Positions 1 to 64,000 of a DNA stretch of 64,000 nt are shown piece after piece (the first letter of the stretch is position 1; each line of letters begins with the position of its first letter). Location: assembly GCA_035772405.1 (NCBI GenBank), contig JAYKKM010000439.1:3381001-3445000 (forward strand). The letters are read 5' to 3'. The notes beneath the pieces are model-generated. The model saw only the letters and a list, made by a program, of their open reading frames with translations. It searched no databases and was not told the origin of the DNA. The stretch is from Chrysogorgia sp. JL179-B06. Lineage: Eukaryota > Cnidaria > Anthozoa > Scleralcyonacea > Chrysogorgiidae. A program made the position numbers and the translations under genes.

Positions 1-739
1 AGTCAACATTTTCAGCTTTTAAAAATGGCGGTTTCTTGATTTGTCGATGTTGCGGACGAAAAAGTTAATAAAATAAAATAAAATAAAATACTATTAATAA
101 TAATATTAATACTAAGTAACTAATTGTTATTTAGTAAATATCGATCATCTCGCCAATTCGCGATTCTTATTGGTTATCAAATAATCATATATTTAACAAT
201 TAGACAATGAGACCGAGTTGTCTATTTGCAGATAGTCAACGAGGGCATAGTTAATGATTAACAGAAATACAGTGTATGACATTTTCAGACAAATGAGCAA
301 ACATTTTAAGTGAAGTTTTTTTCAAATTTCCTGTCCTAGTGAGAACAAAAACAGCAAACCAACGAATGGAATGAAATGTTTTATGGTAAGGCATTTATAT
401 TGTTTACTTGGGCTCGTTTAAACAAAATAACAGGAGTAAGAAGGCATTTAAAAATCTCGCTCGCTTTCACTGCCAAAATCTAAAGCTATAAAACTGATGT
501 TCCTTTCGACATTTTTCAACAATTTTACATCAACTGGATAGAAATATCTCTATAAATACGATTGTTCGTCTGTGTGTCAATCCGTGTGCAATCCACTTTC
601 CCTAACCCTCCCTCCTACCGTGGAAGCTCCATCTGTTTTACCAGTATTGTATTAATACTGCGCAAGAAAAGTTCTATTAATTTGCCGTATTTTCCCGTTC
701 TTTTTCATCTACACTATACCTTCGTACGTTTTTTCTTAC

Positions 740-1006
740 CTGTATTGGTTCTTCAGGCGCCTTCTCAAGCTCAGGAACATCCAGTTCACCAATTTTAATA
801 ACATCGTCTTTAATGTGGAAACTGGGAACCTCTTTAACCTCATGTAGTATTACTGTTTCCATGGGTTTTCGTTTGACTTCTTCTTTAGGTGGAGCTTCAA
901 ATTTTGGAATATGTTTCTTTTCTTTTGGTATTTCTTCTATCACAATATGTCCAATATCCAGTTGTTTAGGATACCTGGGTTTTTCAGGCTCCTCTTGGAA
1001 TGTCAC
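740..1006 (-). CDS. E28: 89-codon A module (unit 1), last exon in the window
   Basis: The acceptor TCACACGACAG precedes 1006 and the donor is ATACAG|GTAAGAAAA at 740/739. The exon is 267 bases, phase 0-0. It differs from E22 by METVILHEV (Pro to Leu). A good donor follows it, so at least one further exon must lie left of base 1. Confidence 0.88.
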
Positions 1007-1594
1007 CTGTCGTGTGAAAATTGAAACAAAAGTTATGATTTCCAGCAAGAGACGATTATTTCGACATTTATATATAATTGTGATACATAAGAGGGCATCG
1101 ATGTACAGGTTTCTCGAAAATGCGAACTAAACACATAGGATATCGTTAAATCTAAACTCATTTATATCGTCATTATAATTATTATATAATGAAATCACTT
1201 AAGATATTGCTCATTAATGTTGCATTGAACCTAGAAACGCGGTTTAAAATCATCTGTGAGATTGTGAGAAATTATGTATCAGTCTTCGCCGTTCAAAAGC
1301 GGAATTTTTCTTTAAAGTTCCGTAGGATAATAATGCATCGTATCAAATAGTTTAGTTGCTGAATGAACTGTCAAGTAAGGTTTATCTTCGGAATTCTATT
1401 GGTGTTTTCATTAATATATGCACGTCCAATCTTTTAACATGATTTATATCGTCCACTTTAAGCAGATTTCGTAAATCACTGATTCATTAATACTCAACAA
1501 TTATAGTTGTACATAACGTGGTGAAAAAGACAATTCTTGCTTGTATTTTCCGTTCTTTTTCATCTATACTATACCTTCGTACGTTTTTTCTTAC

Positions 1595-1819
1595 CTGCAT
1601 TGGTTCTTCAGGCGTCTTCTCCAGCTCAGGGATATCCAGGAGACTGGGAACCTCTTTAACCTCATGTGGTATTACTGTTTCTATAGGTTTTGGTTTGACC
1701 TCTTCTTTATCCAGATTTGGAACATTTTTCTTTTCTTTTGGTATTTCTTCTATCACAATACGTCCGACATCCAGCTGTATAGGATACCTGGGTTTTTCAG
1801 GCTCTTCTTGGGATGTCAC
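1595..1819 (-). CDS. E27: 75-codon short B module (unit 1)
   Basis: The acceptor AATTATCTCAG precedes 1819 and the donor is ATGCAG|GTAAGAAAA at 1595/1594. The exon is 225 bases, phase 0-0. The protein is identical to the other B copies. Confidence 0.88.
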
Positions 1820-2135
1820 CTGAGATAATTTATACATAATTATGATTTCCAGAGGTCTATTATTTGGAGGGCACTTTTAGAGTCAAGCATGTTTCTAACT
1901 ACGAGGACTAAGTCAAAGTTACATATTGCTAAAAAAAACGAGGGCGAGTTGTTTAATTGTTTTAATAAATAGTTTTCTACTTATATCCCTTAACTACAAA
2001 TATTTCTATCCAGTTAATGTAAAATTGTTGAAAAATGTCGAAAGGAACATTAGTTTCAGCCTTAGATTTAGGCAGTGAACTATGCTTGTAACGAACTTCG
2101 GAAGTTAACGAGTGAGATTTGAAATGTGTTTTGTC

Positions 2136-3022
2136 TAGATAGATAGATAGATGGTTTATTTAAAAAAATACAAAGTAGCCAAAGGCTGAATAGCGTATCT
2201 CGTTAAAATTACATTTGTCGTAATAGATAGTCTTATACAGTATTAAAATTACACATTTATTTGTAAAATATATTTACATGAACTTACGTAAAATAGCTAT
2301 AACAATATGTCAAACCTAAACTAAAAACTAATTATAAAAACTGGAAATTGACTGTTTCATATTGGCATTAAGGCATGAAGACATCATGTAAGTATTCTTA
2401 AAGCGGTTGGTCTTCCATCTGGGAACATTAAATGATTGCGAATGTCTCAAATTGTGCTTAGTTTCATAAGAAGGCGGTAATAATTTATGTAGTCGATGGT
2501 TCTTATCATTAACAATGGTATAGTAAACAGTGTATTACATAATCCTTGTGATGGTCAGCTAGATGGACGACGTTCATACATGTTAGTGCTTCAGTATAAT
2601 CGAGATTGGAGCAAATGATCGATATTGCCATCTTTTGTATGCGTTCTAATTCACACATTAGATATTGAGGAACAGCATAATCTAAAAGAGATCTAATGCA
2701 GGTAATGTAAAATAGCCCTAGATCTTTTCGAGGGACGTTAGCCCTCTTCAACTGCACTAAAAATATTGCCTTTTAGAGGCTTTTTTAATAACCTCGTTTA
2801 CATGTGCATTCCACGATAGATTACTTGTAATCGTTAACCCTAAAAGCTTAACACTGTCTACAATCTTCAGATCCTTACCCACAGCCCTAATTTAGTTCCC
2901 TGAGGTACTCCTGATGGAACTGAGCCCCATTCAGACAGACAACCCACTGCAAGTTTGATTATTTGGAAGCGATTGCTGAGAATTCGTTTAAACGAACCCA
3001 AGTAAACAGTATAAACGTCTTA
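2136..3022 (-). mobile_element. 5'-truncated LINE copy in unit 1 (degenerate)
   Basis: A minus-strand non-LTR remnant ending in a short TATC-type tail at 2136-2153, typical of CR1/L2-like 3' ends. The protein fragment reads NVPRKDLGLFYITCIRSLLDYAVPQ. An internal deletion near 2882 removed the segment encoding the YVDD region. It lies in the sense direction of the host gene. Confidence 0.75.
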
Positions 3023-4026
3023 CCGTTAACAATTTCATATTCATTTGTTTGCTATTTTGTTCTCTCTATGATAGAGATTTTCCCTAAATCTTATAAATGA
3101 TAGATATTTTCCCTAAATCTTAGCTCATTTCCACTATCACAGAAAATCTAAAGACGTCATCGTTGACAGCTGATAGATAATGATTTATTAACCAATAAGA
3201 ATCGCAGATTTCCGATAGGTGATGATTGACAGGCGACTATAGAGCTTCTCGTGTCGTGATTGGTCGAGATGAACCGCCTATCATGTTATAGTCAACATTT
3301 TCAGCTATTTAAAAATGGCGGTTTCTTGATTTGTCGATGTTGCGGACGAAAAAGTTAATAAAATAAAACAAAATACTATTAATAATAATATTAATACTAA
3401 GTAACTAATTGTTATTTAGTAAATATCGATCAATCTCGCCAATTCGCGATTCTTATTGGTTAATCAAATAATCATATATTTAACAATTAGACAATGATCC
3501 CGAGTTGTCTATGAGCAGATAGTCAACGAGGGCATAGTTAATGATTAACAGAAATACAGTGTATGACATTTTCAGATAAATGAGCAAACATTTTAAGTGA
3601 AGTTTTTTTCAAATTTCCTGTCCTAGTGAGAACAAAAACAGCAAACCAACGAATGGAATGAAATGTTTTATGGTAAGACATTTATATTGTTTACTTGGGC
3701 TCGTTTAAACAAAATAACAGGAGTAAAAAGGCATTTAAAAATCTCGCTCGCTTTCACTGCCAAAATCTAAAGCTATAAAACTGATGTTCCTTTCGACATT
3801 CTTCAACAATTTTACATCACCTGGATAGAAATATCTTTATAAATACGATTGTTCGTCTGTGTGTCAATCCGTGTGCAATCCACTTTCCCTAACCCTCCCT
3901 CCTACCGTGGAAGCTCCATCTGTTTTACCAGTATTGTAGTAATACTGCGCAAGAAAAGTTCTATTAATTTGCCGTATTTTCCCGTTCTTTTTCATCTACA
4001 CTATACCTTCGTACCGTTTTTCTTAC

Positions 4027-4293
4027 CTGTATTGGCTCTTCAGGCGCCTTCTCAAGCTCAGGGACATCCAGTTCACCAATTTTAATAACATCGTCTTTAA
4101 TGTGGAAACTGGGAACCTCTTTAACCTCATGTGGTATTACTGTTTCCATGGGTTTTCGTTTTACTTCTTCTTTAGGTGGAGCTTCAAATTTTGGAATATG
4201 TTTCTTTTGTTTTGGTATTTCTTCTATCACAATATGTCCAATATCCAGTTGTTTAGGATACCTGGGTTTTTCAGACTCCTCTTGGAATGTCAC
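4027..4293 (-). CDS. E26: 89-codon A module (unit 2)
   Basis: The acceptor TCACACGACAG precedes 4293 and the donor is ATACAG|GTAAGAAAA at 4027/4026. The exon is 267 bases, phase 0-0. It differs from other A copies by EESEKPRYPK (Pro to Ser) and PKQKKHIPK (Glu to Gln). Confidence 0.88.
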
Positions 4294-4878
4294 CTGTCGT
4301 GTGAAAATTGAAACAAAAGTTATGATTTCCAGCAAGAGACGATTATTTCGACATTTATATATAATTGTGATACATAAGAGGGCATCGATGTACAGGTTTC
4401 TCGAAAATGCGAACTAAACACATAGGATATCGTTAAATCTAAACTCATTTATATCGTCATTATAATTATTATATAATGAAATCACTTAAGATATTGCTCA
4501 TTAATGTTGCATTGAACCTAGAAACGCGGTTTAAAATCATCTGTGAGATTGTGAAAAATTATGTATCAGTCTTCGCCGTTCAAAAGCGGAATTTTTCTTT
4601 AAAGTTCCGTAGGATAATAATGCATCGTATCAAATAGTTTAGTTGCTGAATGAACTGTCAAGTAAGGTTTATCTTCGGAATTCTATTGGTGTTTTCATTA
4701 ATATATGCACGTCCAATCTTTTAACATTTATATCGTCCACTTTAAGCAGATTTCGTAAATAACTGATTCATTAATACTCAACAATTATAGTTGTATATAA
4801 CGTGGTGAAAAAGACAATTCTTGCTTATATTTTCCGTTCTTTTTCATCTATACTATACCTTCGTACGTTTTTTCTTAC

Positions 4879-5103
4879 CTGCATTGGTTCTTCAGGCGTC
4901 TTCTCCAGCTCAGGGATATCCAGGAGACTGGGAACCTCTTTAACCTCATGTGGTATTACTGTTTCTATAGGTTTTGGTTTGACCTCTTCTTTATCCAGAT
5001 TTGGAACATTTTTCTTTTCTTTTGGTATTTCTTCTATCACAATACGTCCGACATCCAGCTGTATAGGATACCTGGGTTTTTCAGGCTCTTCTTGGGATGT
5101 CAC
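4879..5103 (-). CDS. E25: 75-codon short B module (unit 2)
   Basis: The acceptor AATTATCTCAG precedes 5103 and the donor is ATGCAG|GTAAGAAAA at 4879/4878. The exon is 225 bases, phase 0-0. The protein is the same as the other B copies. Confidence 0.88.
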
Positions 5104-5390
5104 CTGAGATAATTTATACATAATTATGATTTCCAGAGGTCTATTATTTGGAGGGCACTTTTAGAATCAAGCATGTTTCTAACTACGAGGACTAAGTCAA
5201 AGTTACATATTGCTAAAAAAAACGAGGGCGAGTTGTTTAATTGTTTTAATAAATAGTTTTCTACTTAGATCCCTTAACTACAAATATTTCTATCCAGTTA
5301 ATGTAAAATTGTTGAAAAATGTCGAAAGGAACATTAGTTTCAGCCTTAGATTTAGGCAGTTAACGAGTGAGATTTGAAATGTGTTTTGTC

Positions 5391-6540
5391 TAGATAGATA
5401 GATAGATGGTTTATTTAAAAAAATACAAAGTAGCCAAAGGCTGAATTGCGTGTCTCGTTAAAATTACATTTGTCGTAATAGATAGTCTTATACAGTATTA
5501 AAATTACAAATTTATTTGTAAAATATATTTACATGAACTTACGTAAAATAGCTATAACAATATGTCAAACCTAAACTAAAAACTAATTATAAAAACTGGA
5601 AATTGACTGTTTCATATTGGCATTAAGGCATGAAGACATCATGTAAGTATTCTTAAAGCGGTTGGTCTTCCATCTGGGAACATTAAATGATTGCGAATGT
5701 CTCAAATTGTGCTTAGTTTCATAAGAAGGCGGTAATAATTTATGTAGTCGATGGTTCTTATCATTTACAATGGTATAGTAAACAGTGTATTACATAATCC
5801 TTGTGATGGTCAGCTAGATGGACGACGTTCATACATGTTAGTGCTTCAGTATAATCGAGATTGGAGCAAATGATCGATATTGCCATCTTTTGTATGCGTT
5901 CTAATTCACACATTAGATATTGTGGGATAGAGTAGTGAAACACAGGAACAGCATAATCTAAAAGAGATCTAATGCAGGTAATGTAAAATAGCCCTAGATC
6001 TTTTCGAGGGACGTTAGCCCTCTTCAGCTGCACTAAAAATATTACCTTTAGAGGCTTTTTTAAGAACCTCGTTTACATGTGCATTCCACGATAGATTACT
6101 TGTAATCGTTAACCCTAAAAGCTTAACACTGTCTACAATCTTCAGATCCTTACCCATAACCTTAATCGGCTCTAATTCCTACTGATTTCTAGCAAAGGAA
6201 ATTGGTAGTTCTTTACATTTGTTGGTGTTTAGTTGAACTCTGTTATCAAGAGACCATTGAGCCACGTTGTCAGTGATAAGTTGGGCGCTGCTGACATCGT
6301 TTTTCCGGACGACTTCTGATACCGTCGTATACATCCATGTACTTCCACACGCGGGCGTCACTAATTACAAGGTCATTTATCATTATGATAAATAACCACA
6401 GCCCTAATTTAGTTCCCTGAGGTACTCCTGATGGAACTGAGCCCCATTCAGACAGACAACCCACTGCAAGTTTGATTATTTGGAAGCGATTGCTGAGAAT
6501 TCGTTTAAACGAACCCAAGTAAACAGTATAAACGTCTTAC
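5391..6540 (-). mobile_element. 5'-truncated LINE copy in unit 2 (degenerate)
   Basis: Reverse transcriptase remnant on the minus strand: SGVPQGTKLG and FIIMINDL in one frame, then a broken YVDD region (frameshift near 6330), then CIRSLLDYAVPVFHYSIPQY. The tail is (TATC)n at 5391. The same insertion is present in all four units, so it predates the array amplification. Confidence 0.8.
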
Positions 6541-7543
6541 CGTTAACAATTTCATATTCATTTGTTTGCTATTTTGTTCTCTCTATGATAGAGATTTTCC
6601 CTAAATCTTATAAATGATAGATATTTTCCCTAAATCTTAGCTCATTTCCACTATCACAGAAAATCTAAAGACGTCATCGTTGACAGCTGATAGATAATGA
6701 TTTATTAACCAATAAGAATCGCAGATTTCCGATAGGTGATGATTGACAGGCGACTATAGAGCTTCTCGTGTCGTGATTGGTCGAGATGAACCGCCTATCA
6801 TGTTATAGTCAACATTTTCAGCTATTTAAAAATGGCGGTTTCTTGATTTGTCGATGTTGCGGACGAAAAAGTTAATAAAATAAAATAAAATACTATTAAT
6901 AATAATATTAATACTAAGTAACTAATTGTTATTTAGTAAATATCGATCAATCTCGCCAATTCGCGATTCTTATTGGTTAATCAAATAATCATATATTTAA
7001 CAATTAGACAATGATCCCGAGTTGTCTATGAGCAGATAGTCAACGAGGGCATAGTTAATGATTAACAGAAATACAGTGTATGACATTTTCAGATAAATGA
7101 GCAAACATTTTAAGTGAAGTTTTTTTCAAATTTCCTGTCCTAGTGAGAACAAAAACAGCAAACCAACGAATGGAATGAAATGTTTTATGGTAAGACATTT
7201 ATATTGTTTACTTAGGCTCGTTTAAACAAAATAACAGGAGTAAAAAGGCATTTAAAAATCTCGCTCGCTTTCACTGCCAAAATCTAAAGCTATAAAACTG
7301 ATATTCCTTTCGACATTCTTCAACAATTTTACATCACCTGGATAGAAATATCTCTATAAATACGATTGTTCGTCTGTCTGTCAATCCGTGTGCAATCCAC
7401 TTTCCCTAACCCTCCCTCCTACCGTGGAAGCTCCATCTGTTTTACCAGTATTGTATTAATACTGCGCAAGAAAAGTTCTATTAATTTGCCGTATTTTCCC
7501 GTTCTTTTTCATCTACACTATACCTTCGTACCGTTTTTCTTAC

Positions 7544-7810
7544 CTGTATTGGCTCTTCAGGCGCCTTCTCAAGCTCAGGGACATCCAGTTCACCAATTTT
7601 AATAACATCGTCTTTAATGTGGAAACTGGGAACCTCTTTAACCTCATGTGGTATTACTGTTTCCATGGGTTTTCGTTTTACTTCTTCTTTAGGTGGAGCT
7701 TCAAATTTTGGAATATGTTTCTTTTCTTTTGGTATTTCTTCTATCACAATATGTCCAATATCCAGTTGTTTAGGATACCTGGGTTTTTCAGGCTCCTCTT
7801 GGAATGTCAC
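7544..7810 (-). CDS. E24: 89-codon A module (unit 3)
   Basis: The acceptor TCACACGACAG precedes 7810 and the donor is ATACAG|GTAAGAAAA at 7544/7543. The exon is 267 bases, phase 0-0. Its protein is identical to E22 within the exon; differences are confined to flanking intron bases. Confidence 0.88.
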
Positions 7811-8395
7811 CTGTCGTGTGAAAATTGAAACAAAAGTTATGATTTCCAGCAAGAGACGATTATTTCGACATTTATATATAATTGTGATACATAAGAGGGC
7901 ATCGATGTACAGGTTTCTCGAAAATGCGAACTAAACACATAGGATATCGTTAAATCTAAACTCATTTATATCGTCATTATAATTATTATATAATGAAATC
8001 ACTTAAGATATTGCTCATTAATGTTGCATTGAACCTAGAAACGCGGTTTAAAATCATCTGTGAGATTGTGAAAAATTATGTATCAGTCTTCGCCGTTCAA
8101 AAGCGGAATTTTTCTTTAAAGTTCCGTAGGATAATAATGCATCGTATCAAATAGTTTAGTTGCTGAATGAACTGTCAAGTAAGGTTTATCTTCGGAATTC
8201 TATTGGTGTTTTCATTAATATATGCACGTCCAATCTTTTAACATTTATATCGTCCACTTTAAGCAGATTTCGTAAATAACTGATTCATTAATACTCAACA
8301 ATTATAGTTGTATATAACGTGGTGAAAAAGACAATTCTTGCTTATATTTTCCGTTCTTTTTCATCTATACTATACCTTCGTACGTTTTTTCTTAC

Positions 8396-8620
8396 CTGCA
8401 TTGGTTCTTCAGGCGTCTTCTCCAGCTCAGGGATATCCAGGAGACTGGGAACCTCTTTAACCTCATGTGGTATTACTGTTTCTATAGGTTTTGGTTTGAC
8501 CTCTTCTTTATCCAGATTTGGAACATTTTTCTTTTCTTTTGGTATTTCTTCTATCACAATACGTCCGACATCCAGCTGTATAGGATACCTGGGTTTTTCA
8601 GGCTCTTCTTGGGATGTCAC
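8396..8620 (-). CDS. E23: 75-codon short B module (unit 3)
   Basis: The acceptor AATTATCTTAG precedes 8620 and the donor is ATGCAG|GTAAGAAAA at 8396/8395. The exon is 225 bases, phase 0-0. Its protein is identical to E21. The shared TTAG acceptor separates units 3 and 4 from units 1 and 2, which have TCAG. Confidence 0.88.
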
Positions 8621-8934
8621 CTAAGATAATTTATACATAATTATGATTTCCAGAGGTCTATTATTTGGAGGGCACTTTTAGAGTCAAGCATGTTTCTAAC
8701 TACGAGGACTAAGTCAAAGTTACATATTGCTAAAAAAAACGAGGGCGAGTTGTTTAATTGTTTTAATAAATAGTTTTCTACTTAGATCCCTTAACTACAA
8801 ATATTTCTATCCAGTTAATGTAAATTGTTGAAAAATGTCGAAAGGAACATTAGTTTCAGCCTTAGATTTAGGCAGTGAACTATGCTTGTAACGAACTTCG
8901 GAAGTTAACGAGTGAGATTTGAAATGTGTTTTGT

Positions 8935-10085
8935 CTAGATAGATAGATAGATGGTTTATTTAAAAAAAATACAAAGTAGCCAAAGGCTGAATTGCGTATC
9001 TCGTTAAAATTACATTTGTCGTAATAGATAGTCTTATACAGTATTAAAATTACAAATTTATTTGTAAAATATATTTACACGAACTTACGTAAAATAGCTA
9101 TAACAATATGTCAAACCTAACTAAAAACTAATTATAAAAACTGGAAATTGACTATTTCATATTGGCATTAAGGCATGAAGACATCATGTAAGTATTCTTA
9201 GAGCGGTTGGTCTTCCATCTGGGAACATTAAATGTTTGCGAATGTCTCAAATTGTGCTTAGTCTCATAAGAAGGCGGTAATAATTTATGTAGTCGATGGT
9301 TCTTATCATTAACAATGGTATAGTAAACAGTGTATTACATAATCCTTGTGATGGTCAGCTAGATGGACGACGTTCATACATGTTAGTGCTTCAGTATAAT
9401 CGAGATTGGAGCAAATGATCGATATTGCCCTCTTTTGTATGCGTTCTAATTCACACATTAGATATTGTGGGATAGAATAGTGAAACACAGGAACAGCATA
9501 ATCTAAAAGAGATCTAATGCAGGTAATGTAAAATAGCCCTAGATCTTTTCGAGGGACGTTAGCCCTCTTCAGCTGCACTAAAAAATATTACCTTTAGAGG
9601 CTTTTTTAATAACCTCGTTTACATGTGCATTCCACGATAGATTACTTGTAATCGTTAACCCTAATAGCTTAACACTGTCTACAATCTTCAGATCCTTACC
9701 CATAACCTTAATCGGCTCTAATTCCTACTGATTTCTAGCAAAGGAAATTGGTAGTTCTTTACATTTGTTGGTGTTTAGTTGAACTCTGTTATCAAGAGAC
9801 CATTGAGCCACGTTGTCAGTGATAAGTTGGGCGCTGCTGACATCGTTTTTCCGGACGACTTCTGATACCGTCGTATCATCCACATACTTCCACACATGGG
9901 CGTCACTAATTACTAGGTCATTTATCATTATGATAAATAACCACGGCCCTAATTTAGTTCCTTGTGGTACTCCTGATGGAATTGAGCCCCATTCAGACAG
10001 ACAACCCACTGCAAGTTTGATTCTTTGGAAGCGATTGCTGAGAATTCGTTTAAACGAACCCAAGTAAACAGTATAAACGTCTTAC
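8935..10085 (-). mobile_element. 5'-truncated LINE copy in unit 3 (best preserved)
   Basis: An open stretch from 10063 to 9725 encodes RT motifs in order: PSGVPQGTKLGPWLF, INDL, and YVDDTTVSE, with the catalytic Asp pair retained. The downstream frame encodes RSLLDYAVPVFHYSIPQYL (9578-9309). No endonuclease or ORF start is present, so it is a dead 5'-truncated copy. Confidence 0.82.
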
Positions 10086-11087
10086 CGTTAACAATTTCAT
10101 ATTCATTTGTTTGCTATTTTGTTCTCTCTATGATAGAGATTTTCCCTAAATCTTATAAATGATAGATATTTTCCCTAAATCTTAGCTCATTTCCACTATC
10201 ACAGAAAATCTAAAGACGTCATCGTTGACGGCTGATAGATAATGATTTATTAACCAATAAGAATCGCAGATTTCCGATAGGTGATGATTGACAGGCGACT
10301 ATAGAGCTTCTCGTGTCGTGATTGGTCGAGATGAACCGCCTATCATGTTATAGTCAACATTTTCAGCTATTTAAAAATGGCGGTTTCTTGATTTGTCGAT
10401 GTTGCGGACGAAAAAGTTAATAAAATAAAATAAAATACTATTAATAATAATATTAATACTAAGTTAAAATTGTTATTTAGTAAATATCGATCAATCTCGC
10501 CAATTCGCAATTCTTATTGGTTAATCAAATAATCATATATTTAACAATTAGACAATGATCCCAAGTTGTCTATGAGCAGATAGTCAACGAGGGCATAGTT
10601 AATGATTAACAGAAATACAGTGTATGACATTTTCAGATAAATGAGCAAACATTTTAAGTGAAGTTTTTTTCAAATTTCCTGTCCTAGTGAGAACAAAAAC
10701 AGCAAACCAACGAATGGAATGAAATGTTTTATGGTAAGACATTTATATTGTTTACTTGGGCTCGTTTAAACAAAATAACAGGAGTAAAAAGGCATTTAAA
10801 AATCTCGCTCGCTTTCACTGCCAAAATCTAAAGCTATAAAACTGATGTTCCTTTCGACATTCTTCAACAATTTCACATCACCTGGATAGAAATATCTCTA
10901 TAAATACGATTGTTCGTCTGTGTGTCAATCCGTGTGCAATCCACTTTCCCTAACCCTCCCTCCTACCGTGGAAGCTCCATCTGTTTTATCAGTATTGTAT
11001 TAATACTGCGCAAGAAAAGTTCTATTAATTTGCCGTATTTTCCCGTTGTTTTTCATCTACACTATACCTTCGTACCGTTTTTCTTAC

Positions 11088-11354
11088 CTGTATTGGCTCT
11101 TCAGGCGCCTTCTCAAGCTCAGGGACATCCAGTTCACCAATTTTAATAACATCGTCTTTAATGTGGAAACTGGGAACCTCTTTAACCTCATGTGGTATTA
11201 CTGTTTCCATGGGTTTTCGTTTTACTTCTTCTTTAGGTGGAGCTTCAAATTTTGGAATATGTTTCTTTTCTTTTGGTATTTCTTCTATCACAATATGTCC
11301 AATATCCAGTTGTTTAGGATACCTGGGTTTTTCAGGCTCCTCTTGGAATGTCAC
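11088..11354 (-). CDS. E22: 89-codon A module (unit 4)
   Basis: The acceptor TCACACGACAG precedes 11354 and the donor is ATACAG|GTAAGAAAA at 11088/11087. The exon is 267 bases, phase 0-0. Its protein equals that of the A exon in unit 3. By hand count it has 17 Glu, 13 Pro, 13 Lys and 8 Val in 89 residues, so about 57 percent is P, E, V or K. Confidence 0.88.
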
Positions 11355-11939
11355 CTGTCGTGTGAAAATTGAAACAAAAGTTATGATTTCCAGCAAGAGA
11401 CGATTATTTCGACATTTATATATAATTGTGATACATAAGAGGGCATCGATGTACAGGTTTCTCGAAAATGCGAACTAAACACATAGGATATCGTTAAATC
11501 TAAACTCATTTATATCGTCATTATAATTATTATATAATGAAATCACTTAATATATTGCTCATTAATGTTGCATTGAACCTAGAAACGCGGTTTAAAATCA
11601 TCTGTGAGATTGTGAGAAATTATGTATCAGTCTTCGCCGTTCAAAAGCGGAATTTTTCTTTAAAGTTCCGTAGGATAATAATGCATCGTATCAAATAGTT
11701 TAGTTGCTGAATGAACTGTCAAGTAAGGTTTATCTTCGGAATTCTATTGGTGTTTTCATTAATATATGCACGTCCAATCTTTTAACATTTATATCGTCCA
11801 CTTTAAGCAGATCTCGTAAATAACTGATTCATTAATACTCAACAATTATAGTTGTACATAACGTGGTGAAAAAGACAATTCTTGCTTATATTTTCCGTTC
11901 TTTTTCATCTATACTATACCTTCGTACGTTTTTTCTTAC

Positions 11940-12164
11940 CTGCATTGGTTCTTCAGGCGTCTTCTCCAGCTCAGGGATATCCAGGAGACTGGGAACCTCT
12001 TTAACCTCATGTGGTATTACTGTTTCTATAGGTTTTGGTTTGACCTCTTCTTTATCCAGATTTGGAACATTTTTCTTTTCTTTTGGTATTTCTTCTATCA
12101 CAATACGTCCGACATCCAGCTGTATAGGATACCTGGGTTTTTCAGGCTCTTCTTGGGATGTCAC
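11940..12164 (-). CDS. E21: 75-codon short B module (unit 4)
   Basis: The acceptor AATTATCTTAG precedes 12164 (TTAG rather than TCAG) and the donor is ATGCAG|GTAAGAAAA at 11940/11939. The exon is 225 bases, phase 0-0. The core reads RYPIQLDVGRIVIEEIPKEK. Compared with the A exon it lacks three residues before DKEEVKPK and eleven residues that include HIKDDVIKIG, both lost in frame. Confidence 0.88.
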
Positions 12165-12480
12165 CTAAGATAATTTATACATAATTATGATTTCCAGAGG
12201 TCTATTATTTGGAGGGCACTTTTAGAGTCAAGCATGTTTCTAACTACGAGGACTAAGTCAAAGTTACATATTGCTCAAAAAAACGAGGGCGAGTTGTTTA
12301 ATTGTTTTAATAAATAGTTTTCTACTTAGATCCCTTAACTACAAATATTTCTATCCAGTTAATGTAAAATTGTTGAAAAATGTCGAAAGGAACATTAGTT
12401 TCAGCCTTAGATTTAGGCAGTGAACTATGCTTGTAACGAACTTCGGAAGTTAACGACTGAGATTTGAAATGTGTTTTGTC

Positions 12481-13628
12481 TAGATAGATAGATAGATGGT
12501 TTATTTAAAAAAATACAAAGTAGCCAAAGGCTGAATTGCGTATCTCGTTAAAATTACATTTGTCGTAATAGATAGTCTTATACAGTATTAAAATTACAAA
12601 TTTATTTGTAAAATATATTTACATGAACTTACGTAAAATAGCTATAACAATATGTCAAACCTAAACTAAAAACTAATTATAAAAACTGGAAATTGACTAT
12701 TTCATATTGGCATTAAGGCATGAAGACATCATGTAAGTATTCTTAAAGCGGTTGGTCTTCCATCTGGGAACATTAAATGTTTGCGAATGTCTCAAATTGT
12801 GCTTAGTCTCATAAGAAGGCGGTAATAATTTATGTAGTCGATGGTTCTTATCATTAACAATGGTATAGTAAACAGTGTATTACATAATCCTTGTGATGGT
12901 CAGCTAGATGGACGACGTTCATACATGTTAGTGCTTCAGTATAATCGAGATTGGAGCAAATGATCGATATTGCCCTCTTTTGTATGCGTTCTTATTCACA
13001 CATTAGATATTGTGGGATAGAATAGTGAAACACAGGAACAGCATAATCTAAAAGAGATCTAATGCAGGTAATGTAAAATAGCCCTAGATCTTTTCGAGGG
13101 ACGTTAGCCTTCTTCAGCTGCACTAAAAATATTACCTTTAGAGGCTTTTTTAATAACCTCGTTTACATGTGCATTCCACGATAGATTATTGTGATCGTTA
13201 ACCCTAAAAGCTTAACACTGTCTACAATCTTCAGATCCTTACCCATAACCTTAATCGGCTCTAATTCCTACTGATTTCTAGCAAAGGAAATTGGTAGTTC
13301 TTTACATTTGTTGGTGTTTAGTTGAACTCTGTTATCAAGAGACCATTGAGCCACGTTGTCAGTGATAAGTTGGACGCTGCTGACATCGTTTTTCTGGACG
13401 ACTTCTGATACCGTCGTATATCATCCACATACTTCCACACATGGGCGTCACTAATTACTAGGTCATTTATCATTATGATAAATAACCACGGCCCTAATTT
13501 AGTTCCCTGAGGTACTCCTGATGGAACTGAGCCCCATTCAGACAGACAACCCACTGCAAGTTTGATTCTTTGGAAGCGATTGCTGAGAATTCGTTTAAAC
13601 GAACCCAAGTAAACAGTATAAACGTCTT
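12481..13628 (-). mobile_element. 5'-truncated LINE copy in unit 4 (degenerate)
   Basis: Same element as in unit 3, with two extra bases near 13415 that shift the frame right after KYVDD and further changes in the downstream part. (TATC)n tail at 12481. Confidence 0.78.
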
Positions 13629-13899
13629 ACCGTTAACAATTTCATATTCATTTGTTTGCTATTTTGTTCTCTCTATGATAGAGATTTTCCCTAAATCTTA
13701 TAAATGATAGAGATTTTCCCTAAATCTTAGCTCATTTCCACTATCCGCACAGAAAATCTAAAGACGTCATCGTTGACGTCTGATAGATAATGATTTATTA
13801 ACCAATAAGAATCGCAGATTTCCGATAGGTGATGATTGACAGGCGACTATAGAGCTTCTCGTGTCGTGATTGGTCGAGATGAACCGCCTATCATGTTAT

Positions 13900-15470
13900 A
13901 GTCAACATTTTCAGCTTTTAAAATTGGCGGTTGCTTGATTTGTCGATGTTGCGGACGAAAAAGTTAATAAAATAAAATAAAATACTATTAATAATAATAT
14001 TAATACTAAGTAACTAATTGTTATTTAGTAAATATCGATCATCTCGCCAATTCGCGATTCTTATTGGTTAATCAAATAATCATAAATTTAACAATTAGAC
14101 AATGAGCCCAAGTTGTCTATGAGCAGATAGTCAACGAGGGCATAGTTAATGATTAACAGAAATACAGTGTATGACATTTTCAGATAAATGAGCAAACATT
14201 TTAAGTGAAGTTTTTTTCAAATTTCCTGTCCTAGTGAGAACAAAAACAGCAAACCAACGAATGGAATGAAATGTTTTATGGTAAGGTATTTATATTGTTT
14301 ACTTGGGCTCGTTTAAACAAAATAACAGGAGTAAAAAGGCATTTAAAAATCTCGCTCGCTTTCACTGCCAAAATCTAAAGCTATAAAACTGATGTTCCTT
14401 TCGACATTTTTCAACAATTTTACATCAACTGGATAGAAATATCTCTATAAATACGATTGTTCGTCTGTGTGTCAATCCGTGTGCAACCCTAACCCTCCCT
14501 CCTACCGTGGAAGTTCCACCTGTTTTACCAGTATTGTATTAATACTGCACAAGAAAAGTTCTATTAATTTACCGTATATTTCCATTCTTTTTCATCTACA
14601 CTATACCTTCGTACGTTTTTTCTTACCTGTATTGGCTCTTCAGGCGCCTTCTCCAGCTCAGGGACATCCAGTTCACCAATTTTAATAACATCGTCTTTAA
14701 TGTGGAAACTGGGAACCTCTTTAACCTCATGTGGTATTACTGTTTCCATGGGTTTTCGTTTTACTTCTTCTTTAGGTGGAGCTTCAAATTTTGGAATATA
14801 AACATATTTCTTTTCTTGTGGTATTTCTTCTATCACAATATGTCCAATATCCAGTTGTTTAGGATACCTGGGTTTTTCAGGCTCCTCTTGGAATGTCACC
14901 TGTCGTGTGAAAATTGAAACAAAAGTTATGATTTCCAGCAAGAGACGATTATTTCGACATTTATATATAATTGTGATACATAAGAGGGCATCGATGTACT
15001 TCTTTAAGGTTTTCGTTTTTTTGTTAAGCAAGTTTCTCGAAAATGCGAACAAAATACATAGGATATCGTTAAATCTAAACTCATTTATATATTCATTATG
15101 TTATGTAATGAAATCACTTACGATATTGCTCATTAATGTTTCACTGAACCTAAAAACACGGTTTAAAATCATCTGTGCGATTGTGAGAATGTGAGATGTA
15201 TCAGTCTTCTCCGTTCAAAAGCTTACATTTTCTTTAAAGTTCCGTGGGATCATACATCATTTCAAATAGTTTAGTTGCTGAATGAACTGTCAAATAAGGT
15301 TTGTCTTCGGAATTCTATTGGTGTTTTCATTAATTTGTGCACGTCCAATCTTTTAACATTTATATCGCCCACTTTAGGCAAATTTGTAAATAACTGCTTC
15401 GTTAATATTAAACAAAGTTGCATAACGTGTTGAAAAATATAATTCTTGTTAATCTTTCCCGTTCTTTTTT
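13900..15470. repeat. Partial, diverged fifth unit of the 3.5-kb array
   Basis: The first 1.1 kb matches the other units well. After about 15000 it diverges by substitutions and small indels, with an extra block in the 15000-15030 region. It contains E20 and leads into E19; the LINE piece is absent here. It is the older border of the array. Confidence 0.82.
14627..14899 (-). CDS. E20: 91-codon A-type module with a two-residue insertion
   Basis: The acceptor TCACACGACAG precedes 14899 and the donor is ATACAG|GTAAGAAAA at 14627/14626. The exon is 273 bases, phase 0-0. It matches the A exons of the array except for PQEKKYVYIPKFE, where two residues are added. It belongs to the partial fifth unit. 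Confidence 0.88.
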
Positions 15471-15502
15471 ATCTACACTACACCTTTGTACGTTTTTCTT
15501 AC

Positions 15503-15772
15503 CTGTATTGATTCTTCAGGCGTCTTCTCCAACTCAGGGACATTCATTTCACCAATTTTAATAACATCGTCTTTAATGTGGACGCTGGGAACCTGTTTAA
15601 TCTCATGTTGTATTACTGTTTCCATGGGTTTTGGTTTGAATATATCTTCTATATCTGGAGCTTCAAATATTTGAATTTCTTTCTTTTCTTTTGGTATTTC
15701 TTCTATAACAATATGGCGAATGCCCACCTGTTTAGGATAACTGGGTTTTTCAGGCTCTTCTTGGAATGTCAC
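15503..15772 (-). CDS. E19: 90-codon type-2 module at the edge of the 3.5-kb array
   Basis: The acceptor AAATTTTCTCAG precedes 15772 and the donor is ATACAG|GTAAGAAAAA at 15503/15502. The exon is 270 bases, phase 0-0. Close paralogue of E18 with small changes (VIQHEIKQVPS, GEMNVPELEK, PEESIQ). Measured from the start of the fifth 3.5-kb unit (13900), it sits where the short B exon sits in the other units. This suggests the B exon descends from this type. Confidence 0.88.
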
Positions 15773-15826
15773 CTGAGAAAATTTAAACAAAAGTTATGAT
15801 TTCCAGCAAGAGACTATTATTTCGAC

Positions 15827-16026
<200 letters not shown>

Positions 16027-17215
16027 GTGATACATAAAGGGGCATTGATATTTTGATGTCTTCGTTTTTTAGTCAAGGTTTATATAAAACGCGAACTCAA
16101 TACATAAAATATCGTCAAATCCTAAACTCGTTTATTTCTTCATTATTATTTAATGAAATCACTTAAGATATTCCTCATTAATGTTACACTGAAGTTACAA
16201 CGGTTTTAAATTATTTTTGCGATTGTGAGAAACTACTGTAGTGTTAGTTTCGAAACTTCAGTTTTAATTATCACGCTATCAATAATTTGTCTTTCATCGG
16301 TAACAGTAGATCACATTCAATATACGCTCTGGAGAAAAATACTTAAGAATGAGGAATTCTATTTCAAATACTTTCCCTAGGATATAACAATCAATATGTC
16401 TATTAGAAAGAACCGTTTTAGTGTGGACGCTACCGTGATAGCAACCGCTCGGCATCTAGCCTTTTTAGTGCAAAGTTTTTTAAACTTTGCAGTATTGTGA
16501 TGAGTGGCGAAAATTCACACGATAGTCAGTGACCAATAGTGTTAACTCCGGGGGGTGGGACATTATTTCGTAGTATTTTGGTACTTTAATTTAGTTTGTT
16601 TTTTAATTTAATTTGTGAGTGTAAAAGTGAATCTGAAGTTCCTGAACAATGAGGGCTGACTGTTAAGTGAGTTATCAGTGGGTTTTCTACGTGTATCAAG
16701 TTGTAAATGCAGTTAGATTTCGATATCTTGAATATTTCATAATATGTCTGGAATATAAGTTGTGTCCCCCGGTTTTTTATGTTAACATGCTACTGCGGCC
16801 ACTGCGCACGCGCGAGCTGAAATTGATAAACAACATGGCCGGCCAAGATTTCTTCTGGAAACAGGGATTTATAGTATTAAATATGATGTAGGAGAAAGGA
16901 TTCGTTGTCTGTTAGGGGAAGACGAGCCTGGATATAAAATAAAAGTCTGACATTCAGGATATTTCTGTCACGTTGTCATGTGTCAAGTATCGGGTAAGTG
17001 CAGCATTTTGTCTTCGGCCGAGTCTCTGTTTAATAGAATGCCTAACGGACACAATAGACACAGAATAACCTGCGAGATTATTTTGTTAGAAATTAGACAC
17101 CCGCACTTTTGTAAAGCGTATTATTTACGTTCTGTAGTTTCGCTATTTACTTCGTGTTAATTTTATCAGCATTTGATTAATATTTTGAAATGTAGATATG
17201 TTTTGGGCATGAAGG

Positions 17216-17246
17216 TTGCGGGTTCGATTCCCGTTTGGGGCCTATT
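17216..17246 (+). repeat. tRNA-like B-box remnant
   Basis: GGGTTCGATTCCCG sits in a T-arm-like setting, but there is no A box, acceptor stem or anticodon arm upstream. It is probably a SINE-type or transposon remnant, not a tRNA gene. Confidence 0.4.
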
Positions 17247-17469
17247 CCCTTTGGTGCTCAGAAATATTGGTTTGCGTTAAAAGCTTGAGTAGCAAACAAT
17301 TTACCATATTAAAGCAATGTAATAGATTGATTTATTCTTGTTGTTGAAACATAATGTAAAATTTCATCTACTGTATATACCCACTGACTGATTGACTTTT
17401 CTGAGACAGGGGAATCTGATTTTTTTAAAAGATTTCGGGATGGGATTTTTGACACAAAATAATTTTAAT

Positions 17470-17650
17470 ACTAACTTCTTATTAACCGAGAGCGCGGTCA
17501 TTACGGGAAAATATCAGACCGAGGTCTTGACAGTACGGACCGAGCCCAACAGGGTGAGGTTAGTACATAAAAGTCCAAGGTCTGATATTTTTCCCATAAT
17601 AACTAAGCGGTCGAGGTTAACAAGAGGTTTATTATATGGCATGGCTTTTT
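17470..17650. mobile_element. Foldback element (GAGCGCGGTCATTACGGG family)
   Basis: The arm TAACCGAGAGCGCGGTCATTACGGGAAAATATCAGACC is answered by GGTCTGATATTTTTCCCATAATAACTAAGC further right. A relative lies at about 30425-30590. No coding capacity is seen. Confidence 0.6.
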
Positions 17651-17987
17651 TAAACAACAATCAACATACTTTACATACAATGGCAGAATCGTCATTTTCA
17701 ATCTTGTTCTTGTTCTTCTGTTGTTTTCATGATACTAAGACTCTCTTTTAGATTGTTCATCGTCCGATACATACTGTATATGATTTATTGCTTAATTTAC
17801 TAAATTTGTTCAATTTGTGCTGCTTTCGTTGTTCGGCTTGTTCCTTTGTAAAGAAAATGGTTGACAAAATCCGTAATTTGGACCGGTTCATTACCGGGAA
17901 ATAACTGACTGGCACGTGACGTGTCTCAGCAATCAGAGCATGCAATTTAACCGGAAGTAGCTTGTGCCATGTAATAATAACTACTTA

Positions 17988-18218
17988 GGGGCTGATTACA
18001 TGGAGAAATTTCAGCCCGGGCTGATATTTCAGCCCGGCTACTGAGGTATGGTAAATTATGGAGTATGGAAAATAATTTAAATAGCTTTGTTTTTATGCCA
18101 TGTTTGTTACCGCTTGACCGCTTTCAACACCGTGATTTCTATTCTCCCTCTTTACCATACCTCAGTAGCCGGGCTGAAATCTCAGCCCGGGCTGAAATTT
18201 CTCCATGTAATCAGCCCC
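17988..18218. mobile_element. PIF/Harbinger-like MITE, 231 bp
   Basis: Near-perfect terminal inverted repeats of about 70 bp beginning GGGGCTGATTACATGGAG and containing CAGCCCGGGCTGA. It is flanked on both sides by TTA (17985-17987 and 18219-18221). A 3-bp TWA duplication with G-rich ends is the PIF/Harbinger signature. No coding sequence, so non-autonomous. Confidence 0.82.
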
Positions 18219-18375
18219 TTAATGACCAAGAGTGAGGTCTTTATGGAAACATATCTAACCAAGATCTTGCTGTAGTGCCCGAGCACTAGCGACAAAGGTT
18301 TGGTATTTTATTGTAAAGACTGAACAGTCGAGGTGATTAAGACGTCCATTATATGGCACTTTTTATTATTATAAG

Positions 18376-18527
18376 TAATACCATGACTTGAGGGAAATTA
18401 GCAATTAAATTGCCCGCTGCCGAGGGAAGATTTGTGAAAGTCCGAGGGCGAAGCCAGAGGACTTTTACAAATCTTCCCGAGGCGAAGGGCAATTTAATTG
18501 CTAATTTCCCGACAAGTCATGGTATTA
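18376..18527. mobile_element. Hairpin element around AATACCATGACTTG
   Basis: The left arm TAATACCATGACTTG...TTAGCAATTAAATTGCCC is repeated inverted at the right end (GGGCAATTTAATTGCTAA...CAAGTCATGGTATTA), with a second paired block around AAGATTTGTGAAAGTCC. A diverged partner with similar GAGGGAAAATTAG arms follows at about 18610-18800. Confidence 0.65.
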
Positions 18528-19503
18528 GTTTGTAATATTATGATCGCCGAGGATAACTTTGAGAACCTTATCCAGCTCATGGTTGGAGACAGAGTTTTTG
18601 TCTACTAAATTAAATTTCCCGTGCATTTGAATGAGGGAAAATTAGAAGACAAAGAAATCCTTTGTGTTCTACTAAATTTCCCTCATTCCTATGATATCAT
18701 AGGAATGAGGAAAAATTAAAAATTTTCCCTAATTTGTATGCATGAGTAGTTTTCAAATAAATAAACGTGGGGAATTTAGCAATTAAATTTCCCTGCGAGA
18801 ACAAAAGAAACCGAGTAAATCATGGTATTATTATATGAAATCAATGTTGTATTTCTTGGTCATCAGTGTCAAAACACCAGACTAGCATTATTTTCTATTG
18901 TTTCTTTCTTGTCTGGATACTAAAATTTACTTTTATAATGTTTATTGTTCATCATCGTTTATTTAATTTATTTTCATCGTTTTGAGCCAATAACTCTCTT
19001 ATTCGGATTTTGTGTTTGTTCCCGATAATCACAGGGCATTAGCCAGTGAAATGTTATGTTATCCATAAACATAGTTGCCATAATGTTCGGTCCAACTTAT
19101 CACCTTTATCAACCTTGTGATTACAATAATAAAGATCAAGAATTGTTTTTCTAACAAACAGTATATTAACTATTAATAATAGTGTAGCTTTATAAGCAAG
19201 CAATCTAAAATCCTGCACAGCATTAAACTTGTGTTATGCATTATGCTACTGTTTTATTTAATATGATACATAATTCTATAAAACTTTGCACTGTCCTTGG
19301 GACCTAGTTTCTATCTGCGTTACTTTTTCTATCTGCGTTAGTATATTCCAGCCTATACTATTGGTCTATTTGAGCCTACTCAAGCCAAGTCGTCGAGCTA
19401 ACTCTAGATTGGCGGCGTCCAGAAAAATAAAATACGAGAATGAAAACGTTATTTCTCGAGTAAAAGCTAGCAAATATCGTAAACTATTAAACATTATAGT
19501 TAA

Positions 19504-22500
19504 AGTGCACTTAACCCCAAAACTGATAATGCTATGTTTGAAAGGGCACTTAAAATGATGAAGAATGGCGCTAACAGTTCTTCGATATCTATTTTCGTTC
19601 TCGACCTATTCACTTATATGTGATATGTTAATAAGGCGAGGGCCGAAGGCCCTGGGGCGCGCTTTTTTATGCAAGGGGAAGTGAAAGTAGCCTTTATGTC
19701 GGAAATCCTTTATTGTTGCCGTGGTAACAAAGGAAAATTGGGTAGAGGGATAATTTGGCAGTCCAAGGGGTTAAGTTAGAATTATTAGGGTTAGGAATTG
19801 TGATTGGGACGTACGTACTATAAACGGCCTTTTGGTGGTTACATTTGGCGTTTAAATTTAAATTGACGTCAGCGCGACAAACGTACCTTTACGCCGCCGC
19901 CGCCCCCCCCCCCCGCCCCCGAAAACCGAAAGCGTTTTTTGGGGGGGGCGGCTTTGGGTTTTCGGAGCGGGCGGGCGGCGTTCAAGAAGTTGCAGAACCT
20001 CTGGACTAAAGCATCAAATTATACAGACTTTATCAGATGATTTCAAGCCGTAATTGTAGACTGCAGTGTTGACGGGCAAGAACAGACACAAATAAAGGTA
20101 AAGAAATTAATAATTTCTCAAATAATGGATAATAATAGTACACTGCGAGTCTGTGTTGAGCAATTAATTTGCCTTTTCTGTATAGTTTTTTTGGTTAGGG
20201 TTAGTAATTTGGCTAGATTTAGGGTTAGGTTTAGGGTTTTGATGATATTAGGTTAGCATTTCGTCGTACGGCATGCAAATTTTGAAACATTTACATATTC
20301 AGATCTTTAGAAATATATTGTAATTAGCATAGCATGACCAGTAAAGTTTTACTAACTTCTCGAGTGCCATTATAACTCGATAATCACACAAGACAAAGTT
20401 TTTTATTCCTTTTATAAAATAACACCATTAAATTAACACTAAAAGCCCATGAAAAATGCAGATTTAACTGTTATAAGCGGCGTTGCTATGTGCGTTGCTA
20501 GCAAGCGCGAAAATCCGTGTCTGAAAGTGGGGGGGGTGACTGCATCGTTTGCGGAAAGTCAGAAGGGGATAATCATACATTGGTCAAAAAGTGGGGGGGA
20601 TACATCCCCCCCGTCCCCCCCAGGATTGACGCCCTTGGTTGCTAGGAAACATGTTAGCGATTTTAGCGATGAAAATGTATTCAACGTTGCAGTTAAAACA
20701 TTCTCTTGTGTTAGTACCTTGATTAGTCTTGTATCCAGGTATTCTTTGAGTTCCTTTTGTGATTTACACTACGTCAAAAACGACAAAATCTACGCGAGGA
20801 ACACGTCAGCTTAGCTACTGTATGCTTTATTGACACGGTTTTTTATCTCAATCAGACAGCGTGTTGTCGCTCATTTACAGTACTTCCGATTATTTTATAA
20901 TACTAGATATATTGCATGGGCTCAACCAACAAGCAGGTGAAGTGCACCCTTCAATGACAATGTTGTGCTTTTAATTTTTGTATGGGCGTAAAGGCATTTA
21001 TACATTTGAGAAGTGTAAACATGCATTGTACAGGTTTATGTTATGCCTGGCCTGGCCTCCACTTAGTGTTTCTGGGGAAACACTTTTGTCCTTGGAATAG
21101 AACTGCATATGCAATGCCGGTTATATATATATATGTTATTTACCGGCTGGGGAGGGACATTTTTGAGACCGAGGGCAAATATTTTTCTATACGGACCGAC
21201 CAAAACGGTAAATAACATATTACTTTTTTTGTTATAAATAATTGTAAGACAAGAAAATCTGCCGCCGTGTAAAAACCACAGGAAGCTAAAACGCTAGTGA
21301 TCACTTCCGCTGCCCATATTTGGAAAGAGGCGAACCATATATAGAAAATCACCTGACAAAGGACAAACTCATTCAAGTCAACTTTTTAATAAACAAGATT
21401 GGAAATTCGACAGGTACAGTTGAACAGAGCAAACCAGGACTTAACCAGGACTAATATTCATCATTGATCAAGCAAAATTGAAAACATTGTTTGTCTCGTA
21501 TGATACATATAATCGGAATCTTGCCTTGTCTTTGTCGGCTTCTCACTCGATGTGTCGCCAGAACTAAAGTTGAACCGAAGTTGAAATTGAAAGTATATAT
21601 CCTTCAAACCTGCCAATTTTTTCTCCGGAAAACAAGTCTGTAATTGCTGTGGTTGTTGACGTTATTACGATACTGTTAAGCAATTCGGGACGTTTGAAAT
21701 CTTGCGGTGGTGGACAACTGAAGCTGCTTTGTATTAAAGCATCAAGCCTTTCCGACACTGCCGTCTTTCTCTGTTATGGTCATGAAAAACCGACACAAAA
21801 GAACATTTCTCATGTTCATTACTGTAGCACAGAAGCGATTCCACACATTCATCTGGCGTAGGTACACTTAACTGTATTTTCAGGCCGTTGTTCTTATTAA
21901 TAAAATTTTGAATTTCGTCCAAGTTATCTTGCACAATGTTGCCACTTCGCTGGACTTTTTCTTTTTCGTATATAAAATCTTCAACTTCGGGAAAATAAAA
22001 TTCGCTTTCGCTGTGATAGCTTTCATTGTCACTATATCCTTCTTATTTTGTTTTTACTGGCAGTCTATTGTCTCAAAAGGTAGTAAAAAGCGACGAGTAT
22101 ACGAAATATTAAAAAAAACTATTTTGTTTTCGTTTTTAAATCCACAGCGGTCCGGTATCGGGGTCCGTATCGTAGGATACCGGACCGCTCGCTAGCCAAT
22201 CAGAGCGCGCGAATCAGATGGATACCGGACCGCAAAAAAAATATATATTTAAGCTACTCTTGTTGAAGTGCTTTCTGAAGGATATATAAAGTAGATTTTA
22301 TTAATATAGATTTTATTACATTTCTTACAAACAAACAATCAAATGTAAAATTAATATAATATGTGTGATCACTCAAACTAAAAGTATTACCTTCATCAAC
22401 AAATCTGGCAACACACTAATTGGGCATGCGCCACAAAAGCATTTATATGTGCATTTTTTTAAATTGGGGCAATAAAATATGATTCTGGACATATAAATTA

Positions 22501-23479
22501 AACAGCTTTATTCCCATGGAACTGAACCTGAGAGACTTTTTTTGAATATCATCATCTTGTAATCTGTTATAAATAGGGCTTCACTTTTGTAACTAATGTG
22601 TCATTTTGATAAAGGAGCAGGGTCCTGATACATTAAAAACTAAGCAAATGTGTTCAGAGTATTTTTTGAAGGTGCGGTATATAATGTTTATAAATCTGAA
22701 CAGAAGAAGATATATGCCATATAATCTGTTTATATGCCCTGGGATTATACAACTTAATTACTTCCAAAGGGGTTGAGTGGGAGAGATAATAAACGGTATA
22801 GAAAAATGTTTCAAAATGCATAACAGGCAAACTGTTGGCACTTTTTTACTCAAGTTTTTGCTTAATAATAATAGTAACAAATAATGTTGTAACTTAATAA
22901 TAGTAACAAATATTAACTAGAATTTATAATAATGTGAAAAATGATGCCCTGTATTATATATAGCAAAACCTGCTACACAAGTTATGTAGCAGCCTCAAAA
23001 TGATTAATTGTCAGTAGTGAGATACTTTTTGTACGCTTTGAGTTTTGAGTGCTTTGATTGAATAATCCCAAAGATAATATATACATGCATTTTCAGTAAG
23101 TTATTATACAGTGTGACATCACAGTGAAGATCCGGCCTTTACATAATAATGCACCCAAAAAAGTAAACACTTTGAGTTATTTAGTTTGATGTCTAATTAT
23201 GAAACAATGAAATTCAGAACAACACAAGCTTGATAGTTTAAAGGCTTTCAGAGATACATGTAGTGTTTTCTATAAAGTCCATTCGATTGGCAAATCAATG
23301 GGTTATTGATTTTTATCGCCTATTACAGTGGGCGAGGGGTTGTTGCGTACACGTATTTCTAGTATATAACTGAATAATAAGAACGAAAATAGATGTCGAA
23401 GAACTGTTAGCGCCATTCTTCATTATTTTTAGTGCCCTTTCATGCATATAGCAGTATCAGTTTTGGGGTTAGGTGCACT
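19504..23479. mobile_element. TTAA-flanked 3,976-bp non-autonomous DNA transposon
   Basis: The ends are inverted repeats starting AGTGCAC(C/T)TAACCCC; about 127 bp of arm is shared with the smaller element at 24881. TTAA flanks both ends (19500-19503, 23480-23483). Paralogous introns at about 26757 and 27917 show the empty TTAA site. TTAA duplication is characteristic of the piggyBac superfamily. The interior is non-coding: a G/C-rich patch at about 19890-19985, degenerate TTAGGG-like repeats near 20200-20240, and small foldbacks near 21134-21212 and 22145-22225. No DDD/E transposase frame is visible. Confidence 0.75.
19890..19985. repeat. GC-rich low-complexity patch with poly-C and poly-G runs
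   Basis: A run of C (about 19906-19920) and a G run (about 19942-19950) in complementary context (CCCGAAAACCGAAAGC / GGCTTTGGGTTTTCGG) can form a hairpin or four-stranded structures. It stands out from the AT-rich surroundings and lies inside the TTAA element. Confidence 0.7.
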
Positions 23480-23671
23480 TTAAATGCAATTTATTTACAG
23501 TGTAAGAGCAACTTATTTTTTGACTCCACTGATCCTTTAACATTTATATTGTCCAATTTAAGCAGTTACGGTAAACAACTGCTTCATTACTATTCCGATT
23601 TCTTGTTTATATTCTAACACGCGTCTTCGTTCTTTTTCATCTACACTATACCTTCGTACGTTTTTTCTTAC

Positions 23672-23941
23672 CTGCATTGGTTCTTCAGGCGTCTTCTCCA
23701 GTTCAGGGACATCCAGTTCACCAATTTTAATAACATCGTCTTTAATGTGGACGCTGGGAACCTCTTTAATCTCATGTGGTATTACTGTTTCCATGGGTTT
23801 TGGTTTGAATATATCTTCTATATCTGGAGCTTCAAATATTTGAATTTCTTTCTTTTCTTTTGGTATTTCTTCTATAACAATATGGCGAATGCCCACCTGT
23901 TTAGGATAACTGGGTTTTTCAGGCTCTTCTTGGAATGTCAC
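23672..23941 (-). CDS. E18: 90-codon type-2 module
   Basis: The acceptor AAATTTTCTCAG precedes 23941 and the donor is ATGCAG|GTAAGAAAA at 23672/23671. The exon is 270 bases, phase 0-0. It carries EEPEKPSYPKQVGIRHIVI and FEAPDIEDIFKPK. It differs from E19 at only a few residues, and the duplication extends about 0.7 kb beyond the exon, including a long (TA)n tract. Confidence 0.88.
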
Positions 23942-23995
23942 CTGAGAAAATTTAAACAAAAGTTATGATTTCCAGCAAGAGACTATTATTTCGAC

Positions 23996-24229
<234 letters not shown>

Positions 24230-24880
24230 GTGATACATAAAGGGGCATTGATATTTTGATGTCTTCGTTTTTTAGTCAAGGTTTATATAAAACGCGAACT
24301 CAATACATAAAATATCGTCAAATCCTAAACTCGTTTATTTCTTCATTATTATTTAATGAAATCACTTGAGATATTCCTCATTAATGTTACACTGAAGTTA
24401 GAAACAACGGTTTAAAATTATTTTTGCGATCGCGAGAAACTACTGCATGTAGTGTTAGTTTCGAAACTTCAGTTTTAATTATCACGCTATCAATAATTTG
24501 TCTTTCATCGGTAACAGTAGATCACATTCAATATAAGCTCTGGAGAAAAATACTTAAGAATGAGGAATTATATTTCAAATACTTTCCCTAGGATATAACA
24601 ATCAATATGTCTATTAGAAAGAACCGTTTTAGTGTGGACGCTACCGTGATAGCAACCGCTCGGCATCTAGCCTTTTTTCTATCTGCGTTACTTTTTCTAT
24701 CTGCGTTAGTATATTCCAGCCTATACTATTGGTCTATTTGAGCCTACTCAAGCCAAGTCGTCGAGCTAACTCTAGATTGGCGGCGTCCAGAAAAATAAAA
24801 TACGAGAATGAAAACGTTATTTCTCGAGTAAAAGCTAGCAAATATCGTAAACTATTAACATTTCTAAACATTATAGTTAA

Positions 24881-25671
24881 AGTGCACCTAACCCCAAAAT
24901 TGATAATGCTATGTTTGAAAGGGCACTTTAAAATGAATAAGAATGGCGCTGGCAGTTCTTCGATATCTATTTTCGTTCTCGACCTATTCAGTTATATATG
25001 ATATGTTAATAAGGCGCAGGATGACGTCAAAACAGGAAAACAACATTGTGGCAAATCTAAAATTCGTGTATATCTTCAAAGTTATCCAACGAAATTACTT
25101 GAAACTTTCCACGTGGATGCATACTACCAAACTAAAGAACATGGTTCAAGTTATGTTGTCACCATAGTAACAGATTACTTTCCAGACCTCCTAGTTTCTA
25201 AAACAAAATAACTTGTTTTCTCTCATGTGCAGAACATGTTGAGATTGGCAGTTCTCAATAACTTTTTCAATAACTTTTTCAATAACTTTTCAAATACAAT
25301 ACCCAAGTTTGAAATCGAAAACGTTTCTTGCGACGACAGAAAATGAGGACTTCTGTATGGGAACAGAGAGATTTGGATGCTAATCTTTTACTATGGTGAC
25401 AACATAACTTGAACCATGTTCTTTAGTTTGGTGGTATGTATCCACGTGCAAAGTTTCAAGTAATTTCATTGGATAACTCTGAAGATATACACAAATTTTA
25501 GAATTGCCACAATGTTGTTTGCCTGCTTTGACGTCATCATGTGTCTCATTAACATATAATATATAACTGAATACCTCAAGAACGAAAATAGATATCGAAG
25601 AACTGTTAGCGCCATTCTTCATCATTTTTAGAGCCCTTTCATGCAGTATCAGTTTTGGGGTTAGGTGCACT
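24881..25671. mobile_element. TTAA-flanked 791-bp foldback transposon
   Basis: Terminal inverted repeats of about 300 bp begin AGTGCACCTAACCCC. TTAA lies at 24877-24880 and 25672-25675. The arms hold the shared TTCTTCGATATCTATTTTCG and GACGTCA-containing segments. There is no coding capacity. It occupies the same intron position as the 19504 element in the neighbouring unit. Confidence 0.82.
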
Positions 25672-25853
25672 TTAAATGCAATTTATTTAAGAGCAACTTA
25701 TTTTTTGACTCCACTGATCCTTTAACATTTATATTGTCCAATTTAAGCAGTTTCGGTAAACAACTGCTTCATTACTATTCGATTTCTTGTTTATATTCTA
25801 AAACGCGTCTTCGTTCTTTTTCATCTACACTACCGTCGTACGTTTTTTCTTAC

Positions 25854-26123
25854 CTGCATTGGTTCTTCAGGCGCCTTCTCCAGTTCAGGGACATCCAGTT
25901 CACCAATTTTAATAACATCGTCTTTAATGCGGACGCTGGGAACCTCTTTAATCTCATGTAGTATTACTGTTTCCATGGGTTTTGGTTTGAATATATCTTC
26001 TAAATCTGGATCTTCAAATGTTTGAATTTCTTTCTTTTCTTTTGGTATTTCTTCTATCACAATATGGCGAATGTCCACCTGTTTAGGATAACTGGGTTTT
26101 TCAGGATCTTCTTGGAATTTTAC
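25854..26123 (-). CDS. E17: 90-codon type-2 module
   Basis: The acceptor AAATTTTCTCAG precedes 26123 and the donor is ATGCAG|GTAAGAAAA at 25854/25853. The exon is 270 bases, phase 0-0. It is nearly identical to E16 (FEDPDLEDIFKPK, VPSVRIKDDVIKIGELDV). The surrounding intron is also duplicated, so E16 and E17 arose by tandem copying of a unit of about 1.1 kb. Confidence 0.88.
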
Positions 26124-26912
26124 CTGAGAAAATTTAAACAAAAATTATGATTTCCAGTGAGAGGACTATTTCAACATTTATAAATAATTGTGATACATAA
26201 AAGGACATTGATACTTTGATGTCTTCGTTTTTTTTAATCAAGCAGGTTTATATAAAATGCGAAATCGACACATAAAATGTCTTCAAATGCTATACTCGTT
26301 TATATCTTCATTATTTTTTAATGTTCTCATTATCACGCTATCATTAATTTCTCTTTCATCGGTAACACAAGATCACATTGATATAGCTCTGGAGGAAAAT
26401 ACTTAAGAATGAGGAATTTTAATTCCAACACTTGTCCTATAGGATATAACAATCAACATCTTTATTAGAAAGAACAGTTTTAATTTAGTGTAGATGCAAC
26501 CGTGATATATAAACCGCTCGGCATCTAGCCATTATTTATACATGTATCTGCACTAGCATATTCGAGCTATTCATCTATTGGTCTATTCAAGCCTATTAAA
26601 GCCAAATGTAGTGCGTATGCGAACCAAAGTGAGCCGTCGAGGGAACTCAAAAATTGCGGCGTCCAGAAGAATAAAATACGAGAATGAAAACGTTATTTCT
26701 CGAGTACAAGCTAGCAGATATCGTAAACTATTAACATTTCTAAACATTATACTTAAATGCAATTTATTTAAGAGCAACTTATTTTTTGACTCCAAAACCC
26801 TTTAACATTGATATTGTCCATTTATTTATTTTTATTCGATTTCTAGTTTATATTCTAACACGCGTCTTCGTTCTTTTTCATCTACACTATACCGTCGTAC
26901 GTTTTTTCTTAC

Positions 26913-27182
26913 CTGCATTGGTTCTTCAGGCGTCTTCTCCAGTTCAGGGGCATCCAGTTCACCAATTTTAATAACATCTTCTTTAATGTGGAGACTGGGA
27001 ACCTCTTTAATCTCATGTAGTATTACTGTTTCCATGGGTTTTGGTTTGAATATATCTTCTAAATCTGGAGCTTCAAATGTTTGAATTTCTTTCTTTTCTT
27101 TTGGTATTTCTGCTATCACAATACGGCGAATGTCCACCTGTTTAGGATAACTGGGTTTTTCAGGATCTTCTTGGAATTTAAC
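26913..27182 (-). CDS. E16: 90-codon type-2 module
   Basis: The acceptor AAATTTTCTCAG precedes 27182 and the donor is ATGCAG|GTAAGAAAA at 26913/26912. The exon is 270 bases, phase 0-0. Type 2 is defined by EDPEKPSYPKQVDIRRIVI and a middle block of FEAPDLEDIFKPKPMETVI in place of FEAPPKEEVKRK. One core residue is changed (IVIAEIP). Confidence 0.88.
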
Positions 27183-28087
27183 CTGAGAAAATTTAAACAA
27201 AAGTTATGATTTCCAGTGAGAGGACTATTATTTCGACATTTATAAATAACTGTGATACATAAAAGGACATTGATACTTTGATGTCTTCGTTTTTTTTAAT
27301 CAAGCAGGTTTATATAAAATGCGAACTCGACACATAAAATGTCTTCAAATCCTATACTCGTTTATATCTTCATTATTATTTAATGAAATCACTTAAGATA
27401 TTCCTCATTAATGATGCAGTGAACCTAGAAACAACGGCTTAAAATTATATTTGCGATCGTGAGAAACTACAGTAGTGTTAGTTTCGAAATTTCAGTTCTC
27501 ATTATCACGCTATCATTAATTTCTCTTTCGTCGGTAACACAAGATCACATTGATATAGCTCTGGAGGAAAATACTTAAGAATGAGGAACTTTAATTCCAA
27601 CACTTGTCCTATAGGATATAACAATCAACCTCTTTATTAGAAAGAACAGTTTTAATTTAGTGTAGATGCAACCGTGATAGAAACCGCTCGGCATCTAGCC
27701 ATTATTTATACATGTATCTGCACTAGCATATTCGAGCTAGTATATTTCAGCCTATACTATTGGTCTATTCAAGCCTATTAAAGCCAAGTTTGGTGCGTAC
27801 TATGCTAACCAAAGAGATGCAACTCAAAAATTGCGGCGTCCAGAAGAATAAAATACGAGAATGAAAACGTTATTTCTCGAGTACAAGCTAGCAGATATCG
27901 TAAACTATTAACATTTCTAAACATTATACTTAAATGCAATTTATTTAAGAGCAACTTATTTTTTGACTCCAAAACCCTTTAACATTGATATTGTCCATTT
28001 ATTTATTTCTATTGATTTCTAGTTTATATTCTAACACGTGTCTTCGTTCTTTTTCACCTACACTATACCTTCGTACGTTTTTCTTAC

Positions 28088-28354
28088 CTGCATTGGTTCT
28101 TCAGGCGTCTTCTCCAGTTCAGGGGCATCCAGTTCACCAATTTTAATAACATCTTCTTTAATGTGGAGACTGGGAACCTCTTTAACCTCATGTAGTATTA
28201 CTGTTTCCATAGGTTTTCGTTTGACTTCTTCTATAGGTGGAGCTTCAAATTTTCGAATTTCTTTCTTTTCTTTTGGTATTTCATCTATCACAATATGTCC
28301 AATATCCAGCTGTTTAGGATACCTGGGTTTTTCAGGCTCCTCTTGGAATGTTAC
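28088..28354 (-). CDS. E15: 89-codon type-1 module
   Basis: The acceptor AATTATCTCAG precedes 28354 and the donor is ATGCAG|GTAAGAAAA at 28088/28087. The exon is 267 bases, phase 0-0. It reads IVIDEIPKEKKEIRKFEAPP with IEEVKRK in the middle, and HIKEDVIKIGELDAPELEK. It is the last type-1 copy before the four type-2 exons in transcript order. Confidence 0.88.
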
Positions 28355-28973
28355 CTGAGATAATTTAAACAGAATTATGATTTTCAGCGAGAGACTATTA
28401 TTTCGACATTTATGCCATTATGGTACATAAAAGGGTATTGACACTTTTCATATCTTTGTTTTAGTCAAGCAGGTTTCTATAAAACGCGAACTAAATACAA
28501 AAAATGTCGTCGAATTCCTAAGATTGTTATATCTTCATAATTATTTAACTTAGAAGTTGGTGACGTCACACATGGGTAAACCTGATGATACTACTCTGTG
28601 GGTAGCCTAGTTTCCGGGCATTGCTTTTTAAAATGGTGTGGTTCAATTGAAAAAGGAAGACATTAACAAAAAACGAGTTTCAAACTTATAAAGACATGAG
28701 GATGGCTGGGATGTAACGTGACACGCATATCGAAAATACATCCAAGATGGCGGACAATGAGTGCAATTAATACGCTTTACGAGCATTTTTACAACCTCAA
28801 ACTACTATATTCCGGCTATTTAAGTTACATAGTTTGATCGAATAGGTACTTATTTTCTATTGCCAATGTCCTTTAAAATATATTGTCATTATGAAGACCA
28901 CTGAACCTATAAACACGGTTTAAAATTATATATATATTTAAAAATATATATTTATTAAAAATATATCTTTATA

Positions 28974-29128
28974 TAGACCTCTTTCATAATGTCAGCGAAT
29001 TAGCCTTTATGGCCTCGTTTGTGTGTCAGCAATTCAAAAGAATCTTTGCTTCCTAACGAGGTTGTAAAGGCTAATTTATATGCACATAAAAGAATATTTA
29101 AAATGCCAGCCATTATGAAAGAGGTCTA
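28974..29128. mobile_element. Mariner-like MITE, about 155 bp
   Basis: Inverted ends AGACCTCTTTCATAATG flanked by TA, with an inner second inverted repeat around AATTAGCCTTTA. TA target sites plus short size fit a Tc1/mariner-type MITE. A diverged relative lies at about 43860-43985. Confidence 0.72.
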
Positions 29129-29431
29129 TACATATTCAAAAATAAAATTATGACACAGGTCATATACAGTACATTGTTTCAAATAGCTTTAGTTACTGAC
29201 TAAACTGTCAACTAAGGCTCGTCTTCACAACACTATTGGTGTTTTAACTAATTTGGCATGTACAGCCTCTTAACGTTTATATCGTCCACTCAGGTTCGGT
29301 AAACAACTGCTTCATTATATTCGACAATTTTAATTATGTTGTAGAATAACGGGGTTAAAAGGTAATTTTTATTTACATTCTAAAACATGTCTCCGTTCGT
29401 TTTCATCTATTCTACCCTCGTACGTTTTCGA

Positions 29432-29872
29432 CAGGACAACACGATCATCCAGTAACAACACTCACTTATCAGTGCTCCTTTTTTGTACGAACATGTAGAA
29501 CGTGGAATGTCCTCCCAAAACACCTTAGATACAAATCTATTCAATTGAAATCCTTTAAGAAATCCCTTTTAGAATATCATCATTGTGCCCTAAATAATAT
29601 ATTTGACCAAGACGACCCGCGGACATGAAAGTCCATCTGCCGAAGTGTAATGTTGCTCGTAGTATTGTTCATATATCTTGCTGCTTTTAGATCCTTTAGA
29701 ACTCTCACATATTTTAAAGCTATTAACCAAAGGGTCCACAGTAATTGGAGAAAGCTGTTGTGGTGTCCCAGCCTATTTGTATGTATTTATGTACATTACA
29801 TTATGTATGTATGTATTTTTTGTGTATGTACTTGTTAAATGTTCTGGCGAAGTTTAATAAATAAATAAACAC
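29432..29872 (+). mobile_element. LINE 3' end inserted beside the E14 donor
   Basis: A plus-strand fragment whose reading frame gives a LINE C-terminal pattern (TWNVLPKHLRYKSIQLKSFK) and a 3' UTR ending in AATAAATAAATAAA. It interrupts the usual GTACGTTTTTTCTTACC flank of the exon, leaving GTACGTTTT on one side and ACACCTGCATTGG on the other. Confidence 0.75.
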
Positions 29873-30136
29873 CTGCATTGGTTCTTCAGGCGCCTTCTCC
29901 AGTTCAGGGATATCCAGTTCACCAATTTTAATAACATCTTCTTTAATGTGGAAACTGGGAACCTCTTTAACCTCATGTAGTATTACTGTTTCCATGGGTT
30001 TTCGTTTTACTTCTTTAGGTGGAGCTTCAAATTTTCTAATTTCTTTCTTTTCTTTTGGTAATTCTTCTATCACAACATGTCCAATATCCAGATGTTTAGG
30101 ATACCTGGGTTTTTCAGGCTCCTCTTGGAATTTCAC
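29873..30136 (-). CDS. E14: 88-codon type-1 module with a transposon-damaged donor
   Basis: The acceptor AATTTTCTCAG precedes 30136. The exon is 264 bases, one codon shorter than its neighbours (PPKEVKRK for PPKEEVKRK), and still phase 0. The donor should be ATGCAG|GTAAG, but a LINE 3' end inserted next to it leaves ATGCAG|GTGTTTATTT at 29873/29872. A GT remains, but the rest of the consensus is gone. The exon may be skipped, which would keep the frame, or read through into the LINE. Confidence 0.72.
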
Positions 30137-30424
30137 CTGAGAAAATTTCAACAAAAGTTATGATTTCAACGAGAGACTATTATTTCGATATTTATATATA
30201 ATTTTGGTGCATAATTTCTTTGATGTCTTTGTTTTTGTCAAGCAGGTTTGAGGTTTCTATAGAACGCGAACTAAATACATCAAATGTCGTCAAATCCTAA
30301 GCTTGTTTATATCTTCATAATTATTTAATGAAATCACGTAAAATATATTGTCATTAATATATTGTCATTTAAACATTTAACATTTATATTGTCCAATTTA
30401 AGCAGGTTCGGTAAACAACTGATT

Positions 30425-30905
30425 CATTATTAACCTCTTATTAACTGAGAGCGCGGTCATTACGGGAAAATATCAGACCTCGGTCTTGACAGTAGAGCGA
30501 GGTTCGTACATGAAAGACCGAGGTCTAATATCTTCCCGTAATGACCAAGCGGACGAGGTTAATAAAAGGTTTATTATATATATGGCACTTTTGGACAGCG
30601 CGCAATAGCGTGACAAAGTCATGTTGGGCTATTGAACAGAACACACTGAAAGGACAATAAAACTCACTTTCTGAGTGTTTATCCTCTGATTGTGGCTAAT
30701 TCATGATTTAATTAAAACACTGAAACAAATTGTAAACTTTTTGGCTTTTTAAAAAAAATTCTAATTATTTGTTTTAGGAAAAAGCCCATCGTCACAACCC
30801 GTAATCCGGAGCGCTCCATTACAGGAAAGTAACGACCGCAATCAGAACGTCTCAGCCAATCAAAGCGCGCGATTTCACCGGAATTAACTTATGCCATATA
30901 ATAAT
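30425..30905. mobile_element. Foldback element (GAGCGCGGTCATTACGGG family)
   Basis: The left part repeats the arm seen at 17470. The right part (CGTAATCCGGAGCGCTCCATTACAGGAAAG ... GCCATATAATAAT) mirrors it loosely. Short A/T-rich interior without coding sequence. Lies in the intron between E13 and E14. Confidence 0.55.
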
Positions 30906-30979
30906 ATTCAATAATTATTTTATCTTATAATACACGTGTTTGTTCTTTTTCATCTACACTATTGTACGTTTTTTCTTAC

Positions 30980-31246
30980 CTGCATTGTTTCTTCAGGCGT
31001 CTTCTCCAGCTCAGGAACATCCAGTTCACCAATTTTAATAACATCTTCTTTAATGTGGACACTAGGAACCTCTTTAACCTCATGTGGTATTACTGTTTCC
31101 ATGGGTTTTCGTTTTACTTCTTCTTTAGGTGGAGCTTCAAATTTTCTAATTTTTTTCTTTCCTTTTGGTATTTCTTCTATCACAATATATCCAATATCTA
31201 GCTGTTTAGGATACCTTGGTTTTTCAGGCTCCTCTTGGAATATCAC
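30980..31246 (-). CDS. E13: 89-codon type-1 module
   Basis: The acceptor AATTATCTCAG precedes 31246 and the donor is ATGCAG|GTAAGAAAA at 30980/30979. The exon is 267 bases, phase 0-0. It differs from E12 by PKGKKKIRKFEAPP and by PEETMQ at the end. It lies between the full-length LINE (right) and a foldback element (left). Confidence 0.88.
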
Positions 31247-31607
31247 CTGAGATAATTGAAAGAAGTTATAATTTCCAGTGAGAGGACTATTATTTCGACA
31301 TTTATATTATTGTGGTACATAAGAGGCATTGACACTTTTCATGTTTTTGTTTTGGTCAAGTAGGTTATCTTCATAAGTATTTAACATATTGTCATTAATG
31401 AAGACCACTTAAAATCATCTTTGTGATTGTGAGATACTATAGGTATCATTCTTCTCAGTTCCGAAAAGCGAAAATCTTTCTTTAATTTGCCGTAGGGTCA
31501 TATACGTCGTTTCAAATAGCTTTAGTTGCTGACTAAACTGTCAAATAAGGCGCGTCTAATTCGCAATGCTATTGATGTTTTCAATAATTTGGTACGTCCA
31601 ACCTCTT

Positions 31608-34600
31608 AAAGGGAAACAGCAGTCAAAAATAAATCATTTTTAAAGAAAAAGCCTTTAAGTATGTTTATAGAAATGTTGATAGTTTGACGGTATACAAATC
31701 TACAAATGTCGAATTCAACCTTACAGTACCTCCTGAATCAGCCGGACATAGACTGGTCATGTATACTATGCGCTTTACCTAAATTTAGTGATTCTTTTTT
31801 CACGGATAGCATTCTACCAGGACACTCGATTTCGGTTTCAGAGTCTACAACTACCGAGCGAGTTCAAGCTGAAGTGACTCAAGTAAGAAACAACAACAGG
31901 AAACAATGCATAATTGCTAACCTTAATATTAACAGTCTGCCAAATAAATTTGTGGAAATAAAGGAATGGCTAGAAAGTAATGTGTTTGATATCCTCTCAA
32001 TTCAAGAAACTAAAATTGATCGAACGTTTCCTGACACGCAATTTCAAGTTGACGGATACAATCTCTTCCGCCGGGACAGAGTGAAGGGAGGCGGGGGCAT
32101 AATTATTTTCATTCGAGACAGCATCGTGGCTTTGCGTAAGAAATCTACAGGGCGAGTACTCGAATCTATTCTCCTCGAACTACGGATTGGTCAGAGACAG
32201 TTTGCGTTAATAAGTGCTTATAAACCTCCCTCTGTTGACAATGCAACGTTCACTAAAGAAATTACGGTTGTGTTAGACGAAGCCACACGTTATTGTGAAA
32301 ATATCATATGCTTGGGTGACCTCAATTGTGATATACTCGACCCACTTAATAACAACAAGCAGGGGAAATGTCTGCTCGACATATGTGATATCTATGATTT
32401 AGACTCTCTGATAAACAGTCCTACCAGAATATCGGCAAACAGAGCTTCCTGCCTCGACGTGATTCTCACGAACGTTCCTGCGTTCATGAAAGAATCTGGT
32501 ATAATCGAGACTGGTTTAAGTGATCACAACCTGGTATATACTGTGTTAAATACTAAACTGTTGCGTCCGAAAGCCAAAACTATTATTAAGCGATCTTTCA
32601 AAAATTTCAATCAAACCGCTTTCGTTGATGATCTCAGTAGAGTCCCTTTTTCCACAGCGTATGTGTTTGATGACCCGGACGATGTATATTGGTGCTGGGA
32701 AAAACTGTTTAATCAAGTGCTGGATGATCACGCCCCTATTAAAGTGTTGAAGAAGCGCCCGTCTACCGAATCAAATTTTATTACAACAGATACCCGAATG
32801 GCCATGAGAGAACGCGATAGGTATAAGAAGAGGTACCAAAAATCCAGAAACCCGACCGACTGGGAAAACTATCGCGTTATGCGAAATAAAGTTGTCAGTT
32901 TGAGAAGAAAAGCAATTCAAGCACACTTTAAGAATCTTTGCGAGGAAAAATATGCTGATCAAAGGAAATTTTGGAGAACAATAAAGCCATATATCAACTC
33001 TCGAAAGGTAAAAAACAATGGTCTCATAGTACTTAAGGATAACGAAAAAATTATCAGGGACCAGAAGGAAGTAGCTGAAACGCTAAATCAATTTTTCACG
33101 AGCTTAGAACGTTCTGAGCAAATTAGTGAAGAAAAGCGCACGCCTGACTTGTCACATATAAAAATGAACTTAAGTGCGACAACACCTACGCTCTCCCTAA
33201 GGAAAACTAATCCTAAAGAAGTGAAGGAGGTAATGAAGAATATGAAATCAAATAAATCAACTGGCTGTGATTTAATTCCACCTCGTGCGGTTAAAGAGTC
33301 TGCCGATGCATTATGTTATCCCTTCAGTACCCTTTTCAACTATGTGTTGGACTCCGCAAAAATACCACAACAATGGAAACGTAGTGAAGTTGCCGCTGTC
33401 TACAAAAAAGAATGCAGTTTAACAAAGCAAAATTATAGACCATTGACAATCCTGCCTTCTTTGTCAAAGGTCTTTGAAACACTAATCCATTCAAGAATGA
33501 GCCCTCACTTCGAAGGTATATTTCATAAATATGTTTTCGCGTATAGGAAACATTATGGATGTGATACAGCCCTCCTTAGCTTAACAGAGCAGTGGCGAAA
33601 GGAGCTTGACAATCACAAGATAATCGGACTGGTATCTATGGACTTGTCTAAGGCTTTTGACACTCTGCCACATGAGCTTATTGTACGTAAATTAAAGGAG
33701 TATGGTGCTGATGGAAATACCGCTGCCCTTATGCAAGACTATCTCGCAAACCGACGTCAACGAGTTAAGTTAGGAGATCAATTCTCATCTTGGCAGGACA
33801 TAAATATAGGAATTCCCCAGGGGTCCATACTAGGCCCACTCCTCTTTAACATATTCATGAACGATCTTGTGCATGTAATCAACCATAGTACGCTATCAAC
33901 ATATGCAGATGACACCCAGATTTTTTATGCCGATCATGATCCCACCAGAATTGAAGAAGTCATAAACAACGACCTGGCTAGTATCGACAAATGGTACGAA
34001 AATAATGCAATGAAAAGAAACCATTCCAAGTATCAATCCGTCATAATGGGCAAGACTGAGTATAAACCCCAGTTTCTCTGCGAGGGAACAAATATTCCAA
34101 TAACCGATAACTTTGAATTACTTGGCGTCACCGTTGATGACGAGTTGAAATTCGAGAAACACATTGCAAAAATATGCCGAAAAGTATCTCAACAAGTCGC
34201 AGTGCTTAAACGCATGAGGAAACTGCTTCCCTTTGAAACAAGAAAAGATCTTTATCAGGCATTTATTCGTCCACACTTCAATTACTGTGCAGATACATGG
34301 CACTTTTGTAGTAAGGGTGCAACAGAAAAATTAGAGAAAGTGAACGAACGAGCCTTACGTTTTGTCCTGCACGATAAACATTCAACTTATGAGGTATTAT
34401 TAGAGAAGTTGGGTCAAACAACACTGTTAAACCAAAGGTTCCATAAAATTATCTGCACTGTTTTTAAATCAATACACGCCAACACTGCACCAAATTGTAT
34501 AAACGATTTACTAAATCTAAGAAAGACGAAATACAACCTTAGAGGAAAAGACATATTAAGTATCCCTAAAGCGAATTCGACAACTTATGGTCTGAAATCG

Positions 34601-34886
34601 TGGAGATATGTTGCTGCAAAATTATGGAACGCGCTACCGAACACTCTAAGAACAATCACAAGTTTTAACGAATTTAAAAATTGTACTAAAAAAATTGATC
34701 TGTCATCTTTAATTTTGTAAAAATAATTGTTAATTTTGTAAAATAATTTTTAATGTTAACTAATTTTATTGTTAATTTTAACATGCATGTATATATTTCT
34801 AGTTTATTTCTGTGGCCTACCTGGAAATTAGCTTCTTTTTAGCTAAGTGTAGTGACCACGTTAAATAAAAGTTATTAGAAATAATG
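31608..34886 (+). mobile_element. Full-length single-ORF non-LTR retrotransposon (CR1/L2-like)
   Basis: It begins after CCAACCTCTTAAA (GGGAAACAGCAG...) and ends near AAATAAAAGTTATTAGAAATAATG, judged by comparison with paralogous intron sequence near 29270. It contains about 100 bases of 5' UTR, one intact ORF and about 165 bases of 3' UTR. It lies antisense to the host gene, in the intron between E12 and E13. Confidence 0.85.
31706..34720 (+). CDS. LINE ORF: APE endonuclease plus reverse transcriptase, 1004 aa
   Basis: An intact 1004-codon ORF without stops or frameshifts. The N-terminal 65 residues carry a W-x-C-x-x-C-x-L-P pattern (WSCILCALPKFSDSFF), a possible zinc-binding remnant. Residues about 70-300 form an APE-type endonuclease: NLNINSL, QETK, GGGGI, YKPP, GDLNCD and the terminal SDH. 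Residues about 480-830 form the reverse transcriptase: NYRPLTILPSLSK, SMDLSKAFD, GIPQGSILGP, YADD (catalytic Asp pair) and LLGVTVD. The C-terminus ends ...SWRYVAAKLWNALPNTLR, a common LINE tail. It would nick target DNA and copy its own RNA there. There is no separate ORF1 and no RNase H. Confidence 0.93.
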   Translation: MSNSTLQYLLNQPDIDWSCILCALPKFSDSFFTDSILPGHSISVSESTTTERVQAEVTQVRNNNRKQCIIANLNINSLPNKFVEIKEWLESNVFDILSIQETKIDRTFPDTQFQVDGYNLFRRDRVKGGGGIIIFIRDSIVALRKKSTGRVLESILLELRIGQRQFALISAYKPPSVDNATFTKEITVVLDEATRYCENIICLGDLNCDILDPLNNNKQGKCLLDICDIYDLDSLINSPTRISANRASCLDVILTNVPAFMKESGIIETGLSDHNLVYTVLNTKLLRPKAKTIIKRSFKNFNQTAFVDDLSRVPFSTAYVFDDPDDVYWCWEKLFNQVLDDHAPIKVLKKRPSTESNFITTDTRMAMRERDRYKKRYQKSRNPTDWENYRVMRNKVVSLRRKAIQAHFKNLCEEKYADQRKFWRTIKPYINSRKVKNNGLIVLKDNEKIIRDQKEVAETLNQFFTSLERSEQISEEKRTPDLSHIKMNLSATTPTLSLRKTNPKEVKEVMKNMKSNKSTGCDLIPPRAVKESADALCYPFSTLFNYVLDSAKIPQQWKRSEVAAVYKKECSLTKQNYRPLTILPSLSKVFETLIHSRMSPHFEGIFHKYVFAYRKHYGCDTALLSLTEQWRKELDNHKIIGLVSMDLSKAFDTLPHELIVRKLKEYGADGNTAALMQDYLANRRQRVKLGDQFSSWQDINIGIPQGSILGPLLFNIFMNDLVHVINHSTLSTYADDTQIFYADHDPTRIEEVINNDLASIDKWYENNAMKRNHSKYQSVIMGKTEYKPQFLCEGTNIPITDNFELLGVTVDDELKFEKHIAKICRKVSQQVAVLKRMRKLLPFETRKDLYQAFIRPHFNYCADTWHFCSKGATEKLEKVNERALRFVLHDKHSTYEVLLEKLGQTTLLNQRFHKIICTVFKSIHANTAPNCINDLLNLRKTKYNLRGKDILSIPKANSTTYGLKSWRYVAAKLWNALPNTLRTITSFNEFKNCTKKIDLSSLIL

Positions 34887-35082
34887 TTTTTATTCTTGTA
34901 TTTTATGCTTCTGGACGCCACCATTTTAGAGTTTTCTCGACGGCGCCTACTCAATATACAGCGGTGGTTTTCTTTTCAATTTTGCAGTCATTGAGTGCAA
35001 GTCGCCGCTGTACATCGAGTCTGATCCGTCGAGCAAACTCTAAAATAGCGGTGTCCAGAAAAATAAAACACGAGAATGTAAA
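34885..35082. repeat. Hairpin repeat with about 57-bp arms
   Basis: The left arm (CTTCTGGACGCCACCATTTT...) is the imperfect inverse of the right arm (AAAATAGCGGTGTCCAGAA...), with a spacer of about 85 bp. Only the right arm recurs in the related introns (about 19400, 24780, 26660 and 27830), so those copies have lost one arm or this copy gained it. Confidence 0.65.
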
Positions 35083-35326
35083 CGTTATTTCTCGAGTACA
35101 AGAGCAGATACCGTAAAACTATTAACATTTCTAAACATACTTAAATGCAATTTATTTAATAAGAATAACTTTTTTTGACTACAAAACCCTTTAACATTTA
35201 TATTGTCCAATTTAAGCAGGTTCGGTAAACAACTGCTTCATTATTATTGTATAATTCTTGTTTATCTTCTAAGGCAGGTCTTCGTTCTTTTTCATCTACA
35301 CTATATCTTGGTACGTATTTTCTTAC

Positions 35327-35593
35327 CTGCATTGGTTCTTCAGGCATCTTTTTCAGCTCACGGACATCCAGTTCACCAATTTTAATAACATCTTCTTTAA
35401 TGTGGACTCTAGGAACCTCTTTAACCTCATGTGGTATTACTGTTTCTATGGGTTTTCGTTTTACTTCTTCTTTAGGTGGAGCTTCAAATTTTGGAATTTC
35501 TTTCTTTTCTTTTGGCATTTCTTCTATCACAATATATCCAATATCCAGCTGTTTAGGATACCTGGGTTTTTCAGGCTCCTCTTGGAATATTAC
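35327..35593 (-). CDS. E12: 89-codon type-1 module
   Basis: The acceptor AATTATCTCAG precedes 35593 and the donor is ATGCAG|GTAAGAAAA at 35327/35326. The exon is 267 bases, phase 0-0. It shows the normal core (LDIGYIVIEEMPKEK) and FEAPPKEEVKRK, with changes near the end (DVRELKKMPEEPMQ). The intact LINE and a hairpin repeat lie in the intron 3' of it in transcript direction. Confidence 0.88.
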
Positions 35594-36127
35594 CTGAGAT
35601 AATTTAAACAAAATTTATTATTTAAACGAGAAGACTATTATTTCGACATTTGTATATAATTGTGGTAAATAAGAGCTAGACATTGATACTTCTTTTATGA
35701 TTTTGTTTTTGTCAACGAGATTTATATAAAACGCGAACTAAATACATCAAATGTCGTTAAATCATAAACTCGTTTATATCTTCATAATTATTTAACGAGA
35801 TCACGTAAAATATATTGTCATTAATGAAGACCACTGAAACTAGAAACATGGTTTAAAATTATCTATGTGATTGTGAGATATACTAGGTATCAGTCTTCTC
35901 AGTTCAAAAGCGGAAATGTTTCTTTAAAGTTTCGTAAGATCATAATCGTTTCAAATAGTTTAGTTGTTAAATCAACTGTCAAATAAGGTTTGTCTTTGGA
36001 ATTATATTGGTATTTTCATTAATTTGTGCACGTTCAGTCAGCTTTAAACATTTATATCGTCGACTCTAGGCATATTTGGTAAACAGATTTGGTAAACATC
36101 TGATTCATTGCTATTCGACAATTTTAA

Positions 36128-36567
36128 AGGACATCGGCAACAAAAATTAAGTTTATCTAGTACCTTTAACAACTTTTCCGTATTTTACTTCGTTTTTGAA
36201 ATATTTCAGTCTGTTTGATATGTAAATGAGATGGTCTCTGACGTCAGGTGCCGGTAGAGAATTTTCACACATTAGAATATTAATTCCATCGTCAAGTTTG
36301 TTCCACAAATTTACTTGAAAATGTGCGTATAATAACTCCTCATGATAATGAACGTTGTAAACTTAGCAATCACTGAGATATAGACATTTTTAATGAGTCA
36401 AAATTCTTTACCCAGCACCTGACACCAGAGACCATCTCATTTACATATCAAACAATCTGAAATATTTCATAAATGAAGTAAAATACGGAAAAGTTGTAAA
36501 AGGTGTTACTCTATCATTTACGAGTTCTTTCATATTAGGCAAACTTAATTTTTGTTGCCAATGTCTT
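36128..36567. mobile_element. TTAA-flanked 440-bp foldback element, second family
   Basis: The inverted ends begin AGGACATCGGCAACA / AAGACATTGGCAACA, and the arms continue through ATTTGATATGTAAATGAGATGGTCTC. TTAA lies at 36124-36127 and 36568-36571. The paralogous intron at about 29330 shows the empty site (ACAATTTTAATTATGTTG). A related end lies near 28845-28876. Non-coding. Confidence 0.75.
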
Positions 36568-36676
36568 TTAAGTATGTTGTACAATAACGTGGGTAAAAAG
36601 GTAATTTTTGTTTATATTCCAAGACACGTCTTCGGTCTTTTTCATCTACACTACACCATTGTACGTTTTCCCATAC

Positions 36677-36943
36677 CTGCATTGGTTCTTCAGGCGCCTT
36701 CTCTAGCTCAGGGATATCAAGTTCACCAATTTTAATAACATCTTCTTTAATGTGGAGACTAGGAACCTCATTAACCTCATGTACCATTACTGTTTCCATG
36801 GGTTTTCGTTTGACTTCTTGTTTAGGTGGAGCTTCAAATTTTGGAATATGTTTCTTTTCTTTTGGTATTTCTTCTATCACAATATGTCCAATATCCAGTT
36901 GTTTAGGATACCTGGGTTTTTCAGGCTCCTCTTGTAATTTTAC
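36677..36943 (-). CDS. E11: 89-codon type-1 module
   Basis: The acceptor AATTATCTCAG precedes 36943 and the donor is ATGCAG|GTATGG at 36677/36676, an atypical +5 base compared with the GTAAG of its relatives. The exon is 267 bases, phase 0-0. Type-1 pattern: RYPKQLDIGHIVIEEIPKEK, FEAPPKQEVKRK, VMVHEVNEVPS, VIKIGELDIPELEK, PEEPMQ. It is the most 5' of the closely similar modules. Confidence 0.87.
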
Positions 36944-37219
36944 CTGAGATAATTTAAACAGAAATTATGATTTTTAGCGAGAGGACTATTATTTCGACAT
37001 TTAGATATTATATAGTTGTCATGGTACATAAGATGGCATTGATACTTTCTTGATATCTTTTTAGGCAGTTTTCTATAAAATGCGAATTAAATACATAAAA
37101 TGTCGTTAAATCCTAAAATCATTGATATCTTCATAATTATTTTACGAAACCAAAAACAATATCTACTGCGCATGTACGGCGCTTGTTTGTTTGTGAGGCT
37201 CACACAAACAAATGTTTGG

Positions 37220-37700
37220 AATGTAATTTGGAACGAGGTTAATAAATCGTTTATTATATGGCTATTCAAGTTTTTCGATACTTATCTTGTATCAAAATTA
37301 GTGTGAAAACATTAGAAATTTACGCCAGCAAAATCAACATCCGGGACATCGTTCCGGATACGGGAAAAGACTGACCGTGGTCGGGTATTCATTTTTACGG
37401 ACCATGCGTTGACCAATCGGAACTCGCGATATTACAAAGCCATATAATAAATAAAGGATATTACATGACCGTGCGGAGATACGAATTTTATCTTTGAGCG
37501 TTCGTAATATTTCTCATTAGTGAGCGAAGTGAACGAGTATAAGAAATATTATCATTAGAAGATAAAAATTCGTATCTCCAAGCGGCCATGTGATGTAGTA
37601 TTTAAAACACGAGAAGGAGCGTTTTGTCGTGTTTAAAATGCGAGCGCGCAGCGCGAGCATTTTAGATATGATAAAACGCGAGTTCGAGTGTTTTAAATAG
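37220..37700. mobile_element. Nested foldback repeats (GAGATACGAATTTTATCTT family)
   Basis: A hairpin from about 37470 to 37600 pairs GCGGAGATACGAATTTTATC with its inverse before CGGCCATGTGATG. Relatives lie at about 55335-55430 and 62400-62545. A second inverted segment (AAACGCGAGTTCGAG) follows. No coding potential. Confidence 0.6.
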
Positions 37701-38049
37701 CTTCAAAAACAATTGATTGTAATCACTAGGGAGTGTACTGGTTTCTATTAGAGGTAAATGGGGTTGATTTAGAACAATGTAAATCGATTTGTTTTCGATT
37801 CGCCTAGTTGGGTATGCAAATATGGTCTTTGAGTTGATGTATGAAATGCAAATTAGCAGGAACTTTATATAAAGTTCGTAGAGACTTTATATAATTTTCA
37901 TGCTGATTAGTATTCATGGCTTTTATCAGGTATAAAAGCCTTGCGCGTGACTAAATACGGAAATGTGATTGTACAATTTGGTTAATGAATATTAATGAGT
38001 TTTTGAAGTTCTGTTCATTATATCGAAATCGATGAGATACCCATGATGA

Positions 38050-38400
38050 TAACTTCACATGTGAAGATAAGAATGATAAATATTTTCACATGTGAAGATA
38101 TCATTTTTATTTTCACATGTGAAGATATCATTTTTATTTTCACATGTGAAGATATCATTTTTATTTTCACATGTGAAGATATCATTTTTATTTTCACATG
38201 TGAAGATATCATTTTTGTTTTCACATGTGAAGATATTTTTATTTTCACATGTGAAGATATCATTTTTATTTTCACATGTGAAGATATCATTTTTATTTTC
38301 ATATGAGAAGATATCATTTTTATTTTCACATGAGAAGATATCATTTTTATTTTCACATGTGAAGATATTATTTTTATTTTCACATGTGAAGATATCATTT
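38050..38400. repeat. 27-bp minisatellite with palindromic CACATGTG core
   Basis: About a dozen copies of a unit CACATGTGAAGATATC + ATTTTTATTTT. Each contains two small palindromes (CACATGTG and GATATC). The 27-bp period keeps frames open on both strands (nine-residue periodic peptides), but there is no sign of a gene. Single copies of the core occur near 55228 and 62341. Confidence 0.93.
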
Positions 38401-38925
38401 TACGTTTCTAAGCAACGTAAAGTATTGTTAAAGGCTAGCGATGTATCTGGCGGACTCACGGACGGACAGGCAAGTTTTATAACGTTTTGTGACGTAAGAG
38501 AGATTGCGTCTCGTGACACTTGAGTGCATATTTTGATGACCATCCATCGAAGTATTGAACGTGAATCGATTTTTTGAATTCTTTGAAGCGAGGACAGATT
38601 TTCTTGTTAAGGTAAGATGACTAATAATTAAGATAGTAGCTGTTAAACGAAATTTGACACAGCGAGATATCATCTGCGATTTTTTTTGCCATTGCAATGT
38701 CTTATATTTTGGCATGACAGCTAATATCAAATCCGTTTCGTTTGTGAATAGAATTATAGCAATCACTTCCAACGATCGAATGTAAATATCAAATATTAAT
38801 CGTTTCCAGTTACATTTGTGCCACGATATTAATTACGCCCCATCCCAAACGTAGAATCACTGCGTACCTATTTTTCTGAATAGGAGAAATCCTGATATTT
38901 TATCGATATCTATAGCTGTAAGTAC

Positions 38926-39156
38926 CTTATCTGGTTCAGTGTCATCCAGTTCACCAATTTTAATGACATCTTCTTTGATGTGGAAGCTAGGAATCTCTTT
39001 ATATTCATGCCGCATTACTGTTTCGTCAGGTTTTGGCATGACTTCTTCTTTATTAGGAATTTCATCCTCTTTCTCTGGTATTTCATCTATAACAATGCAC
39101 TCAATATCCAGATGTTTAGGATACCTTTGTTTTTGGGGTTCCTTTTTGAATATCAG
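38926..39156 (-). CDS. E10: 77-codon core module
   Basis: The acceptor ATTGTTGCAG precedes 39156 and the donor is GATAAG|GTACTTAC at 38926/38925. The exon is 231 bases, phase 0-0. It reads LIFKKEPQKQRYPKHLDIE, then IVIDEIPEKEDEIP, DETVMRHEYKEIPSFHIKED and VIKIGELDDTEPDK. The middle Lys/Pro block is shorter than in E11-E28 and the usual PEEPxQ ending is absent. Large transposon-filled introns flank it on both sides. Confidence 0.82.
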
Positions 39157-39639
39157 CTGCAACAATTAAAACAAATTCTTAATGATTTTCAGCAATCAAA
39201 CTTAACCAGGATTTGGAAATTGTGGTAATGATAAGCTGAAATAATCTGGAATGTTCAAATGTTATAATTTTTCAAGTAATATATATCACACAAGAGGCGC
39301 CGTTTATTATCTGATTTCCAAACACCGAGACGTGTGTTGATAAACGAGGCCGCATTGAAAAACGAGGCCCGTTTTGATATAGCATCTCAAACAAATCAGT
39401 ATTTTAAGAGAAAATCGAGGTGAAAGTTTATGAAATATTATGCTAATTTAGATCACATATGCAAACAATGTCTCGGTTATGATATTCCTTTTGTTTTCCT
39501 CATGAATTATTAATGAGTTTGAGATTAATGTTTGCTGACACGAATTTTTTATAAATGATTGAACGACAATTTTCCGACGTTTTATCGTCTGCGAACGTTC
39601 CCTGGATCGTTTCTTCAGATCAGGTTTTTGAAAGTGATT

Positions 39640-39960
39640 GTAGCAGTATCAGTAGATGCTTTGGGTCTATTTCATACTCCCAAACAACGAGGAGAATACT
39701 CGAAGACGTCTTGTGCATGCTCATTTATCTGGAAATGTGTATACAAACGTACTCAACATCAACTCATTTTTATTTTTAAATGTATTAACAATCTAATAGA
39801 CTTCGACTTCGAACTAACCAGAGACAGCAATATTCATCACTACAATACAAGGACAGCAATAATCTAAACCTGCCGAAAGCCAAGAGAAACTGGTGAAAAC
39901 AAAAATTAATCTATCAAGCCTCAATAAATTTCAATAACCTGGACATCAAAACAAAAAAAC
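39640..39960 (+). pseudogene. Degenerate LINE C-terminal fragment
   Basis: Plus-strand frames read FKCINNLIDFDFELTRDSNI then HHYNTR, and after a stop NLPKAKRNW. This resembles the region following reverse transcriptase in CR1/L2-type LINEs. It is short and broken. Confidence 0.45.
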
Positions 39961-40199
39961 ACTGACTCTCTACAGAAATTCAAAAAGTTAATCAAGAAAC
40001 TAACCGTATAACCTATATCTGTATTGACCTTTTTCTAGGGGAGTGGGGGGTGGGGAGGTGGATACAGAGTTGGCGCGCGGGTGAATGGCGTTTGGAAACT
40101 GGTCCCCTTGGTCTTACAACAAAAGGTTATAGAAGTTATGCTTAGGAATTTAGGGACGCGGTAATAAGACAAGATCCGAGTAATATTGGCATACATTAT

Positions 40200-41080
40200 T
40201 CATTAGCCTAGTTACTAACTGCTCGCGGCTTAGCAAACTTAGAGCGTTGCTTCCTGCAAGTCATACCTAATTTTAAGAATTTTTTATCACTGCACATTTT
40301 CGTGCAAAGTTTAGCCGGGCAGAAGCACACCCTTGAACATTTCTGACCATACCCTTATAATAATATGTGTAACCATTGAATTTAAAATAGACTACACTTG
40401 ATATTCAAAAATGCCAAAACCAACATACAGCACCTACTATTACTACATTGTACGACTATTTATGACAGCATAGTTTCATAATCCTGCCTGTAGAAAAGAA
40501 ATATTTTCGTCTTGGCAAACGAGGGGCGGCGTAGGCGTGACAAACCTCTAGGGGGGTTCTGTGGGCATGCACCCACAAACAGTTTTGTAATCTAGAGTCT
40601 CTAAAATGGCATTTCCTGCTATTTGGGGGGAACACTCTATAGAATTCTGAAGATTATACACAATTTACACACAAAAGTCATTATTTATCATTATTCATTC
40701 CATCTTCCAAGTTCACAAAGAGATCTTTGGTGAGAGACTTTGCTCATGTGACAAACCTTAAGTATAATATTAGTGTAGATACTCGATAATTTGGCAGTTT
40801 TCATATTAGTAAACTTCCTTGATAGTGGAAATACTGCTTTTTACTTTGTTTACATGAAGTAGTGATTATCATTGTATATTTGTTTCACTGTTTGTGTGTG
40901 TATATCGTTTAGTTTTTCTGCTCATTGCCTCATTTTTTTGTTAATTAACAATTCATCAAAACAAATTTTATCACTGCGCATTTTACATTTTATGACTGCA
41001 CATTTTACTTTTATCACTGCACAAATTGGTTATCACTGCACACTAAAATTAGGTATGCTGCAAGTAGTATTCACTACGCG
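40200..41080. mobile_element. Inverted-repeat element around TCATACCTAATTTTA / TAAAATTAGGTATG
   Basis: The left arm near 40245-40310 (GCAAGTCATACCTAATTTTA ... ATCACTGCACATTTT) is mirrored near 40970-41060. TCACTGCACA is repeated several times in the right arm. The interior has no recognisable coding sequence. I did not resolve the exact ends. Confidence 0.5.
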
Positions 41081-41399
41081 AGGCTTTGTTAACGTTTTCT
41101 TTGGCGTATGAGTTACGTTGTTTTCATGATAATCACGAAAATATGGAATATGAAAAAAATTGATCTCGAAATTTTAGAAATCTTAAACAACAAAGAAACC
41201 CCATAGACAACCAATCTTAAATAATGAGAATTTTCTATTTTCTATTGGGTATTTGAATTTTATATTGGATTGGACCAAGTTGCCACTGTGTGAAAAACCG
41301 AATATGTTTTTGAGGTGCAGTTAAGGTCGCTTGATAGTCTCATTGTGTGTAAAAATAATAAAGTGAATGGTTTGAACCTAGGAGTATCATTAGATCGGA

Positions 41400-41530
41400 T
41401 GTGTGAAGTTGATCGTCCAGGTTGTTGTAGTCTTGAGAAAGACTATTGTTGGTGATTGACGTTTCGACGGCCTCAGCGGCGGTCATCTTCAGAGTCAAGT
41501 AAAGCGTGTTTGTCTATATATCTATCTATA
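41400..41530. repeat. Penelope-like tail motif (GTTTCGACGGCCTCAGCGG)
   Basis: On the minus strand it reads CTGAAGATGACCGCCG...GTCGAAACGTCAATC, the hairpin followed by GAAACGTC that recurs at Penelope-like element ends in this window. A short TATCTA microsatellite follows. Confidence 0.5.
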
Positions 41531-42051
41531 TATATATCGGGTGTATTGTTTGTCGGTAGGTCTATTGTTCGTTGGTGCGTGCGAAAATATTGAGAATATG
41601 CTGAGAAAAAAGATCTATAATGTTGATCTTCGCTTTATTTTAAGTTCATTACATAGCTTCAGTATTGGTTCCAAAGTTTATAATTTTTCTTCCAGGAAAG
41701 ACAAACGTTTTATGCAAATACGATTTTTTATTTTCAACTGAAAGAAAGTTACTCTGGGATCAAAACCAATACAGTATGAACATAAAATATCTACCGACTA
41801 CAGGGCGAAGATCGACAATATAGACCTTTTTATCGTAAGATGGTGCTTCAGCTGTAAATTTTAAACGTCTGCTGTTCACAAGTACACTGCTATTCATCGG
41901 ATCTCTTAATAAATCTACTTCTGCTAAAAAATAAGTTTATACTTGTAGAATCATGTGGTGAAATGGAGATTTCTTACTGTTCTTAGAAACGGTTTTATTT
42001 AAATTTAAGTCACTTCACATCTAAAAATGTTCTGTCAACCGTTTCCCTTAC

Positions 42052-42291
42052 CTCTCTAGGTTCTTCTGGCGTTTGCTCCACCTCAGTGTCAACAACATCA
42101 TCTTTAATGTGCGTAACGACAACCTTTCTAACCTCATTTCGCTGTATTGTAAACTTGGGAATTCTTGGGAATTCTCTTTGTGGATCTTCATGTTTGGAAA
42201 TTTCTTTTTCAGGCATTTCTTCTAACACAATCTTTCCAGTATGCAACCGTTTAGGATATATTGTTTCCTCCGGCTCTTCTTGGAATGGCAT
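42052..42291 (-). CDS. E9: 80-codon divergent core module
   Basis: The acceptor AATATTACAG precedes 42291 and the donor is AGAGAG|GTAAGG at 42052/42051. The exon is 240 bases, phase 0-0, starting MPFQEEPEETIYPKRL; the initial ATG replaces the GTG/GTA Val of other copies and is not a translation start. The core is IYPKRLHTGKIVLEEMPEK. The middle is FTIQRNEVRKVVVTHIKDDV, which links the ETVIPHEV and HIKDDV segments seen in later exons. It ends TPEEPRE, as the other modules end in PEEPxQ. Confidence 0.83.
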
Positions 42292-42707
42292 CTGTAATAT
42301 TTTTGAAATAAAAATATTATGAACTTCAGGAGTAAAATTTAATTTTTCTGTTAAGTTGGAGTATATATTGATTGGTAAGATCCTAGCAGAGCTTCAGTTG
42401 TATATTAATCGGAAGAATATTTCTGACTGATTATTGGAACTCACCTTAAAACCTTCAATAATACGACTGTGAAGAATTAAATACGAAACTGTTCCCCTTT
42501 AACAATTTACAGTCTGCGTCGATGTGTAACAAGCACAAGTTATACAAAGGCACATATTCAGGACATTGTGTTCAATCGTATTTTGAGCTTTCAACAAAAT
42601 TGTATTTTAGTTGTTTGATATTACGTTTTTTTTAAAAATATTTAACGGGGATCACCAATATTAGTATTAAGTTTAAGAAAATGTTTTCATATTGAAATAT
42701 GGGCTAC

Positions 42708-43076
42708 CTTCCGTTTGCCATCCACTGTTTCCTCTGATGTCATAACTCCTATTTGGGCTCGCTCTGTTTCAACGGGCTTCTCAAAGTGAGTTACATCAAG
42801 ATTGCCAATTTTAATATCTTCATGTCGCGTGGTACTCTTTGGCCAGTTTGTATCTTCCTTTTGTGGAACATTGTATTTCCGAGTTTGTTCCTTTTCCTCG
42901 GGAATTTCTTGGACCTCAAAACTTCCAATATCTAGATGTCTAGGAAATCTGGGTATTTCGGGCTCCTCTTCAAAAGCAGGCTCTGGTCTTCTTATCGGAA
43001 CCATTTCGTGGAAATTCTTAATTTCGACTGGCTTCGTTTCGCGATATTTTTCCAGCTCTTCGTCTTTTACTCGGTT
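42708..43076 (-). CDS. E8: 123-codon divergent core module
   Basis: The acceptor CCAAATTTCAG precedes 43076 and the donor is CGGAAG|GTAGCC at 42708/42707. The exon is 369 bases, phase 0-0. It opens with a charged leader (NRVKDEELEKYRETKPVEIK), then the core as RFPRHLDIGSFEVQEIPEEK, then a shortened tail (RHEDIKIGNLDV) matching the HEVKEV...VIKIGELDV part of the later exons. Divergence from the E11-E28 set marks it as an old member. Confidence 0.8.
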
Positions 43077-43119
43077 CTGAAATTTGGAGGAAATTTACAT
43101 ATAGGTCTTCTTGTACAAA

Positions 43120-43295
43120 AATGCAACTTCAAGGCCATTCAATTCAGCCGGAAGGCCTTGAAGTTGCATTTTCGCAACTGGTCCCTGTTTGGTCTTAAAA
43201 ATGTCTATTCCAACACTCGAAATTTTCCTTCATATATATATATATAAATAAATATATATAAATAAATATATATATATATATATATATATAAGGTA
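43120..43295. repeat. Dispersed repeat CAGCCGGAAGGCCTTGAAG plus (TA) tract
   Basis: The segment with GCCGGAAGGCCT, CGCAACTGGTCCC, TTTGGTCTTAAAA and CCAACACTCGAAATTTTCCTTC is found again at about 44670-44770. Both copies run into TA-rich microsatellites. Confidence 0.75.
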
Positions 43296-43451
43296 AAAAC
43301 TTAGAAAATGTTCGCTGCTACTCCGAGTTTCACGCCGATTGACGATCTTCAGTTGCCTGAAAATTAAATTGCTCTATCTTTCAAGATATTGAGCACTCTC
43401 AAATCTTGTTGATGTCTTTTCTATATCAATCTTTGATATGTCGTAATTTAC

Positions 43452-43721
43452 CTGTCGTGAATCAAAATTTTCGAATGGTGGAGAAGATCGATCGATGCTT
43501 TCTTCATATTCGTTATCACTTGGTTCATCTTTGAAATTGTTTAACATTTCTGGATACATTAATTGGTATGTCGTTGGCTCGGGTGCCTCGAAAACATCAG
43601 AAACCTTGTTTGTTTGTATACTGATGTTTGATGTTGCCGGCCGCTCAGTGATGCGCGTGACTTGTTCACTATCCATACTTGGTCCTTCAATTTCATTTAT
43701 GTCTTTGAATTTGGGTAACGC
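43452..43721 (-). CDS. E7: 90-codon paralogue of E6 with an uncertain 3' end
   Basis: The acceptor TTTACTCTAG precedes 43721; the exon starts ALPKFKDINEIEGP and shares QVTRITER, TTYQLMYPEMLNN and EPSDNEYEE with E6. The donor I chose is CGACAG|GTAAATTAC at 43452/43451, giving 270 bases, phase 0. However, the GTAAATTACGAC following that point is homologous to coding sequence in E6 (NYDIQRL). The reading frame also stays open to a stop near 43376. The site equivalent to E6's donor reads GAG|AGTGCT, so the ancestral donor is lost. The exon either ends early at the new donor or is a decayed copy. Confidence 0.65.
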
Positions 43722-44399
43722 CTAGAGTAAATAAAATAGTTCAATTAGAATTAATCTTTTTTGTGCCCACCATTAAACATGACAGATATTTAAAAAATAC
43801 ACGTAATACACCGAAGGCATAAAAATGGCTGCAAATTAATATTATTTTATGTGGATATAAATTAGCCTTTCGCGCCTGGACCTTGTGTTTATAATTCAAA
43901 AAAATTTCACACAAGATCGATGCTTGAAAGGCTAATTTATATTTACATAAAAGAATATTAATTGTCCGCCATCATTATGTATGTGGTGTATATTGAGGAG
44001 AAATTTAATTATGAGAAGTTAGAAAAGCGGACCCTGCAGGGCAATTACAGCAGGTTTGTTTTGTAGCGATACTGGTAAAATAGTCACGTAGCCTCGCTGT
44101 GGCGTTTCGTTAACATATAACTCGAAAGCGAGGCTTGGTGGTAACATCAGAAAGTGCTATTGTTACGCATATAGCTCGTTCACTGCTCGTATAAACTACA
44201 GTATATGTCGTATTAAACTACAGTTTAATTGTCGTCGTGGCAACAGAAGAGTTCAGGAAGTTTTGCACGAACTGCATCAAACAAACTTGTCAATGTGAGG
44301 AAGAATTTGCCTCAAACAAACTTGTCAATGTGAGGAAATAAATAAATAAATGGTCTTATTAACAGACACAACAGACGTTTGTCTTTACAAATTGTTTAG

Positions 44400-44662
44400 C
44401 TCGAACGTGGCCGAGCCGAAGGTATGTCAAAGGCTCTGCAGGCTGCCACAATACGACCCATGTCTGACCAAAGAGCACAGCTAAGATTTAAATGTCGATT
44501 TTACTGAAGGAGGAAAATAGGAGACCCCGGAGGAGAACCATCAAAGTACGGGAGAGATGAACTAATAACTCTACTCACATGAGTTCAAGCTCGCGAATCA
44601 ATACAAGGTTATTCCCAGATGGTCACCCATCCAAGTACTAACCCCGTCTGACCGGGCTTATA
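44400..44662 (-). repeat. SINE-like repeat with a 5S rRNA-like segment
   Basis: The plus-strand text GTTATTCCCAGATGGTCACCCATCCAAGTACTAACCCCGTCTGACC (about 44609-44654) is the reverse complement of the conserved 5S rRNA internal region (TTAGTACTTGGATGGG...GGGAATA). Only this part is present, with mismatches, so it is not a working 5S gene. The left side contains a GGAGGAAAATAGGAGACCCC block. I infer a 5S-derived or 5S-bearing dispersed repeat. Confidence 0.6.
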
Positions 44663-44786
44663 TATACATCTCATTTCAGCCGGAAGGCCTGAAAGTTGCA
44701 TTTTTCGCAACTGGTCCCGGTTTGGTCTTAAAATGTATATATTCCAACACTCGAAATTTTCCTTCACCATAAATCCTTAGAACCTA

Positions 44787-46372
<1,586 letters not shown>

Positions 46373-46575
46373 ATATATATATATATATATATGTATTTAT
46401 ATATATATACAATCACGTGACTTGTATACGCATTTTCATTGGTTGTTGCCTATTAAAGGGACGTCAAATCACGTCAACAGCTGTGTTTTATTTTTTCATG
46501 CTGCAACAGCTTTGATAAACCTTTGGGGGTTGTTTTTGAATGTATAAAACAAATATATTCCATTTTTTGTTGTCT

Positions 46576-46675
46576 GTTCAGTTATAGATACACAGAGGAC
46601 GTCAGAACGTGGTAAACCACTTTTTTGTTCTTACCACGTTCTGACGTCATCTGTGCATCTATAACTGAACAGACA
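46576..46675. repeat. Hairpin, about 45-bp arms
   Basis: TGTTCAGTTATAGATACACAGAGGACGTCAGAACGTGGTAA is mirrored by TTACCACGTTCTGACGTCATCTGTGCATCTATAACTGAACA after a short T-rich loop. Probably a MITE core. Confidence 0.75.
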
Positions 46676-46824
46676 ACGGCAAAACGAAATCAATTTGTTA
46701 AATTTATACATGGCAATTGTGAATTGAAAATGTTGGATTATTTAGAATAAAGACATGTGGAAGTGGAAGAATGTATAGAACATGTTTATTCCACTTTAAT
46801 GCCACAATAATATGTTTATTTTAC

Positions 46825-47211
46825 CTCAATATTTCGCTGTGTCTTTTCTATCAATCTTTGTATGTCGTAATTTATCAGGTACGGCATATGCGGTTCATTA
46901 TTCTCGTCTTCTGATAATTCGTCTTCCGAATCTTTCTCGTTTTCCACCTTTTTTTCCAAAAAGCTTTGAATGTTCATTTTACGTGGCGACATTTCTTCAT
47001 ATTCGTTATCACTTGGTTCTTCTTTTGAATTGTTTAACATTTCTGGATAGCTTAATTGGTATGTCGTTGGCTCAGATTCTTCGAAAACATGAGAAACCTT
47101 GTTTCTTTCTATGCTGATGTTAGACGTTGTTCTCTCAGTGATGCGCGTGACTTGTTGATTATTTAGACGTGGTTCTTCAATTTCATTTATTTCTTTGAAT
47201 TCGGGTAACAC
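46825..47211 (-). CDS. E6: 129-codon VLPEFK...QRLIEK module
   Basis: The acceptor ATATTCTAG precedes 47211 and the donor is ATTGAG|GTAAAA at 46825/46824. The exon is 387 bases, phase 0-0. It begins VLPEFKEINEIEEP, then QVTRITER, a Tyr/Pro segment (TTYQLSYPEMLNN), an acidic stretch (EPSDNEYEE), and ends YDIQRLIEKTQRNIE. It is the uninterrupted counterpart of E3+E4 and a close paralogue of E7. Function unknown; predicted mostly disordered with a possible C-terminal helix. Confidence 0.82.
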
Positions 47212-47219
47212 CTAGAATA

Positions 47220-49160
47220 TATAGAATATTTCAAATCTTTGTTGTGCCTAGGATGCTAGAGATACATATAGATATTGAGAAGAAAAAAAGCAGATCCGCA
47301 AAGTGGGTTATTTTACAGGAGTTTTTTTAGTGATACGGCTGGATTTAATAAGCAATGTGTCGTAATGCGCGTTTAGCGGTTGCCATTATTTTATGACAGT
47401 TTTTTTTTTGACAATTGTTTTCTGGCACACTTCGATTACTAAGACCATCGATACGGTATACATAGCTACAAGACTTCGGATTTTTTAAAGTGCATATGAA
47501 ATACATATGAACCAGCGGTAAATACAGTGATCAAATATGCATATTACACTGTACATTCATATCTAGGTAAAACTCTATTACACTTTGTTAGCAAAACGAA
47601 TACTGAATAGTCAAGAGTTTTTCTTGGAACAATTTATGACTAAAGTAAAATTGCTTTTTCTCATTTCGGAATAAATTAAGCAAAACAGGTCCAAAATAAT
47701 ACACCTCAAGTGTTCATACGACCTTAAATCATTTGGACTTTAATTGGGCTTCTAGCCTATTGGGGTATTCCGTTCACCTAAGAGTGATAAATCTAATAAA
47801 TTCAACTAAACTAAATCTAATAAACTATACTATACATGACAGGATGTTCAGAATAAATATGACAGTTCTCGAAAGAACTGGATATAATTTGAAAAAGAGA
47901 AATAAGAAACTTCAATACAGTGTCAGGGTGTTAGCCAGAAACGAAAAATTTTGTCCGTTAAACGTAAATTGGGAAAGTTTTTTGGACCGATCAAAGTCTT
48001 TAAATACGCTACTTTATATCATTTTGTCGTAACCATGGTGAGGGGAATTAAACTGTCAAGTTTTAAGTTCAAATATACAAAATCTGTTTGGCGACAAAAA
48101 CCGGAAATTTAATACCATATAGTTATCGTTAGATGTTTTGACAGCTTTTAAGGTTGGGCCGCCATCTATTGTTTTTTCCGTGAGAACTGTAAACGAATTT
48201 GTTTGAAAAGACGATTTAAAACTCATGGAGACTTTAGTTCGTTCAAATCCAAGCATATCACATCAAGAATTACTTCAAAGCCAAAAAAGTCGATCAACCA
48301 AACCAATTTCCAATCAAAACAACAATTCGAACACTTCATAACAACGCCTTGACACTTGACACAACTATTGATTTCAAACGACAAAACTTTAGTCTTTCCA
48401 AGCTCAACCGGGAAGCGCAGTAGATTTGTAATAGAATACTGTCGTTTGTATCTAGGGAAAAACCCTTAACTTTGTATAAAAACATTATCATCGCTTTTCT
48501 TAGCGCTAATTAAGTTGATGACGTGTTCTCCTTAGATGTAAACAACGCGTACCGTAGCTTCGTTTTGTACATTTCATTTCCGGTGAATGAACACGGAATG
48601 CACATCGATTACACTTTGTTTTGTACATTTCATTTAAGTGAATACACACCGAATATGAATTGAAACTCGATACATTTTGAGAAAATAGTTAATGGCGAAA
48701 AAGTATTCTGTAAATAATACGTTCTTTGAATGATATAATAGTATTAAATCAAACAGAATACACTTTCTCATCAGAAAAAATGAAAATCTTCCAGTAGACC
48801 AGTTGGGAAAGCCTCTTAGCTACTTCAATTGGGAAGAGTCCGTCAAACGGACGCTATATGGGCTAGCTAACACCCTGAGTGTATGTCGAATAATAAGTAA
48901 GAGTACAGTACTTATACGTATTTCCATAAACAACGTTTCTGACGGATATTAAGATGGACTCTGAAGAAGGACACATCGTCCGAAACATCGTCTATGAAAA
49001 TACGTAATACTCTCACGTAAGTGCTTTTTGATATTAAATGTGTCTTTCTCTTTTTTGTCGTATATGGCAGAATGCTTTGCATGATAAAGACTTTTTTATC
49101 AAAATGATTAAGATAATAATTTTTGAGGCCTTGTTATTTTTTCTAAACTTTTTATCAACA
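47220..49160. other. Intron E5-E6: no recognised gene
   Basis: AT-rich, with an open plus-strand stretch at about 47733-48032 that I do not recognise and a repeated TTTTGTACATTTCATTT segment around 48560-48640. Near 48955 CTGAAGAAGGACACATCGTCCGAAAC is a hairpin of the Penelope-tail type. Nothing else supportable. Confidence 0.5.
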
Positions 49161-49164
49161 GTAC

Positions 49165-49554
49165 CTTGTCCACTCTTTCTGTGTACGTTTCTCTTTCCAT
49201 ACTTCTAGATTCATAATGCGGCTTCACCTCAATCACGGCAAATGTTGCGACTTCAGCAACATCCTCTCTCTCCTGCACACTGGGAACCTCTTTTGTTTTC
49301 GCCACCTTTTTCTTAGACCTTTTTGGGACTTTTTTCTTTTTTGGAATTTCGTCGATAATAATACATCCAATTTCTAGCTCCTTTGGATATCTTGATCTTC
49401 CAGTCTCCTCTGTGTCAAGACTATCCTCTGTCTCTGTAGCCTTATCGTGGAAAGTCCTCGTGTCATCAGTACCTAGCTTAGTCTGTACGTGACGAAATGT
49501 GTCGTATTCTACATCTCTAACATGAAGATATTCGTCGAATTCAGTATCGTTTAC
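49165..49554 (-). CDS. E5: 130-codon exon with the YPKxLxIG core and a Lys-rich insert
   Basis: The acceptor ATAATTTCAG precedes 49554 and the donor is GACAAG|GTACTG at 49165/49164. The exon is 390 bases, phase 0-0. The acidic start is VNDTEFDEYLHVRD. Residues about 60-80 carry the shared core (RYPKELEIG then IIIDEIP), followed directly by a run of Lys/Arg (KKKKVPKRSKKKV). The segment TKEVPSVQEREDV matches the KEVPSxHIKxDV part of later modules. This is the most 5' exon with the full core. Its position between E4 and E6, which are of the other module type, suggests early shuffling of two exon types. Confidence 0.8.
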
Positions 49555-49747
49555 CTGAAATTATTATCAGAAAATTTATGATAAATTCCATGAAACAAAG
49601 AGAAACTTAATAGTGTAATTGAGAGTTATCGCTGTTTTACGTGTTGCCATTTTTCATTACACTTATATAGCGAAAATTTAATTCAAATGAACACTGCAAA
49701 ACGTTGGTTTGTCTCGGGTTTGCATATCTTATTTTATCAATTATACA

Positions 49748-50008
49748 TTCTGAACCCTCTATTAGGATTGTAAAAGTTCGCATATTTCGCTATTTATGTC
49801 GATATCGCTTTATAGAAGGGTCAGAAATTCTGAACCCTCTATGTTAAATAATTACATTTTAGCAAGATTTTGCTGAGCCAGCATCATAGAAGGTTCAGAA
49901 ATTCTGAACCCTCTATAAGGATTGTAAAAGTTCGCATATCTCGCTATTTGTTTCGCTATCATTTTATAGAAGGGTCAGAAATTCTGAACCCTATATGTTA
50001 AATAATTA
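49748..50008. repeat. Two direct copies of a TTCTGAACCCTCTAT repeat
   Basis: A block of about 110 bases (TTCTGAACCCTCTAT, GGATTGTAAAAGTTCGCATAT, then the palindromic AGGGTCAGAAATTCTGAACCCT) occurs at about 49748-49860 and again at about 49895-50008. The embedded palindrome occurs three times with variations. Confidence 0.8.
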
Positions 50009-50384
50009 GATTTTTAGTAAGTTTTAATAAAAAAATTGTTAATTCTGTGAAACGATTATGTATTTGTCGATATTATTTTATGTCGATTTACTGCACTGTC
50101 TGTTAAAAGCTTACAATTCGTAGTATGTTTTTGCGGAGTTAAGATAATAAAAGTTATGATATAATTGCGAACGGTTTATTTGTTAAACCTTTAATAAATA
50201 TGAAGTAAAATTTCATTGATCTTGTAGGATATTCTATTGATTATGTTTATATTTTGCGGAAAATTCTTAGCTTAGTATGTTTTTCCGCAAATTAAGGGAT
50301 TTTTATCCCAAAATGATGCCTTGTCGCATTTTTATCGTTGTTTTCTGTATTTTGTGGTAAAATTACTAGATTGGAAAATTCCAA

Positions 50385-50850
50385 TATAGTTTGGAACGCG
50401 TTTTGATTATGACTCTTCTGGAGTTATTTCTCTTTTAAGTTGTAAAAAGTGTAATAAATGTTATATTCGTACTGTAAACTTTTCCCGTAAACGATTCAAT
50501 AATCATAAAAGTTTTTTGAATCGTAATGGAAGGGCTCAGCGCGATATACCAGGTGAGTATCTGTACGCGGTACGCCCAAGGCCATGCGAGTCTTGCTGAT
50601 TTGTCAGTTAATATAGTTGATAAGACAAATGTTCGTGATCCTACCGATAGGGACGCATTCTGGAAATAGAAACTGGATTATTTTGTTCCCAAAGGACTGA
50701 ATCTACGCGATTTCATGTAATTTTAATTTTATATTATATTAATATATTAATTAGTTTTATTTTGTATATATGTGCTCTGGTTTGCACATTTGTTTTGAAC
50801 ATTCTGAAGAAGGGCAGCAGCCAAAACGTCAATAAAGAGATTTTTAAAAG
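50385..50850 (+). pseudogene. Second Penelope-like GIY-YIG fragment, degenerate
   Basis: Frames read FDYDSSGVISLLSCKKCNKC, then YIRTVNFSRKRFNNHKSFLN and, after frameshifts and stops, VDKTNVRDPTDRDAFWK and LDYFVPKGLNLRDFM at about 50718. The GIY and YIG residues are partly lost. The tail has CTGAAGAAGGGCAGCAGCC, AAAACGTCAATAAAGAG at about 50808-50843. Much more decayed than the copy at 45660. Confidence 0.75.
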
Positions 50851-51307
50851 CGTTCCTATCTGATCCTAAAACCTTTAGACAGAGGTTTGAATCTATAATG
50901 ATATTATATTATACATACTAAAAATAGTGTCAGCTAAACTTGTTGATTATCTGATCTGTAGTTAAGATGTTAACGATATAGTGTTATAATCATAGTTAAA
51001 GTCAATCACTTTTTATACAATACTGTCTAGCAATTTATTTATTTATCTCAGTTTAGGATTATATAGGCTTATTTTTTATGTGATGTAGTAATTTAGTGTA
51101 TATGTTCATTTCTAATGAGAAAACTCTCAAATAAAGTTTTCTATTCATAAAATTATTCCAGGACACGTTTATCGGCCAGTAATATAATTTTAAAGTTTTC
51201 CAAAAAATTTGAAAAACAAAAACAAAAAAGATACGACAGCCGATGGTCTTTATTTTTATAAAATATATCGCACTAAAACTTTACTAATAATATATTATTA
51301 CGTTTAC

Positions 51308-51585
51308 CTGAAATCTTGGTTGTATTTCTACAGGAGCCGATTGAACTGGTTCTTCCCTTGTTGATTTTTCGATCAATCTCTGTATGTCTTGATTAGCTTG
51401 GTACGACTTATATGGTTCAGTATCCTCATCTGATGGTGTTTCTTCGACTGGTTTTACCACACTCGCTTCCAAAAATCTTTCAATGTTAATTGTATTCTCA
51501 GATTTTGAGTTTTCATATAGTGAAAATAACCCATCAGTGGTATTGTCTTGAGGATCTTGGTCTTCATCTCTTTTAGGCACTTCTT
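51308..51585 (-). CDS. E4: second half of the split module, QRLIEK motif
   Basis: The acceptor AAAATTTAG precedes 51585 and the donor is TTTCAG|GTAAACG at 51308/51307. The exon is 278 bases: two bases complete the last codon of E3, then 92 codons. The join reads ...QEKES-E-EVPKRDEDQD. The block NIERFLEASVV ... NQDIQRLIEK aligns with NIQSFLEKKV ... NYDIQRLIEK in E6, so E3+E4 and E6 are paralogous modules. Acidic and probably disordered; function unknown. Confidence 0.78.
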
Positions 51586-51703
51586 CTAAATTTTTTAAGA
51601 TAATTGCATGATACTTAACTCATAAGTTGTTATGGGCTTGATTGACTCATTTTGATTATATGTATTTTATCTGATGTGGTTTTTATATTATAGTTTTCTT
51701 TAC

Positions 51704-51794
51704 CTGATTCTTTTTCTTGGAACTCATTAGTTGTTGTTTTCTCTTGTAATTCGGATTCTTCAATATCGTTTTCTTCTTTCTCTTCGAGTAACAC
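51704..51794 (-). CDS. E3: small 91-base exon, first half of a split VLPEFK-type module
   Basis: The acceptor TATTCTAG precedes 51794 and the donor is TCAG|GTAAAG at 51704/51703. It encodes 30 codons starting VLLEEKEENDIEESELQ, plus one extra base (phase 1). The start matches that of E6 (VLPEFKEINEIEEP) and E7 (ALPKFKDINEIEGP) in position and pattern. The single hanging base is completed exactly by the two bases that open E4, which is good evidence that both exons are real. Confidence 0.72.
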
Positions 51795-51799
51795 CTAGA

Positions 51800-52930
51800 A
51801 TATTAGAAATGTTTTAGTTTAAATTATGTATGTGCTGCGCTTTTGATCATTCTATGTTAAAAAGCGCATTATAAATTAATAAATTATTATTAATTAATTA
51901 TTCAGAAATTATTTGTATACCATGACAACATGCAGAAAAGAGAAGACCTTTAAATAAATTATGTTACACTAATCTAACCAATTTTGTTCCAAGCTTTATT
52001 TATTTTTAGATGTCTTAAATCCTATCTGTTTATATTAAATTATTATATACCAAGTGTCAAAGTTCCCTTTTTCTAGTATGTCATTGGTCGAGAGTGTATC
52101 ACGTGAAAGTGAAGAAATTTAGCTGTTTCCAGCAATAGCTCATAGGGAGTGAAATACCACATGAAAATGCGACCTTTGGAATGAACTCTCCTTTCGCCTT
52201 AATTGTATTCAATTTAATGTTTGAAGAATAAAATATTACATGATTGTCTTTACGTTTTGTTTTTTCTTTGACACTTGGTATGATAATAAAGCACTTACTT
52301 ACTGGGACCTCGGGAAAGCAGTATGTTTTGTGGTCCCTCGACCATCGATGTTTCCCTCGGCTTCACTTCGGGAAACATCGACGGTCTCGGGACCACAAAA
52401 CATATGTTTACCTCGGTCCCAGTAGATAAGTGTTAACCATAAATCGTTTGTGAATAATTTACCAGAAACGTTTCTTAGTGACAGACCACGACCAAAGTCA
52501 GTCATATATGTATATCTACAACTGTTCAACCATCAAAGTTGAACAAGTTTTTTTCAGGAAAGCGCAGCACCATGATTTGGTCTCGAGCCAAAATAATTAA
52601 TTTAAGCTCAATAACTCTATATTAATCTTTATGTTAAATCTGACGTATCGTTTTCAGAAAAAAGTTTTCAGAAATATTGGGCGAGACCGAAGGTTGAGCC
52701 TAATATTGCAAATCGAAACTTAAATATTTTGTAATATTGGGCGAAGATGAATCCAATAAACACAAAGAAGTTTCTTCTCACGCAAACAGTCAAGAGGTTG
52801 CTGCTCAATATGTTGCTGGCCTACATCGTAAAATATTGGACTGCCACGTGATACTAATAGAGACAGTTGATTGGTGGATTATATGTGATGGTATAATAAA
52901 GACTGATATATTTGTCTTAACAGCATAATG
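51800..52930. other. Intron E2-E3 with a foldback at 52297-52427
   Basis: The hairpin pairs ACTGGGACCTCGGGAAAGCA with the inverse near GGTCCCAGT, and inside it GGTCCCTCGACCATCGATG with its inverse. It is a MITE-like element. The rest is AT-rich without recognisable genes. Confidence 0.6.
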
Positions 52931-52937
52931 AACCTAC

Positions 52938-53291
52938 CCTTTTCTCAGGTGACAGACTTAATATCGTACTTGTTTTTTCCAAATCGGAGACCTTTCTCTT
53001 TAGAGGATTAAAATCTTGATCGTGGTTCCCATTCTTTTCAACAGGCTGATACAAAGGAGGCGTCTCTTCGACCACAATATCATTACGGGCTGTCCCAGAT
53101 GTCACTGCGTAGTGAATTTTATAATTCCTCGTCGTCTCTATACGTCCAAAGGTAATATCTGACAACTGCTGTTGGTAAACATTTGCTTGAAGAGGTTCTC
53201 CATTGAACGATTTTGCTCTTATTGTTAGCGGTGTCACATGTAGGTGTGATTTTCTGGGCTTTTTCTCGATATGATCTGGTGATGGTTCAAC
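52938..53291 (-). CDS. E2: 118-codon linker exon
   Basis: The acceptor ATTTATTACAG precedes 53291 and the donor is AGG|GTAGGT at 52938/52937. The exon is 354 bases, phase 0-0. The protein begins VEPSPDHIEKKPRKS and ends LSPEKR. It includes a Lys/Arg-rich start, a Gln-rich middle (NVYQQQLSD) and a V-V-E-E-T-P-P-L-Y stretch that only faintly recalls the later modules. The correct phase on both sides supports it as part of the same gene. The donor is weaker than in the repeat exons. Confidence 0.72.
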
Positions 53292-53338
53292 CTGTAATAA
53301 ATGATGGATGATACGTGAATAAACGAAAACAAAGAGTG

Positions 53339-53474
53339 GAGGGCAGGAAGGAAGGAAGGAGGGAGGGAAGGAAGGAAGGAAGGAGGGAAGGGAATAAGGA
53401 AGGAAGGAATGGAAGAAGGGAGGGAGGGCGGGCGGGAGGACTGGAGGGAGGGAGGAAGGAAGAAAGGAAGGACA
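53339..53474. repeat. (GGAA/GGGA)n polypurine tract
   Basis: About 135 bases of purines built from GGAAGGA and GGGAGGGA variants. It may form triplex or G-rich structures. Spurious open frames rich in Gly/Glu/Lys/Arg or Ser/Pro/Leu arise from it. Confidence 0.95.
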
Positions 53475-53519
53475 AGTCCAAAGTATATAAAATCCTTTTA
53501 ACTTTCTATACCTGTCCCA

Positions 53520-55550
53520 ATGTTTTTAATTAATAATTTCGCTTAATAATTTAAAAATTGCTGATTTATTTATTATTTATTTTATTTTTTATTTATTTAT
53601 TTAAGACAAATAATCAATTGTTTAAGTTGGAAGATCGACATGGTATTTTGACCAATCTAGAAGAATGGGGTTGGAGATTTGTTGTAATAAGATCACAAGT
53701 CTCCAACTAACACAATCTCTTTATTTTCATTATAAAGATGATGTGATTATCTCGGGTGTCGATTAAACACGATTAGAGATACATGAAAGAGAACGATAAA
53801 CAGAAATTAAAAGGAACGATCTAGCTTTAAGACATAGTTCGACGCAACTCTGGCTTTAAAACGTTTTTTGAACGTAACTTTAAAAGTTACTGTCTATGAC
53901 CCAACGAGTGCCGACACGTTGAGTCATGGACAGTAACTTTTAAAGTTACGTTCAAAAAACCTTTTAAAGCCAGGCGTCAAACTATGTCTGATTTATCACC
54001 TGGTTGCGTTGGAAAATTATTTGTTGATCTAGCTTTAAGTTTTTACATCCTGTACATGTTGAACACACAAATTGAGATATAGTAGACTTAATTTTGATAA
54101 AGCTTAACTTGATCATTATTGACATCATCATATTAACCTATTTTTCAAATAGTTAGTAGGGAGTAATTGTACATCTTAATGGTGAATATTTATATTTAGA
54201 CTTGGTCTTATTAACTATAACTTTTTGCCATATATACAGTACCATAAAAAAAGAGAGGAATCGAGTCCGGAAGTGTGACAGTTAATGTTTGCTTAGGGTT
54301 AGTATTATGGTTAGGGTTAGTATTAGGGTTAGTTTTACAGTTAGTATTAAGTGAGCCTGCAAACCCTAACTTATTCAAAATCTCGACCAATCACAGTTCG
54401 TATTCCTCTCTTTAGCCACACGTATTGTTGTTGGTGATCTACATTTTTACGGCCTCGGCGGCAGTCACCTTCGATGTGACGTCAGAGTGACGTATCTGAT
54501 CAACGCTAAAATAACAAATGACTTTCCTACTTTTACATCTCATGATTCTGGCGAGGTTGCTTGCGAATTAAGGTTCGAAGTTGGGGTGAATCTAAGCAAA
54601 CGTGGCCTGACTTTGGTTAGCGTATAAAGTTGAGCTCATGATGGTCATGTCATGTTGGTCCATTATGCACATTTTTACCGAAAATGGAAGTAAGCTTTAG
54701 AACTTAATCGACAGAACAAAAATGGTGACTAAAAGAATGAGATGGAAAGCCTTTTTTCATGAAAGCAAGGACGAGGAATTGGAAAGCAAGTTTGGATTCA
54801 AATTGGAAAATAAAGGACGAAAACAAACTAAGAATACAGCATAAAGTGCTTGTCAATTATTGACATTTTTATTTTACAACTGGTCAATTATTGACAATTA
54901 ACAACAATGGATCCAAACGATGTAATATTCTTAACATGGAAGCATTGTATTATAAAAGCTAATAGTCACAACCTCCTGCACAAAAGATCCGAATTGATTT
55001 CAAAATGCCGTCACGAGAACAAGTTTTATATAAAGAACTATATATAAAGTAACTTAAGAAATGCATCAACCATAACGACTAAAATGTCAACAGAGGAACT
55101 TTATACAATGAAATATAATAATAGCCAACAATTAGCATATAACTAATTTGTTATAAACATCGAACATTTATCATTTATAGACCCGCGGAGCGAGGGGAAT
55201 TCGACGAAATATTACCTCGAGGTACATCACATGTGAATATTAAAATGATATCTTCACTGTGAGCAGTGAAGATATTTTTTTCGTCTTCATATATGTGAAG
55301 TTATTATGGCTATTTCATCAATTTAAATATAATAAACAGAATATTACATGGCCGCTTGGAGATACGAATTTTATCTTCTCGTGACGAACACTCGAAGATA
55401 AAATTCGTAATATCTTCGATTTGTGGTTCATATCTGATCTAGAACCGATCAACTTCAAGATTATACTATATTTAGATTCACTATATCTGTATTGATATGT
55501 TAATAATTAAATATTTAAATTCATTAATTTAAAGAAAAGGTCATTAATGT
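53520..55550. other. Intron E1-E2: hairpins and TTAGGG-like repeats, no gene seen
   Basis: At 53826-53993 an inverted repeat with arms of about 75 bp pairs TTGAACGTAACTTTAAAAGTTACTGTC with its inverse. At about 54293-54345 degenerate GGTTAGGGTTAGTATTAGGG occurs. At 55335-55430 there is a foldback of the GAGATACGAATTTTATCTTC family. No coding module of the gene was found in this interval. Confidence 0.6.
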
Positions 55551-55557
55551 CACTTAC

Positions 55558-58127
55558 ATTTCTTCGTTTAAGAGTTGGAGTATCCGTCTCATCGGAGTCT
55601 TTATTGAAAATATCTTTGTTATCAGTTTCGTCTGCATAAAATGGCGTTGATGTATTAAATGATTCACTCAGTTCAAGTGTATCTCGTTCGATTTTTGGTG
55701 AATCGACCTCTTGATGTTTCTCATCCTCACGACTTATAATGTCATCAACTTCGATATCGCAAACACTTTTCTCGAGTGTTGCAGGAGGGTAGGTCTTTCT
55801 ACGTTTTTTCTTCAGTTTGAAATTCACTTCATTTCGTATTACCGTTTCAAATGGTAATTCATTGAGGGAGTAAGCTGGTGCAAGAGGCCTATAAGAACTT
55901 GGTTGCCTCAATTGAATTTCTAAACTGCTTTGCTTTTGGGCTGGTTCCTTTTCTAAGTTTAAAGACTTGGAACGCTTCGTTAGTTTACGGGTTACTTTTA
56001 GAGTTGGTTCGGATTTCCATTTTTTCATTAATTTTCCCGAATATGGTTTTCGAACTGGGCTTAGCTCTAAATAACATTGCACTCGAAACTTTTGTTGTGG
56101 TTGTTTTTTTGTTGTCTTTGTTTTTAACTGTTGTACCGAAAGATTCCTGCTGTAATTGGTTTCGCTGCTAAATAGGTTTTCCAAAGCCGAATCATCATGC
56201 AGTATTGAACTCTCTAGTGTTTCTCTCTTGGTTACAGAGATATTTTCAAACACTTGATTAGTGTCGATTGTGTGTCGCTTGGTTCTCGAAGGAAGACTGT
56301 CTGAATCACTCGTGCAGTTTTCTGTGTGTGTAGGACGTGTTTTCAATACTGTCCTGCTGTGTCTTTGATTTTTAACCTCTGGACGAAGATGGGAGAATCT
56401 TACTTTTCGTTTTACAGCAACATGGGTCGGAGTTTGTCTTTTGGATTCTAAATGATGAGTTTCTTCTTCGTTATCATCATGAACTATAATATCAACAAGT
56501 CTTTCAGTTGGTTGTCGACTGGTATCCTGCTGCGAAGTTTGCTGGTCTAAAATATTTAGACTGTCTTTGCTTTGCATATCATTTGAAATTTGGCTGTTCA
56601 GCATATGTAATTCCGCGGCTGATGAAATTTCTTCGACGTGTTTTGCCAGATCGTTTAAGGCGTGCTTGTTTGAATCCTCTTGTTGTTGTTGTTGTTGTGG
56701 TGGTGGTGAATTTTCACGATCTTTTGTGTTATTCATTCGAGATTCTTCGTAATCTTCCAGAATTTGCAGATGACCTTGATAACTTTGCGTTTTGTACAAC
56801 GCGGGTTTTGTTTGATTTACATCAGCAAAACCTTTCTTTTCGACAGTACCAGACACCTCTCTAGTGAGATATTGAATTTCTTTGTTGCTTTCCGTAGACA
56901 TTTCTTCTTTTGAATAACCAACTGATGGTTGTGCTGTGTCTGTTAATCTCATTCGTTTAGATACAACTCCTGAGTCTACATGATCTGTCATTAGATCTTG
57001 TACTTCACGAGTTTCCATGGACATAGTAAACGTTTCTCGTTTATTCCTAAAGGGTTGATCTGTTACGGTTCCTTTGTATGGTACGGATTCTTCATCATCA
57101 TCATTGATTGTTTGACCTTTCAGATCTTCATGCACTTCATAAGTTTCCATGGACATAACGACCCTTTCTCGTTCATTCATAAACTGTTGATTTATTAAGG
57201 CTCCTGTGTATGGTACGGATTCGTCTTCATCATTGATTGTTCGACTTTGCAGATCTTGTACTTCACGAGTTTCCATGGACATAACGACCCTTTCTCGTTC
57301 ATTCATAAACGGCTGATTTGTCAAAGTTATTTTATATGGTACGGATTCTTCTTCATCGTTGATTGTTTGACTTTTCAGATCTTCACGTAGTTCATAAGTT
57401 TCCATGGACATAACGACCCTTTCTCGTTCTTTCATGAACGGTTGATCTGTTACGGTTCCTTTGTGTGGTACGGATTCTTCTTCGTCATTAATTGTTTGAC
57501 TTTTCAGATCTTCATGCACTTCATAAGTTTCCATGGACATAACGACACTTTCTCGTTCATTCATAAACGGTTGATTTGTTAAAGTTCCTTTGTATTGTAC
57601 GGATTCTTCTTCATCATTGATTGTTTGACTTTTCAGATCTTGTACTTCACGAGTTTTCATGGACATAACGACCCTTTCACGTTCATTCATAAACGGTTGA
57701 TTTATTAAGGTTCCTTTATATGATATGGATTCTTCATCATGGATTGTTTGACTTTTCGTGAAGTAGCCTACTTGTGTTTCCTCTTTCGATGAGTAAGAGT
57801 AACTTTGCGACTCACTTGTATAACTCACTTTTTCATCCGATGTTACGAAATGCAAGTCCTTGGTTGACACATCTTCCAATAATTGTGATTCCTGCAAAAT
57901 TTGACTTTGTTTCTCAGTTTGATTAACGTCGGAAAAATATGCAATTTCACTGAAGCTTGAAAAAGCTTCACTTTCAATAAGGTCGCTAATTTTACTTGGC
58001 GTTCCATCTTCTTCATCACTGCTGTTCATTAAGATTCTCCTACGCCTCCTATCTTTGGCAGACATATCCTCTTCTCTCAAATCAGACATGATAACCACGT
58101 CTCTTTAAATGCAACCCCGAATTCCTC
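55558..58127 (-). CDS. E1: first coding exon, disordered basic N-terminus with six 42-residue repeats
   Basis: The acceptor is TTGCTTTCAG just upstream of 58127, and the donor is AAT|GTAAGTG at 55558/55557. The start chosen is the ATG at 58089 (MSDLREED). An in-frame TAA lies between the acceptor and that ATG, so the exon carries the end of the 5' UTR and this is the first usable start. It encodes 844 residues, phase 0 at the donor. Residues about 11-20 hold an RRRRR cluster. Residues about 113-365 hold six tandem repeats of about 42 residues with the core F-M-N-E-R-E-R-V-V-M-S-M-E-T. A short Gln run follows (PPPQQQQQQ). The last third is strongly basic (KLKKKRRKT, RSKSLNLEK), with Ser/Thr-rich acidic patches near the end. 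The stretch PFETVIRNEV resembles the PMETVIPHEV part of the downstream modules. There is no recognisable enzymatic fold; I read it as a disordered head region. The function is unknown. Confidence 0.85.
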
Positions 58128-58429
58128 CTGAAAGCAACAAGGTAAAATCTTAGAACCACTTTAATAAATTAATATGCCTCCTACACGTTGACGTCTGTAT
58201 ACACGCCAATATCACCAGATAAGTACTCATGGACGTATTGGTGACGGAAAATTGTATTATAACAGAAAATTAGGTACCCCTTATCTGCTTATCTTAGAAG
58301 AGGCCTTCGTTTAAAACTTCTTATTTCTTTTATGGAACTTTGTCAATTTACTGACATTTTGCACTGTCTACCATGCACACTTCCATAGTGTATCTATAGG
58401 ATATACCTGTATAGCAAATAAAAAGGTAG

Positions 58430-58575
58430 TAAACTGCCGAGATTTTTAGTAACGAAAAACTGACGTTTCGAGCGGAGCTCTTCAGTCTTACTCTGATGAA
58501 GGGCTCTTACTCTGAGGGCTCCGCTCGAAACGTCAGTATTTCGTTACTAAAAATCTTGGCAGTTCACCACCTTTT
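58430..58575. repeat. Inverted repeat with Penelope-type GAAACGTC ends
   Basis: GAGATTTTTAGTAACGAAAAACTGACGTTTCGAGCGGAGC is mirrored by GCTCCGCTCGAAACGTCAGTATTTCGTTACTAAAAATC. Between the arms lies CTGATGAAGGGCTC. It matches the hairpin tails of Penelope-like elements. Confidence 0.7.
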
Positions 58576-59269
58576 CACTTTGTTATAGCCTATATGCCAA
58601 AACACTGCGGATAATTAGCTAGTATAGATGCCATGCATCGAACCCAGGAGCTAAGAAACGTTCCTGAACGCCAGAAACAAGAATCCGCGAAACGATTCTT
58701 TTATTTCTGGTTACCAGTGATACACAGTCTAACTGTTTAACAACAGCTGTTCACATAGTCGGTGAACGTAACAAAAGGTGCTGTTTGGACTTAATTAATG
58801 TGTTTACCAAAGGATATTTGATAGTTGTATTTTAATAAGACACCAGTATCCTTGTCACATATCAGTTCAATCATAAAGAGGGACAAAAAATTGAGATATC
58901 CGCAGCGAAGAATCGGGTGATCCTTGCCATTCTCCGACTATAAACGATAACATACTGTATGAAATGATTTAGTTCTGCAATGTATATTCAAATTGTAACT
59001 GGGTTTCCTTACATATATTCTGACATAAATATAAACTTCTCTGTGCTCTACATTTCGGTTTTATATATATATGATTTATTAATCTACGTAAATAAATGTC
59101 AATTTTAACTTACATATCACATGTAATCGAGTAAATCGCTGTAGTGATCCTTTGTGTAAAATCCAATTGTATATTCAGATATGTATCAAGGTATTTAGAT
59201 TCGTAAGTTTAGATATGGAAAAATTATGAACTGTTTCTGGTAGTACAATATAAGATGCTTATACTCGTC

Positions 59270-59400
59270 CTTTACGTACCTGAGTAGTTGTGGCTTTGAT
59301 CACATTTCTTTAAGATATTTGAACACTCTGGAGTTGTTATAATTAGTGACAGTGACATTGAAGCGAGACAAATTATAATAACTCTAGAGACAGGTCGAGA
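59270..59400 (-). promoter_or_regulatory. Possible 5' noncoding exon end upstream of E1
   Basis: E1 begins with a splice acceptor, so a noncoding exon must lie further right. A strong donor, ACTCAG|GTACGTAA, lies at 59281/59280 on the minus strand. An inverted repeat (about 59332-59388) with TTATAATT sits just upstream. I cannot define the exon start or a promoter. Confidence 0.3.
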
Positions 59401-60069
59401 AGAAATCTAACAATAGCAATAACAATCACGAAATTATTATGTAGTTAACGAGTGGATAAAAATGGTTATAACGAAGCTCAAGCAGATTTGAAAAGACCTG
59501 TATCAACTTGGAAATCATTGATGAACTGTACATACAATTTATTCATCATAAACCCAGACATATCAATCTTCTATTACTTGATTATACATGACCACGACGG
59601 CCTTCGTGAATAATCACAAGCATATTTAAAATTCCATACATTGTATTATATGCATGACGTACATCCAAACATCACAGAGAAGTTTTGATCTTTATAATTT
59701 TTTTAATGGATAGCGATCTCATAAGATTTGATATGATTACTTCTAGAACTAATGTGTTACAAAACTAGAAAAGCACATTTTCAATAAAGTAAATAAAGTA
59801 CTTTGAGTGTATATTATAATAACGGTTTTCGACATCAGATTTAATCACGTGAGCTAGCCTGTCAATCATAAATTTAACGTCTTAAATTGTGCACGCGATT
59901 GGTATGTTTTAATTTTTATAAAATTGTTGTGCTGCGTAGGCAGTGTGAAATACGAATTAAAACAATGAAAGGTTGGTGTACTGCCAAAATAGCGAATTAT
60001 ATGAGATCATATAATTCGATGCATATGCTGCTTTCATCGCTGGTTTCTGTGGACGCCTCAACTATTTTA

Positions 60070-61135
60070 TCAGAACAATACCAAACTTAAGCACAATACT
60101 TCATGAACTAGACCAAGTGATAACTAATGAATTGATACCAGCTATCACAGATGGTCTCATCGTATCCTCTGAAGAACGAGTGTTGCTGTCGCTGCCTGTC
60201 AAGTTAGGTGGTCTTGGTATTCCAATTTTTGTGGAGTGCTGCAAGACAGAATATCAAAATTCCATATTGGTCTGCAGTCAGCAAGTCGCCGGCATTGTTA
60301 CTCAGAACAGTGCAGATAACACCCAACTTCCTCCAGCGGAAAACTATAGAGGAAGAATTGTCCGTGAGAAAGGAGAGATGCAGAAAGCGAAACTGGAACA
60401 ACTTAGAGTAGACATGTCTAAGGAGCAGGTTCGTGCTAATGATATCGCTCAGATGAAAGGTTCCTCGAGCTGGCTGACGCCCTGCCCATAAAGTTTAAGT
60501 AAGCGGCAGTTCTTTGATGCTTTGGCATTACGGTATCGTTGGAAAATGAAAAGACTACCATCGCATTGTGCCTGTGGGAAACAGTTCACTGTAGATCATG
60601 CAATCTCGTGCCTGAAGGGCGGTTTTATTCACCGACGCCATGACGAGCTACGAGATATATTTGCCAACCTTTTAGATGAAGTTGCATATGATGTCCGAGT
60701 GGAACCACCTCTCACACCTCTGACAGGAGAGAATTTGCCATCTGGCTCCAATATCGCTGATGATGCTCGTCTGGATGTAGCTGCAAGAGGGTTCTGGGAA
60801 AGATGTGAAATGGCATTCTTTGACGTTAGGGTTTTTAATCCTTACGCCAAGACACATTTGAACCAGAACCTGAATGCCGCTTTTTCAAGAAACGAACGAG
60901 AGAAGAAACGCTAATACAATCAGCGGTGTGTACAAGTTGAGCATACCTCGTTTACACCACTAGTTTTCAGTGCCTACGGTGAATGCAGTCGTGAAACACA
61001 TCATTTTCTGAATACTCTTTCAGAACAACTCTCTGATAAGAAAGGTATATTTCCAGGAGTAGCAATGAACTGGCTCCGCACAAAAATTTGCTTTGCTCAG
61101 TCTTTGTGTGCGAGGTTCCCGGAGCCCGTGGCATA
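60070..61135 (+). pseudogene. Broken C-terminal part of an unclassified retroelement protein
   Basis: Three consecutive reading-frame pieces: about 60070-60491 (RTIPNLSTILHELDQVI, VLLSLPVKLGGLGIPIF), 60522-60914 (CACGKQFTVDHAISCLKGG, RRHDELRDIFANLL, DARLDVAARGFWERCEMAFF, DVRVFNPYA) and 60915-61135 (VEHTSFTPLVFSAYGE). They are split by a stop and a frameshift. The order D-A-R-L-D ... F-F-D-V-R-V resembles a PD-(D/E)XK-type nuclease fold. I recall this arrangement as common in invertebrate retroelement ORFs downstream of reverse transcriptase, but I cannot name the clade. Confidence 0.65.
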
Positions 61136-61712
61136 GACCAACTTTGAATGCTACAGACATTGAGTTAAGCAACTTAGATTCAGACATTAATTGAAAACAC
61201 TCGAACAGACATTCTGAAATTCAAATGTTTTTTTTGTTTTTTTTTTAATGTAAATATAGTTTTTTATTGGTTTTTTTTTTTAAAACTTTTATCAATGTAA
61301 ACATTTTAAAAAATTAAAAAAAAAAAAAAATTATATGAGATCTAACGAGCGAAGACTCTTCGTCACAGAGTGAAACGGAAAGACTAATAAGGGCCTTGCT
61401 CGAAACGTTAGACTAACCATTTTAGAGCTTATGTCTGATCGCGATTTGTTTTAATATCTGTAATAATTGTGGCGTTGGTCTCATGAGAATTGTTGGTCTC
61501 GTGTCACATGAGAAACCTTCGAAATCATTGTCTAGACCCTTGTTTTCATTGTTTGCTACCTGTATATAGCCATAGGGTCCCTTTCCAAATGTACGTCTAT
61601 AACCCTCTTGGTTCTCATGTGTTTGAGATTATAGTGTACATGTTTTATCATTTGTCGATGGAAGTATGTTAGGCATGTATCAGATCGACTAGTGACGGAA
61701 TACCGAACACTA

Positions 61713-61870
<158 letters not shown>

Positions 61871-62329
61871 AGTCACTTTTTCCATATATGTATTTGACAA
61901 TATATATATATTTATATGATGATGATAAATATGAGTAAATCATTGACCTACAGTACATGTATATTATATACAAAGGCTAAAAGTTGGGTTTAATCATAAT
62001 ACATACTAAAAAGCACAAAGAAAACCCAAAACCTGACGTTTCAACGAAAATGAAATCAAAACAAGGTTAACCATTTGTATACATTTTAACATTTTACAAA
62101 ATAGCCAAGCAAATACGTGGACAATTAAAGAGATGTCCGTAGGTCAGACATCATTTGCTATTTTAGCTAAATATAGAATGGTTTCCATGTTTATGCGTAA
62201 CAAAACGTTTTATTAGCTTTTCGAGATCAGTCTCTGAACATCGCAAATGTTTATATCATAGTATATGAATATAAAAACATTTTTATTATATAAATATATC
62301 AATGAAACACTGTTTTCCATCATATTAAA

Positions 62330-62545
62330 AAAAAATTACATCTTCACATGTGAAGATAAATATGATATCTTCAAGCAGTCTATATAGTAGTAGTTTCAAT
62401 ATAATAAACAGAGCATTATATGGATATACGAATCTTCTCGTCTGACAATATTTCTCACTCGTTCGCTTCACCCACTCGCGAGAGATATTATAAACACTCG
62501 AAGATATAAAATTCGTATATCTCCGCACGCAGTCATGTAATATCC
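62330..62545. mobile_element. Foldback element (GAGATACGAATTTTATCTT family)
   Basis: ATATACGAATCTTCTCG... and ...CGAAGATATAAAATTCGTATATCTCCG form the arms. It is related to the copies at about 37470 and 55335. Just left of it, CTTCACATGTGAAGATA matches the 38-kb minisatellite core. Confidence 0.6.
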
Positions 62546-63029
62546 TCTCTCTATATTTTTTATAAAATAATACGCAATTAAACTTGCAGTCGAGAAGATT
62601 CCCTGCTTGTAAACTCTTATCTAAAAGCAAGTTATTTTATAAACATGTATATAATGACATTGTTTTTTGACAGTTATTAATAAACATTGGAATTTGAAGT
62701 AACTTCTGGCTATTTCTAGACCTTTATGTTTTATGAAAGGGGTTTTGGTCGTCCAGTCGTCAGTTACAGAGCGGGTGTCTCCTAGCCAGCGTCGCAGACC
62801 CCGTGTTGTGTAGTGTCTGCACTGAGGTCAAGAAATCTAATTTTGAATTCGAATATTTGAAATCTTTGTTAAAAAATCTCCGATATAATAATCAAGATAA
62901 ACTTTTAAAAAATGTATTGTCATCATTTCGAGACACATGACGCCCCTTTGTCGAGAAACACGAATTTAAAAGTCAAGATGGACTTTTATACGATAGGTCT
63001 TATTTTCATATAGTAAAATGTTAGGAGCC

Positions 63030-63245
63030 TTTACACGAGACTTTCAGCCCGGGCTGAAATCTCAGCCCGATTTGTTGGGCTGAAACTGGCTAATAAATAA
63101 TCCCTAAAAAATTTCAGGACGCTACCCGCGAGCTGAGCAATGGCGGCCCTACCTTTCGTTAGTTCCTTAAAATAATGACGAAATGTAAAGTACCGGGCTG
63201 ACATTTCCCATGTACTGTAATCACTCAGAAATTTGAACCCGGGCT
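63030..63245. mobile_element. Degenerate relative of the CAGCCCGGGCTGA MITE
   Basis: TTTCAGCCCGGGCTGAAATCTCAGCCCG on the left and a decayed mirrored end with TGAACCCGGGCTAAAA on the right. Diverged from the intact copy at 17988; no clear flanking duplication. Confidence 0.5.
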
Positions 63246-63477
63246 AAAAGTTTATAATTAGACATTATAATTACACTTATAACATGATTGAGTCGGTTTT
63301 CTTTGATGTACCGCGGGATGTAAGATAAGAAATGAAGAAAAAACTAGGAAAATCTTTGTAGAAAACCTCCTCAATCATGAAATAAGTCCGTTAATTATCT
63401 CGAACGTCGAGATGTATGCGATATTCAGCCCTCGGATGGGGTTGTCTATGGAACACATCCCTCTCTTACATTAGGCG

Positions 63478-63497
63478 CGGGGGGGGGGGGGGGGGGT
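63478..63497. repeat. Poly-G run
   Basis: A run of about 19 G in otherwise AT-rich DNA, following GGCGC. Likely length-unstable and error-prone in sequencing. Confidence 0.85.
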
Positions 63498-64000
63498 GCA
63501 GCCCCATTTGTCTGAATATGGCCTTGTCATAAATCTTAAATTAAATATATCTTTGAACAACAATGGGTCAAGACGGATTAAGTAGCATCGCCGTTATGTC
63601 AACAAGACTCTGGAAACGATATGAAAAGGATAAATAACACTTTTGGGTAGTGACATACTTCGTATAAAATTATTTATAAAACATTTGATTCCTGACTAAT
63701 TTGTTGGCATTAACTCGAACACTAATGCGACATTCCAACGGTTCCGATTATTCCAGGAGTCTTCCGAAAGTTCATGCAATCTACCATTTTTTATCAAATT
63801 CTCCACTCATTATAATTCACATGGTGGGGTAGTTTCCAGAGCCCGCGTTCCTCTTGGACTGCGCCAGGAACGAAATGCTCAATGGCTATTTAGTCCGATA
63901 AAGTTACTCAGATAAAGAAAAATCGTTTTTATTGGTGTTAACCAGGATATCTCACTCATTTGATATCCTGGTCAACACGAGAAATAAATTTCATATTTCC

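What the first reader, a model, noticed from the sequence alone, without database searches (positions are those of the whole stretch)
740..58127. A giant gene built from more than 20 duplicated phase-0 exons encoding a P/E/V/K-rich module
Twenty-eight minus-strand exons were placed by splice sites. All but the E3/E4 pair are exact multiples of three and start and end between codons, so any can be duplicated, deleted or skipped without a frameshift. They encode a repeated, cysteine-poor module that is about 57 percent P+E+V+K in one copy. This is the design of molecular springs (titin PEVK) or multivalent scaffolds, but the module core is not one I recognise. The analogy to titin is inference; the exon structure is read directly.
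Basis: partly seen in the sequence, partly recalled or inferred. Interest (0 to 1): 0.9.

Follow-up and report, generated by a model that had tools for sequence, protein, structure and literature searches.

The report
Octocoral giant exon-array tether protein
This genome, likely an octocoral's, carries two neighbouring genes, each with a row of nearly forty similar coding blocks for which no catalogued protein family was found; each row is predicted to be spliced into a giant, mostly unfolded protein that would serve as a long flexible tether with many docking sites.

Summary
All 28 exons have AG/GT borders, join in one open frame (3,265 aa, no stop) and are phase 0 except at the E3/E4 junction. 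The gene is larger than the window: flanking sequence adds 15 module exons and a last exon with a stop, giving 44 exons, 86.7 kb and 5,565 aa. It holds 37 module copies; exons are better conserved than introns, and pN/pS is below 1 in three of four module classes, the fourth having too few changes. A second gene on the same strand, about 62 kb upstream, has 39 module copies (3 partial), related ends and two frame breaks. Relatives of module and tail occur in other, unnamed sequences; most array copies here are each other's closest kin. The mitochondrial contig carries MutS, so the genome is likely an octocoral's. No credible Pfam or PDB match; the module is predicted disordered. Titin domains were not found in the exons scanned. 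Best reading: a giant disordered tether or multivalent scaffold with conserved ends and an exon-duplicating, length-variable middle. Splicing and function are untested.

The parts
55558..58127 (-). E1: 5' UTR end, start codon (58089) and 844-aa head; holds 43-aa repeats (129 nt x 6.0) and a KWKSEPTL...LPFETVIRNEVNF stretch shared with gene B
52938..53291 (-). E2, 118 aa, with a DITFGRIETTR...DIVVEETP stretch
51704..51794 (-). E3, 91 nt, phase 0/1
51308..51585 (-). E4, 278 nt, phase 1/0, holds an NQDIQRLIEK motif
49165..49554 (-). E5, divergent long module, 130 aa
46825..47211 (-). E6, second module type (NYDIQRLIEK), 129 aa
43452..43721 (-). E7, partial copy of E6 (by eye), 90 aa
42708..43076 (-). 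E8, divergent module, 123 aa
42052..42291 (-). E9, divergent module, 80 aa
38926..39156 (-). E10, module, 77 aa
36677..36943 (-). E11, module, 89 aa
35327..35593 (-). E12, module, 89 aa
30980..31246 (-). E13, module, 89 aa
29873..30136 (-). E14, module, 88 aa
28088..28354 (-). E15, module, 89 aa
26913..27182 (-). E16, module, 90 aa
25854..26123 (-). E17, module, 90 aa
23672..23941 (-). E18, module, 90 aa
15503..15772 (-). E19, module, 90 aa
14627..14899 (-). E20, module, 91 aa
11940..12164 (-). E21, short module, 75 aa
11088..11354 (-). E22, module, 89 aa
8396..8620 (-). E23, short module, 75 aa
7544..7810 (-). E24, module, 89 aa
4879..5103 (-). E25, short module, 75 aa
4027..4293 (-). E26, module, 89 aa
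1595..1819 (-). E27, short module, 75 aa
740..1006 (-). E28, module, 89 aa; the array goes on beyond the window (E29-E43 to -19090, last exon E44 -28601..-25713)
740..14626 (-). four tandem blocks of about 3.3-3.5 kb, each holding one 89-aa and one 75-aa module exon; 95.7-97.0% identical averaged over all BLAST hits (cross-matches between exon types included)

Best explanation
The window carries most of a gene whose 28 coding blocks join in one open frame and are predicted to be spliced into a giant, largely disordered protein that likely works as a long flexible tether presenting many copies of a docking motif between two conserved ends. Shown: exon chain, phases, continuation to a stop codon, module homology, exon constraint, the paralogous second gene. 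Predicted: splicing, disorder, octocoral origin. Inferred: that the head and the tail, which are conserved between the two genes, anchor the protein; that the motifs YPKxLDIGxIVIEEIP, EVKEVP and DVIKIGxLDV bind partners; and that phase-0 exon duplication or skipping tunes length and number of binding sites without breaking the frame. The array appears to grow by tandem duplication of two- and three-exon units and to have been renewed in this lineage.
For: Exon chain: 28 of 28 exons confirmed; full model 44 exons, 5,565 aa, 0 internal stops; 44 of 44 acceptors AG, 42 of 43 donors GT, the other GC at E33; 40 of 42 internal exons multiples of three. Constraint: among 28 long array modules pN 0.074, pS 0.124 (ratio 0.60); two gene B classes 0.39 and 0.47; exon identity 0.905 against 0.746 and 0.483 for intron flanks in the first class. 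Disorder: module model has mean pLDDT 65.8, pTM 0.13, no secondary structure, with 39 sequences; charge-hydropathy on the disordered side for head, array and tail N part, and on the line for the last 333 aa. Shared motifs, by loose patterns: DIGxIVIEEIP-like in 33 of 37, EVKEVP-like in 35 of 37, KIGxLD-like in 30 of 37 gene A modules; many of the same columns are conserved in 36 gene B modules. Conserved ends: heads 43% identical over 115 aa; tail 53, 33 and 37% identical to P0003, P0004 and P0005 over 94, 39 and 33% of it. Turnover: tree; 3-module units up to 98.8% and 2-module units of gene B 95-97% identical.
Against: No RNA, protein or binding data. pN/pS of 0.6 is only moderate constraint. 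The five 75-aa copies show 8 pairwise differences and no synonymous change, too few to judge. The C-terminal 333 aa gave a useless model (mean pLDDT 31.7), so 'folded anchor' is unproven. The 5' UTR exon and promoter were not found. Gene B has two frame breaks, so it may be damaged or misassembled; a script placed both borders for only 20 of its 39 modules, 8 of them in phase 0 at both ends. In the tree E5 falls among gene B modules, not with gene A.
Confidence: 0.55

Rival explanations
1. A pure entropic spring: the array gives elastic length like titin's PEVK region, and the repeated sequence has no specific partner.
For: PEVK mean 56%; 30 of 33 array modules reach 0.54 PEVK+A, the threshold tuned for titin exons, applied here to whole modules; disordered prediction; conserved ends flank a middle that turns over.
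Against: A spring needs composition more than sequence, yet many of the same motif columns are kept in both genes and in other sequences. Ile+Leu+Val are about 22% of the protein, unusual for an entropic spring (recalled).
Confidence: 0.25
2. An intracellular regulatory or ciliary/nuclear scaffold whose array is a store of phosphorylation or docking sites and has no mechanical role.
For: Head rich in Ser and basic runs, with no obvious signal peptide by eye; repeated short motifs.
Against: No tested localisation; no catalogued domain in the exons scanned.
Confidence: 0.15
3. A decaying or selfish exon array: tandem duplication made many copies of a block that is no longer translated.
For: Recent near-identical blocks with retroelement-like pieces; gene B has two frame breaks.
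Against: No stop or frame break in the 44-exon chain of gene A; pN/pS below 1 in three of four classes; exons more conserved than introns; tail 53% identical to P0003.
Confidence: 0.04
4. The near-identical blocks are an assembly artefact.
For: Blocks of about 3.5 kb repeated four times.
Against: Blocks differ in length and by 3-4% over BLAST hits; modules of the same family also occur in a second cluster and in other sequences.
Confidence: 0.01

Closest known systems
Titin PEVK region (vertebrate TTN; PMC6469411, passages seen)
   Same: Row of many P/E/V/K-rich exons; expansion by segmental duplication, with LINE elements implicated there and a retroelement lying in the array here.
   Different: Array exons here are mostly 225-273 nt against titin means of about 76 and 93 (as printed, presumably nt); PEVK+A 57.5% against 79-84%; no Ig, FN3 or kinase found; different repeat sequence.
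Cnidarian connectitin (PMC12198301, passages seen)
   Same: Giant protein proposed as a spring in cnidarians.
   Different: Connectitin has SEC14, spectrin repeats, Ig, RhoGEF, PH, SH3 and kinase domains; none was found in the exons scanned.
AHNAK / periaxin-type repeat scaffolds (recalled, no call)
   Same: Very long, repetitive, low-Cys intracellular proteins with alternating hydrophobic and charged residues.
   Different: As recalled, those arrays sit in one giant exon, here in separate phase-0 exons; no direct sequence comparison was made beyond Pfam.
Cnidoin, nematocyst elastomer (PMC4321713, title and start of abstract in a listing only)
   Same: Cnidarian elastic protein.
   Different: Described there as a silk-like elastomer of the stinging organelle; not compared by alignment.

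Membership tests
Titin / connectin | Ig and FN3 domain arrays and a C-terminal kinase | tested here: not met
   Pfam at E up to 1 on E1, E2, E4-E8, E22 and E44, and at E up to 0.1 on further window modules including E9 and E10: none. E3, E17, E19, E23-E43 were not submitted
Titin / connectin | PEVK-rich segment made of many frame-preserving exons | tested here: met
   33 array exons, PEVK mean 56%; 30 of 33 at or above 0.54 counting A; phase 0 throughout the array
Titin / connectin | PPAK-type repeat sequence | tested here: not met
   Module consensus is unrelated by eye; PDB search with the module profile gave 0 hits at E up to 1
Cnidarian connectitin | SEC14, spectrin, RhoGEF, PH, SH3 domains | tested here: not met
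   same exons as above; domain list from PMC12198301
Two-gene module family described here | Module profile hits in both genes and in other sequences | tested here: met
   76 modules in two clusters, 76 of 76 on the minus strand; 28 proteins elsewhere
Two-gene module family described here | Conserved head and tail | tested here: met
   head 43% over 115 aa; tail alignments A3 and A4
Octocoral origin | mitochondrial MutS gene | tested here: met
   MutS_V on C460 beside cox1, repeating at the same 19.0-kb spacing; mtMutS in octocorals and lacking in the hexacoral sister group per PMC3166940
Entropic spring / tether | Extensible disordered chain under load | not testable with these tools
   Only disorder prediction

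The most novel reading that the evidence does not exclude
Octocorals evolved, independently of titin, a pair of neighbouring giant genes whose proteins are micrometre-long disordered tethers with conserved anchors and dozens of docking motifs, and whose length and valency are reset in each lineage by whole-exon tandem duplication and could be tuned within one animal by in-frame exon skipping.
Probability: 0.3. Interest if true: 0.82.

Novelty: new variant of a known kind. Interest (0 to 1): 0.62.

Why it matters
If true, it is a second, titin-free solution to building a giant adjustable disordered protein, in a phylum where the molecular basis of elasticity and muscle is debated. The array gives a natural series of exon births (two- and three-exon units at 95-99% identity) in which the evolution of valency or length can be measured directly. 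Module, head and tail define a family for which Pfam and PDB gave no credible match.

Tried and rejected
Titin/connectitin membership: not supported, no such domains in the exons scanned. Structure of the C-terminal 333 aa: mean pLDDT 31.7 with 5 sequences, unusable, so no fold search was run. PDB by sequence: head 0 hits; module 2 hits at E about 0.6, taken as chance; profile A4 one hit at E 0.96 and A5 none. Pfam weak hits, all below their cut-offs where shown, were dropped: GST_N_5 on the head (E 0.0084), Serglycin, BLM10_N, DUF3671, four on the tail at E 0.11 or worse; SR-25 and Tox-ART-HYD1 on 1 of 4 tail members each; Ctf8 on 4 of 39 and Pilt on 1 of 39 module members. Small matches at 11733, 8189 and 4672 (E about 1 to 3) were considered as micro-exons and dropped by eye after reading one of the three. 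The module motif as a known short linear motif was considered from memory only and not tested. Literature searches found no description of this family: motif strings (0 papers), giant protein with exon duplication, PEVK with cnidarian and titin, octocoral giant repeats, cnidarian titin and muscle, tandem exons with disorder, octocoral disorder with cytoskeleton; except for the papers named above I saw listings only, and the library is open-access PMC. A genome-wide search with the tail protein P0005 was asked for five times and never answered, so the number of tail-bearing genes elsewhere in the genome is unknown. A GFP-family search did not complete either. Automatic exon placement in gene B: both borders for 20 of 39 modules, both in phase 0 for 8; best acceptor in phase 0 for 35 of the 38 that had one; I therefore give no full model of gene B. 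For the tree two gene B pieces under 60 aa were dropped and identical copies merged, 104 to 94 sequences.

Full report
Observation. Each has an AG before it and a GT after it; 26 of 27 junctions fall between codons, and the E3/E4 junction is phase 1 on both sides, so the frame is kept. The chain starts at an ATG at 58089, 18 nt after an in-frame stop in the same exon, and reads 3,265 residues without a stop. Within this gene's introns only 0.5-0.6% of 267-270 nt frames are open, and 1.4e-5 or fewer per position are also flanked by AG and GT. This is a real gene chain, not chance.

The rest of the gene. The window lies at C439:3381001-3445000 of a 781-Mb genome in 522 contigs. In the fetched flank a profile of the module finds 15 further copies on the same strand. 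They are flanked by splice sites and keep phase 0; one, E33, has a GC donor. A last exon at -28601..-25713 encodes 962 residues and a TAA. The model has 44 exons, spans 86.7 kb and encodes 5,565 aa with no internal stop; 44 of 44 acceptors are AG, 42 of 43 donors GT, and 40 of 42 internal exons are multiples of three. I did not find the 5' non-coding exon, and small exons between E43 and E44 cannot be excluded. Farther left lie a glutamine amidotransferase ORF and a CBF/Mak21 ORF, which look like other genes; not every ORF in the flank was scanned.

The module. Gene A has 37 copies (E5, E8-E43). Array copies mostly have 88-91 aa, five have 75 aa, and E5 and E8 are longer exons. The consensus is xFQEEPEKPRYPKQLDIGHIVIEEIPKEKK...KPMETVIxHEVKEVPSxHIKxDVIKIGELDVPELEKxPEEPMQ. 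PEVK is 56% on average in the 33 copies E11-E43. By loose patterns three motifs recur: DIGxIVIEEIP-like in 33 of 37, EVKEVP-like in 35 of 37, KIGxLD-like in 30 of 37. The last exon holds nine copies of a VTITRQEVRDVP-like motif, which resembles the middle one by eye, and the first exon has six copies of a 43-aa repeat. So repetition has been gained at exon scale and inside exons.

Constraint. Among 28 long array modules pN is 0.074 and pS 0.124; two gene B classes of 14 modules each give ratios of 0.39 and 0.47. Exon identity (0.905) exceeds that of intron flanks (0.746 and 0.483) in the long class, and exons exceed both flanks in the other three classes too. The five 75-aa copies have too few changes for a ratio. 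This supports translation, with moderate constraint.

Turnover. Four 3.3-3.5 kb blocks in the window each hold one 89-aa and one 75-aa exon and are 95.7-97.0% identical over BLAST hits. Left of the window two neighbouring three-exon units are 98.8% identical, a third is rearranged against them, and four neighbouring pairs of gene B two-exon units are 95-97% identical. In a tree of 94 distinct module sequences, the 27 distinct array modules of gene A group together (support 0.865) beside seven from other sequences (0.975 for those seven), and 14 gene B modules group together (0.973) beside eight from elsewhere (0.733). Gene A modules at the edge of the array (42756, 42052, 38908) branch outside with weaker support (0.35-0.83), and E5 falls among gene B modules. 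The tree was rooted at midpoint, on a long branch of a short piece. The picture fits birth, loss and homogenisation of exons within each lineage.

A second gene. A search of the whole genome with one module gave 72 matches, 72 on C439, in two clusters. The second cluster, about 62 kb upstream on the same strand, has a 637-aa head ORF, a module array and a tail; the iterated profile counts 39 modules there, 3 of them partial, and 37 in gene A, 76 of 76 on the minus strand. Heads share 43% identity over 115 aa. By eye gene B's tail resembles P0004 and P0005 more than gene A's does, while gene A's tail is closest to P0003; P0004 and P0005 each carry one clear module inside the tail protein, P0003 none (best E 0.014). 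Both paralogues thus seem older than the split from those sources. Gene B has two frame breaks, one in an A run and one in the tail; I cannot say whether they are real.

Origin. Contig C460 (62,736 bp) repeats a cox1 gene and a MutS gene at a spacing of 19,002 bp, the third cox1 being split over two frames; ORFs that look like cox2, atp8 and atp6 lie divergent to cox1 and no tRNA was found in that 4.3-kb piece (those three names are mine by eye). A mitochondrial MutS is known from octocorals and lacking in their hexacoral sister group (PMC3166940, passages). The genome is therefore likely an octocoral's.

Known families. Pfam gives nothing over its cut-offs for the exons tested, and PDB nothing credible. 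Titin PEVK exons average about 76 and 93 (presumably nt) in the two halves, with PEVK+A ratios of 0.84 and 0.79 (PMC6469411, passages); here array exons are about three times longer and average 0.575. Cnidarian connectitin has SEC14, spectrin, Ig, GEF and kinase domains (PMC12198301, passages), none found here. [quoted passage not shown]

Mechanism. The module is predicted unstructured (pTM 0.13, no secondary structure), and head, array and first part of the tail fall on the disordered side of a charge-hydropathy line, the last 333 aa on the line. A chain of 5,565 residues at about 0.36 nm each (recalled value) would be about 2 micrometres long if stretched. Conserved ends with a motif-bearing middle that turns over point to a tether or scaffold; conserved hydrophobic motifs shared by two genes and other sequences favour binding sites over a pure spring. 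The phase-0 rule makes every internal exon but E3 and E4 removable in frame. Splicing, binding, anchoring and mechanics are all untested here.

Noticed in passing
window 31688-34720 (+): Open 1,010-aa frame (stop to stop) with reverse transcriptase and endonuclease domains, a non-LTR-type retrotransposon, in the intron between E12 and E13.
   Followed up: partly
window 5761-13626 (-): ORFs that look like reverse-transcriptase pieces by eye (5761, 9725, 13318) lie inside the duplicated introns, so an element seems to have been copied along with the exon blocks.
   Followed up: no
G000 C460: The mitochondrial contig is a concatemer of about 3.3 copies of a 19.0-kb unit.
   Followed up: partly
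window coordinates 119846-171322, outside the window: Paralogous gene B with 39 modules; two frame breaks (near 164.7 kb and 120.7 kb).
   Followed up: partly
window 56993-57757 (-): 129-nt tandem repeat, 6.0 copies, giving a 43-aa repeat (VVMSMETYEV..LKSQTINDEEESVPYKGT) in E1; not seen by eye in gene B's head ORF.
   Followed up: partly
window 38081-38401: 27-bp tandem array (12 copies) with a TTCACATGTGAA palindrome, in the intron between E10 and E11.
   Followed up: no
window 15830-16023, 23999-24226, 44785-45344, 61717-61845: Long TA runs; two lie just 5' of E19 and E18, whose exon regions are 97% identical, so the run was probably duplicated with them.
   Followed up: no
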